NCBI GenBank assembly: GCA_017506865.1
Contig: JAFCMP010000513.1
Location: 558,001-622,000, forward strand
Source: Tribonema minus
Taxonomy: Eukaryota; Sar; Xanthophyceae; Tribonematales; Tribonemataceae
Reading direction: 5' to 3'
DNA: 64,000 nt
The position numbers were made by a program, and so were the translations under genes. Positions 1 to 64,000 of this stretch are shown here, piece after piece. The notes below the pieces were generated by a model. That model did no database searches, had not been told where the DNA came from, and was given only the letters and a program-made list of their open reading frames with translations. How positions within the stretch are numbered: the first letter of the stretch is position 1; each line of letters opens with the position of its first letter.

Positions 1-1434
1 AGAGACCATAGGAGAGAGTCAGCTCACACGTTCGATGCACGCCAGGTATATGCTCAGCTCTGCACAACATGACAAAGACCATGTGGTCGCATCTTGTGGT
101 TTGTAGCAGCATGTGGCAAACTATGTACTTTCAAGTGCTTCTGTTGTTTGAATTCGCCTGCTGTATGAATGTAACCCACCCGCAAGTATGCATGTTTCTC
201 ACAGTTGATGTATGCACATGTGTGCACATGTGTGTGTGATGTGAGGGCGCTCAGAGTATGGGCTACAAAGGGTGTAACTCTGGTCGACGCGCCGAAAAAG
301 GTTGCCAAGGTGAGACTGCAACCAACCATTACTGAAGCGCTTTTCATAATTTCACGTGCGCTTGGTAAAACTTCAAGTCTTGTTGAAGATGTGGGTGAGC
401 AGCGCAAACCAAATTAAGACAACAGTGTCGGTTTGGCGCCTTTACACCTACATTGGTTTTGTACCTTGGTGGCCCCTCCTCAAGTCACCGTAGCGTTAGG
501 GTTAGGGCTGGGGTACGGTTGAGGGTCGAGATAGGGTTAGGCTTAGGGCTTGGTTACCCTCCAAGCAATCACGTGCAGCGAGGTTAGGGTTAGGGCTTAG
601 TGAGCTTCCAGCCTTGCGTGAAATGAGGCTAGGTTTAGGGCCTGTTAGTCATGCAGCGCTTGAGCAAAATTTGGAAACGACCGCCTCACACAAGATCTTC
701 ACAACTGAATGCCATCTATCAGGCGTGTTCTTGACCAAACACTGCTGTGCCGCTGTGAGTTCTGTTGTGGGGCTCAGACATGTGCGGAGCCCAGCATACA
801 ACAACAGTAAGGCTCTGCTTGGAGGGCTTCACGTGTGCGCTTGCTGTTATCTTTACCACAGGGGGGCATTTCCCACTTTAACAGCTGGATATGAAGTGAA
901 TATTGAAGCAGTCTGCCCTATCTCCACCTGTTGCCCGTTGCTGTCGTATATATAGTCTACCTGTGCAGGTACATGATACTTTGCCAGCGCATGTGTCTTG
1001 AAGTATTACAACGTACCTTCAATGATACTTCAGACAAGTCACCTTTCTTGCAAGTGGTACAGCAAGAGGTTTGTGTCCTCCCCAATGCGACACCTGTGAC
1101 CCTCGTGAAGGTTACCTTCACCGAGCTTCAGCATCTGACGTCGTTGTTGTTTAAGGTGCAGCATGTCATTGACGCAATGCTACCAATTGTCAGCAGCATT
1201 CGTCAAACGCGACTGGTGGCTCGCAAAGGCCATTGCCAATCAGCTCACATGGAAGCAATTGAAATACAACTGAATGCATGCCGTTGCATATGCCCAGATT
1301 GACACGACTAACACAACATATTCCATATCAGACCCCTTCACACAGTTGCTGATGCTGGATGCTCACAATCCCTGCTTCTAATTTGTCAAATTCTTACAGC
1401 CTCCTTCTCCACCTCTGCTCTCCCTCTTGCATAG
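1..1434. other. No assignable gene; telomere-like repeats and unplaced short ORFs
   Basis: No protein family is recognisable here. Degenerate TTAGGG tracts lie at about 496-600. Short open frames at 205-417 (+), 614-955 (+) and 931-1302 (+) have no recognisable motif. The upstream exon(s) of the Ala-rich gene that begins at 1435 must lie here or before the window, because 1435 follows a clear acceptor (pyrimidine tract, then CATAG) and opens in phase 0. Confidence 0.5.
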
Positions 1435-4400
1435 GCCCGTGCGCGCCCTCCCAAAACCTCTGATGCCTCCAACGAGTCCGCTACTTCAAATGGCCCGCCA
1501 AATGAGCACTGCGACAACAGCAATGGCGCTCAGCGCTGTGGTGGCGCTGCTGCCTCTCGTGCTCGCCGCGGCCTGCGCAGCAGCGCACACGTCACCAGCG
1601 AGCAGCAGCCTCCTCAACGCTCAGCATCGGCAGCAGCGGACGAGGCGCAAGCGACAGCGGCAGCGGCAGCGGCAGCGGCAGCGGCATCGGCATCAGCGGT
1701 GGCGGCAAAGGCGGTAGCGGCAGAGGAAGAAGTAGCTGCAGCTGAAGCGGCTGCCGCTGAGACAGCCGAGAGCAACGAGGATGAGAACGAGATTGCGGCA
1801 GCGCTCACCCCCCCTGAGCCTGAGCCATGTGACAGCAGTTGCGTCAAGGAGGGCCTTGCAGTGGAGACAGAGGCGATTCCGGCAGCAGCGGCAACAGCAG
1901 CAGCTCGGGCGGCAGTGGCGTCATCGGGAGCAGCGCCAGCGGCACCAGCACCGGCTTCTGCGGCGCAGGATGTGGCGGCACTTGGAAATGTTGATGCAAC
2001 AGCACCCGGAGAAATCGAAGTGGCAGCACCCGCAGCGGCAGCAACAAATTATGCGTCGCCCACGTCGGAGGAAGAGACAGCAAGTGCAGCGGCGCCGGCA
2101 GATGAGACATCAGCAGCGGCGGCGGCGGCAGCGGCAGTAGCAGCAGCAGGAATAGCTGCAGCAGAGGGCGAGAGTGTCGCAACGGACCCCAAGGAGACAG
2201 ATGGAGCATCACCTTATAAACCAGTCAAGTTGTCAGCAGGTGACGCAGAGGCGGCTTCTTCGCTGCGGACAGTTGAGGCGTCTGCCGCAGCAACGACCAT
2301 GCCTTCGCGCGCTCCGGCAGCGGCGGCGGCGGTAGTCACAGCAGTATTACCTGAGGAGAGTGCAGCAGCCTCAGCAGCAGCCCACAGTGACGCGTCAGCA
2401 ACACCTGCCGCCCGCAGCAACGATGCAGCCGCGAGCAGCTGCAACGAAGGCAACAGTGCTCAGCTCCAAGCGGCAGCAGTCACAGCGGGGGTGGCAGGCG
2501 CGGCACAGCGATTCACACTTACAGAAGCATCGACTGCCGCGGCGGCGGCGCCTTTTCTTGCGGCACCAGCGGCGGCGCCTGCTTTTGCGGCAGCGGCGGC
2601 GGCGGCGCCAGCGAGCGTGCCGCAGGCGGCAGCAGGCGCAGAAGCGCTGCGGCCAACAACAGCACCGGCTGAGGAGAACAGCATCGCATCAGCGGCAACG
2701 GCGGCGGTCACGGCATCAAGTCCACCTGCTGAACCGGGGCAGCAGCAATCAGCGGTGATATCAGCCACGGCGGAGGAGGCGAGGCCGCCGGCTGCAGCGG
2801 CAGCGGCGGCGGTGGCGACGGCGGCAGCAGCAGCGGACAGCGCGACGGCGGCGGCCACAGAGTTGCTGCGCCGCCGCCGCCGCGCTGAGCTGTCTGTTGC
2901 CCTTCCAGCAAGCGTCCGGCAGGCTGCAGGTACAGTGCGATCTGTGCGTAGAGCGTAGTGTAGCAGTCCATCATTCGTCTTGCTTTATGTCATTGGTCTA
3001 AAGAGTGCTGTCCACTTGTAGCATCTGAAGTGTCCGTTACCATCAGGAAGTGGGCCTTTACGTGCCATGGCTCAGATTTGCCCTGTTTTACAGTTGAAAA
3101 GCACCATCATACTTGAACTACACGACCTCAAGATGGCCTCGAATTGCTTTCCTGTGTGTAGCTACAACCTTCTCATACACCTCCTATCAGGGGTTCTCAC
3201 ATGTCCTCCCCGGCCCACTGCGCATGCAATACGTGCAGAGCCAGCGCACCGCCTGCCGCCAGCAGCACCCGCGCAGCCAGCAGCGGCGGCAGCGGCAGCA
3301 GCGGCAGCAGCGCTCTCTGCACTAGCGACGCCGGACGCAGCGCCGCTCCATGCGGCGCCAGCAGCACCAAAGCAGGTTGCAGCGCCAGCAGCGGCGGCGG
3401 CAGCAGCAAGCATGCTGCAGGCAACAGCAGCACACGCGCTGCAACCAGTGACGGCACCGGCTGTGGAGAACACCATTGCATCAGCGGCAAAGGTGGCAGT
3501 CAGGGCGTCGAGTTCTCCTGCTGAAGCGGGGCAGCAACGATCAGCGGTGATATCGGCCACGGTGGAGGAGGAGAGGCCGCCGGCTGCAGCGGCAGCGGCG
3601 GCGGTGGCGACGGCGGCAGCAGCAGCGGATAGCGCGGCGGCGGCAGCCATGAGCTTGCTACGCCGCCGCCGCGCTGAGCTGTCTGTTGCCCTTCCAGCAA
3701 GCGTCCGTCAAGCTGCAGGTAAGGGGCGGTCTGTGAGTAGAGGGCATTGCGGCATTCCATCATTCGTCTTGCACCATGTCATTGGTCTCAAGAGCGCTGC
3801 CGACTTGTAGCACCTGAAGTGTCCGTCATCATCAGGAAGTGGGCCCCTTTACGTGCATGGCTTCAGTTTGCTCTGTTATAAAAAGTTGAAAAGCAGCATC
3901 ACACTAGAGGTACATGACTTGAAGATGGTCTCACTTTTCTTCCCTGTGTGTATCTACAGCATTTTCATACACCTCTTATCAGGGCTCCCTGACCTGTCCT
4001 CTCCTGCCCACTGCGCATGCGAAACGCGCAGAGCCAGCGCACACCCTGCCGCCAGCAGCACCCACGCAGCCAGGGGCGGCGGCAGCGGCAGCAGCGGCAG
4101 CAGCGCGCTTTGCACCAGCGACGGCGGACGCGGCGCCGATCCATGCCGCGCCAGCAGCACCGAAGGAACTTGCGGCGGCGGCAGCGGCGGCGGCAGCAGG
4201 GCAGCAGGCCACAACAGGAGATACGGCAGCCGCGCCGTCAGCAGCAGCGGCAGCAGCGGCGGCATCGCCAGGTGTACAAGCAGAAGAGGTGGTACAACCT
4301 GACGAGCCGTCTGCAATGGAGACGGTCATGAAGGACGCAGACGCTGCGCCTGTGTCAACGGCGGCAGCGGCGGCGGCGGCGGCGGCACCGGCGACAGCAG

Positions 4401-6205
4401 CAGCGGTTGATGCGGCGGCTGCAGCGGACCGCTCGACGTTTCGCGCTGGGTCTCTTGGTGCGCCTTCGGTTCCAGGCACGGATGTGACAGGTATGTTGAT
4501 GTGTGCAGCAGCAACCTGGTCTTTGGAACCAGTTAGAAAGCTGCAGCGCGCATTAGCGTAACCATGAAGCTAAAGTTTGGGTGCTGCGCGTGAACTCTCG
4601 GTGCAGCAAGTCAGCGCATTCCTTGTACTCTTGGAGTAGTATGTTGTGCGTGCATTGTTGTACATGACAAGAGCCAAATGATTGCGCATAACGCTTTATG
4701 GGGAATGCGAGGCATGCATGTACTACTTCAGAAGTACTCTACTTCAAGAGTACTTGAACTAGGCATGTTTCATGTTGAAGCACAATATGTTCCATTGTGT
4801 AGCTGAGGCGGTGCTGTACGGCTGTTCTGCCATGGTTCTGAACCTCCGCCTGAAGATAACTGCACTTTGGCCATATAGGCCCAGGTTTGCATCAGCAGTG
4901 CTTCAGTGTGCCCACTCACCTCAACTTGTCAGCCCATAGTAGCCACTCTGCCTCATCACTGCGCTGCAATGCCCGCGTTTGCCTCTACTGCATGTGTCAC
5001 AGCAGCGGCAGAAGCGCCTGCAGTGCCAGCACCAGCGGCTCAACCGGCAGCGGCAGCGGCAGCAGCAGCGGCTGCTCAACTTCAAGTGCCCGAACCTCAA
5101 GTTTCGGAACCTCGAGCACTGGACAGCCTCGGACCGCAGATAACCACTACACCGGCTCATGTTTCGACCGACTCACCAGCGACGCCTCCAGTGCCACCAG
5201 GCAGCAGCGCCGCTGTCAAAGCTTCTACTTCCAGTGCCGGACAATCATGATACCTCTACTTCAAACGGCCGGCGCGCATTCACATCGGCGGCAGCAGCGT
5301 CTGCGCTGACAGCACTGGCGGTGGCGCAGGGCGCCGCGGAAGTTCAACTTGAAGTCTGTGATGCTCCTATGTCTACCACGCCTTCGAGGCGCGTGCCGAA
5401 GGGCCCTCGTGCGATGGTTGCAGCACCGCTGTCACCAGCTGCTGGAGCATCAGCGGCGCAGCGGCATGCGGCAGCAGGAGGGTCGCCGCGTGGAGCGCTG
5501 CCGCCAACAATGCGCGCCGCAGCCGCTGCCGCCGAGGCGGTGGATGACGGTGCAGCGACGGCGGCAGCTGCGGACGCTGCTGCTGCGCGTCTGTGCAACA
5601 CTTCAACATCGTTGGGCGTGCCACTAGCGACAGAGCCCGCAGCTATGGAATCAGCAGCGATGGCGGCTGCGCCTGCTGTAACGGCATCGTCAGCGGCAGC
5701 GGCGGAGCAAGCGCAGTCGACTGAAACAGCAGCTACGGCGGCCGCCAGCGCGGTCGGCAAAGCTGTGGATGGGGCGACTGTTGAGCTGCTGATGCCCGCG
5801 ACAGCACGTGCGGCTCGAGAAGTTCAAGTCAAGTTCGCATCAAGTGCCATCAAGGATGCATCGGGGCACAGCACGAAGGCACCACCAGCTGCAGCGAGCG
5901 AGGCTGTTGCTGCCCAAATCGAGACAAGAGCCGATGTGCGCGTGGCTAACATGGCGGAGATAGGTGCGTTGCCATTTGCAGCTGCGGCAGCAGCGCAGCA
6001 GCAGTTGTCGCCCACGCAGCAGACGCCGGCAAGTATGAAAGCGACAGCGGCAGCGGCAGCAGCAGCGCCAGCGCAGCCGTTGGCGCAAGGGCACACAGCC
6101 ATCAAATTTGCCGCTGATCAGACTTCAGTCAGGGAGCCCGGCGGACTGTTGCAGCAGCAGGCGTCTGAAAAGTGGCAGGAGCAGACCCACGCGCAGCTGC
6201 AGCAG

Positions 6206-6280
<75 letters not shown>

Positions 6281-6313
6281 TACCTTGAGCAGCAGCAGCA
6301 GTATCAGCAGCAG

Positions 6314-6348
<35 letters not shown>

Positions 6349-9300
6349 CTACCTGTGGCAGCAGCAGCTTCAGCAGCAGCAGTGGCAACAGCAGCAGCAG
6401 CAGTCACGTCAGGCGCCGCCGCAGCAGGCAGGGCCGCATCAACTGCTGTTTGCGCAGCAACAGCGCTTGGAGGAAGAACAGCGGCAGCAGCAGCTCTGGC
6501 GCGACGCGCTGCGGCAATAGCTGCAGCAGCCCCCGCAGCAGCAGCAGCAGCAGCCGCCGCAAGCTCAATGGCAGCAGCAGCCTGAGCGCGTGCAAGGCAT
6601 GTGGCAGCCATCAGCACCAGCGGCATTTGCGGCGGCTGCGGCAGGTGCGGCAGCGTCAACACTTCAGCCAATGGCAGCGGCGGCGGCGGCGGCAGGCATG
6701 TGCCACACCCCCCCCCCTTCCCCATTCAACCACGCTGCCGGAAGCTGCGCGAGTTCAGGCGCCCCGATGAGCCTGCTGGAGAAGCTGCTGGAGGTGCAAG
6801 CACAGCCCCGCACAGACAACAATAAGAAAAGGTGAGTTAAAGTTGGTTGGCTAGGAAGTGCGCTGTTGAGCTTGGATCAATCTACTTGAAGTTACTGTTT
6901 GGGAGAGTCTTTTGCAATGATGCTCAACAAGCTGTAGCTGTTTTTGTAACCTGTATGCCGAGAAAAATCAGCAGCAAAGATGTGCAGATGCCATGTGAAA
7001 ACTTTTACAGCTTCGCCTGTGCCACTCCAGATCTTCGAGACACAGCTGAATTGGTATTCTCGTTTGTATTAGGTTTGTGATGCTTCATATGTTTGTTCAG
7101 AGAGAAGCATGTTGCATGTCTGCATGCGTCTTGTTCCTGCCATGCTGGACCCACGCATCAACTGCTCAGCTTGAAGTAGGCACAACTTGAAGTTTTTACT
7201 TGATCAAGTGTACTGAGGTTCCAAGCACAATCATTACAGCAAACTCAGGTGTGCATCACCGCCCCCCCCCTCTCCTGCAACAGGCGCATGGACACGCAGG
7301 CGACAGATCAGCGCGCAGCTGCCCAAGCTGCTGCCAAGCCAGCGAATAGTCACTTTTCTGGCGGCAGCAGCAGCGCCACCGCCGACAGCAGCGGCGACGG
7401 CGCAGACGACAAGTCGTCTTCACTGGTCCACTGCGTGGGGGCTGGTTCTGCTGAGACATGCGCAGACAAGCCTGCCGCAGTGCTCAGCACCGCTGTGCCA
7501 TCGCCGACGGGGCACGCGCAGGGGACAAAAGCTGCAGAGGCGGTGCCATCCTTGAGCAATGCAGCAGCGGCGGCGGCGGCGGCAGCGGCAGCAGCGGCAC
7601 AGGTCACTGCCGCAGGAATGCCAGGTCCAAGCACGCCAGCATCAGCACCAACAGCGGCAGCAGCAGCAGCGGCAACAGCAGCAGCGGCAGCAGCGGCAGC
7701 GGCAGCGGCGATGGCGCAAGCCGCGGCGCAGCCACAGGCGCCGCCGCCGCCGCCGAGCCAGACAGTCAAAGCAGCGCCGACGCCTGCAGCGGCAGCAGCG
7801 CCACCGGCTTCTGCAGCGACTTCTGCTGGCGACTGCTCTTCAGGCATGGACGCGCTGACGGAGGCTGTCGCCAAGTGGCAGTGCTCGGAGAGCGCTGGTC
7901 ACGATGGCGCTGACCGCTCTCAGTGCTCAAAACCTCAGTCCTCGCCTGGCAGGCGCAACGTTGCCAATGGAATTGATGCCGTCAGCGCCAGCGGCAGCGG
8001 CGGCGGCGCTGCGCGCGGCGGCGGCGGCAGCGCTGGCAGCAGTGCGGAGGGTGGCAGCAATGACGCGAGCAGGACAGGCGACATTAGCGCCGCTGGCACA
8101 GCCGTTTGTGTGCGGCACATCGCTGACTTCCATTAGTCCACCTCTGGTGGCGGCATCAGCGGTGGTGGCAGCAGGGGCGGCGGCGACGGCGCTGGCGCTA
8201 TCAGCACTTGCGGCGGCATCGTCGACACGCGCAGCGACGGTGGCAGCAGCGGCAGCAGCGCAAGCGCAATGTCGGGTCACACCAACACAGCTGATTCCGC
8301 CGCGGCACACGACAACAGCAGCGCCGTTAGTCAGGCGTCGGGAGATGAGATTGCGCCGCATTCGCAGAGCGCTGTCGACGCAGCAGCGGCGGCAGCAGCG
8401 GCAGCAGCAGCGGCTGCCATCAGCGCAGGCGACGAGTGCTTTCAGCTGCTCAAGTGCTCTGGTGCGGGGCGCGGCAGCAGCACTGACGGAGGTAGCGGCG
8501 GCGGTAGAGGCGGCGGCGGCGGCAGCGGCGGTTGCGCTGGCGGTGGGCGGGGCGCCTTGCCTGCTGGCAGCAGCAGCAGCGGCGGCGGCATCGGCAACAC
8601 TGCCTCAAATGCGCCATGCCCAGGTGACAATGCGCCATCTTCTCAGTGCGGCGTTGCGTGCGGCACCAATGCTGTGACCGGAAGAGCCGGGTGCAACACC
8701 AGCGCTCAGCTAGGCCGAAGTGGTAGCAGCACCGCTCAACCTGCTGCGCCGCGGCCGCCCGCTCGGACCCGGCCTGTTGTGCCTGCGCACATCGATCATG
8801 GTTATGACGGCGGGGGCAGCGATGAAGAGGACAACGATGAGGTTGGCAGCAGCGACCAACTTGCTGATGCTCAGCAGGCGACAGCGGGCAGCGGCAACGT
8901 CAACAGCTTGGCCTCCGCAGCAAAATCACGCCGGCTTGCTCCAGCTGGGTTCTTGCCTCAACCATCGCCACCTCAACCGGCAGCGGCAGCGCAGCCAGCA
9001 GCAGCAGCGGCGGCGGCGGGAGCAGCAGCAGCAGCGGCGGCGCAGCCGGCAGCAGCAGCAGCAACGGTGCAGCCGGCAGAGGCAGCAGCAGCGGCGGTGC
9101 AGCCGGCAGCAGCAGCTGGTGGTGCCGCTGAAGGTTGCGCTGCGCCGGCGCCAGCATGGCGCCTGGGGGAGACGCCTTACGAGGCATGCGATCATTGGTC
9201 TGACCCCCGAGATAAAGCGCCAACTGCTGACGAGCTTCACGACGAGGCCGTGGACGCAGGGGACGCAGCACTGGCCTTGATCACCCGCATCACAGGTGCT

Positions 9301-10747
9301 GCTCTTGCAGCTGGCTGAGCCAAGGCACCAGGACCTGCAGCGGCCAGCGCAATTCCACCAGCGGTCAACCCGCACTCTGGCGCCTTCAATGGCCAGTGGG
9401 GCCGTCGCCGTGTTGCTGCTGGCAGCGGCGGCAGCGGCGGCGGCAGCGGCGGCGGCGGCGACGGCAGCGGCGGCGGCGGCGGCAGCGGCAGCGGCAGTGA
9501 GCAGCAACGCACAACTGAGGCTGGTCAGCCTCCTGTCGGCATGCCGCAGCGCACAGCAGATGTCCACACCGGCGAGCGGGGCCCTGCTGTGCGCAAGCTG
9601 CCGAGCAGCGCTGCCACATTTGTCGACACGGGGCGCAGCAACGTGTTCGCGTCGCCGGCGCCTGCGGCACTGTGGGCGCAGCGGCCCAGCACCTCCATGT
9701 CAGCGGCGGCAGCAGGTGCGGCCACGAGCAGCTTGGAAGGAGCGGAGTGGGTCCCAATCACTGACAGCGGCAGCAGCGTAGCCTGGAGCGAATTCCTGCG
9801 CGCGACTGCAGCTGCGTCAGCGAGCGCGCCTGGCAGCTTTCCCTCAGGCTGGCCACAAGCGCCTCCTGTCGACGCAAGCGCTTCCGCTTCCGATGGCGTT
9901 GCACGCCATGTTGACGGCAGCAATGCTGCCATTGGGGGCGCCAGTGCGGGCGGCGACGACGGCGCTGGCACCGGCGGCAGCGGTGGCGGCGGCAGCAGCA
10001 GCAGCAGAGTTGTTGTCTCTGCACCGAGGGAGACGACCTACAAAGCGCTTGCCAATGGCGGCGCATATCAGGGTGAGAGCACCTTCGGCGAGGCGCTGGC
10101 GAATGCCGGCATCTGCTCACTACGGCATGTCGATCCCCGGGAGGGCCAGTCTAAGCCAAAGATGAGCTTAGAGAATTGGCTGCGGTGTCAGAAACTGGCT
10201 GCTGCCGGGGAAGCTGCACGCAATGGCGGCAGTGGCAGCACAGCTGCTGCAGCGCAGTTACCAGCCCAAGCTCAGGGTGCCGCTGGCGATGCCAGTGCTG
10301 TGGGCAACAGCGCTCGGAGCCAGCTGCAGCTGCCATACGCGAATGCCGGTGGTGATGGCATTGGCGGCGACGGCAGCAGCGCCTACAGTGACGGGGACGG
10401 CTCCGGCTCGGACAGCAGCGGTGCGGAGAGTCACGCCAGGGGTCATGGCGCCGCCGGCGGCTGCAATGCATGCAGCGAGCGCTAGCAGCAGCGACAGTGA
10501 CAGCGGCAGCAGCGACAGCAGCAGCTGTGACGAGTCGCCAACGTTGCCCGCCAAGCGCGGTTACGAGGCGTATGGCGGCGGCGGCGGCGGCGCTGCTTCA
10601 GGCTCCGCAGCAGCTGCTCCCGTACCAGGGCCTCGTGCAGGGTATAGTGACAGCAGCAGCGACAGCGATGGGTGTGTGCTACCGCGGCTAGCTACTCCGC
10701 CACCGAGCAGCAAGGAGAGCAAGGCCACGCGCCGTCGCCGCAGCTGA
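1435..10747 (+). CDS. Giant Ala/Gln/Gly/Ser-rich low-complexity protein, 5' end not found
   Basis: I do not recognise this protein. Exons supported by splice signals and phase are 1435-2929, 3239-3718, 4032-4490, 4907 to about 5085-5240, then to 6831 (strong GTGAGT donor), 7284-9295, from about 9320 to 10420, and 10476-10747 (TGA). This gives roughly 2,500 codons. The first half is mostly poly-Ala with Glu, Pro and Thr. Around 6209-6420 there is a Gln domain with one pure run of about 24 Gln. Gly/Ser/Ala tracts follow, then a better-conserved-looking stretch at 9541-10420, and an acidic Ser/Asp tail ending in four Arg and a Ser. The composition suggests a disordered nuclear or regulatory scaffold, but that is only inference. 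Exons 1-3 are partial tandem duplicates. Two in-frame TAG codons (6518, 8134) and one TGA (9316) interrupt the frame. The TGA can be spliced out; the TAGs are unexplained. A short intron or frame change is needed between 5085 and 5240. Confidence 0.55.
2570..4080 (+). repeat. Tandem duplication of an exon plus its intron (unit 789 bp)
   Basis: The 3' end of the exon closing at 2929, its donor, the whole intron and the next acceptor are repeated as the exon closing at 3718 and the intron after it. The block around the shared motif TGTCTGTTGCCCTTCCAGCA recurs at about 2890 and 3679, a 789-bp period. A third partial unit (intron plus acceptor plus exon start) extends to about 4080. Both derived exons keep phase 1 and lengths divisible by three (480 and 459 nt), so the duplication lengthens the protein in frame. 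Confidence 0.85.
6205..6420 (+). repeat. CAG/poly-Gln tract
   Basis: A long, nearly uninterrupted CAG run begins after a TGG codon near 6205 and encodes about 24 consecutive Gln. Shorter Gln blocks broken by Trp, Tyr, Leu and Arg follow to about 6420. The Ala-coding and Leu-coding frames across it are shadows of the same CAG repeat. Confidence 0.9.
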
Positions 10748-12441
10748 GCAGTGGCAGCGTCGAGGGTGGCGGAGCGTTGCTGCCGCTGCTGCCGCTGCTG
10801 CCGCTGCTGCTTGTTTCTGAACGCACTGCACGGCAAGAGCGCAGGCTGGGGGAATTGTAGACTGCTGCGAGTGTGCATGTATCGGCGGCAGTGGCCCGCA
10901 AAAGGCTTTCGGTGAGGGGTTGGGGGGATCACGAATTGCGTGACCCATCTGTGTGCCTGCACCGCATGTGCGGCAAGGAAATTATGACGCAACTGCCTCT
11001 TTTGCAGTGCGCAGTACCGATGTCGAGCGCTACTGTGGCTCATACATTATTCATTACGTTCAGTGGCTCATACGGCGCATATGCGGCCGAGGCTCGCAAG
11101 CTGCACGAGTGTCAAGTCAGCCCATGGCTATTGCGCTGGCTACATCCTTGGGAGAGATGCACAAACAGGAAGCACACAGGTTGACAGCAAGAGTAATGTG
11201 CAATACATCTATGCAAGCTGCCGCAGATTACGAGCGTACCACATTTGTTGTCTTGCAGTCAGATTTTTGTGATTGTGCTGTCAGCACCACATGCAATTCG
11301 TCGCGATTGTACATGGCTTCATCTGCTGCGGCTTGTCAGGCTTGCGTCATCAGCAAAGTGGTGTAGTGTGCGGCAGTGACAGCATCTGCTGCAATCAAAT
11401 CTTGTCCGTGTCATGCACTTCTTCAAGCTGCCAGATTGATCTATGACTTGGTGCGCAACGTGTATGTGTGAAACCAGCGAGGGCCGGTGGTACAGACAGC
11501 TGCGTGCAAACACACGGCTGACCCGCTGCCTTCTACAACGACACCCATTGTGTGCATGCTACTCACACTTGCACATAATGCAGAACGCGCACAGGTGCCA
11601 TCGCCCGAGAACCTCATTTCCGTCGAACAGAAAGCCATCTGATTAGTTGTAGCACTTGCTTTCATCCTAAAACAAGCAATGTATGGGTTTTATGCAAGCG
11701 TGTGCGGGCTGGCCCAGTGTCAGATTGACACATTACCAGCTTTTCATTTTCAGAGTTTGGACCACTTTGAGATGACAACTGAACAGAACATTTTTGCGCC
11801 GTGTACTGCATGATCCTCGTGCGAATTGCCATGGCATGTGGTGCATTTCAACGAAACTAATAGTGCCATTGTCCCTTAAACAATTCGTTGGCATCATTAG
11901 CTTCAAGCAGTGATTCGCATCCTGTCCAACAGGCTCGGCGTGCATGCAGGCGCGGCCCCTATTCGGTCCTAGAAACCCTAGGGCTCACTCCCAGGTTCAT
12001 ATGAACCCAAGCCTCAAAGTTCGCGCGAAAACTCGGCGGTTCACCTTGAAGTTGCCATCAAGGTCGCGATGTGACACATGAGAGACTGGACCCGGCGCGT
12101 CAAGGGTATGCAACGATGCCCGTTGAGGTGCCGCCCTCCCGCAGTAAACATTCCAGCTCATTACGAAGCTCAAGTGGCAAGAGCAGGTGAGGTTGTCGAC
12201 ACAGCGGCGGCAGGGCACCATCCTCGATATCATACGCGTCATGCGGAGGCTGTTGCGATGCCGACGTCACAAGATGCCTGTGTTCCAAATGTTCATGAGC
12301 CACCATGAGCTTGCCTGTTTTCATCGCCGATCTTGCTGACCATGGAGCAACGCGCATCGCCGCACTTCGCTGCGCTTGACGGTAGGATTACTGACCGCTT
12401 TGTTCTGCTACATTTGGTCTCTCTGTGCAGCATCGCTGGCC
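10748..12441. other. Spacer without a recognisable gene
   Basis: After the Ser/Asp-tail stop at 10745-10747 I see no open frame with recognisable protein features until the secreted-protein gene. There are short open frames on both strands but none with splice context or motifs. A pyrimidine-rich acceptor-like site ends at 12430, just before the likely start codon of the next gene, so a 5' non-coding exon may lie in the last few hundred bases. Confidence 0.5.
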
Positions 12442-14434
12442 ATGGCGCTTCACTTCAGTCCGGCTGCCGCTGTCATGGCCGCTGTCGTGCTCGTGGCGGC
12501 TGCTGTGCAAGGCGCTTATGCCTTGTCTGTGCCGCCGCGGCAGCAGGCTGAGGAATCTGACAGCATGCGCCACCTGGCGCCAGCACCTAGAGCAACAAAG
12601 TGTGATGCTGCTGTGAAAGCTTGTGTCAGGGACAATCAGTGTTCAGCTTGTGTGGATGAGTTTGACATCGACAGGGTCTTTGGGGTGCCCGTCAGCATGC
12701 TTTGCGAGGCGAAGATTGCCTTTTTCCAACAGGTACGCAACCCAAACCAGAGCTTGGAAGGCTGCTGCTGATGGTGATAACAGAGGCAACTCGGTTGCTG
12801 GCGTTGCTGAGCGCAGCGCCTATGCAGACGGTTGCTCTGCCTGTGCGAGCAGCAGTGTTCTTGTGCTTCAAACAATTGTGTGATGGGCTGCGCGCAGTTG
12901 ATGTCTCAGCGTGTCACTGCATGACATCAGGTTTGAGTTTTACTTTTCGTCTTGCTGCTGTCCTCTAAATTCATGTCAGACTTTGTTAGTGCAACATATA
13001 TGTTCTGATGCGCTCACAGTGGAGCTTGTGATGACTGTTGGCTAGGAATAATACTATTACACTGAGGCGCTGCCACTCCACACAAGACTTCAGGTAGATG
13101 ACAAGTTTATGTGCAACGCCTTGGCGAAGTTTAGCAACTTCAAGGGCCAGGCATCAAACAGCAATAGGCCATGTCAGTCCAATGCCTCATCATGGCAGCA
13201 TATTAGACTGCATCGGCGGTGCCACAAAACCAAGTGCAGGTCAGATGCTGTACCTGTCTGCTCAGTTGTGCGCCAACACTCCAAACCTAAAAAAAGCGCC
13301 CTCTTGCGAGTGGCAAGCCTGCATAACATGGTGCTCACACTGACACTGAAGTCAACTGCCACAGCGGCACACGAACGCACTCCGCCTGCTCAGTTAGGTT
13401 AGGATTAGAGTCACGGTCACCCTAACCCTAAGTTCAAATTTATCATGACCCACTCCGCTGCGCAGGGCTTCCCCACAACATTCAACAACGCGTGCGACGC
13501 CACCACACCGGACACCGCGCTCTACAACATCATGGCGTGCGCGATCGACGACGCCGACACCACCCGCCCCAAGCTGCGCCCATGCGGCACCGTCCCGAGC
13601 AAGAAGCCCCTGACCACACTTGCCGGCGCTGCTGTCGCCGCCATCACCGCAGGCGTCATCGCACTTATCACGGCAGCTGGTGATAAGCTCGTGCGGGGCC
13701 TCACTGTCGCTGCGCGCGCCGCCGCCGCCGCCGCCGCCGGCGCCGCCGTCCGCTCGCGCGCTCTTGCTGTCACGGCAGCGCCCTCCGCTGCTCCCAGTGC
13801 TGCGCCAAGCGCCGCCGCGGCCGCCGATGTAGTGGTCAGCGCCGCTCGGAGCGTCACCCCCTCTGCTGCCCCTAGCGGCGCTGCACGGTTGTTGGTAGAG
13901 AGCGCTGCGCCCAATGCTGCGCCGAGCGCCGCTGCCGCGTTTGATGTAACTGCCGCTCCCAGCATGGCGCCCAGTGGCGTGGTGCGTCACAGGTCGTTGG
14001 CGGTATCTGCTGCGCCTAGCGAGGCTCCGAGCGCGGCTCCGACTGGCGCCCCTAGCGATGCGGCGCGGTACCGGTCGCTGGTAGAGAGCGCTGCGCCCAG
14101 TGCTGCGCCGAGCGCAGCTGCCGCGTTTGATGTAACTGCTGCTCCCAGCGTGGCGCCCAGTGGCGTGGTGCGTCATAGGTCACTGGCGGTGTCTGCTGCG
14201 CCTAGCGAGGCTCCGAGCATGGCCCCTTCTGCCACCCCTAGCGACGATGCGCGGTACCGGTCACTGGTAGACAGCGTTGCACCCAGTGCTGCGCCGAGCG
14301 CTGCTGCCGCGTTTGATGTGACTGCTGCTCCCAGCGTGGCGCCCAGTGCTTTGGTGCGTCATAGGTCATTGGCGGTATCTGCTGCGCCTAGCGAGGCTCC
14401 GAGCATGGCTCCGACTGGCGCTCCTGTTGCTTGA
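12442..14434 (+). CDS. Secreted/surface protein: signal peptide, Cys-rich domain, PSxAPS repeats
   Basis: Two exons: 12442-12732 (donor CAG|GTACGC) and 13466-14434 (acceptor GCTGCGCAG). They join in phase 0 to give 419 residues and a TGA-terminated frame. The start ATG at 12442 is followed by an Ala/Val-rich hydrophobic stretch typical of a signal peptide. A segment with eight Cys follows (four in exon 1 within about 25 residues, including CSAC, then one more, and three in exon 2); the splice falls inside this segment. Next comes a hydrophobic Ala/Ile stretch that could be a membrane segment or linker. The last half is Ala/Pro/Ser with APSxAPS motifs arranged in 62-residue repeats. Such PSxAPS proteins are common at algal surfaces and walls. 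No enzymatic domain is visible. A second methionine in frame (12376) precedes the acceptor-like site ending at 12430 and is less likely to be the start. Confidence 0.65.
13886..14430 (+). repeat. 186-bp coding tandem repeat (about 3 units)
   Basis: The block coding for AAFDVTAAPS recurs at about 13919, 14105 and 14291, exactly 186 bp (62 codons) apart. Each unit contains a Ser-Leu-Val-Glu/Asp-Ser block, a FDVTAAPS block, an Arg-His-Arg-Ser-Leu block and several APS triplets. Drift between units is mostly conservative, so the array has been kept in frame. Confidence 0.9.
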
Positions 14435-16039
14435 TTGAGTTTGCTGTTTTGCAAGTGTGAAGGGAGGGGGAGGGGGGGGGGGCAGTGTTGTACTTAGGGT
14501 CTGACCCTTCAAGAGGTTGGCCAGTGGCTGATGGTGCGCATGTCAAGAAGTCAGCACATTGTTTGCGCAAATGATCACATTTCTATATGGCCAGTATAAA
14601 AGTATACGGCAGCATTACAGCAGCGTTCGCGCTGTGATGTGCAAGCATGCGCTGACGCCACGGAGGGCCACTTGTAGGTCAATCTCATCAGCCACGATCT
14701 TGCTTCAGCCCCGCATTACATTATGGCTGCACCTATCCACATGTGAAGGCTTGGCGTTGCTCTCTGTCATGCAGTATCGGACGGTCATGCCATTGATCAC
14801 TAGCCATAGCCCTGGTCACATGCCACACTAGCCTAGAAATGAGAAATTTATTCCCAGCACTTCAGCAGCAGGCAGGCAGAAGGCCGCAGAGCAAAGTTGC
14901 GATTGCGGCAGTGTGATTGTGCATAATCCCAGCATAATTTACCCCTTTCAATTCAGACCACACAATGAAATACAGCTGCCTTGGTGCTTCTGGTTCCATG
15001 CCCCCTGCTGCCGTGCTGTATATGCATGTACATGTGCTGCACATGCATGCAAGAGGTGCTTCACGCGTTGTTGATGTGACATGTGCTGTTGGCCAACGCG
15101 TGAACTGAAGACCCAACAGAGGCCGGCAGTCTAGTATCTCAATGCGGCAGGCAGTCTGCATGCAGCTCGTTGCGAGCCCCGTTGTGGTGCATTGCGTGAG
15201 CAACTAACTCCTGGGCAAGCACTGTTCTGAGTGGGAAAAAAAAGCTGTTCCAGTACGCAAACATTTCCAATCTGCACATGAGTAAGCTTGCCAGCCCAGG
15301 AAGACGCCCAAAAAAAAGGCACTGTGCAAAGTGAAAACTGCACGTGTTTTAGCGTACAGCTTAATGCTGACGTTCTCTGCTTTGAAACTGCACAGTGGTT
15401 TGACATACAGCTTGAAGTTGAAGTGGAGTTCACGGCCTTGAACTGCTCGTGGACGTACACCTTGAAGTTGAAGTTACCATCTGATGCCAAAACTTCCTCT
15501 GTCCCATCAATAATTTTCACCAAGAGTGACCTCAAATGAAACTTTTGCGTATGCACAGTAATGAGCTTTACCCATCTGAAAGCTGACAGTGGCACGCTTC
15601 AGCCGATACCCTCACATGTTTGCAGTTACCAGATTAAAAAAATCGGCAAAGTCGTCGAAACCGATTCAGAGACCCGGTTTTTGCGGCAGAGTTTTTGTTG
15701 ACGGAGGAAGAAGTATACAGCTGGCAAATTTTTTAAAGCAAACTGCTGTGTAGTTCAATTGCATGCTGCAGGTAGTAATTCCGTTATGCAGTCGATACCT
15801 AACTTGAAAGTCCTTGTGAGTGAGTGCACGATGTGTGCTGATGCTGTGTGCTGACACCGGCCTGTCGTGCTGTACTGCTGCCGTATAACTTCGCATTCAA
15901 AGCCCCCGGAGGGTCAACATCGGGGGACACAATTGTAATTGGTGGGTCAATCTCACCCAGCTGGCGGTCTACATGAACATCACTAATTACAGAGATCTGT
16001 GAGCCACTACATCTACAGGGTGCTGCCGCCACGCCAAAA
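14435..16039. other. Spacer; no supported gene
   Basis: A long G run lies near 14465-14481. The stretch 15400-15480 contains several CTTGAAGTTGAAGT motifs. A 154-codon minus-strand frame at 15131-15595 has no protein-like features and overlaps those motifs, so I do not call it. A minus-strand frame at 15799-16137 may hold downstream exon sequence of the small membrane protein described next. Confidence 0.45.
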
Positions 16040-16315
16040 CTAATCAACCGCGCCACGCTCTGGTATGTCAGCCAAAGCGCGACCTTCCGTGCCAATGCCA
16101 GCAGTGACGTCAAACGTGCCGTTGACAAAATTGCCACTTAGGAGGACGTCGACAGGGATTTCATCACGCAGCAGAAGCCCACATTCACTCACAAGATTGA
16201 CGACGAGTTGCAGGATGAACGGCGCACAAACCATCACACCAAGAAAAGCAAGCCACAGACAACACTGACAGTACGTGCGCGCTGCCGCTGTGTCGATGTG
16301 TATATCCACTGGCAC
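16040..16315 (-). CDS. Possible small membrane protein
   Basis: A 91-codon frame starts 160 bp downstream of the ARF-GEF stop codon on the same strand. After a short polar N-terminus (PVDIHIDTAAAR) comes a hydrophobic stretch of about 25 residues with Cys pairs, a plausible transmembrane helix. A polar tail rich in Asp, Gly and Thr follows. No family is recognised. The composition looks more protein-like than nearby random frames, and an overlapping second frame down to 15799 also looks coding, so an intron may join them. The frame as shown ends in TAG at 16040. Confidence 0.35.
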   Translation of the reverse strand: MPVDIHIDTAAARTYCQCCLWLAFLGVMVCAPFILQLVVNLVSECGLLLRDEIPVDVLLSGNFVNGTFDVTAGIGTEGRALADIPERGAVD

Positions 16316-16474
16316 ACAAAACCAGGCAGGCGGCGAACGCCACCCGTCTTGTACTGTTACGGGGATAGGCAGGATAGGACAATGACCACCGCCCAGGCAC
16401 TTACAAAACCGGCGGCAAACCTAGACACATACAGCAGCGGGGGGGGGAAGCGCGCGCGCGCCGCCGCCGCCGCG

Positions 16475-19400
16475 CTACGCGGCAGCGCCGCCCACCTTCA
16501 CGAGGCCCGTGATGCGCGTGGTGAAGAGCGCGTGCACCTGCTCCCGCACGTCTGCGCTGTCGCACGTGATGAGGCCCACGAGCGCCGCGTACACCCACTG
16601 CCGCCCCGTCGTGAGCTGCGCGTCCGAGAGGCGCTGCATCACGCGCAGCGCCTCGACGACGACGGGCGTCATGGCGTGGAGGGCCTGCGCCATGAGCTGA
16701 GCGTCGCTGCCGGCGGCGGCAGCATCCGCGCCGCGCGCTATCGTGTCCTTCAGCGCGCGCTCGCGCATGCTGTACCCCGTCACGATGACCCTGCACAGGC
16801 GCCCCAGCCGCACCGCCGCCTGGGACCACAGCGGTGCCGCCGCCGCCGCCGTCGCCTGCGGCGGCGGCGAGTTGGTCGTGCCGGTGCCGCTGAGGGCGCC
16901 GAGGCACTGCAGCAGCGTGGCGTACGAGGCAAACTCCTGCCGGAGCATGGTGCAGGCGGCGGCGGGGGCGCCGTCCGCCGTGAGGAAGCCGCGCGCGCCG
17001 AACTCGCGCCGCAGCGCGAAGCTGTTGTTGAAGCGGCGGCACGCGGCGGCGGACGCCTCGAGCGCGTCCACGAGCGTGGCGAGGTTGGCGTCCGACAGCT
17101 CGCCCGCGCGCGCGTGCTGCGTCATGAGCGCCTGTATCAGCGGCAGCAGGCGCAGGCCCACGACGAGCATCGTCATCAGCGCGTCGAGGTTTGGCTCGCA
17201 CGCCATGCGCAGCTCGTCCTCGTCCCGCGCGACTGCCGAGTCGAAGTCGGAATCGGAGTCCTCACCCGCGCCGCCGCCGCCACGCGTGAGCGCACCCCCC
17301 TTGCGACCGTCCGCCGCCAGCGGCGAAATGTTGGGCGACAGCGAGACGGCGATCGGTCGCCGTGAATCACCGCCGGCAGCGGCGGCGGACAAGGGCGGAG
17401 CGGCGCCGACCTCGCCGGCGACAGCGAATGCGTCGGTGTCCGCAGCAGCGACGCCGCCGTGACCATTCTCCAAGACCTCGATGGGGAGATTGTCCATGAG
17501 CATGGCGGAGAGACTCGCGGTGAGGCAGTCCCACGCGGTGAACGCCTCGCCCACGCCGCCGCCCGCCGCGGCCGGCCGCCGTATCAGCAGCGGCGCGTGC
17601 GCGCTGTCGCCGCCGCTGCCGCCGTGGCAGCGCTCTGCGCGCAGCTCCGCCTCTCGCGCCTCGAGCCGCGCGATGAAGTCCACGAGCGCGCCCAGCGCGG
17701 CGCGCGCGAGCGCCTCGTCCGCCTGGCACACGCACCCCTGCACCATGGCGAGCGCCTCCGGCAGCAGCGCGCGCGTGACGCCGCCGTGGCGGAAGAAGAG
17801 GTCCGCGCACGCGCGCAGCACGCGCGGCGCCATGTCGCAGATCCAGCCGCCGTCGCCGAGCTCGGCAGCGTTCTGCGGCAGCAGCGCGCGCGCGCGGCGC
17901 GTCGCGTCCGTCGCCGCGCCCTCCATCATCGGCCCCAGCACGCCCTTGAAGAGGAGCCCCCACGTCTGCGTCGTGAAGAGGCCGCCGTACGCTGTGAGGA
18001 TGGAGACCAGCGTGTCGAGGCAGCGGTGCCGCAGCGGCGCGCACGCGCTGCCCACGTTCTCGCTGAGCCCAAACAGCAGCGGCCACCACAGCTGCAGGCT
18101 CACTCCGCCGCCGCCGCCGCCGCCGTCGCCGCCTCCAGTGCCGTTGAACCCCGCCTGCGCGCGCAGCGGCGACAGCGGCCGCACCGGCGACACCGCCGCC
18201 GCCGCCGCCTGTGCTACGGGCGGCATGCTCCGCTCGGACAGGTGCGAGTGCAGCGGCGGAGCAACGATGACCACCCCCCCCGGGCCCCCCTCCCCCGCCC
18301 CCTCCTGGGGGGCCAGGTGCCCCGCAAGGGTCCCCAATAGGTCAACAGCGCTCAGCGCGAGATCTTCGCGCGGCCCCTCGACAAACGCCAGCAGGCACTT
18401 TGTGAGCTCCAGGAAGTCATATGTGAGGGCGCCGAAGTGCTGCGTGGCGAGCTCGTCGACCGTCGCCCACGCTAGGCGCGCGATGTTGGCGTCGGGGTCG
18501 CGCGCCGCCGCCGCCAGCACGGCGAAAATCGACTTCCACGCGGAGCGAATCGACGCGAGGCGCGAGCGGATGAGGTACTCTACGCAGCGCAGGACGAACT
18601 CGCGAATCTCGAGGCGGCGCGAGAGGGCGATGACGGTCTCGAAGGGGCGCATGAAGAGACGCTGAAAGTTGAAGTCGCGCAGCTCCTCCTTGGCCATGAA
18701 CTTGTGCGCCAGCTGGCGCAGCGAGTCGATGGCGTACATGGCCACCTGCAGGGAGACACGCCGCCAGACGTATGGGTCAGTCATGTACTCACGTAACCCA
18801 ATAATACATTTTTTATCCTCAGAGAAATGATAGTAACAAATGCTGCAGGGAGTCGATGGCGCACATGGCGACCTGTGGGGGACACGCCGCCAGACATACA
18901 TATGAATAAGTGATGTGCTCATGACGTGACGTCATACGTACTGGTCTTAGTAAATAATAAACCTCCAAGGTGTGGTAGGAACAAGTGATGCAGGGAGTCA
19001 ATGGCATACATGGCAAGCTACAAGACATACACCGCACGTAATTACTGTGTGAGATACTTCCAAAACGTCACATCACGAGCAGTACTCCAAAGTACACATG
19101 TATGCTTCCGCGAAGCTTTTCAAGCATACACGAAATAGAAGTATGAATCGATGCTTCACAAAAGCAGCGTTGTTAATCCCGGCACTTTGAGGCACTCGCG
19201 CCCGTGCTCCCGCGGGGGTAGCCAGGATCTGGCTCGCTCCCGGCACTCCCGGCTCAGGGATCTTGAAGTTGGTTATGAAGCAATTGAAGTTCTGCGCTGG
19301 CGTGGCTTTCGCTGCTGCGCTGCTTTGCTATTTTTTACGTTTTGAAAAACAGTTGATCTTACTTCACCGTTGAACTTCACAGGCGCCACGCGTGTGTTTT

Positions 19401-22400
19401 GAGACAGCCTGAGTGTTGTCAGACAGTGTGAGGCGGTGAGGCGGTGTGGCAGCATGCTTATCGATGAGGAGAGAGTGCCATGTGTGCTACAAACAAACCT
19501 GAACTTCAACTAGGTTTGTCCAACTTCAACTATGGTTTGTCCAACTTCAACTAGGGTTAGCCGGGAGTGCCGGGAGCACCCTTCAGATCCTGGTCGCTCC
19601 CTTACTCCCGGTAACTCCCTTCCCCCCCCCCGGGGGCACGGGATTAACAACGCTGCACAAAAGCGCCCAACGCCACGCTTGGCTTGCAGGTACATATGAG
19701 TAAGCTCAAGTTGCGTGAGGACAACAGGTGCCTCGGGGTTTGAGCGGTTGCAAGGCGGTGCACAAGATTGGTGATCGGGCCCAAGGCATTGCGTGCACAC
19801 ACAACACACCACGTGGACATCACGTTGCTACTTGCGAGCCTTGTCGTATGTACACTCTCCAATTACCTTACGCTCTGCCTATGTTGCAACTTGCCCAGGG
19901 AATGCTTGTTTTCGAGCCTGTGCAGGGCCGCACACACGCGCAGACTTTCAACATATACTTCAACACACGGAAACGAATCAAAAGATGGCAGAGCTCTAGG
20001 TGACAATGTGAAGTGAGCCCTGGCAAATATACTTCAACACATGTTTGAAGTTCACGGTGCGTACCTGCGGGTTGTCGTGCGCGCCAATGGCAGCGAAGTG
20101 CGAACTCAGTACCCCCCAGATGTCAGCCCAGACGATGCGGCTGCGCGAGTCCATGTTGAAGTCTGCAACTTCAACAAGCCGCTGCAGCGAGAAGATGCGC
20201 GGCGCGGACATGTCGCCGAGCACGTCCTTCGCGCGGAACGTCGCTTGCCGCCGGTGGTCGATCTCTTGTCTGCTTACCGCGCACAGCTGCGGAGCACAGG
20301 CAAGGAAATTCGTCATAGAGCGTTGTGTGAGCAGTTGCTGTGATTATAGCGGCTGAGGTTTAAGGTTAGGGTCGGTCTCTTGTCTGCTCACCGCGCACAG
20401 CTGTGGAGCACGAGCGCGAAATTTTGCCATTGTGCTTCAGGAACAGGCAGTGATGCAGGTTGCAACTCGGCTCGTACAAATGCTGTTAATGCAGCGGCTC
20501 AGAGTTGGGTTTAGAGTTGAACTCTTGCCTGCTCACTGTGCGCGGCTGTGGAAGGGGCACAGGCGTGGCATATGCCATGAGGGGTTGCGTCAAAAAGATC
20601 ATACAGTGGCATATACTGACGCAGCGGCCTGGAGGGAGGGTGAGGGACGGCATCGCTGCCCTCTACTGCGCTTGTTACGCGCAGGCCCGCATGCAGCAAG
20701 CAACCGTGCGGATAACTGCTGGTTGTGATGCACAATCATACCTACATGCCCCCATTCTTACAGCTGAGCACTGGCATCTACCACTGCATTCATCAGTTGT
20801 ACTGATTGCTGCCTGCCCATATCCCTCCATTGTAGTGTGTGGTGCTACCTAGAGGGGTACACTGGTTGCAGTCAAAGCTCGCACCGGGAGCTGCTGCTGC
20901 TGCTGCTGCTGCTGCTGTAACAGACAGGCGGTGGCTCAGCAGCTGTGCTGCTCGCTGATGCGCATGTGTAGCCATTCATGCGTTTGTTGCATAAGCTGTG
21001 GTCAGCAACACATCGACATTGTACCTGTGCAAGCAACATATGGTGCACTGCGCAAGGCAGTCACTGCTGGACGATGCTGTACTTTTGCCGGCAGTGCTCA
21101 GTGCATAGCCTCATCTAAGCCCCACCCCCCACCCCCATCAAAGCCCTACTAAAAAGCAGTATCGTACGCCACATACCCGAAATGAGACAGCATCCCCATG
21201 CAGTCATCACAACACACACACAAAACACACTACGCCACCGTCACGCGCTCACCTGCTGCACCATGTGCCGGATCCCCCCCGTGCTCAGCGCCACGCTGCT
21301 GCTGAACACCCGATCGATCGCGGCCTGGTCCACCGCCGCCGTCACCAACTCCGCATTCGCCCGCTCCACCCCCCTCGCCACCTCCCCCGCATTAACCCCC
21401 CTCCCTATCAGCCCCGCCCCCACCGTCGCCATCCACCCCGGCGCGCCGCTGCTGCTGTGCTTCCGCGCCATCGCATGGTGTTGCGTGACAGCGCTCTGCG
21501 CGGCGGCGCCGCTAGGCGACGGCTCCGCGGTGCTCGCCGATCCGTCGTCGTTCTCTGCGAAGAAGACGTCGTCCGTGTGCAGGTTGCCCGCGAAAAGCAG
21601 CAGGCGCGCGAGCTGCGAGATGTAGCGCAGCACGGGGCCCCAGGAGTCGCCGAGATAGTCGCCGTCCTCCGTCGCGATGGCGAGCAGCGCGCGGATGCAC
21701 TCAACGTTCTTGGGCCCCATTTCTGCGACCGTGTCGAGGAGGGTGAATTTCGCGAGGCCGTTGATGAAGGTCTCGCGCGCCACCTGAGGGCGGGTGAGTT
21801 TTGTGCGTGGCAGGGGTATGTAAGTAGTGTAAGTAATGCGCGCCCTATATCTGTGTAATGTGCCGTTCGTGATGATGATCATTATAGATACGAGCAGGAT
21901 GAATTTGGCGAGGCCGTTGAATTAGGTCTTGCGCGCCACCTGGTAGCGGAGGGTGTCTCATGTGCTCACAAGATGTGTATATGAGCAGCTTGGAGGCCCC
22001 CCGCAAACTACTGTATTGAACTCCGGACTACGACAGGATGATGAACTTGGCAATGTCATTGACGAATGTCTCGGCACACCTGGGCGGGGGGGGGGGGGGG
22101 GGGGGGCAATTCATGTACTCATGTAGGTGTGAATAATGCGGAGGGTGGTAGTGAGCTGCTGATGGGGTGCACCGTGTGGTGCAACGTGTTGACGACAGTC
22201 AAATTGACCACGTCATTGATGAATGTCTCGCACACAAGGTCTGACACACGACCTGAGTGGGACGGGAGCTAGTAACTGTAACCGGGTAACTGTAACGGTC
22301 AACAGTATTGTTAGGGAGGCATGTGGCACGGTGTCATGTGTTCGTGACCACACTGTGATCATGATGCCATGGGACAAGGCTGCCACCGTCATGTATGTAT

Positions 22401-25400
22401 GTCATGGGCAGATGCAGTGTGCGCTGAAACGTCATTAGACGCGGCTAATGTCAAGTTGAAGACAAGAAGTGACGCTCAGCATGCGGGCCATGATGCATGC
22501 GTTTATGTCTCGTGGCATCATTTGATCAAGGCTGCGCAGATGTCTCGGTGCTACGCTGCATGTCAAGGGCCGTGACTAGATGGTGCCATATTTCAAGAGC
22601 CGTCACTTGATGGTGCCGGGCAAAAGCCAAGCAACCCTAGACCCAACCCGGATTGGGCCCTGAACCCGAAGCATAACCCTATCCTCATCCTATTCTAACC
22701 TCACTTGTACTTTGTAAATATTTATTTAAATAAACAGTTGGGACAAATTCTCTAGCCCTGAGTAGCCCGAGCCTTAACCTTGGCCCCTTGCCCCCAGCGC
22801 GCTCCGCGCACAGCGCCGCGAGCCGTATTCTGTGGCGATCTTATTCCGACCTTACTTGTATTTAAAGTATTTATGCTGTAAATTAAAAAGTTGAGAAAAA
22901 CCCTCTAACCCTAGCCCTAGCCCTAACCTTGGCCTGCTCGCTCCCCGCGCGCTCCGCACACAGCGCCGCGAGCCGTATCCCGTACCGATCCTAAACCTCT
23001 ATTGTCCTACTGCATATTTATTGCGACAAACTTTCTAGCCCAACCTTGGCCTCCTCGCTCCCCGTGCGCTCCGCGCACAGCGCCGCGAGCCGTATCACGT
23101 AGCAACGTTCCAACCTTACTTGTACTTTTATTATACTTCTTTAGGAGTATTCATGTATGTGTATGTAAACAGTTGGGACAAACCCCCTCGCCCTAACCCT
23201 AACCTTGGCTTCCTCGCTCCCCGCGCGCTCCGCGCACAGCGCCGCAAGCCGTGTCCCATACCAATCCTAGACCTTGCTTGTACTACTGCATACGAAGTAC
23301 TTCTATCTATTAATGAATGAACAGTTGGGACAACCCTTTAGCCTGACCTTGGCCTCCTCGCTCCCCGCGCGCTCCGCGCACAGCGCCGCGAGTCGTATCC
23401 CGTAGCAATTCTATTCCAACCTTAATTTTACTTGGATTATTGTGTAAAAAATCAAACAGTTGAGACAAAAGCTCTAACCCTAACCCTAGCCCTAACCTTG
23501 GCCTCCTCGCTGCCCGCGCGCTCCGTGCACAGCGCTGCGAGCCGTATCCCATAGCGGCACCCCAGCAGGCACAGGCGCACCATGCTGCGCTCCGCGGCGT
23601 GCTGCTCCTCAATGGCAGCGCTTGCCCCCCCGCCCCCCCCCCCCCCCTCCTCCTCCCACGCCGCCCTGTTCCCGCACTCCTCCAGGATCTGGCTGAACGC
23701 CCCCAGCATGGGCCACCACGCTACTTCAAACATGGCCCTCACGTACTGCCCCTCGTCGGGGGGGGGGACCAGCTGCGAGGGGGGCTGAGGGGGACGGCGC
23801 CGGACGCGGCGGCGTTGGCGGTGGCGGCGGCGGCGGAGGCGGCCGCGGAGGCGCGCGCGTCCGAGTTGAAGAGCGTCGTGCGCTTGCGCTGGCGCACTAG
23901 GGCCTCGCTGGCGCGCACCATGTCGGCGCGCTCCTTTTCGAAGGCCTCGCGCTTGGCGCGGTCCGCCGCGGAGATGCCTGGGGGGGGGGGGGAGGGGGGC
24001 GTCGCATATGGTGGTCGTGGTGTTGAAGTTGATGTTGGTGGGGGTGGGGGGTTGGGGCAGGAGCGGTGTGCGCTGATGCAGACGCGTCGCGTCGGTGAAG
24101 TGGGCTTGGGGGGGGAGGGGGGGCTCCACTTTCTGATGTACTTGTTCAAAAGGACTCTCTTGAAGTTCATCGAAGGTCACCTGTGAGAGTCGCGTATAGC
24201 GGCGAGAACGCGCTTTTCACCAACGCGCTCCCCACCGACAGGAGGGGCTTATTCGTGGTGTAGTCCTCTAGCAGTGACACCATCATGCGGTTCAAAAAAT
24301 TGAATACATGTGAGGTTTGTGTTGCAAGAGGTCGTTCCATCAAATAGTCAGCTGTCAGCGTCGCGTACAGCGGCGAGAACGCGCTCTCCATCAAAAGGAG
24401 GGGCGATGGCGCTGTTCTCTAGCAGCGACACCACCATGTGGCGTTCACAAAGTTGCCTGCTTGCGAGGCACTTGCTTGTTGAAGCAGGTGAGCCATCACG
24501 TAGTCACCTGTGAGCGTTGCATACACCGGCAAGGATGCGTTCCACCAAAAGGAGGGGCCTATTGATGGTGCAGTTCTCCAGCAGTGACACTACCATGTGG
24601 TGTTCAACAAGTTGCCTGGTCAGGTACTTCTGGAAGTAGGTGATTCCATCAAGTACTATTGCCAACAACCCAACCTGCACATAGGGTGGTGCAAACAGTT
24701 ACCTGTAAACGTTGCGTACAGCGGCAAGAACGCGCTCTCCACCGAAGAAGAGGCCTATTCCTGGTGTAGTTCTCTAGCGATGGCGCCATCACGTTGCGCT
24801 CAAGAGGATAACCTACTTGTGAGGTACTTGTTCAAGAAAGAACTTATCGAAGTTCTTATTCAGCAATCACCTGTGACCGTCGCGTACAGCGGCGAGAACT
24901 CGCTCTCCACCAAAAGGAGGGGCCCTTTGATGGTGTCGTTCTCTATCGGTGACACTACCATGTGGCGTTCGACAAGGCGCCTACTTGTGGAGTACTTGTT
25001 GAAGTAGGTGAATCCATCAAAGTCACCTGTGAGCGTCGCGTACAGCGGCGAGAACGCGCTCTCCACCGCCCCCGCCGCCACCTTCATCTTTGCCCGCCAG
25101 ACGTCATCCTCCTTCAAGCTGATGGGGCTCTGCTTGATGCGGTCAAAGATCTCCCCCAGGAACCCCTCATCGAGATTCCCCCCAGCGGCAATCCCCCGGT
25201 TGTTGCCAATAAACCCCGCTTTGGTCATGCGCCGATCCTCGCGAATCGCGGGATTGTGCAGGTCCGTGTTGAGCATGATGACGCTGAAGGCCAGAATAAA
25301 CGCCGTGTCAGCGGAGGGGAAGACCGAGGGGTTCTGCAGGCAGTAGCGCTCCGCGAATTTCTCCATCATGCGGTCGATTTTTTGGGCCTCGCCGGGCAGG

Positions 25401-28400
25401 CGAAAGCCCGCGAGGTAGTGGCGGATCGCGTCGTCGAAGCGCATGGCGGTGAAGTGGAGCTGGTCGACGTACTCGTGAAGGACCTGGTGGGCGAGGAGAG
25501 TCACACGTTGAAGTTTAGTGCTGACCCCCTTCAGCTGTGACAGTTGCCGATTGGCGACAGGATAACGTGTTCATGGAAGGGAGCATCTGACATGAGGTAG
25601 TGGCGGATCGCGTCATCGAAGCGCATGGCGGTGAAGTGGAGCTGATCAACGTATTCGTGAAGGACCTGGTCGGCGAGGAGAGTCACATGTTGAAGGTTGG
25701 TGCTCACGCTTTGGCTGTGGCAGTTGCCGATTGGCGACAGGATAACGTGTTCATGGAAAGGAGCATCTGACATGAGGTAGTGGCGGATCACGTCATCGAA
25801 GCGCATGGCGGTGAAGTGGAGCTGGTCGACGTACTCTAGAGGACCTGGTGGGCGGGGGGTGGAGGAGGAGAGTCACGTGTTGAAGGTCAGCACTCAGTTG
25901 TGGCAGTTGGCGATGGCGACAGGGAAATGTGTTATGAAAGGGGGCATCTGACATGCATGTGAAGTTGATGAAGGCAAGTTACAGAAGGTACTGTTGCGGT
26001 AATCATTACCACAGGAGAGGGCTTGTTGCGGTAATCATGACCACAGGAGAGGGCTCCCTCTGCATGTCTAGTAACTCTTACCTTTATCTTACCCTAACCC
26101 TCACTCAGGCCTTGAGCCGTTCAGTGTTCAGTGCAAGCACCAACTGCAGCACCACAGACATAGTGTACCTGGTTCAGTGTCAACAAGAGCCATCAGCAGG
26201 ACAGTCTGCAGAGGGTCAGCAGAGCTAGGTGGAGCCGAGGTGCTTCTGTTACAGGCGTGAACTTCAACTTCACATACAGACTGCGGAGGACCACAGCTAG
26301 CTGGAGCCACACTGCCTTCCTTCTGTTGTAGGCATTACCAAGCCATCCTTGTACCCCTCAGAACACGATCAAGCACTCACAGTCCACAATTACACGCCTT
26401 ATTACATATGAACATACATACCTTCTCACCAATTATACCTACATTTCTCCTCACAATGCATACCTGTACACACTTCATACATACATGCGGTACATACCTT
26501 CATACAGAAGCCATCCTTGTACTCCCGCTCCTTCCCCAAGTACTCCCCGATGGCGCTCTTGTCCAGTCTGTCCGCGTGCGCGTGCAGAAACGCCGCCACC
26601 CCCGCCGGCGTGTGCTCCAGCAGCCCCTTGCTCTCAAAGTACGCCAGCCCCTTCGCAGGGTTCAAATTAAACCTCACATACCCATTCGCAAGCTCCGCCT
26701 CCAACCGCCGCTTCCTATCGTACTCGTGGACGAGACTCGGCGCACCCCCCCCCGCCCCCGCCCCCCCCGCCCCCCCCTCCTCCCCCTCCCCCTCCTCCTC
26801 AACCGCCGTCGCCTGCAGCTCCGTCGCCGAAGTACTGGACAACATCGGCGCCGCCGCCGCCGCCGCCGCCGCCGCGGCAGCGCCGCTGTTGCAGATCGCC
26901 AGCATCGACGTGAGGATGTTGATAAGGCCCTGCAGCCCCGCTGAGCGTAGATGCGTCTCTTCGCGCAGCAGCGCCGGGGAGGGGGTCGCGGAGTGGTCCC
27001 CCTGTCCGAGCCCCCGCCCCTTGGCCACCTTGCTCAGCGCGCCGACAATGCGCGCGTAGAGGTCGATGGCGCCCGCGTCGCAGTCGTAGTTGAGGAAGAG
27101 CTCCGCGAGCGCGGGCGGCGCCGCGCAGATGGCGCACACGACCTGGCGGTGTTGTTGAGCGGTGAAGCGCGGGAGTTGAGCGTTGACACACGGTGAGCGC
27201 GTGTGGACGCGAGACGCGAGGTGACTGTGCGACCCGAGACCCGAGAGATGAGCGCTGACACAGAACCTGAGCGTTGACACAAGAGCTTGAGCGTTGGCAC
27301 AAGCGATGAGTGTTGACACAAGAGATGAGCGTTGGCGCACGCGCAGCAGCTGAGGCGGCGCGGCGGCAGCGCTCGCTCTGGTGTGAGGCGTACATCATGC
27401 GGTGGCGGCGTACGGGGGAGGGAGGGGGGGTTGGGCGTATATGGGTACACATGTGCATGCATGGTATGTGGCGCCGTGCAGACGACGTGTTGAGCATTGG
27501 CTGTACGGTGGTGCAGGCGGCACGGCAGCACATGAGTGTACGGGTGCGCGTTATGTGCTGGCGCGTTGGGAACAGTGCGGCAGGGGCGGCACAGCGCTCG
27601 GGGGGCGTGGGGTGCACGTTAGAGTTGGGTTTGGGGTTATGACCCTGTCAGACAGTGCTAAAACACCGTGACGAGGAAAACGCTCCAAGACCAGGGCGCG
27701 CACTCACCTCCAGCACCAGGCGCTTGTGCTCGTGCGTCGAGTTGGGGCTCTCCAGGATCTTGAGGAAGATGTGCGTGATGAAAACTTCAACTTCCGCCTT
27801 GACGTGCTCCTTGAACTGCTGGCTGAGCAGCACGAACAGGCGCAGGCTCAGGCCCACGACCGCCGTGTTGGAGCTGGTGCAGTTCTTGAGCACGCTCACG
27901 CAGAGGTAGTGCGTGACGGCGCTGATGAAGCGCTCGTCGCTGCGAAAGGCGGGCCCGCTGTGCTCCAGCACGCTCAGCAGCAGCTCCAGGCTCAGCGTCT
28001 TCGACTCCAGCTGTCATTGCGTATCGGTGAGAGAGGGGGAGAGAGGAATACGCCAGTGTTTGTCAGTGAGAGAGGGGCAGAAAGTGGCAAGCAAAAAGTG
28101 ACAAGTTCAAAGCGATTACTGCTGCAGGATGCGGGCCTGCTGTGTTCCAGCACGCTCAGCAGCAGCTCCAGGCTCAGCGTCCTGGACGCAGTGGCTACAA
28201 CTCTGACCAAGTGCAACACGGCAATAAGCAAATACACTCCAACAGCTTGTATTGCAGGAAGGTGTTAACTGACATAGCATCTCCTGCACATGTGAATGGT
28301 GTTTTGCATAGGTTGGACGCTGTGTCTACGAGCACTAGCATGTTTCCGGCTGCAGTGCTGCTGCTGACGATTCACCTCTACGTTCAAGTTCAACAACATA

Positions 28401-31400
28401 AACGCCCACAGCACTGCTTCAAGTGACTGGCCTCCTCCATTGACCTGCATGTGCATGCCACTTGATCAGGGCACAGCATTGAGAAGGCTGCTGCAGCTGA
28501 ATGACGTGCCTAGCAAGGGCCGACAGTGCAAATTCACATGACCACCGGACCACAGTACTCGCCAGATGCAATCATAACTTCCGACTGAGTGATTGTAGTG
28601 TAACTGCAATGTAACTGTAGCTGACTGACCTGCCGCGTCTCCGACTGCGAGCCCGCGTCCGCCGCCAGCCCCCCCTCCTCCCCGCCCTCCGCCTTCATGC
28701 TCAGCTTGCACAGCGCGCGGAACAGCAGAAACGCGTCGCGGTGGAGCACTGACGCAAAGTTCCCCACAGGCAGCTCCAACCGCTCGTGCGGGTCCCCCAA
28801 ATCCTCCTCCTCCTCCTCCTCCTCCCCCTCCCCCTCCGGCTCCGCGTGAGTCTCCGGCGCGTGCGGCGCAACAGGTGCGTCAACTTCGACTTCAGATTGA
28901 AGTTCAACCACGGCTGTTGCCGCGGCGGCGGCGTAGAGCTCGCCTAAGCGCAGCGCATCGTAGACGCCGGCATACAAGCTCTCGGGACACGGCGGCGCCA
29001 CCTTCGCCGCAGGCTCCGGCGCTGGTGCGTCCGCTGCTGCCGCTACTGGCGCGCCTGCTGCGTCGTCCGGCGCTGCTGCCTCTGCCGCCGCTGCCGTCTC
29101 CGCCGCCGCTGCCGCATCCGCCACCCCTTGTTCGGTGTGCGCTGCCGCTGCGCCGCCATTTACAGCGCCGTTGAGAGCGGGCTTGTCGGATTGCTGTTCG
29201 CTCTCCTCACCCGGACCGCCCCCCTCCTCCTGTGGCCCCGGCGCCTCGGGAGGTGACGCACCATTGGCATCACTCAGTTGAAGTGTGCCTTCTTCAACTT
29301 GTGTCTGCTCCAGTGGTGCGTCATCTTCAACCGGTGCGGGCGGCTCCGCCTGCGCCTTGGCAGCCGCCGCCGCCGCTGCCTCCGCAGCTCTCAGCGCTAT
29401 GTTGACGTCGCACTGCTCCATGCGCGCAAAGACGTACGATAGGAGCTGCTGCAGGGACGCCTTGGCCGTCATCTTGTTGACTGTGCTGTGTGTGCTGCAG
29501 TGGCGGAATGGCGGGATTGACTGCTTGAAACGTTTGCCATGTTGCTAGTTTCAGCATGGCCATCATCATTGGAAAGTGTGGACTGCTAAAACTGCGTAAA
29601 ACTCGGCACGCGCTGCCGCCCTCTTTAGTTGTCTGCCCGCTGCCATTCCCCTTAGCGGCGGACATGTTTACATTGAGTCATGGAGAGCACCACCAGAGTG
29701 ACAATCACCATGTTCTGCCTTTGAGCACACTTCACATTTGCGAATGAGGTATCACTGCGGCGCGACAGTACTGGCAACCGCGTGACATTTAAGAATGAGG
29801 TACCAAAGCGGCGCCACAGTACTTGCCAGCCTCAACTTGAAGTGACGCACCTGAGGTGTACAGTGTAGATGGTGCGCACCGCCAGCAGAAGACTGGCCTC
29901 GTGCACCTCCATGCTCTGGCACGTCACAATGGTCAGCAGGGCCTTGATGACCTGCAGTTGCACAGCCTCCGCATCCAGCTCGCAGCGGCACACCACCTGG
30001 TGATACATACCGTATTGCATATCAGAAGCAGCACGTGTACCTCAAGAGTGAGTTGAATCTCATACCATATTGAATATCAGAAGCAGCACGTGTACTTCAA
30101 GAGTGAGGTTGCATCTTTCGTTGACGAGCAGCTGCACCGCCTCCGCATCCAGCTCGCAGCGGCACGCAACCTGGTAATGATTACCGTATCGCATAAACCA
30201 GGACGATGGATCAACAGGCAAACTTCAAGGGTCAGGTACATACGTACTCAGTTGCCGCGTGACTGACTGCTTGATCCCGCACCAGATCGATAGCCCAGCG
30301 TGCAGTATGCGCGTGCTGCTTTGACCTTGCTATTCGCACCGCTGCACACTGCGTGACCATTTTACTCTGTCTGCAAGCGGTCATGGGACTAGATGCCCCA
30401 GCGCCAGCGCACACTTACAAACTGCCACTGTGAAACTGACACAGGTGACGTGCCCATGTCACCTCGTTGTAAAACCGTTTTCTGCTTGCACGCGCATGTA
30501 TACACATACTTCACATGCTTCGAAGTACATATACATACCTCAACAATCAGGTCCGCAAACGTCTTGGGCGTCGCCGCAGCAGCGGCAGCCGCAGACGTCG
30601 TCGAGCCAGGCGTCGCAGACACCACGGGAAACGCTGCCACGGGCGTAGAGGGCACCGACGGTGCCGCACTGCCCGCATCGCCGCCAGCTTCCGCCGCATC
30701 CGCCCCCGCCGCCGCCGCCGCCGCTGCTGCATCCGTCGCTGCTGCCGCTGCCGCTGGCGCCACTGCCGAACTGGGAGTGCCAGCCGGCGGCGCGGCTGCT
30801 GAGGGCGTGGGCGGCTCATAGGTCGGCGCAGCAGCGGCGGCGGCGGCGGCAGCAGCGGCGCCACTGCCGCCGGGCTGCTTTACGAACGAGTCGTTGAAGT
30901 AGCCGTGCGCGCACAGCTTGGACAGCGTGTCGAGCGCTGTGACGGCGAGCTTTGTGCTTCCGGACTCGCACGCGAGCTGCAGTGGCGTAAAGTGCGAGTT
31001 GCGGTAGGAGCGTCGCCGCACGGGGGCGGGGGCGAGCCCCGCCGCGGCGGCGTCATCCTGCTCGAGGGCGGCTGCGCGACAGAGGAGGTGCGTCACTGAG
31101 TTGAAGTGTGGAGTTGAAGTGTGGAAGATGGACGCAGTGCAGAGTCTGTGTGACGGCAGGTCGGGTGTCGCGTGAGTGAGGAATGTGCACTGATGGAGGT
31201 GGGATTGGCGAGACGCAAGAGCGCTTGAGGGTTAGGATAAGAGGTGGGGCGCGCGCATCAAATTCTGCCACCGCATGAAGTGGTGGTATTGATCAGGTCT
31301 TGACCGCGGCTGCGGAAGCATTCATCCACAGCTCACCAGGACCAATGACTGGCGGTGAGCAGTGTTCGCACAGCACCAGAAAACCCCCCCTCTGAAGCCC

Positions 31401-32710
31401 TTGTCAGCTGACGTAGGGCACCCTCTCAACCTCAAATGCTGCAAGACGACATTGGTTTTCAGTCAACAGGCGCATGGTGACAGCTGCATCATTGCAGCAC
31501 GCGCCAGGAAGTGCTTGCAGCGATAGGATTACCATAGCTGAGGAGCAATGAGGTGGACAAGTGTCTGACTCACTCTTCCTTCCATGACTTTGGATGTGTG
31601 TTGTCAGTTGACATTCAAAAGCATGGCAGCGCTCCACAGCCTATTGATGCTGCTGCCGCATCCACGCCGTTGCGTGTCCAGCATCAGCCAAAGCTAGCCC
31701 CGTGTGCACAAGTGCATATGTGCTATATGATATGTGATGAGCTAGACGCATACCCGTGTTGCGACCACAAACAGACAGCGAACACATAAAGCAGGGCTGT
31801 CACGCGCTGTCTGCGGTGACGCGCAGGTGCCACAGGAGGCCACCGCGCCTGTGCATCCAGGGCTTCTCAGCCAGTCACTGGCTCGCAAGCCTGCATTGCG
31901 CAGCCATATCAAAACCTACCCCTCTACTCACTGGCGCTATTTATTCAACAACAGCTGCAGCGTGGCAGTAGGTAAGATGGCGGGCCAGTGTTTTACTTGA
32001 ACGTTGTCCAGGACTGCACTTCAACAGGCTGTCGCAGTAGTTGGCAGATTGACAGTTCTAGCGACAGGCAAAACCGTTCGCGACCCTTGGTGTCAAGCAT
32101 CATTGATCAGCGCTGAATGCGGTGCCGCTGCTATCTCTAATAGTGTTGATGAAATCATTCAATCTGTCGCCGCGTGTGCTGAGCTGAGTGCATCTGGTAT
32201 TATGTGTGCCTCAAAGCCAAAGAAGGAAGTGTCAGCAGCCACAAGACACACTGTCGACCACCATTGGCAGCTGTCATTATACTGTGCCTTTGTGCAGCAT
32301 GCCGAAACGATCTGTAAAGCTGTCATGTGCAGACGCAAAGGTAAATAAACCCATGCAAAGAGTCTTCCACTCTTGAGATAACCTCAAATGCGGCCAAGCA
32401 AAGGTCGATATAACATGCAGGAATGCAGGATGTCTGCTGCTACGCCCTTGTCTTTCAGCACGGGCCTGACCCCCCCAAAACAGGTCTGAAACGAGAGCTG
32501 CAAGCCCCGGCCAAGCAGTACCGGACGCACGCTCCCATAAGCGGTCTAGGAGCTGACGAGGATGTTTCATAGACGGAAAGCGACCTTCGGATCCAGTTCT
32601 GCGAAGGCGCGCTCACCTAAGACCTCCGCGCACGCTTCCTTGATCCGCTTCTGCCTTTTGCTCGCCTCCCCTTGGATCCGGGTAAGGGCACGCCGCAAGG
32701 TATGCTCCAT
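16475..32710 (-). CDS. BIG-type (Sec7) ARF guanine-nucleotide exchange factor
   Basis: Large Golgi/trans-Golgi ARF-GEF of the BIG/Sec7p class, which loads GTP onto ARF for coat recruitment. Eleven exons in transcription order: 32710-32617, 31071-30539, 29996-29851, 29494-28630, 28010-27708, 27142-26498, 25483-25027, 23977-23497, 21783-21253, 20286-20065, 18745-16475 (TAG). All junctions are GT-AG and all phases agree, giving about 2,182 residues (family usually 1,700-2,000; the excess is poly-Ala/Gly/Pro). DCB region: FTPLQLACESG in exon 2 and LQVIKALLTIVT in exon 3, then TAKASLQQLL at the start of exon 4. HUS region: rest of exon 4 and exons 5-6, with YDCDAGAIDLY. Sec7 domain: late exon 6 and exon 7, with the catalytic Glu of FRLPGEAQKI at about residue 894 and the second motif FSVIMLNTDLHNP intact. 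HDS regions: exons 8-11 (MSAPRIFSLQRLVEVADFNM in exon 10). Exon 8 is one base short of frame in C/G homopolymers near 23758-23784, either an assembly error or a true indel. Confidence 0.95.
18715..19025 (-). repeat. ARF-GEF exon 11 acceptor-side copies (2 extra)
   Basis: The start of exon 11 (coding AMYAIDSL) and the bases before it recur at about 18840-18885 and 18985-19022, in the intron upstream of the real exon at 18745. The nearer copy keeps the CAG acceptor context; the farther one is more decayed. Period about 145 bp. Confidence 0.75.
19165..19655. mobile_element. hAT-like non-autonomous MITE
   Basis: A 491-bp element with terminal inverted repeats opening CAGCGTTGTTAATCCCG at the left end (19165) and its exact reverse complement at the right end (to 19655). 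Weaker inverted similarity extends about 120 bp inward, including CCAGGATCTG on both arms and the block CTCCCGGCACTCCCGGCT. It is flanked by an 8-bp direct repeat CACAAAAG (19157-19164 and 19656-19663). An 8-bp target duplication and CAG-starting ends are the known signature of the hAT superfamily. There is no transposase frame inside, so it depends on an enzyme encoded elsewhere. It lies in the last intron of the ARF-GEF gene. The matching ends and perfect target duplication suggest a fairly recent insertion. Confidence 0.8.
20240..20580 (-). repeat. ARF-GEF exon 10 acceptor-side copies (2 extra)
   Basis: The first bases of exon 10 with its acceptor (real site at 20286/20287) recur at about 20375-20430 and 20515-20570. 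All three share a CTCTTG-CTGCTCAC/TTAC-GCGC core on the plus strand. Period about 130-140 bp. Confidence 0.75.
21735..22250 (-). repeat. ARF-GEF exon 9 acceptor-side copies (3 extra, decaying)
   Basis: The start of exon 9 (coding ETFINGLAKF) and its acceptor recur at about 21898-21945, 22035-22090 and 22195-22245, with divergence increasing with distance from the real exon. A pure run of 21 G (22086-22106) lies beside the second extra copy. Confidence 0.75.
22770..23560 (-). repeat. ARF-GEF exon 8 donor-side array (5 extra copies) with TTAGGG at the donors
   Basis: The last ~60 bp of exon 8 (coding GIRLAALCTERAGSEEAK) and its donor are repeated at about 23350, 23205, 23047, 22929 and 22778 on the plus strand, downstream of the true exon end at 23497. 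Spacing is about 120-160 bp. The exon copies remain highly similar to each other. The real donor reads AAG|GTTAGGGCTAGGG, so the telomere-like repeat itself forms the 5' splice site, and several copies keep an AAG|GTTAGG or AAG|GTCAGG junction. Confidence 0.9.
24170..25075 (-). repeat. ARF-GEF exon 7 donor-side array (5 extra copies)
   Basis: The end of exon 7, coding ESAFSPLYATLTG and followed by the donor ACAG|GTGACT, is repeated downstream at about 24869, 24699, 24504, 24346 and 24176 (plus-strand starts), spaced about 155-195 bp. Four of the five keep a plausible ACAG|GT donor. Divergence is moderate, and the coding sense of each partial copy is still readable. Confidence 0.9.
25395..25920 (-). 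repeat. ARF-GEF exon 7 acceptor-side copies (2 extra)
   Basis: The first ~85 bp of exon 7 (coding VLHEYVDQLHFTAMRFDD) with its CACCAG acceptor recur at about 25571-25740 and 25752-25920, period about 180 bp. Exon 7 is thus tandemly copied at both of its ends, outward in each direction. The two extra copies are more like each other than like the real exon. Confidence 0.88.
25990..26060. repeat. Short intronic tandem repeat
   Basis: GGTAATCAT-ACCACAGGAGAGGGCT occurs twice in a row, with a spacing of about 36 bp, in the intron between ARF-GEF exons 6 and 7. It is not derived from an exon that I can see. Confidence 0.7.
27940..28200 (-). repeat. ARF-GEF exon 5 acceptor-side copy
   Basis: The start of exon 5 (coding LSLELLLSVLEHSG) is repeated at about 28128-28190, about 170 bp upstream of the real exon start at 28010. 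The copy is close in sequence but lacks an equally clear acceptor. Confidence 0.75.
29940..30195 (-). repeat. ARF-GEF exon 3 acceptor-side copy
   Basis: The first part of exon 3 (coding CRCELDAEAVQL) with its acceptor recurs at about 30122-30175. The intron segment between, TATCAGAAGCAGCACGTGTAC, is itself present twice (about 30018 and 30072). Confidence 0.75.
31100..32616. other. First ARF-GEF intron; no separate gene recognised
   Basis: The 1,545-bp intron between exons 1 and 2 holds short open frames on both strands (for example 32004-32348 on plus) without recognisable domains. GTTGAAGTGTGG is directly repeated near 31098-31122. Confidence 0.5.
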
Positions 32711-33975
32711 GATATCACCTGAGCTTCCAGAGCGTCTGACACCTACAGCACAGCCATGCCGACAGCCTTGCTCACCAGGTGCAGTTTTTTTTCATCGGAG
32801 TCGATGTCCCGAGCTGCTATTAGACATGTTCTCGAAGGAAGAACTAGGCGTGACCTGATTTTTGTGTTGTTGAGACCTCAGCTTCATTGTTTACAAGGTG
32901 TGATTGTTAACAGAGCACAACAACCACAATTGATGGATACGCGCAAAGCAGCAAGGCAGACTGTAAATGTGTTGACAATTTCAGTGCTGCAAGTTACTCA
33001 CCTTGCTAGGGCGAAAATAAGGCCAGATGGTCAATATATATACTTGGTCCCATGTCACGTCAGTGGATGACGCACAACAACTTGCGCAACCCCATTGAAC
33101 ACACCCATGTGAGGCCTCCGAGCGACTCTTCCTGCGCCTTTCAACTGCGTTGGTTCAATGCGAGACATTGATGCCGACATGGCAAACAAGCAACGCTGCA
33201 GAGGGTATGCTGAACCGCAAACAAACAGCAAATGAGCCACACACCGCATACCATCACATTGGATCACAGCATGGCGGGGTTCATTCGTGGCTTGTGGCTG
33301 CAGTGAGGTCCCTGCTGCTGCAGTCGAGGGCTGATGTTGCGTCACATCATGTGCTCGAGCGTGCAACTCAAGCAAGTGTATGACACTTTCCAGCAATGGC
33401 AACAACGAGGCATTGCTGCACGTGCTCGCAGGTACAGCAGCAACAGGTGCACCCTGCACCGCTATGGCCTGGCACCACCAGCAGGTGTGCGCTGCGACCA
33501 CGACATGTGCCAATTAGTGATGCCAGGCAATGCAGCCCTTGCTGGTGTCGTCTCTGCGTACATACCTGCAAAGGGCAATACTGCGGTGCGGCTGCCCTGC
33601 CATCACCGCAAGCGTAGCCTGCCTGTTCGATGGCCACGGCCGCAGCGCATGCACTCTGCTGCCCCTGCAACAATAAGTTGAAGTGCGGCACAGCACTCCT
33701 GAACGCAGCGCAAACGCAGTACAGTGCTGCTTAAAGCCAGCCAGTAAGTACCTGACAGCTGGCAGTGTCGCTGCGCGCAGATCTGCTCAGTGCTGCCGTG
33801 CCGCCGATCCTCCGAGCTTTTGCCGTGGCACCAGCGATAACCCATTCATCACGGACATGGCAGTCCTGGCTGACGTCGCGGCCAGCAGCCATAAACCCCC
33901 CCCCCCTTGACTCTCATAATCGCATCCTGGACATACGTCAGCAGCTGCATCTCATCGACCATGCTCCGATGGTCA
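32711..33975. other. Spacer between ARF-GEF start and RPC7 end
   Basis: This should contain the ARF-GEF promoter and the RPC7 3' region, both on the minus strand. Open frames on both strands (33055-33513 minus, 33334-33681 plus) are rich in Cys, His and Arg and show no family features. I see no coding support. Confidence 0.45.
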
Positions 33976-34650
33976 CTACGCGTCATCCCCCCCGCTCTCA
34001 TTATCACTCGCGTAGTAGTCCTGGCCGTAGTCGTTGTCGGCGTCATCATCAACCTCATTGTCAAAGTCCGCGTCCTCGTCCGTCGCCTCCCCCTCCCCCT
34101 CCCCCTTCTTCTCCTCCCCCTCCGGGGCGTCGCCGCGCCCCGCCAACTTCAACTCGCGCTCCTCCAGCGACGTCAGCGCGCGCACCTCCGCGCCGCCAGC
34201 GCTCAGCAGATCCTTGATCCGCTTGACCGTCTCGCGCGCCTGCCCGCCCCCCAACTTCAACTTACCCACGAGCTCTTCCGGCAGGTGGGACCCGGGCGCG
34301 CTCTCCGTCAGGTGCGACTCGAGCGTGCTCGCAGAGGATTTGCCGCGCTTGCCGTCGCCCCAGCGCTCGACGTCTGCGACCGCGGCCTCGTGCACGAGGT
34401 GGTACGGGCTGCGGTGCAGGCGGTACAGGAGGTCGTGCTGGCGCGCGATGATGTACTTCTCGTCCGCCGTCAGGTTCGACGGCGGCGGCAGCGAGATCTC
34501 GGGGTACAGGGGGGGGGGGCCTTCCATGAAGTTCAACCCCGCAATGCCCAGATCTTCCGCTGCGTCCCGAGTGAGGTCCATGGTGGATGGCGCCCCTGTG
34601 CGGCTGCCGCCGCGCCCGCCGAAACGTCCGCCTCTGCCCCTTCCTCCCAT
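33976..34650 (-). CDS. RNA polymerase III subunit RPC7 (Rpc31)-like
   Basis: A single-exon frame of 224 residues, ATG at 34650 and TAG followed directly by TGA at its 3' end. The order of parts matches RPC7/Rpc31: an N-terminal RGG-type basic tail (MGGRGRGGRFGGRGG), then GPPPLYPEISLPPP as the conserved proline motif, then a helical segment with YIIARQHDLLYRLHRSPYHL, and a very acidic C-terminus (DEDADFDNEVDDDADNDY). RPC7 belongs to the Pol III-specific RPC3/6/7 subcomplex, which acts in initiation and bridges to TFIIIB. Length fits the family (about 220-250). The gene lies upstream of the ARF-GEF gene on the same strand, with 1.27 kb between. The TAG stop here argues against TAG being read as an amino acid in this genome. 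Confidence 0.85.
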   Translation of the reverse strand: MGGRGRGGRFGGRGGSRTGAPSTMDLTRDAAEDLGIAGLNFMEGPPPLYPEISLPPPSNLTADEKYIIARQHDLLYRLHRSPYHLVHEAAVADVERWGDGKRGKSSASTLESHLTESAPGSHLPEELVGKLKLGGGQARETVKRIKDLLSAGGAEVRALTSLEERELKLAGRGDAPEGEEKKGEGEGEATDEDADFDNEVDDDADNDYGQDYYASDNESGGDDA

Positions 34651-36634
34651 GATGCTGTGGGATGCTGTGCTGTAGGTTGGGTACTTGGTTGGTGCCCGCT
34701 TTGGTGGCTGCAGTTGCAGGGGGCACGATGCAGCAACAGTACGATGGAGTCGTCAGGCAGATCACGACAAGGTGGATCAATGGCAAGTGTAATGCTGCAG
34801 GCGAAGGAGTGCTGCATCGGCTCAAGTACTGCTGCTTAAACTCACAAAAAGAATGGTGTGAACAGCTGTCACAGCTGTTCGCGATTGGCGAGACAGGAGC
34901 GGCGAGCTCGGGCTGATGGTCTCACAGCTAGTGGCAGCCAAAAAAGTAGGTACTCCCGGACGATTGCTTCTCAGTAGCGACTAGTCTACTACTAGACACT
35001 GTCTAGTAGACAGCAGAAAACCCATGTGCATGGTTGCTGAATTTTACTAGACTTGACAGCTTGGCAGTTGTACACATGATCTGCAATAGAGATGCATGCA
35101 TTTGCAGTTGCTGGCGGTACCTGAAGAGAGCGCGCCTGTTGTGCCTGGTGTGCGGTTAGGCGATCGAGTGGAAGGGTTCAACGGGGAGTTGAAGTACCGA
35201 AGGTTGAAGTTTGGAAGGTTGAAGTTGTGAACCTCTGAGATCTCTCTAATTAGGAAGCAACTTGAAGATGATCTGGAAAAAGTAAAAGCATCTCAATCAT
35301 ACAATCATATCATCTCTTCAGAAAGCATCTCATGAACACAAGAGTTGAAATGGCCGTCCTCGCCCTAACTGATAATTGCGTCTAGTATGAGACAGAATGT
35401 TACCCGCCTAACCCAAGCCGTGCTTGCCAGCACATTTCATTCCGAATCATCAAGTTGAGTACTGGCACCACCACCGAAACGTATGCGTCGGTGTCCTTCA
35501 CATGCCAAACGCAACTTGGTCAGGGAAGTTCGTGCGTGAAGCTATGGCGACAGCCTTGTTACAAATGTACATGAACCATCAAACAGCACTGCTTTACAAA
35601 AGATGACGCAAACGCGTGCGAAGCGAGCAGCACTGCGCAACACAGCAGAAAGCAAGCTGAGCCGGTTGTGCCTTTACTGTGTGAGCACGCATACCCACAC
35701 CATTGTCACCATTGAGCGAATACCGCCACATCTCTAGGAAAGTGATGAACGTGCAACTCTCACACAACAGTGAATACGCGTCTGGAGTGCCACGAGACAA
35801 AATACGCGCAACGGTTGCGCCCCTGGCACTACTTGTGGCACTGCGTCAACGCCGCCCAAAGTCCTGTACCTCCATGCTTGCTCTAAGTAGTGTGATCTCG
35901 GCCCGTCATACTCGTCGCACAACCCACGAAATATGTTCCTGTAGACCGCGGTGACCGCCCCATATTGGCTACCGCAACGCGCGCGCGTGTGCTTCTGATC
36001 GCCAGCCAACGCTGTGAGTATGCTGCGCCAACGGGCGCATGGCAAATATCGAAAACTCTGAAGCACATGAAAAAAACGTGTGAGCACTCGCTGAGTATCA
36101 CACAGGCGGAGCCTTGTGGCACCAGGATCCCCGTTTGTTCTCCTTCTGTAGGCCCTTGCTGCTCTCTGTGTTTTCCTGGTGAGACACGGATGCAACAGAA
36201 GATGCAGCGATGGAAATGAGATATGAGCGACGTACTTCAAACACATACACTTGAAAGTGCATGACTTCTAGTACTGGTGGATGATTGCATAAGCCAAAGA
36301 TGGGGCAAAGTTGGGACAGCTGATGAGGTGAAAACGCCGTGAAACATCTAGCGGGCCACCTGCTTACGGACGGATGCTAGGCGTGGGTCAACAACGCTCA
36401 GCTCAGCTGAGCCGTGGGGGACGCAGCACTCTTCCCACACTTCGCCTGCGTGCCCGCTGGAAGACGAAGGCACACTTTGACTTCGGCTGACTGGGTAATA
36501 CACTATGAAATGAAACGCGACACGGCACTTCAGCACATACACACACACACACACACACCCCTACAGACATACACACACACATACACATACATGCAGGCAA
36601 TGCGCCCCTCGCCACCCTAACCCTCACCCTACCC
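34651..36634. other. Spacer; unplaced minus-strand ORF 35734-36246
   Basis: The stretch 35189-35230 has three GTTGAAGT motifs. A 170-codon minus-strand frame at 35734-36246 has balanced composition but no recognisable family. Overlapping frames (35594-35800 minus, 35424-35606 plus) also look weakly protein-like, so a decayed or spliced gene may be present. A CA/AC microsatellite lies at about 36538-36590. Confidence 0.4.
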
Positions 36635-37504
36635 CTAAATCTGCAGCGCCCACCTCTGCCAGAACGGCGCGCAGGCACTGCGCCATTCAAACTTCAACCC
36701 TAACCCTAAACCTAACCCTGCCCTCACCTCTGCCAGAACGGCGCGCAAGCACCGCGCCACCGCCGTCGCATCCGGCCGCTGATCCGGATCGGCATTCCAG
36801 CACCCCTGCAGCAGCGACTTAATGGGCGCTGGCCACGCACGATCGAGTTCCGGGCGGTGGGAGCCGTAGACGACGGCGCTGCGCAGCAACTGCTCGTTGA
36901 AGTTGGCAAACGCGCGGCCGCCGCTGAGCATCTCCCACAGCAGCACGCCGAAGGAGTAGACGTCGACGGACGCGTTGTAGGGCTCGCAGCGCGCGACTTC
37001 GGGCGCCATGTAGCGTGAGGTTCCCTGCGTGACGAGGCGCGGTGAGTCAAATTCACGAATAGGTTAATGAAAAACATGAATGGATGAATACATGAATGAA
37101 CGGGCTTCGCGCGTGAAAACCGGCGCCACGCAGCACGACATGGCCTGCTCCAGGAGGATGCAGCATGACTGAGAAGTATGAATTAATGAACATCATGACT
37201 CAATGTACGCCTGAGAGATTGAGCGCAGTGCGCGCGACCTCCTTTGCTGCACAAAGAGGTGCAGATTGAGCGGATCTTGACGCATTGCACCTGAACTTTA
37301 TGCAGTTGTATACTTTGAAATACTTGTCATGATAATGATGCCAGAAAGTCTTGCGCACGGGCGCATCCATCACCATCAGTGCTCTGCAGGACACAAACAT
37401 ATCTGAGTATCAAATCAATACTCAGCGGTCAGCAGCGCTCACCGTATTCCCCGTCATGTGGTAGCGTGCGCACCCCCCTGCACCGCTGCCGCCGCCGCCG
37501 CCGC

Positions 37505-37543
<39 letters not shown>

Positions 37544-39752
37544 TGCTGCCGCCGCCGCCGCCGCAGCCGCCGCCGCCGCAGCCGCCGCCGCCGCCGCCGC
37601 CGCGCGCAGCACAAGCCGCGAGCCCAAAATCAAACAGCTTCAGAGTGCCGTCCGCAGTGAAACCGCAGTTTTCCGCCTTGATGTCGCGGTGAAGGACGGC
37701 AGTGGCGGGACCGCCGCCGGGGCAGTGCAGGTACTCCAGCGCGTCGGCGAGCTGCGTGGCGCGTTCCAGCGCCTGCAGAACGTTCTGGTGGCGCGTTCTG
37801 CAGCGGCGGCGCGCGCAGCGGCAGTAATGTTGAGGGTACGCGCTATGTTCAAGGTCGAAATGATGCAAGTTCAAGCTTGAAGTAACGGCGCAACTTTACG
37901 CGGGCAAACACGCCGAGCACATCGCATCGGGCTGCTGCACGGCACTCAGTGGTCGTGTGCCGCTGGGTATCAATGGCTGAAGCGGGAGCTCGTGCGGGTG
38001 CAGCTGAGTGCGGCGAGTACACAAGTAATCGACACACGAGTATGCACGACACACACCCCACTGAGCCTTGCTGATCTTGTGAAACTGCATGCCGGACCAC
38101 ACATACAGCAGTGCTGTGCAAAAAGCGCTGCATATATGTATGTAGGTACTGTCACAGACCACACACTTCTACCTTCGCAAGTACACGTTGCAAAACTCCG
38201 ACCAGCCACTCACTCCTTCGTAGAAGTATTCGCAACACATCGCCCATGATACTTGTAGGCTCATGAAGTGGCTCGCAAACTGAAGTGAAAAAGAGTTTTG
38301 AAGTACACTTTAACCGCTTTAGCGCAGCTGCTCACTTTTTGTGGCCCCCGAGCAGCCGTTTGAGAATCGGCATGCGCCCCCTGGATGCCGCCCCCTGCGC
38401 AATTGCGTCACCAAGTGTGCCGCCCTCCAGGTACTCCAGGACCAGAAAGCGCGACAGGCGCCGCCCGACGCTATGCCAGCCCGCGCCTATGAGCTTGATG
38501 ATGTGCCTGCACGTTGAGAATCGCAAGAGAAAGTCGCCATGATCGTTCTTTGGGATATGGGATTGGCGACTTTGCAGTCAGTGAAGTTTCGCCGTGCATG
38601 TGTGTCCTTCATGACATTACTTCAAGTACGTAGATCTTGTATTGTGCATAACAAACAATTGTGGGTTTTGCAGGTAAGGTTAGCATCATCATTGCGGCAA
38701 GGTCGACTGGTGCTGACGCAGAAGCAGGGGGCTGCTAGCTGGTGCAGCGCGCGCAAGTACTGTAGCGACGTAGCGGTTGACATAGACGTATGACCTGCTG
38801 TGAGCAATGTCGAACTGACAACGCTGAGCACGCCACATCAATCATGAAGTTCGTAAAAGGCTGACTGGAAGATGCAACAGCAAACACCGTCCCTTTGCAC
38901 CCAGGACGTGACATGCAACCTCTGCGTCCCTCATGCAAGGAGCCTCACCTGTGGTGAAGGTGCTGCAGCAAGTGCAGCTCGAGTTCCAAGTCCCTCTCTG
39001 CGCCCGCACAATCTCTGCTCTCATCTCGCGGCGCTTTGACAGCGACTTTCACCCCCTGCCACTGGGCGCTGTAGATGCGGCACATGCCCCCGCGCGTGAC
39101 GTAGTGGAGAAACTTCAAGTCCTCCCATTCAACCTACGCAAGGCGATGGGGGTAGCGGTGAAAGTCGGCCACCAGGGTGTGCGGTCCAAAGCAAGAGCAC
39201 TGTCGTGTACATGAGTGGTGTGTAGATGCAATAGTACCCCAGCATTGGAGACGAACCATGCACTAAGAGCAAAGCAACGTCTGAACATGATGCTGCCATC
39301 ACCATGCGCGGAGTTTTTCGCTATGGGACGACGGTGATTGCTCCTGAAAGGCCAGATTAGCACCGACATCTGTCGATGACACATGAGCACTATCATGTAG
39401 AGAGAGGCTTAACCTGACGATACCAGGTGCAGATGACTACATGACTGCCACCATCACGCAGCCAAAGGGAACAACTCACCTCCCCATAGCAGTCTGGCTG
39501 TCCATTACAGATGCAGCCCGGCCTGCAGCAGCCGCTGGCGCATGCCACTTCCACCGTGGACCTGCTGGTAGTACTAGTAGCCGCGGAAGAGCAGCAGTCA
39601 TCCTTCAGCTTCAAGTCTTCCCCCACGCCAGGAATATTTGGCGCTCGTCGTTGACTATAGCTGTCGGTCGCGACAGGTTGCTCCTGTGCTGCTGCCAGCA
39701 CCAATTTGGGCTGACCATTCCGGCCACGGCTTCTGACAGGACCTCTACACAT
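36635..39752 (-). CDS. TKL-like protein kinase with poly-Gly activation-segment insert
   Basis: Protein kinase domain over four phase-consistent exons: 39134-38949, 38506-38336, 37797-37443 and 37024-36728. Exon A holds a degenerate glycine loop (TRGGMCRIYSAQW) and the VAVK lysine. Exon B has RHIIKLIGAGW and the hinge FLVLEYLEGG. Exon C has the catalytic loop HRDIKAEN and the Mg-binding DFGLA, followed by about 45 residues of mostly Gly. Exon D has GTSRYMAPEV, the F-helix DVYSFGVLLWEM and the RPDA end motif. All three catalytic residues (Lys, HRD Asp, DFG Asp) are present, so it is probably active. TKL/Raf-like assignment rests on the RPxAxxVxxxL end and the GTSRYMAPEV style. A likely first exon (39752-39480, donor GAG|GTGAGT) does not match exon A in phase, so another exon or start is missing. 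The C-terminus is open: either a donor at 36728 or read-on to the TAG at 36635. Confidence 0.85.
36640..36765 (-). repeat. Kinase last-exon donor-side copy with TTAGGG spacer
   Basis: The end of the last kinase exon (coding RAVLAE, donor GCAGAG|GTGAGGGC) recurs once about 75 bp downstream (GCAGAG|GTGGGCG). The two copies are separated by AGGGTTAGGGTTTAGGGTTAGGG. The same architecture is seen in the ARF-GEF exon 8 array. Confidence 0.8.
37478..37611 (-). repeat. GCC/GGC trinucleotide tract in kinase exon
   Basis: A 130-bp, almost pure GCC/GGC repeat encodes the Gly-rich insert in the kinase activation segment. In the opposite frame it reads as poly-Ala, which is a shadow. Confidence 0.9.
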
Positions 39753-42559
39753 AAGGGTCGACTATGTTACTTTGCTTGGTATTGGTTGCTGTGACTGTGA
39801 GCTTGGTTGCTGTCGGCTCTCTTTCTGCGTGTGTGTGAGATTGCCATTTTCACCTTGTGATTTCCAGGCGGAGTTTCAAAGTTGAACTTGATGAAATTGA
39901 GAGTGCAAGTGCAGAATAAACATGAGTAAGCAGGGCAGCGCGTGCGCGTGCTGGCGCCCGATGACCGATTGGTCTGGTTTGCACTTCGTCACATTTTACG
40001 ATTGTGGGCTGAAGACACCAGGATGGGTTTAAGACTGGCAGAAGAGGAGTTAGCGAATGCTATTGAACGCCAGGATCCCACGGGAGCACAGGCGGCTATC
40101 TAAAAGATTGAATGGCAATCAGAGCTGCAAGATGCCCTGGCGCCATACATTCCAGTTCGCATGTGCGCACTTTGACGTGATCGCATCGAACGGTACTTTT
40201 GGCGGGTTTCGTCCCGAGGTCGATGCAGGCTAAAAGCTGCTTATGCTCTGAGCTGCAAGTGGTGCTAACTTTGTCAAGTATCATCAGCAACTTTGGAGCT
40301 GTGTGCACGCAGTAGCCAAGCCTGCGCAACCTTGATGTGTAGCGCAAGCCGCGGTCACAGCAGGCTGGTTGTCTTTCTTGCGCTTGACAGGGGTGAATGT
40401 GCGCCTGTACGTCAGCAAAATTCCTGCTGTTGACCGCGAGTTCCAGAGACAGCTTTCCTCGACCGGGCTGCTGCCTGGCCTGATGCGAACCTACTTTGGC
40501 GTGACGCTCCCTTTTCATGGCATTAGCAGCCTCCAGGATGCGCTGTCCTTGAGTCGTGACTGGCCGTGTTTCAAGGGCCTTCCGGAGGCGATGGTCCAAC
40601 GGTTTTTGACGGCCGTTGCGCAGATCGGTGAATGAAGAAAGAGGTGAGCGAGCTGGCTGCTGCTGCTACACGAACCGCTGCTGCAATGTCTGTTTGGACA
40701 CCAAAGATCTACGTAGTAGGAGGGCAAGTGGCTGCGCTTGCGTGCGTGCATTGCTTTGCAGCTTACCCCATCATATGCGTTCGAACAAATCATGTGCTGG
40801 AATTGCACGATGTGCATGTGTGCTTAGGTGGAGTGGAAAGACGTCCCACTTCTGTTAGGGCTAGGCCTAAACCTAACCCTGCTTGCAGCACTGCTCCTCG
40901 GCATGATGAATGCTCAGCTTGTGAAGCGAAAGAATGTAATTCATCTATTGGATGCCGCAGTGAAGTGGGATGCTCAATAGTGATTGCTTATAAAGTCAAT
41001 CGATGCTATACAAATGATCCAGTGCAGCGGCAGGTCACCAGAAAATCGAGCACCAATGAGCATCCATGAGATTTACGGCAACGTTGAGGCGTATGCGCAA
41101 GCCAGGGCCCTCTGCTGCCATGTGACATCACAGTGGGACGAACGTGTTGGCACATCACAAGGACACCGTCTCATGTGAACTTCTGAAGCCATGACCTGCT
41201 GCGCGATGTGTGTTTCTGCAGCCGAAACCTCTCCAATGGACAGCTCAGGAGAGGAGGCCAAGCCACCGCTACCGAGCATATGGCTGCGTTCAATAACTCA
41301 ATGGGGACATTTGGTATACTAGGCGGCGACCACCTCAAGGACAGTTGACCACTCATCATACGAGCTGCTTCACCTGGCGTACAAGCCACTCATCATACGA
41401 GCTGCTTCACCTGGCGTACAAGCCCCGGTGGCCATGCTGGCATACTGAGATTGTGGTGACCATGCCACTTAGCAAGGCGACTGCAGCATCATGAATAGAG
41501 CAGCAATTTCCCTCGTCTACGCACATGTAGACGTAGAGGGGCTTGTGTACCCACCTGGTTGTACATAGTGCTGCTAATATGCTTTCAAGAGGAAACTCAA
41601 ACTAGTAATCTGGTAAAGGACATACAGAACTGTTGCAAGTCATTTCCACAGATACGCTCTACATGCTACTAGTGTGGGGCAAGATCATTATCTTTTAAGA
41701 GGATTCTTCATAAATACTTGACAGAGGCTTAATATTCACAGTTTTCCACATTTCTGTTTGCTTACTGTCCAAACAACCTCACCACACACTACACCTCTCA
41801 GCTGCATTTGCAATTTGAATAACTTTCAAGACAACATACTTCAGTACCACAAATACATCCAAACGTACATTTGACCCACTTTGAGGACTTACTGAGCGGT
41901 TTCGCATGCATTGTAACAAATCCATGATCACTTTTGACTTCTGAACCCAGTTTTAGGCAATAGGAACACAATAACATCCTCCACAACACACTCAAGGGTT
42001 ATATGTCAAACTTTGCTCATACATCAACAAGAATCAATGTACATCCAACAAGAAATCACATGTGCATCAACAGATGAACAAAATGTGATTTGCAAACCCC
42101 TCACATCCATTCTTGTGCAACTGAACATGCAGGCGCTAAGCTTACGTGTATGACATACATATATTTCTGTGCAACAACGTATTTAATGTGAAGCAGAGCA
42201 AGCAAGCAAGGACCCCCATGTAGAAATTTGAAATGCTGTGTGTTGAAAGAGTCATTTCTCATTTGCGCATCGTCCTGTACTTGCCATGCTGTGCTTTGTG
42301 CCTGTACCAGGGTTGCATGCAAAGATACCTGCTACACGTGCTGATGCATCGTGTTCAAAGGCAATTTGGTGTTGACACGAGTTCTGCTAGGTGGTCAAGC
42401 TGCCGATGCCTGTGCCAGAAACAGATTGGCAGCGTTGCTCAGCCAGCCCTCCTGTACATGCGCATGTACACAAACCTAAACCCGTGGGTAAACCCTGTTT
42501 CCTGGCAGGTTCGCTAGATAGAGCAGATGTGCTGCAATACCGGAAGGTTGATTGGCTAC
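39753..42559. other. Spacer with an unassigned plus-strand ORF (40369-40635)
   Basis: The 88-codon frame 40369-40635 (+) has amino-acid-like composition (for example GLMRTYFGVTLPFHGISSLQ) but I cannot assign it. A short frame near 40022-40102 could be a related upstream exon. At 41349-41422 a 37-bp unit is duplicated exactly in tandem. From about 41570 to 42230 the DNA is AT-richer with no open frame of note. A TTAGGG-like tract lies at 40856-40880. Confidence 0.4.
41349..41422. repeat. Perfect 37-bp tandem duplication
   Basis: CCACTCATCATACGAGCTGC and the following 17 bases occur twice head to tail, starting at 41349 and 41386, without a mismatch. Its lack of divergence implies a very recent event. 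Confidence 0.95.
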
Positions 42560-43399
42560 TTATGCGGTGTCAGACTTGGCCGTCCCCTTGGCCTTGTTCA
42601 TCTCCCCCTCCCCCTGCATGCGCTCATTGCCTAGCACCTGGCCAGTAGCTTTCTGTGCATGGCCAAAGAGGCTGTCGCCAGCGCCCTCCACCTTCTGCTT
42701 GGCGGCAGCCGCGTTCTTCTCTGCGGTTCCCGCCTTGTTCTGGGTGTGGCCTGCATTGCGACAATGTTGAGACAACAGGTCAGCAACATGCTGCTGCTCA
42801 TGGTGGAGAAGGCAGTTGTGTGGTAGGGCGCAGTGTGTGGTCTGTGTGTAGATGATCACGCCATGTGGACCAATTGTGTGTAGACTGGCCCATGAAGAAA
42901 TTAAGCATGACATTTGATGGTCCAGGCAAACCATCCACATCAGGTGACCAAGAGAGTAGAAAGATGATGTACATATCATTGCACAATCTCGCGGGGCTGT
43001 TAACACAATACCATTAAAATACGCGCGTGCTGTTGATACAAACACAAGACCACCATGCACGCGCCATGTGCAGATGCTCACCCTCAGCCTCCATCTGGTG
43101 GTTGCCGATGGTGCTGCCGATGGTGGCCTTGGCGGAGCCCAGGATCTCGTCCTTGGTGCCGGTCATCTGCAAGGGGAGGCAAGACGTGAGCATGTGTTGG
43201 CGAAGTTCAGCGCGGAGGGTTGTCGCACGAAAATGTCTGCAGCCTCGAATGATGCTGACCATGGGAAGACCTGGTGATGACCTACACGTGTGCATCCGCA
43301 CGCTCGAGGCGCTGCTGGCTGGCAGATGCGACACCATGGGCAGAAAAGTCCCGTTCGATCATGCGAAGCGCGTACCTTGCTGGGTCCAGAGGAAGACAT
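42560..43399 (-). CDS. CsbD-family stress protein, copy 1
   Basis: Three exons, 43399-43376, 43166-43082 and 42750-42560 (TAA), give 99 residues with matching phases. The tiny first exon codes only MSSSGPSK. The rest is a hydrophilic Lys/Gly/Ala/Glu protein with KDEILGSAKATIGSTIGN followed by KATGQVLGNERMQGEGEMNK, the repeated CsbD-type motif. The CsbD family (bacterial sigma-B general stress protein and eukaryotic homologues) is stress-induced and of unclear biochemical role, often compared with LEA proteins. No signal peptide is seen. It lies about 1.05 kb downstream of the GBP-SAP gene, same strand. Its paralogue at 61717-62677 has identical exon lengths. Confidence 0.88.
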
Positions 43400-44452
43400 G
43401 TTCTCGAAGAGAAGTAGCTTGCTGATGTTCTGTTGCGTGTTGTGTGTTTGTGTGTTTAAGAGGAGGTGCATGCATATCAGCTCGAATTCCGAGGAACAGT
43501 CTTCCGGAACCAGGAATAAAACCGTTCGTGCTTCAACGTGAGCTTGGGGATCTCTTGCAGTAGTGTGTCTGATACGCTGTGCTACCTTCATGTAGCAACA
43601 GCAAATTGGTAACACTAGGTTAAATAATCGCTTCCACTACTGGTGCCGCTAAGTTTGGGACCAGAAGCCTCTCCTTCACACGACTTGAACAGCAGCAGCG
43701 TGTGTGAAGAGTTCTGTCAAGAAAAGGTCAACACACACATAGTAAAGGCCAGCTTAGCCAAGCCCTTGAGCACCATTACGCAATTTGCGAAGAGATACAA
43801 ACCAGCATCCCAGAGGAAAGCATACACTGAGGTGTCACCTCACGACAACCCCCACATCTCACACACGAGCTGGGCAGCCCTAGGAGGTTCCTGAACCTGA
43901 GTGAGCATGAGTACTACTGTACCACGCCAGTAGGTGTATGAAAGAGATCAACGGCCCACGCATGACAAGTGTGCAACCATGTGCAATGCATGTGAATAGC
44001 GTGCATGCAAAACCTACCCCACACCCCCTGGCGAAGGTGAACAAAGGTTTTTTTTTCCCGCAAGAACCAGTCACATTGTGCATGCCGAGAACGCTGCCTT
44101 ACAGCCACATTTCTCCCTTCATTCAGCAGCACAAAAGAAAAGAAAGGCTCATCTGTCACGCCTCACAAAACATCCCTCTTCGTCGCATTTGAGGGCGCTG
44201 CAGCTGGGCTGTGGGCGTGCACAACGCATGCGCTTGGGAGCAGAAGCTGCTGCACCATCTCATCACACACAAGGATCGGAAACTTGAGAGCCCTAGTTGG
44301 CTCCGCTCATAATTCGAACATCCGCCCTGCAGTAGATCATATCATTGGCCGCCGTTCAGCAAAATCAAAGCAACCGCACCCAACAGCCCGTCACACCGTG
44401 CACAACCGCGCAGCAGCGACAGCAGCATTGGAGGCGCGCTTTCTAAGCCCCC
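43400..44452. other. Spacer between GBP-SAP stop and CsbD copy 1
   Basis: Probably the promoter of CsbD copy 1 and the 3' end of the GBP-SAP gene, both on minus. Short open frames here lack recognisable features. Confidence 0.5.
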
Positions 44453-47400
44453 TCACGCATCCTTGGCGCCGCCGCTCGCAAACCACTGCTTAGCACGCGC
44501 GCGCGACTCCCTAATCTTCCTGTCCTTGGCCTCCTGCGGCGTCTCCTCCGGCTCCGGCGCCGCCGCCGCTGCCGCGGCGCCGCCGCCGCCGCCGCTCTTG
44601 CGCTTCTTGCGCCGTGCTGCCGCGGCGTCCGCCTCCGCCTTGACGCGCACTTCCTCCGCCTTGCGCGCGCTGTCAATCTCCTCGGCGTTGCGCGGCTGTC
44701 CGAAAGGCCGCGCCCCCCCCCGCTCCCCCTCTTTCTTAACTTCAGCGTCGCCGTCGGCGGCGGCGATAGCGTCGCCTTCGTCGCGCAGCGCCGCCTGCAG
44801 GCGCGCCACCAGCTGAGCCTTGCTGCCGTCCGTAGCGAGGCCTCGCGCCGCCAGCAGCGGTCTCAGCTCCGCCACCTTGAGCTTCCCGACGCTGTCAACT
44901 GTCACTTCAACTTCATCTTCCTCCTCTTCTTCGCTCGCCGCCGCCGCCGCAGCAGCCGCAGCCGCCGCAGCTGCTGTAGCAGTGCTCGATCTGCGAGACT
45001 TGCGGACTGGTGCTGCGAGCTCTGCGTCTGGCGATGGTTCGCGGCGCTTGCGCTTGCTGGCAGCGCGCTCCGTCTGCGCGGGCGGAGTCTGTGGTGGGAG
45101 GGGTCGAGGGGTGTGTGAGGGCGGGTCAGTGCGCAGCGTAGAAGCGGCAGCAGGGCAACATCTGATGTAGACGACAGAGTGAAGCACTGACAAGTGCCTG
45201 TGCATGCAGAGTAGCACATGTACAACGAAGCTGTGAGCTACTTTGACGTGCTGCATATATTAAGGTCTTGACACACATGCACCGCCAGGGCCTGCCACTG
45301 ATCATGGCCATGCGCTGCGTGAAGAACTACAAAGTAAACCTGTGTTGAAGCTGCAGTTCCGCCGCAAGGCACGCACTTGATTCTTGGTTAAAGCTGCCAC
45401 AACTTCGATGGGCACACTAGCTACTGGTGCGGTGGTCTGCAGAACTACAAGTTAAAGTAATCAGCACATACTTGAAGCTGAATGTCCCTCCGCAAACCAC
45501 GCACCTGATCCTTGGCTACATCTGCCACAACATCCATGGGCACGCTGGCTGCTGCTGCCGCCTCCGCAGCAGCAGCTGCCTCTGCAGCCCTGGCTGCCGT
45601 CTCTGCGGCGGCGGCTCTCTCCTTCTGCACCTCAGCCTGCGCTGCGTCTGCCGCTGCCTGCGCAGCCGCTGCCTTAGCCTCCTGCTCTTTTCGCGCCGCT
45701 TCTGCCACTGCCGCCGCGGCGGCTTGCCTGGGTCAAAAGTGCACAATTGAAGTACAGGTCGAAGTTCAAAATGAAGTGAACATGGACGTGCGGCGTCCCT
45801 CCGACCGTTGTTGCGTTGCACATTTTGCTTGGCTGGTGTCATGTACATCTTGAAGCAGCACATAAACGCATCACGTTGTAGACATGTCATCATCATGTGT
45901 TTTCGGTGTGCAACGCGATACGATCGTGCCAGATCCCTCCATCGACAGTCGCCACATCAACCGTTTTGCTGAGCCCATCAGCCTACAAGAGAGCGGCCTA
46001 GTGGTGTCGTGTACCTAGCTCAGCCAGGCATTGCGTTGCAGACACGTCGTCATCATTTTTCTATGCAACCTGGAGCACGCAACACTGTGAGCACTGCAAA
46101 CACCAGCCAGGTTCCCTTTCAGGGAACCGAACCTCAAATGTGAAGTGCAGTTGAAGTTCAAGTTTCTGTTTTTACTTACTGTTCTGCAGTGGTGGAAGCA
46201 GCAGCCGCGCGCCTCTCGGCAGCCTCTCTCGCAGACACCGCCCGTGCAGCAGCATCTTGTGCCTGTAGCGAGCAAGAAGGAGCTGATTATGATGGGCATT
46301 GCAGCCTTGGCTTTCACCAATTTGTGAGTACCCGTCGCAGTTTTGTAGGGTTAGGGTTGAAGGTTGGGTACTTTGATCCGCGGACGCTGTTGGAACAAAG
46401 CATTTGCAAGCAAGTGGGACTGTATGACCAGCATTTATAACGCACGTGCAGATAGCAGTCGAAGCAGCGCTACTCATGCGCCAAATGCAAGCACTCAGCG
46501 TACTGGAAAAAAAAAAGGCACTGCCACATCATAGGCGTATCATGCCTGACCTATGAGCAGCCACACCCATAACGCAGTGGCACACATCGTCGGCCCTGGC
46601 ATCATGAACCGCAGATGCAGTTTATGTACTCAGGGTGAGGTAACCCTTACCCTAACCCTAACCCCAACCCACGGTCCCTTTGAGATGTTTCGACCAGTGC
46701 TACGTGCATGGACAGATGACTGGCACTGCTGGTTCTGTTACCTGTCTGCTGGTTGCCTCTGCCTGCTCTGCCCGCTGCCGCTCCCGCCTGCTGGTGGCCT
46801 CAGCCTGCTCAGCCCGTGCAATGGCACCATGCGCCCTGCATGCGCATGAAATCACATTCATGAATTGATTCCATTGGAGCACATGCTTGAATTACTGCTG
46901 GTGGGCCTCTGCCTGCTCAACCCGTGCAATGGCACCATGCGCCCTGCATACGCATGAAATCACATTCATGAATTGATTGCATTGAGCACATGCTTGAATT
47001 GCTGCTGGTGGCCTCAGCCTGCCCAGCCCGAGCAATGGCACCATGCGCCCTTGCATGCGCATGAAATCACATTCATGAATTGGTTCCGTTGATCACATGC
47101 TTGAATTACTGCTGGGGCCTCAGCCTGCTCAGCCCGTGCAATGGCGCCGTGTGCCCTGCATGCGCATGAAATCACATTCATGAATTGGTTCCATTGATAA
47201 CATGCTTGAATCACTCAAGAGCAGGTTCGTTAGCGAATCACATGAATAAATCGCATTCGTGAATCACTACATAGTGGGCGACTTACAAAATAGCTTCCCC
47301 ATTGGCGGGAACATGGAGTGCACCATCACATGCACGGTGTTGTGTACAAGACGGGCAAATACTCAGTGCTGAAGACGAAGCACTCAGATTATGGGCAGGC

Positions 47401-50400
47401 TTAGACATATGAAAACTAGCATTCGGTTTGCATTTGTGAACTCTTGCAGTTTGGTGACCCCAAGCGGTCTAAGGCTATGCATGTGTTCACGCATAGCCTC
47501 AAATCTGTGGTGTTGTGAAGTACACATACCACGAATGCAAGCAGCAACGAGAGATGCTTCATGCATGCCAGTGACTATCAACCTCACGTTATTCCATGTG
47601 CCAGCGACATTTTCTTTGGTAACCGCTGGGGTTAGGGTTGGTGCTGTATCATGTGGCAGGCACTAATCAGTGTCGTTATGTTAACTTCAGTGGCAGAATT
47701 CATGCTCACCTCTGCCTGTCAGCCTCTGCATTGGCAGTCAACTGAGCCATGTGGTTGCTGGACTGCAGCAGCTCCCACTCCCTCTCCGCACACTGTCAGG
47801 CGACATGGCATCTATTAGAACACTGTGACATACTACAATTCCTACTGTGACCTACACTCAAACAACATCTGTCACATGGTTTGCAATACTCTGAAGCATT
47901 GAAGTCTAGTGGCACAGATGCCACATGTGTCTGATACTTCGAAGTAGTGAGCAAAGCGAGAGTGTCACGCACAGCTCCGCCACCGTTGTGTGATGATCAT
48001 ACACGAAATTCTCTGGACCTGACGAATTCATCAAATGCTACAAGTGTGCAGTTGTAGAATAAGTATCAGCAACGTGCAACCACCTGACCTACAAACACCT
48101 GAATCCACACCCACACCCACAGACCTTAAGGGCAGCGCACAAAAGCGGCCATCTCATGGTGATGCTCAGTTGCCCGCAAATTCAAGAAAATTAATGTTAT
48201 TGCTGCACGTCAAACGCAATAAAGTGATTTGACAAAGGATTGTTGGTTTCTGAGGCGTTGCGTCACACCTGTGTTGCAGAGCACTGCTTCTAGGCTCACC
48301 TGCTGCAGCTGCTCCTCTGCAGACTGCGCATCTGCAGGCCCGATGGTCCATCCGTCGAGCACTGCTTTGCGTGCCTCAATGGCTGCAGCAACGACAGGCC
48401 CCCACCCTGCCTCCAGTTGTTCCGCTGACATTGGCAGCCTGAAGGCAGGAGCGAATGCAATTGTGAAAGTTGAAGTCAACGCCTCATCATTGCAGAGTGC
48501 CATGTATGCGTTATATATACGATGGTCCATCCGTGGAGCACTGCTTTGCGCGCCTCGATGGCTGCGGCAACGACAGGCCCCCACTTTGCCTCCAGCTGCT
48601 CCGCTGACATAGGCAGCCTGGACGCAAGAGCAAATGCAATAGTCAAAGTTCAGGTCAAAGCCTCATCATTATTGTACAGTTGAAGTTGAAGTCGAGGCCT
48701 CATCATTGCAGCTTGGGGATGGGATAAGGTACATCCCCAACATTGCAGAGTGCCATATGCTTAGCAGTGTCTGCAAAAAGCAAATCATAACGTGAAATTG
48801 GCACTTGGTGAAAGACAGCAGCAGCCAAAGGGCAGAAGTGAGGCCAAAAGAGTGCGGCAGTTGTCTGTTTCGTGCATGTTCATCCTGGAAGTTGGTATTG
48901 CTTGAGAGTCTCTGGGTGTACACAATCGACAAACATGTACAGCACAGCGCGCTTACAGTACCAATGCACTTTGTTGTATTCATCTTTACGCTTCACCGCT
49001 GCGCAACCACAACAGCAAAACTAGCGCCATGTTGAAATTTTGGTGAATCAACTTGACACCAACACAGGGCTTCAATAACAGCACTCAATTTCTTGCCATC
49101 ACACAAATGCAATCAGCGTATTTTGCATAGATACACATACCTCTGGCGCAGAGCCTCCATCGCCGGCGCGGTCCTCAGAACATTCTCCGCGGCCCTGGTG
49201 GCCTTGGCTATCGCTGTTGAGCGCTGCTGCGCATACTCCGATTGGAGCGTCACCTTTGCCACCCTCACATGATCCGACAGGCGGCTCTCCAGATCCTGCC
49301 ACATTGGTGAGCAATGCAGCGAGACAATAAGTGCACAGCCAAGAACTGAAGGTTGGCTAGCCTAACCCTAAGGTAGGTCTGGCCCTTAACCCAATTCAGC
49401 AAAGGTGAGCACAGGAATTCGGTGGCCCTGATGTTAACCCCAACCTGATGGTAAATCATGTCCAGCGCCGCAACATCAGAGTTGAGGTTAAGTTAGTTTA
49501 ATGTTGCGACACGGGTGCTGCAATCGCTGTCAGCAAGCATGTCAGCGTCGTTTCCTGCTTGCAGGCTGCCAGCGGCTGCGTATCTGAGCACTGCTTTGCT
49601 GTGACCACTGAGCTGCTGAAAAGCAACGCTTGACCATGCTGAGTCTGTTCTGTGCTGCACCAGGACTGTACTGTGCTGTGTACTGTACTGACCTGAAGTT
49701 GCGGGTTATCGTCGACGGCCCTCTTGAGCACCTCTGTGGCAGAGCTCACCGCAGCGTTCAACGCCGCCTCCGCCGCTGACAATGCGTAGGAAGGCCGCGA
49801 CCTGAAAAGGCACAACCAGCACACGCCAGAATGACGACAACAGTTACATTGCATCAGGTGCGCTGGAACAATAAAGTCAAAAAAATGACACCAGACTGCA
49901 CACACACAATGCACACCATAACGGCGCTACAATGAAGCAGACACGCTGACCTTCACACTTGCATGGTTGAACACAGTGTGAATGGCCACAAAAGGTGCTT
50001 GCCCCCCCCCCCCTCTGTCTGGGCCCCCTTGCTGGTTCATGGTTGTGTCTCCTTTGTGTGCCATGATCGCAGAATATGCCAACCCCTGGCGTCTACAGAC
50101 CCGCCACTGCCAAGATCACCACTGCCAACGTTCTGATCTCGTAGAAATGGTGATGCCTGTACATGCATCAATTCTTTCATGAATGAATTTCACTGCGGAA
50201 GCTCTGAGCTCGTGGAAGTGTGGTGCCTGTACATGCATCAATTCATTCATGAATGAATTGCACCTGAGCGATGCCAGGGACGCAGCCAGCGACGCGTCGA
50301 ACGTCTCCTTGGCACTTTTGAGGTCAATCAGTTCATTCATGAATGAATCGTACCTGAGCGATGCCAGGGAGGCAGACAGTGACGCGTCAAACGTCTCCCT

Positions 50401-52370
50401 GGCGCTTTTGAGCGCGCCCTCCACCGCTGCGCGCGCCCGTTGCATGGCGTCGCTTTCCTCAGCTGCCTGTTTGATGGACAAAAAACAAGGGCATCCCAAA
50501 AGGTGTTCATGACATTTGACGTAGACCATGCATTCATGACGATGGCGATCGTTTGCAGCGCTGAGCTCCTAACCCTAATCCTAACCCTAACCCTAACCCT
50601 GACAGAACATATGTATGCATGCAGTACCCCCAAACATCATGATTGCGAAGCATCTGTGCAACTCTGCCTGTAGAGTGTAAAGGCAGGCATGTATCATCCC
50701 AACACAATGCCAACGCCAACAGCCGGTGGCAGAAACAAGCAATACACCTGTTCACAGAGGTTACATCATCAGGTCACAAAAAGCTTCCACTCAATGCTGA
50801 CTGCCTGAAGCCATAGCATGCGCTAACATTTCCGTCAGCGCGTCAGCAATATGCTTAGCATGCACTTCACCAGGTTCCCGGACTACCATGTAGGTCACAG
50901 GGTACGTTAACCCTAGTATCAACCCTAACGCCCTAAACCAAGCAGATAGAGGCTGCAAAGGAACGCGAGCTGCTGAAACATGTGTGTTGTAAAGGTCATC
51001 AACCATCAACAAACATCCACCGCTCCCCCCTTTTTCTGTGGCCGTATTATGCTTCAATTGAGCTAGTGTTGCGCCAAACTTGCGGAAGAAAACCCTGACA
51101 AAAGTGTTGCAGCATTGCACAGGCTGCACCTTCGCTCACTCGTTGCGCGCATCGATCACTGCGACAGTGACCAAAGCTCACTACCTCTATTGCGGCATCG
51201 CTGCTGCCAGGCATCATTGTCATGCCCCCCCCCCCCCCCCCCCTCAAAACGACTGCACCCCACACCGCACGCATTCAAAAAACAAGCACCAGCATGCACT
51301 CTCAGCACAACACGAGAAACACCGAGCATGTGCTTCAACCAGTACTTCAAGTGCGCGCACCTTGGCCACCGCCAACTCGCAGTGGTTCCGGACGGTGGTC
51401 TCAGCTGCCTGAGCATCACCATCAGTTGACTGGGGCACAGCGCTCAGCAATTTCAAACTGTTGGCCAGGGGTCCCTGCGCGCGCGCCCTGAGATCCGTCG
51501 CCGAAAGCGGCAGATGGGCCCTGATGGGGCCCCAGAAGGCGCTGTCGAAATGCGCCAGCGCTGCCTGCACGGCTTCCCTGTGGTGCATTGCATGGCGATG
51601 CAAAGGCTGAGCCACGGGGTGCACTGTGCAGTGTGGAGGTTTTTTTTCCACGTGTAAGGCGATGGTGTGCGCATGTGAGTGCATCGCATGGCGACAGTAA
51701 ACACTGTGAGCCACAAGAACACTGTGCAGTTGACTGGCTGATGTACACATCTGTTATCTTTGCATATGTGTAAACATACGCGGTGACGGTTGTGTACGTT
51801 CAAGTTGCTGATGTGCGCGCATGCAAAGCGCACAAGTTGCTAGGTGGAGGGTCAAGCTTAGCCTAACCCTAGCCCTAAGAGTGTAAAACTCAGCAAGGTG
51901 CTGTTATAGGCGCTGCCGCTTAGAGTCAGCATGGCTTCCCTGCGGCACATCATTGTGCGGCAATATCGTGCATCCGTCCGACGCACTTATGCTAAAAAGC
52001 TTGCACACAGATGTCTTCTGACTACTGTGGATATGATGGCACTGTTTGACTCGTGGCCAATGACTGCAGCAGCGGCGACCATGGTCGTTGGTGAAAGGCA
52101 CTTGCGGCTGACCACTCCTTGTCACCTAGAGATCTACAATCGTTTGATTCGTTTTCAATAGACGTAATGCAACCATGCAGCACGGCAAGCTCTTGAGGAT
52201 TGGGAGGCACTTTTTTGCCACAGTGGCGCCGGATGGCAGGGAGCTAAGCCGAAGCCCTCAGCACCTGCGAGACCGCAAGATGCTGCAAGTGATCCGCAAT
52301 GAGCAGGCGCGAATTGCGCAGCGCGCTGCGTAGCACAGGCGCCAGAGAGCGGAGACGCGCAAGCAGCAGC

Positions 52371-52406
<36 letters not shown>

Positions 52407-55400
52407 GGTTTCTCTCTCTGCTCGATAGCGCGCCACGGATCAAACAGTGCCACCATACAGTATCCACAGTAGTAAACTACCAGCCTACCTGCGCCTGTTA
52501 CCGAGTGCCTGAGTGTTGCTGAGCAGCACCTCCGCGCGTCCCCCTCTCAGCACCCCCTCCAGCTCCCCCTGCCTAGTGGCAGCCTCGTCGTCATCGGCGA
52601 TGCCGGTGCGCTGCAGCGCGTCGGAGAACTGCTGCAGCAGCAGCGCGCACGCCTCATCCATCTGCGGACCGTCACCGGCAGCAGATTGAGTTGATGTTGC
52701 ACAATTAAGATTATTTGGGTTGCTGTTGAGGGTTTGAGCACGCCCAGTGCTCCTTGATGTGCATGGTGAACGCAACAGCAATGCGACTGAACATGAAATG
52801 CGGTCCGATGCGACATTTCTTTTGAAACCCTGATTGCGACCGCGCCCTGATCCTGAAGTCCAGGATTGTAAAAGTTCGATGAAAAAAATGTGTGGCATCA
52901 AATATGAAGACATCATACCCCATGCATCACATAAGTACAAGCAAGCTTAGATGCCATGCATCTGGGCTGTTTCGCGCTCTGAGCGAGAATTTTAATGAAA
53001 AGTACAAGCCCCTGCACTGAGGGCGACCTCTCTATGCACACCAGTTCAAGCGCTTCGTGAGTACTATTACACCGGACCATCCATACGCGCAGAAGTCCAA
53101 TGAGCTGAGTGCTGATCACCGCATACACTCAAGCACCAAAGAGCTTGCCGAGTTGTCACCAGGCTGTTTGAAAACGCCCATGCCGGGATGCAATGACAAG
53201 CAGGTTTCAGCTTCTGCAATTTGCCACGCCGCGCAGCTCAGACATGACATTCAACACTTCAATGTTGACCAGCCGCCCAGGAGGCCAACAAAAGCTCGAG
53301 CATGTGACAAACCGTAACTTCACCACAACTTTTTATTCCTGCAAAGTATGGCAAAGTCTTTGGTGCCAAGCCTCCATCAATTATTTAATCAATCATCCAA
53401 TCAGTGCATTCATGACGACAAGAACACATGGCAGGTGATGCTGACAATGAATTTTCTACACGTAGGCCATAACGAGCACCCCCCCCCCCTTCCAATTGGT
53501 CTGACATTTTTCACCAGCAGTCAGGGCCTGTCAATTTACTGATCTCCTTTGTGTATGTTAGAATTAGGGAAGTCAGTGCACATATATATCTGTGCGCTTA
53601 GGTCAACGTTGGACAGCGGTGTATTCCTAGCGTATTGCGTGGCGCGCGCAAAGCATGCTAGGGCTAGGGTCAGGGCTAGTAGAAGTATACACTCTACAAT
53701 CTTTTGATTCGTTTTCATTCATACATACATACCTCTGCGCTCAGGTCAGCGTTGGACAGCGGCGTATCCTGCGCGTACTGCATTGCGCGCGCAAAAAGCT
53801 CCTGCGCGCGCGCATTGAATGTCCGACGGATCGCCTCCACTTCCTGCCCCAGCATCTGCCTGCAGATTGAAATTACACACGCAATGCTCAGGTTTTACGT
53901 AGGTAGAGTCTAACTTCGCATACCTATCGCAATGCTCAAAAAGATGGTGCATGACGGCGCCTCTTCTTCTGACTGGTTGTTGCTGTGGTGGGTTAAGCAG
54001 AGGGGTAACCTCCCCCCCCCCCCCCTTCTGTATGTTGTGCAAACCCTAAGTGCCCGCGGCAGCAGCAAGCCAGCTGCAGTATCACAATGTGCTACAGAAG
54101 CTGATGCTTTCACCTCGTCAACTCGAGTATCCCCTGGAGCGCCTGACACAAGACATCAAAGTCACTCCGCTTCCAGCCAACAGTGCCAATGAGAACATGT
54201 CAGAGGAACAACACCCCCGAAATAGGCCCCACACCTGCTTTGCAATATTCTGCGTCTCTTCGCACAAGCATGTTCTCTGAGGCATGATGACCTCGTCGCT
54301 GTTGAGCACTGACACTTCAAGTTGAAGTATAGCAGTGTACATGCAGAGACATACTTCTATAATGTAATTTGTAGTTGGTGTTACCTGTATGCGCTCTGCG
54401 GCATGATGACCTTGCCGCTGTTTAGCGTCTGCAGACAAGCAGACAAGCACATGATCATGTGAGCTGGTTTACATGCACCAGTGCTCAGTAACAGCAATAT
54501 TGCTCCGAATGTTGCGTTGTTGAGCATTGGCAGAAGGCATACAGTCACATGAGCACGTGAGCTAGAATGTAACAGTGCTCAGCAGCAGCAAGGCTTAAAG
54601 CCTTCTAGCTGAAGCAGTGCGCCCTAAGGGTGCTCAACAGCTGGAATATTCGATGTGATAGCTCGAGTTGTATTGTCTTGCCATCATAAATTGACATTGC
54701 ACAAAGTATTCACCTCACCGCAGCTGAATCTGCCCAAGCTTCACAATGCACCAACACTTGAAGTACAACAACGCGTACATGCGCCAACAACCATCATTTC
54801 CTTAGGATATGTAAGAGCAGCCTTTAAAAACCTGCCTTTGCGAACACGGGGACCATGCGAGCGAGTGCCGCTCCAGTGACAACGTGCCCGCCAAACACAG
54901 TGGGCTCAGCCAGTTGCTTGGCCAGTGATGCACGCAGTGCCTCCAAACCCTCCCTGCAGAGTGGCCAGGTGGCGCAGTGGCAGAGCGACACTTGTCAGCG
55001 CCTCAGGCGACGCCATGGCATAGAGGCAGAGAATGAAGTGTAGTCCTCGAGTGTACAGCGAATATATGACTGTGTCCAGGTGGCGCAAAGGCAGAGCGAC
55101 GCTTTTTAGCGCCTCAGGTGACGCCATGGCAAAAGGCAAATAACATCGTGTCATTCATCTTCAAGTGCACAGTAAAAGTATGACTGGCCCATCCCGCAGG
55201 TGGCCAAGTGGCGTAAGGGCACAGCGACACTTGTCAGCGCCTCAGGATGCCATGCCAGAGGGCATAGTGTAACCCTCAAGTGCACAGTGGAGGAACAAGA
55301 GGTCCCTGCCGCAGTGGCCAGGTGGCGCAAGGGCCGAGCGACACTTGTCAGCGCTGTAGGCAGGAAAGTGGCCATGTGAAAACAAATGGCCCTGGGTCAC

Positions 55401-58400
55401 AGGCGACAACGTGTACCTTCAGGTGGATGGCAACAACAACAAAAAACAGCACTTGAAAGTAGCTGTTGGTGATGTCGAAAAACAAAAATTAAGAACGAAA
55501 ATGGGGTTGGAAATCCAGCAACAATGATGAGAGCATAGAGTGCAGGCAAATACGTATTGGATGCATCCGCTACCATATCTCCCACACTGTCAGCTCCAAC
55601 AGAAGCAGGATCAACATTATGAACCCTTGTTGTGATGCTACAACCTGACCCTAAGGGGTAGGGCTGTGTGCCATTCCAACGGACATGAAACGTTCCCCCC
55701 AAGCAGACCCGCTGTGACATTATTGCTGCACACTACAACTTCAAGCACGCAGCCACTTTGCATACACATAAAGCTATGCACACTGCGGTGCTGGCATTGA
55801 AGCTGCAGGCAATACTGAATAACAACAACAGTACCTGAACTTGGGGCTCAGGTCCTCCTGGCTGAGCTCCTTGCTGAGATCTGCTGTCTGCTGCACAGGG
55901 GGTGGCAGAAGCCACACCGAGATCGACTCAAACGCCTCACTGCAACAACGCAAGACAAAAAGCTGCAAATTAGCTGATCAGCCGTAGTTGTTCATAGCGT
56001 TATGAGACATGTCACTGACAATGCATCCATGAGCTACAGTAGTCAGTGCGGGAGCTGCTGCTGAGCACATAGGCTGCGAGTGTACGGTGCGCGTTGACTC
56101 CATGCACTCTACCCTGCATGAGTGGGACCAAGCTCTACAGTAGTTGCTTCCCACCAACCCAGCTTGCCAACACAAAGACATGAATCATGTGGGGTTAGGG
56201 TTTGCCCCTTGCCCTATTTCCACTGCTCGAGCCCTCCACTTCAAGTTCCCCACAACACTTCAACTACACCGCAGTACACAAAATCCACCATCTGGGCTTT
56301 TTCGCGCCCTGAACAGGAATCGATAAAGAGTACACAACACAATGCAGAAAGGGCGTGCGGTACTCACTTGAGCGTGCGCCTGATCTCATTTTTAACGAGA
56401 GCCTCAGTGCCTGTGACTCTCCTCTCCAGCCCTAGCAGGTCCTGCTTCACCTCCTCGGGCGTGCCTGTGTAGTTCCTGCAGCACCGCGATGAGCACTGCT
56501 GTCAGCACGATTTGCCTGATGGTGCTGTGGCTGATACGTGTTGCAAATTATGATGGGGGGGACATTGGCATCATGCGTATGCTGCTGTGTTGGTGTGGGA
56601 GTAACGTGTTTGGGTCTGCCTGGTGGTGCTGTGGCTGATACTTCGAAGTATATATATTGCAGATTATCATGGGGACAACGACATCATGTGTATGCTGCAG
56701 AGGTGGTGTGGGAGCAACGTATGTGAAATGGAAATGATTCACTCAGATGACGCATCATGGGGCCACTGGTATCATGCATGTTGCAAAGCTGGTGCAGGAG
56801 CAACGTATTTAGAACAGAAAGATTTGATTTTGATTGACCCTGACGAATCGCTGGTTCATGAAGACCATCATGAGCAGCATGACTGCCATGCATTGTCACT
56901 GAAACAACCTCTGTGGTCAGCAATAATCAGAAGCTGTTCATGAAGTGGTAACAGAGGGCACACTTGCCCAACAGCATCCGCAGTGCTCAGATTCACTTGG
57001 CTCACTGGAGTCCTATAGTTGAAGTTTTGTCTGCAGTTGCAGTAGTGTAGAGCTAGATTTAGCGTCTCCTTTGAGGTTTTACTGATAACGCATATGGGTG
57101 TTACTTCCAGAGCCCGTAAGCTGGTTGGTCAAGTGTGCAAAACAGAGTGTGCGCTGCGTGACCAAGAAGATTCTACACATCGCTGCGCAAAAAGAGGCGT
57201 GAAGCACTCCCTCCCTGTGCAGTAAACGACTCTAAGACCTACACTGCCGAAGAAGTAACAATAAGACGAGAAATATTGATGAGGGCGAAGTATGCATCAC
57301 AGACAACAATGTACACTTACAGAAGTACATACAGAGGAGAGGCCACAGCGCGACAGCCAAAATCTGGCGTCTTCATAAATAAAGCTGTTTTTAGCAACTT
57401 GTACCAGGCATGGAATACAACATCGGTGGCGTGTCTTACCACCGTTTTGACACTGGGTGCAGTACCATGGCTTGTTGAAGTTTGTGCGACACGAACAGAG
57501 TGACTCTCTCTCACCAGTCGCGGAAGACAATGTGAAGGTAGCCGAAGCAGTGCTCATCCTGTTGATCTCGCCCCCCTTGCCCTCTGCGCTGCCAATTATT
57601 GAGGACGCCGTCATATGACAGCAACTGCAACACCATGACTGCATTGTGCTATGCCCGACATGAACAGTGTGACACTCACCAGTCGCGGAAGACGATGTGA
57701 AGGTGCCCGAAGCAGTGCTCATCCTCCTGGTCTGCGCCCCCCTTGCCCTCAGCGCTGCTGCCATTTATTGAGAATGTCTTGTATGACACTGAGTGCAATA
57801 TCAAAGCGTTCTTGCGCTGCGCCCGTCATGAAAAAAGTGACTCTCACCAGTCGCGGAAGACAATGTCAATGTGCCAAAGCAGTGCTCATCCTCTTAATCT
57901 ACGCCTCCTCGCCGGCTGCTGCCAATCATTGAAAATGTCATGTCTGACATCGAGTGCAATATCAAAGATTCAGTGTGCTGTGCCCAACATGCACAGTGTG
58001 ACGCTCACCAGTCGCGGAAGACAATGTGAAGGTGGCCAAAGCAGTGCTCATCCTCCTGGTTTGCGCCCCCCTTGCCGTCCGCGCTGCTCCCCACGTTGAG
58101 CGCTGCGTGCCTCATCACCGCCAACTGGTTCAGCATCCTGTCCACCTGAGCTTCCAGCAGACAGAGACATGATAGAACACCGAAACGCAAGTAGTTGAAA
58201 TATGAAACACATTGAGCGCTGCGTGCCACGTCACCGCCAGCACCCTGTCCACCTGCACATGCCAGCGAAAGGACATGACGAAAAAAAAGACGTAGTCAAA
58301 GAAAAAGAACATGGTCAATGATCATGTGCTTGTTAATTTTGCCGTACGTGGATCTAACATTCACCCGGGAGACTGTTAGGACATAGCCTGGGTGGCTGCG

Positions 58401-60963
58401 TAGGACTTGAGCACTGCTGCATTGCGGCCATGACAATATATGATACTTCAAGTTGAGGTTGTGTGGTTCCAACAAGGGACCTTTCATCGCCACACTGCCC
58501 ATACCATCTTGAGATGTTCACCTCAGTACAGAACGGGCTTCAACAAAGCCGGGGGAAACCTTTTGACAGTTGCTGAAAGCAGACACGTGCTCTTTCTGCA
58601 GCGGCTATGGGCAGACATCAATGGCTTTTCTGACTGTGCTTCAGAGCACAATTTACGCGCAGAACGAGCAGCGCACACATGCTGCACCCCAGAAAGTGCA
58701 AGTGGACTGCCGTTGCAGGGTTGAGGCCAGGGTTAGCTGTAGACACTAGGACTAGGGTTAAATTGTGAGGAGTACGCTAAGTAGGGTTAGGAGGAGCGTC
58801 ACATGGCTGCGCACGCACCTGCAGGCTGTCCTTCCAGTTGAAGAGCACGCACTTGGCGAGCGGCAGCACGGAGCTAGCCAGCCTTGCGTCGTGGGACACG
58901 TCCCTGTCCCCCTGACCCTCCACATCCGCCAGCAGCACCTGCAGCGCGCCACAAGTACGGAAGCGAGGCCGGCATTAATTGCGCAAGTCACTAAGCAAGC
59001 CACTGCATGCGCCCACCTGCACCACAGCATCTGCCAGCAAAACAACCCAGTGCGCCGTAGTCCGGAACCGGCACTGGGCTTCGTTTACTAGTTCATAAAG
59101 CATGCTGTACCTATGTGCTCTTCAGCATCCGCCAGCAAAGCATGCAGCGCACCAAAAGTTGGGCAATAAGACTGGCTTCAAATAGAGAAATTTACATGAA
59201 CAAGCTGTATCTGACTGCCCGCTGCATCCATCTGCAAAACCTACAGCAGTGCACCACAACTCAAGAGGCAAGACTGGCCTACTTGCATACTCCGCACAGC
59301 TGTGCTGCTTGTGCTTTTGTCAACCTGCAATACCTGCATCAGCTGCAGAGAATGGCCAGGTGGCTTGACTCTCAAGCAGGAATGCAAAGTTCGCTAACAG
59401 GCATCCAGATTTCACCATGCACTGCCATCTAGATGTAATGCGCGAATTGCGGCGCAATTGATGCCATAATGACCACCTGCGACTGAGCCCTGCTGCCGGC
59501 TGCTTCTCTGTGTCATCCAGCGCTAGGCTGCATGCCGAGTGAATGACATGAATGAACACCAGAGGCGACTACCATATACTCTGATGTTGATCAGCGTGTT
59601 CACTGACAAATGCGTGGACGTGCACAAGCAGGTATAGATAGAGTTCTCTACTCGCCTGCAGCTGCTGCTTTTTGCCACCACCCCTTCCCTGCGACGCTGA
59701 ACTCCTCATGAGAGCGGCGGACATAAATAACTGTTCATAACATGAATGGGTGCTCAAGGACTGTACAAGCAGGCGCGCATGTAGTGAGTTGTGCTTGCCT
59801 GTGGCTGCTCCCCCCTGCCTCCCCCCCCTGTCCCCCTGAACTCCTTGAGTGGCAGCACAGCACGGCTCAGGTCCACACCCGTCGTGCAGGGGTCCTTCGC
59901 GTTGCTGATGCGGAACACATCGCGGCGCCGCGCCAGCTGGTTCATCAGGAAGGACTGCAGCGACGGAGCAACAATTGAAGTTTAAGAAACTGAAGGTTCA
60001 TTGATGTAGGCACGCAGCTCACAGATTCCTGAAGTCGGCCAACGAATGGAGCAGTCGAGCAGCTTTGCGAGGGGCCTGCAAGCGAGGGTTGTGATGAATT
60101 GCAGCCACTTGCGTTTCATCACAAAAACAATCGTGTGCTGATACTGCCAATTGAACCCTCCAAAAGGTCGACTGCCACTTTGATCCTGCACAGGGGCGCC
60201 TGCAGCGGCGACTACTGTGAGTCAATCGTGCTCCCTCAGTCACACGCAGATGCCAGTTGTGATGAGCGTCACCACTGAATGATCTTAGTTGACATATAGT
60301 TTTTTGCACACCTTGCCCCCGCGGGCCGCGCCAAAGATGGATATGAGGTTCACTGGCACCTTGTCGCCCAGAGGCTGCAGCACCGTCTCCGCAGCTGGGT
60401 CCACCACCAGTTGCTGCGAGGTTAGTAGGTAGAGCACGACGTGACAGTACAGAGCATGAGTCGGTGGTGGCATGCCGCATGTGCAGCGCGCACCACGCAA
60501 TCGCCGTTGATGATCTGTAAAGGTGACGAAACACATGTTCACACGGTTACTGCAGGCGTTCTCTCTCGGATCAGTTCTAGTACAGCGAGAACCTTAGAAG
60601 ATGCTTAGATTGGCGGAGCAACTTTAGAGATGGATAACTGTTGTGGAAAAGTGTATGGTGCAGACGGTGTGACCATACAGGCTCGACCTTTATACAGTTG
60701 ATCGCTGCTATTTCAGATGGAAAGGTCCTCGGCGAGCTCGGAAGGCACCAGCAGAAACTCTGATGGGAGTGGACAATGCGGTTCAGCACGTAAGCCCATG
60801 ACGGCTCTCCCAGACTCACCGGCGAAACGCCTCCATCCTCCACAGTTACCCACTTCACTGCGCCAGTGGTCGGTGCTGCAGCCGGCGCTGCTGCTGCTGC
60901 TGCCGCCGCACCAGCATCAGGGTTCGACTCCCTGAAAAACATCCTCATTAACCCTCCAGACAT
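44453..60963 (-). CDS. GBP/GB1-type large GTPase with coiled-coil and C-terminal SAP domain
   Basis: Twenty-one exons assembled with every phase consistent, total 3,216 nt, 1,071 residues. Ends in order: 60963-60820, 60413-60312, 59954-59799, 58938-58819, 58145-58009, 56475-56368, 55939-55835, 54953-54832, 54308-54235, 53855-53733, 52661-52489, 51577-51361, 50466-50354, 49801-49693, 49295-49141, 48438-48300, 47792-47710, 46835-46742, 46262-46180, 45727-45505, 45088-44453 (TGA). G domain: P-loop GAARGGKS (residues 76-83, split by an intron), switch PCTTG (104-108), DVEG (139-142), and RD (218-219), the GBP form of G4. Exons 6-13 carry the helical part (SVWLLPPPVQ, GGHVVTG, LNSDEVIMPQ), as in plant GBP-like proteins. 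Exons 14-20 are Ala/Glu/Arg coiled-coil. Exon 21 has a KRKRR basic cluster, acidic run and a SAP motif (LKVAELRPLLAARGL, about 928-962). GBP proteins oligomerise on GTP hydrolysis; SAP domains bind AT-rich or scaffold DNA, so a nuclear role is inferred. Confidence 0.9.
45350..45545 (-). repeat. GBP-SAP exon 20 donor-side copy
   Basis: The end of exon 20 (coding VPMDVVADVAKDQ, real donor at 45504) recurs at about 45350-45425, downstream in the intron, with the same order of blocks but many substitutions. Confidence 0.75.
46780..47215 (-). repeat. GBP-SAP exon 18 acceptor-side array (3 extra copies)
   Basis: Exon 18 opens with AHGAIARAEQAEA after an acceptor ATGCGCATGCAG. The acceptor plus these bases recur at about 46905, 47020 and 47135 (plus-strand starts), period about 112 bp. 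Two of the three extra copies keep an intact CAG acceptor; one reads CAAG. Each unit also contains a CATTCATGAATTG block. Confidence 0.9.
48385..48770 (-). repeat. GBP-SAP exon 16 acceptor-side copies
   Basis: Exon 16 (LPMSAEQLEAGWGPVVAAAI) is duplicated at about 48515-48620. About 100 bp of it is retained with an intact CAG acceptor, but it lacks the exon's own 3' part and donor. A further partial unit of the intervening intron (CCTCATCATTGCAG) lies at about 48660-48760. Confidence 0.85.
50110..50440 (-). repeat. GBP-SAP exon 13 donor-side copies with palindromic spacer
   Basis: The end of exon 13 (coding SARETFDASLSASLASLR) and its donor CTCAG|GT recur about 90 bp downstream, at 50263-50326. 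At each donor sits ATTCATTCATGAATGAAT or a near copy (50171-50188, 50241-50258, 50331-50348), an 18-bp palindrome that is perfect at 50241. Confidence 0.85.
50560..50605. repeat. Interstitial telomere-like tract (CCCTAA)n
   Basis: Five near-perfect CCTAAC units occur in a row in the intron between GBP-SAP exons 12 and 13. This is the longest uninterrupted TTAGGG-type run in the window. Confidence 0.85.
52355..52410. repeat. CAG/CTG microsatellite in GBP-SAP intron 11
   Basis: About 13 uninterrupted CAG units on plus lie in a segment (52240-52460) that stays open on minus as poly-Leu or poly-Ala. Exon 11 (ends 52489, phase 2) and exon 12 (starts 51577, phase 2) join without it, so I treat it as intronic. 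An optional exon cannot be excluded. Confidence 0.7.
53575..53860 (-). repeat. GBP-SAP exon 10 donor-side copy
   Basis: The end of exon 10 (coding MQYAQDTPLSNADLSAE) recurs at about 53595-53665, downstream of the real donor at 53732. It is followed by AGGGCTAGGGTCAGGG, another telomere-like fragment. Confidence 0.8.
54235..54435 (-). repeat. GBP-SAP exon 9 and an upstream partial copy
   Basis: The real exon 9 is 54308-54235 (VLNSDEVIMPQ). A second version at 54428-54385 codes TLNSGKVIMPQSAY between a good acceptor (TCTGCAG) and donor (CAG|GTAACA). The upstream version closes in phase 2 and cannot be followed by the real exon 9 in frame; it would also need a weaker donor from exon 8. Confidence 0.7.
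54955..55375 (-). repeat. Intronic tandem repeat before GBP-SAP exon 8 (4 units)
   Basis: Units of about 113-120 bp start near 54961, 55074, 55199 and 55315 on plus, each with GGTGGCGCAGTGGCAGAGCG or a close variant. The unit abuts the exon 8 acceptor at 54954 but does not copy exon 8 itself. The core resembles the D-arm/A-box half of a tRNA gene (TGGCNNAGTGG); no B box is seen. Confidence 0.8.
56535..56820. repeat. Intronic tandem repeat in GBP-SAP intron 5 (3 units)
   Basis: ATCATGGGG-CA-ATCATG-TATGCTGC followed by GGTG-GGGAG-AACGT recurs at about 56545, 56667 and 56750. I see no exon from which it derives. Spacing is uneven (about 85-120 bp). Confidence 0.7.
57495..58275 (-). repeat. GBP-SAP exon 5 copied on both sides (3 donor-side, 1 acceptor-side)
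   Basis: The 3' part of exon 5 (coding EDEHCFGHLHIVFRD) and its donor TG|GTGAG recur at about 57838, 57672 and 57500 on plus, period about 165 bp. Every copied donor still reads TG|GTGAG. On the other side, the exon start (coding VDRML) and acceptor recur once at about 58212-58275. Confidence 0.9.
58915..59290 (-). repeat. GBP-SAP exon 4 acceptor-side copies (3 extra)
   Basis: The start of exon 4 (coding VLLADVEG) with its CTGCAG acceptor recurs at about 59028, 59128 and 59226 on plus, period about 100 bp, with rising divergence. Confidence 0.75.
59640..59830 (-). repeat. GBP-SAP exon 3 donor-side copy keeping a GC donor
   Basis: The exon 3 end has the non-canonical donor CAG|GCAAGC at 59799/59798. 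A decayed copy of the exon end at about 59645-59705 closes with CAG|GCGAGT, also of GC type. A weaker third copy may lie near 59480. Confidence 0.65.
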
Positions 60964-61716
60964 GGCGACACCTCGATGGTTCTAGCCAGCAGAGTGAAAA
61001 GCCTTCTCGTCGCTATTTCGTCTCCAGGCACGCGGAAGCGTAGGAGTAGACCTGCGAGCTTCCCAGGCAGAAAAAAGTGACAGTTGGAATCGTCCATGAT
61101 ATTTTAATAAGGGTTAGGGTTAGGTAGGGTGGATACCTACCCCGTCGGAAGTTGTGCAGTTTGCCATCGCCAATGCTTTCTTTACATGCAGTTGTACATG
61201 TGAAGCTTACGCCAAGCATATTCGCAGACGCTTGCCTACGCGGAGCTATTGTCATCACAGTAAAGTGGTGCAGAAGGTTGTTTGGTCCTACAGAACAGTG
61301 GCCAATCCTCTTTCGAAAAGTATGGTGAGCGCTTCTTTACTGTTGTCACATCTATGCGCAGCACCAGCCAACCAACGATCACATGTCAACACAAGCGCAT
61401 GCATGATGCTGTTCTGCACACCTATGCCTCGGCGACGCTCATGCCGCATTCATGCACAGCCGTGCCTCCTGACCGCGTCGCTGAACATTTTCTGCATGTG
61501 ACAGTCGACCCCATACTGTGCATCTCATGCACTTGCAGCCATTTGAAATAATAATTTTCAATAATTCACAACTTAGGCTCGGAACGGAACGTGCGGGAGT
61601 TGTTCCTGGGACAGTTCTCAGAATCAACCTCGTAAAAGATCTCTCACCTCACTTACCACCCACAAGACACACCAAGCAATTCAAAGCAACTTTCAACACC
61701 CAACACCATCAACACC
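60964..61716. promoter_or_regulatory. Shared upstream region of divergent GBP-SAP and CsbD copy 2 genes
   Basis: The 753 bp between two start codons facing away from each other must hold both promoters. It contains a TTAGGG-like tract at about 61105-61130 and no supported coding exon. I cannot point to a TATA box or defined factor site with confidence. Confidence 0.5.
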
Positions 61717-62677
61717 ATGTCGTCCTCTGGACCCAGCAAGGTATGCTTCGACGTCATGCCGCGTCGCTCCGGGCACAATTTTCAAGTTGAAGATTCCGAA
61801 GTTATGCGAGCAACGCTGCTGCCTCAGCGCTTTGCCCTGGTGGCTGTTCCGCGTTCGTAGCATCAGGCAGCGCGCACACGTTATGCTCGATTGTGGCGGC
61901 GCTGTGTGTGTGCGCTCACATGAGAGCGACACATTCGAAGCTTGGGAGGATCTTTACTACATCGACACGCGAAACGCGGTAGTGTTTGTTTGTTGTGTAA
62001 CATTCTGAGGCTGCCGCACGACTTCGATGAGTGACTACGCAGTTTTGACGCTACGAAGCCGAGTTCTTCCCGCTGAGCACGTCAACACTCTCTTGTCGCG
62101 CTTTATCTCTCAGATGACCGGCACCAAGGACGAGGTCCTCGGCTCCGCCAAGGCCACCATCGGCAGCACAATCGGCAACCACCAGATGGAGGCAGAAGGT
62201 GAGCTTCCTCCGCCTTGGCTATTGGATGAGTGCGCTCTTCTTCCGTCTCATCCTGGCAGTGCAGCCATGATTCGTCTGCACACGCTAAAGCACGACCGAC
62301 ATTTGTCGCATGCATTGTGTATACTTGACTTTTGACCTGGTGTAGAGTGTGTTGACCAATTCAGCATTCATAAGCTATGCCAGTATGAATACAGCTTCAC
62401 CCTTTGATAACATCACTTGAAGTCAGTGGTGTTCACTCACTCACCAATTATCTCAACCAACATGCATTCCTCATTTATTCGCGCAGGCCACACCCAGAAC
62501 AAGGGCGGCACCGCACAGAAGGAGGCTGCGGGCACGAAGCAGAAGGCAGAGGGCGCAGGCGATGGCCTTTTTGGCCACATGCAGAAGGCCACTGGCCAGG
62601 TCCTCGGCAACGAGCGAATGCAGGGGGAGGGGGAGATGAACAAGGCCAAGGGCACTTTCAAGTCTGACACCGCCTAA
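61717..62677 (+). CDS. CsbD-family stress protein, copy 2
   Basis: Three exons, 61717-61740, 62114-62198 and 62487-62677 (TAA), coding 99 residues. Exon lengths (24, 85 and 191 nt) and phases are identical to copy 1 at 42560-43399. The proteins differ at only about ten positions, mainly in the middle of exon 3. Motifs are as in copy 1: KDEVLGSAKATIGSTIGN and QKATGQVLGNERMQGEG. It is hydrophilic, probably cytosolic or organellar, and likely stress-responsive by family knowledge. It is divergent from the GBP-SAP gene, which therefore sits between the two CsbD paralogues. The first intron (373 bp) is longer than in copy 1 (209 bp). Confidence 0.9.
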
Positions 62678-64000
62678 GCTCGGCATTATGTGCTTCCGTA
62701 GCTACGACTCTAGATTCTCAGCGTGGGCATTTGAACACGGATTGTGACCTCTGGATGTGAATTATTTGTGGATACTGGAGCATGAGCCAGGCACCTTGGG
62801 GCTAGGATGTATTGCCATGTGTATGGAGGGCTTTATGCCAACAATCCTGTAGACAGGCGGTCACAAAATGAGATGATGCAGCAACAGAACATTTGCAACC
62901 TCCACCTACAAATGTCTCCTTGGCTTTTGCTGCCTTGCTGATGTGAAGTTTGAAGTTTATTTTTGTGTTGTTGCAAATGCGGTGTTTAGTTTCAACTCCC
63001 GCACATGCCATGGGCAATACATGCTGGTAAGTTGTTTATGAATGGGCATTACTGCAATGATGAATTTTGCTACTTTAAAGTATACAGATATCTTCCATCG
63101 CCTGCATCTGCTATATAATATGTGTACCTACTGTATACTAGCAATGCCTTCGATCCACACAAATAACCATCTAAAGAGTAAAGTGCAAATGGTAGCGGTG
63201 GATGTGTAGATTGTAACAAGCATCTAAATACATGTGCCTTGTACAGCGCAGACTAGGCTGCTGCGTTGACGCAAGCTTTTCGATTGCATAGGCAACCCGG
63301 CCTCCCTTGGGCCTTTATAAATACAAGTCCATACGTACACACTGACAACATCATTTACTAATGTACTAATTAATTTTTTGCTGCAATGTATCTTAGATAT
63401 ATTGTCATCCTGTGCCTGTGTGCACCACAATCTGCAAACAGTAAGAGTATGCATAAATACAATGGGAGAGCCAGCGCCAAAGATAACCGGAAAGTGCTCA
63501 GTGAAACGTCAAGTAGGGCTAGATGGGTGTTCGTTGTAGACAGCCTCAACATCATCCTGTGTCGGACGGTGCCAATGAAATGGTTGTGCAAGGCTTGTTA
63601 GCAATTGTGGTCATAGTGACCAGAGTAATGGGGTCTGTTTGGAGTTATCTTCGTCGCAGCAGCTTCTGTCGTGATCCCCTGCAGTCTTCACCACCATTGC
63701 CGCCGCGGCTGTGCAAATACATTGGAGCGAATGAGTGTCATGTACCATGAGCGGCAGCTGATGCATCATGCCGCCATTGCAGATGGCGGACAAGGCGTTG
63801 GCAGGCAGCACTATAACCTGCAATCCCCTGGCTTGTATGTAATCCTCGTAGAGTAGCCGCACTCGTGTAATCCTCGCCGAGTTGCCCTGTCTTGAGCTAC
63901 TGCTGCAGATGTGCTGTCTGGCCCGCTTGACGCTGTTGTGCACGATGGTGTCATGTGCTTTGGCGCGTGGTGATTGCAAGTGTCAGAGCCGCTCGTGCAA
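62678..64000. other. Spacer; possible partial minus-strand gene at the window end
   Basis: No recognised gene. A minus-strand open frame at 63611-63979 contains VIVLPANALSAICNGGMMHQ between an acceptor-like GATTGCAG and a donor-like ATG|GTACAT. It could be an internal exon of a gene extending beyond the window, but I cannot name a family. Confidence 0.35.

Follow-up and report, generated by a model that had tools for sequence, protein, structure and literature searches.

Exon edges are copied in tandem into the adjoining introns of Tribonema minus genes

In several genes of Tribonema minus, the end of an exon recurs in the adjoining intron together with its splice site, in tandem units that straddle the exon-intron junction. 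Edge copying at the tested loci is real and well over chance. At 18 of the 55 edges tested, the neighboring intron held a copy of the terminal 40 exon nt, while the introns of other genes reached the same score in 3 of 1240 comparisons (maximum score, 18), and 22 of 24 intron arrays straddled an exon edge, compared to 5.8 expected under uniform placement (P = 6.6e-13; one intron was entered twice in the count of 24). The copies look to be decaying close to neutrally from a constrained template, the exon edge itself.

Genes and exon models

The window, the whole 64,000-nt stretch of DNA analyzed here (G000:C510:558001-622000), belongs to an assembly of 158,181,000 bases in 554 contigs and holds ARF-GEF, kinase, and GBP genes, all on its minus strand. 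The best matches of the ARF-GEF and GBP proteins are from stramenopiles (named hits include Chrysoparadoxa australica, Ochromonadaceae sp. CCMP2298, Phytophthora palmivora, Pythium insidiosum, and Aphanomyces), and two corals rank lower among those matches. The ARF-GEF exons were located with tblastn, using the homologs P0097, P0061, and P0001, and with GT-AG sites; for the GBP exons, the homologs were P0121, P0122, P0124, and P0127. Exons of this kind also served to train a small Markov-plus-splice-site predictor, which found most of them again and proposed further ones. Exon edges were picked through homology or prediction, and repeats played no part in the choice. One weak spot is the second GBP exon, whose donor was assigned manually at 59820; at the GBP exon ends at about 54836 and 59820 (minus strand), homology fits GC over GT donors. 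Within the ARF-GEF exon 23977-23497 (minus strand), the predictor makes a split at 23773-23795, leaving a gap of 23 bp and a change of frame that could reflect a very small intron or an error in the sequence.

Outside the window, the evidence comes from three paralogs of the ARF-GEF gene, each on a contig of its own (four contigs in all), namely, the loci L010 (C123), L011 (C323), and L012 (C75), which were chosen through Sec7 homology with repeats ignored.

Copies are anchored at exon edges

An edge was scored as positive when its terminal 40 exon nt aligned to the adjoining intron with a local-alignment score of at least 17. Both sides of the intron were affected, with 9 of 29 donors and 9 of 26 acceptors positive. 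Positive edges were found in the ARF-GEF gene (8/18), in the GBP gene (4/17, one of the four scoring 18.5, marginally above the null maximum), and in L010 (3/5), L011 (2/5), and L012 (1/6); none of the four edges tested in the kinase gene was positive. Self-BLAST of the GBP introns added three more acceptors, at which the exon part is shorter or weaker, and two further array edges, acceptor 48438 and donor 45505. The first-pass annotation had assigned edge copies to four genes of the window. That assignment holds for the ARF-GEF and GBP genes but not for the four kinase edges, and the Ala-rich gene belongs to another class: its repeat of ~799 bp covers predicted exons and the intervening intron and has no truncated edge.

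The copied part fades about 100 nt into the exon, since segments at -100 were copied in 1 of 52 cases and those at -120 in 0 of 47. Inner exon segments, taken 150 to 190 nt inside the exon, had no copy in the adjoining intron in any of 30 cases. Tandem exon duplication repeats exon sequence beside the exon, and the arrays resemble it in this respect, but each of their copies is cut off some 100 nt from the edge and has a single splice site. Whole-exon duplication was rejected on the inner segments, and the earlier description of the copies as truncated, pointing outward from the exon, and distinct from ordinary exon duplication is borne out. Introns shuffled in blocks of three yielded zero duplicate windows. 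At the stop-codon edge of the ARF-GEF gene, a single case, no copy was found (score, 12).

To place the arrays, each intron was compared with itself by BLAST together with as much as 150 nt of exon on its flanks, and arrays with a period of at least 60 bp were counted. By hand count, 20 of 30 distinct introns held an array. The edge anchoring that had been claimed from the sequence is thus upheld both by the straddling arrays and by the edge test. Of the two arrays that did not straddle an edge, one lies in the intron entered twice, where the array reaches the other edge, and one runs to the end of L010. Contact was with a single edge in 21 of the 22 edge arrays and with both edges in 1. Six further predicted GBP introns were inspected; three held no array, and among the three with arrays, two arrays straddled an edge and one (46788-47215) was interior. 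The 2.6-kb predicted intron around this interior array may hide an exon.

Geometry of the units

Across 23 edge arrays, the unit had a median length of 148 bp (interquartile range, 120 to 171; range, 94 to 205) and comprised a median of 54 exon nt (6 to 83) and 99 intron nt; roughly 50 to 200 bp had first been proposed for the unit. These values were read by hand from self-BLAST, with the length of 3 of the 23 units taken instead from the observed copy spacing, and they are rough, in that the edges set for GBP exons g12 and g14 are not at GT/AG sites. The unit center lay 23 ± 20 nt into the intron, and the exon share was nonuniform (Kolmogorov-Smirnov P = 0.0001; P = 0.0036 conditional on detectability). 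One additional array took in ~98 exon nt. The unit length resembles that of a nucleosome core, and some link between the two may be conjectured.

As expected of a straddling unit, intron-flank homology was recognizable in 33 of 49 scored copies. The other 16 had no recognizable intron flank, and their exon part averaged 84% identity.

Arrays in the window and at the paralog loci

The arrays are listed in Table 1. The largest in the window have five copies each, at donors 25027 and 23497.

Table 1. Genes, exons, and repeat arrays in the window (positions are those of the window)
Feature	Coordinates	Strand	Observation
ARF-GEF (BIG-type) gene	16475..31057	-	tblastn with P0097, P0061, P0001; Pfam Sec7/HDS/BIG2_C; splice sites; first exon from predictor
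ARF-GEF exons 1-5	31057-30539, 29996-29851, 29494-28630, 28010-27708, 27142-26498	-	
ARF-GEF exons 6-10	25483-25027 (Sec7 exon), 23977-23497, 21783-21253, 20286-20065, 18745-16475	-	
GBP gene	about 60.4-44.5 kb	-	
Sec7 exon donor-side array, edge 25027	24168..25067	-	Last ~40 exon nt plus donor in five copies; GT in 4/5
Sec7 exon acceptor-side array, edge 25483	25412..25955	-	Two copies, both with CAG acceptor
Exon 23977-23497 donor-side array	22687..23556	-	Five copies; GT in 5/5
Exon 21783-21253 acceptor-side array	21735..22231	-	Three copies, at opposite end of intron holding the 23497 array
Exon 28010-27708 acceptor-side copy	28139..28187	-	Intron flank without recognizable similarity
Exon 29996-29851 acceptor-side copy	30122..30175	-	
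Exon 20286-20065 acceptor-side copies	20370..20552	-	Two copies; one reached the threshold when copies were scored
Exon 18745-16475 acceptor-side copies	18845..19034	-	Two copies
GBP exon 58145-58009 copies	57448..58252	-	Donor side, three copies (57514-57848); acceptor side, one copy (58211-58252)
GBP donor-side copy, edge 53733	53580..53795	-	
GBP donor-side copy, short exon ending near 54388	54277..54342	-	
GBP acceptor-side array	54948..55361	-	Only ~6 exon nt
GBP acceptor-side copy, edge 48438	48341..48670	-	88% identity; period 179
GBP donor-side copy, edge 45505	45345..45560	-	Period 128
GBP 107-bp unit	46788..47215	-	Four copies inside 2.6-kb predicted intron, away from predicted edges
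Ala-rich ~799-bp tandem repeat	2461..4425	+	2461-3647 versus 3260-4425, 77% identity; spans predicted exons and the intron between

L011 and the ARF-GEF gene of the window have two intron positions in common, one before VLHEY/VLHAY and one after YATLTG. In the 40-mer test, the acceptor was positive and the donor negative in both genes at the first position, and the donor was positive in both genes at the second. Each array at these positions resembles its own exon, as would be expected if arrays were continually renewed from the exon edge beside them. Self-BLAST of L011 also found a donor-side array with 12 exon nt.

Copied splice sites

By consensus score, copied sites were much like true ones. 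The median donor score was 8.1 for copies and 8.3 for true sites, and among copies, 21 of 27 donors and 10 of 15 acceptors exceeded the 10th percentile of true sites, compared to 13% of intronic GT and 18% of intronic AG dinucleotides. Scores at least equal to that of the copy's own true site were found in 20 of 42 copies, 8 of 50 copies having been left out of the scoring because they stopped short of the junction or lay at the intron end. Judged by consensus, the arrays are strong decoy splice sites, and the rows of competing donors and acceptors described in the first-pass annotation would be present in this sense; its statement that the copied sites are usable stands as a statement about consensus scores. 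The splice dinucleotide was kept in 37 of 50 copies (19 edges), close to the neutral expectation that we estimated from divergence.

Copies appear to age close to neutrally

First alignments of five arrays gave copy-to-copy substitutions in the exon and intron halves of 0.20 and 0.41, 0.09 and 0.33, 0.085 and 0.16, 0.36 and 0.46, and 0.26 and 0.49, respectively. Differences between true exon and copy numbered 63, 53, and 149 at the three codon positions, with five ambiguous-frame edges left out. Selection on the exon halves of the copies, our first reading, was dropped after tests of unique changes and codon positions. Six arrays, each with three or more usable copies, were compared. Changes confined to a single copy were found at 69 of 1221 copy-sites in the exon half and at 71 of 1104 in the first 60 intron nt, and columns varying in more than one row made up 34 of 289 in the exon half versus 114 of 279 in the intron half. 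Equal rates of unique change, together with the scarcity of shared variation in the exon half, suggest that the copies are near neutral and that the selected exon edge is their recurrent template.

The codon-position test covered 12 arrays, leaving out 11 ambiguous-frame edges and every edge with fewer than two copies; the frame of L010 donor 1 was set by hand. Copy-unique changes were distributed 40/29/52 over the codon positions (42 synonymous, 77 nonsynonymous, and 2 stop), and those unique to the true exon 4/3/11. The third-position excess in the copies (52/121) is mild and the sole hint of constraint. Strong selection on the copies as the main cause was set aside on these two tests, the equal rates speaking against selection and the third-position excess mildly for it. 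In their exon parts, the copies are about 3 to 29% diverged from the true exon and have their own indels; at donor 23497, three differences from the true exon are common to all five copies. Divergence had been said to rise with distance from the exon, and the tendency is there (41 pairs for, 27 against) but is not significant (P = 0.11).

Other repeats in and around the genes

Several further repeats were observed. A 186-bp unit occurs three times at 13875-14425 (plus strand) in a long open frame and encodes an in-frame Ala/Ser/Pro-rich protein repeat. One repeat, 36593-36759, is located at the last predicted donor of the kinase gene, an edge outside the tested four. Short telomere-like TTAGGG tracts number 23 in the window (491 to 61125), compared to 0 to 5 for nine composition-matched permutations of the unit, a roughly 10-fold excess. 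Examples are found at 23472-23497 and 50567-50603 in the window, at 1929-2084 in L010, and at 130-154 and 2078-2108 in L011; one window tract starts exactly at splice donor 23497, and eight of nine tracts in L010 and L011 are on the sense strand of the gene. Contig ends at L005, L006, and L008 (starts) and L007 (end) consist of long CAG/CTG trinucleotide arrays and are perhaps assembly break points. A piece of 49 to 94 bp (74 to 82% identity, partly inverted) is common to ARF-GEF intron 20064-18746, GBP intron 52529-51565, and L010 after 2607; its presence in three unrelated introns makes a short dispersed repeat possible.

Discussion

We give a probability of about 0.5 to the reading that recurrent, junction-straddling tandem duplication makes introns grow from their ends and that the arrays are not functional decoys. 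A tandem duplication of ~150 bp would span the splice junction, taking in ~54 nt of exon and 99 nt of intron. The outer site, that is, the first donor or the last acceptor, would still be used, leaving the protein unharmed and turning the extra unit into intron. Further tandem exchange would add units, with the protein-selected exon edge as the recurrent template, and the copies would decay near-neutrally into rows of consensus-grade splice sites. We infer that births are biased toward junctions, perhaps through nucleosome-sized units or break repair there, that outer sites are used, and that the process extends genome-wide. In its fullest form, in which a junction-targeted, nucleosome-sized duplication acts genome-wide to build introns from their own exon edges and the spliceosome picks the outer of consensus-equal sites at about a third of edges, the reading is tentative, and we would put it below even odds.

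The three unlinked paralog loci agree with junction-straddling duplication, and the suggestion of intron growth made from the sequence gains support from the edge-straddling arrays and the edge-test counts. Several observations count against it: the flankless copies fit an exon-limited conversion better, the third-position excess hints at some constraint, the distance gradient is not significant, the kinase gene had no positive edge among those tested, and array 46788-47215 and at most two others are off predicted edges. Conversion of that type would mean that the exon parts of old duplications are refreshed, by gene conversion or from a cDNA copy, while the intron parts drift. The absence of deep variation in exon halves and the average 84% exon identity of copies that lack a recognizable flank are consistent with it. 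Most scored copies retain intron-flank homology, however, and the three differences shared by all copies at donor 23497 indicate that the exon in its present state did not refresh them, so we regard homogenization as improbable.

Rather unlikely, in our judgment, is a model of uniform birth with exon-anchored survival, in which ~150-bp duplications arise anywhere in introns, those free of exon decay or are deleted, and those holding an exon end stay recognizable and keep recombining. Exon constraint is indeed seen in the deep variation, and several two-copy edge cases were recognized through the exon part alone. When uniform birth was simulated with a constrained exon, the fraction of arrays at an edge was 0.41 and 0.46 without exchange and 0.10 to 0.75 with exchange (ten settings). 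One of these 12 simulations reached 0.75 (9 of 12 arrays); the other 11 gave 0.10 to 0.50, and at the setting that gave 0.75, 12 of 120 introns held an array, compared to 20 of 30 here. Intron-only windows with copies also concentrate in the introns with edge copies, where 175 of 1024 exon-free 40-mers had a local copy, versus 51 of 816 elsewhere, and unit position is tighter than uniform. We lean toward biased birth over anchored survival.

Rows of splice sites could instead be functional decoys, kept by selection to regulate splicing or make isoforms, as copied sites that score like true ones, the mild third-position excess, and arrays at two intron positions common to the window gene and L011 would allow. 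Exon and intron halves nevertheless gain unique changes at an equal rate, nonsynonymous and stop changes (77 and 2) stand against 42 synonymous ones, and the splice dinucleotide is kept about as often as expected under neutrality. We consider functional decoys very doubtful, and the alternative-splicing role raised in the first-pass annotation gains little from the codon positions, the half rates, or the dinucleotides. Misassembly of long reads would be a trivial source of repeats, but the copies diverge from the true exon and carry their own indels, and copying fades inside the exon, whose edges are invisible to an assembler; an assembly artifact has next to no plausibility and was rejected.

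Among known systems, the closest is a potato RdRp gene in which one tandem duplication across an intron-exon boundary made a new intron (Ma, Lan and Niu 2016, PMC4974935). As in the available part of that account, the unit here holds intron end, splice site, and exon start, with exon, splice site, and intron combined in the 22 straddling arrays and the flank kept in 33 copies. Unlike that single event, the arrays involve many edges, donors as well as acceptors, and up to six copies, and no new intron is evident. The Rogers model, as outlined in PMC4974935, derives intron gain from tandem duplication of an exonic segment holding AGGT. As far as that outline goes, it has in common with the present case a tandem duplication close to sites that resemble splice sites, and AG|GT junctions occur often here; a Rogers unit would, however, hold an upstream exon end and a downstream exon start, whereas 21 of 22 arrays touch one edge. 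With both edges touched by 1 of 22, Rogers-type intron gain was set aside.

Introners are families common to different genes, and their hosts, in the available portions of PMC9860276 and PMC7789003, include algae and stramenopiles. Like the introners described there, the arrays fill introns with repeated sequence and add splice sites; unlike those gene-to-gene families, each is confined to one locus and consists of the exon edge of that gene. Cross-comparison of 31 intron entries detected no element common to the introns of unrelated genes that would make an introner family: of 18 cross hits, 3 came from the duplicate entry, 5 were due to exon copies in two paralogs, and the remainder were pieces of 25 to 94 bp. 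Small tandem duplications arise by fill-in at breaks with 3' overhangs in mouse cells with engineered breaks and are mostly shorter (PMC8355091). Such chemistry could found units of this kind without homology; the available part of that paper reports no junction preference. In the literature searched, mostly open access and in part as excerpts, we found no published description of exon-edge arrays.

The mode by which introns lengthen is, to our knowledge, little known. Here, the edge copies in an intron would be a serial record of how it grew, and within each copy the exon half can be set against the intron half as an internal control. The arrays would also amount to a natural experiment on splice-site choice, in which several consensus-equal sites follow one another, the outermost being presumably the one correct choice, and such arrays may test exon definition without engineering.
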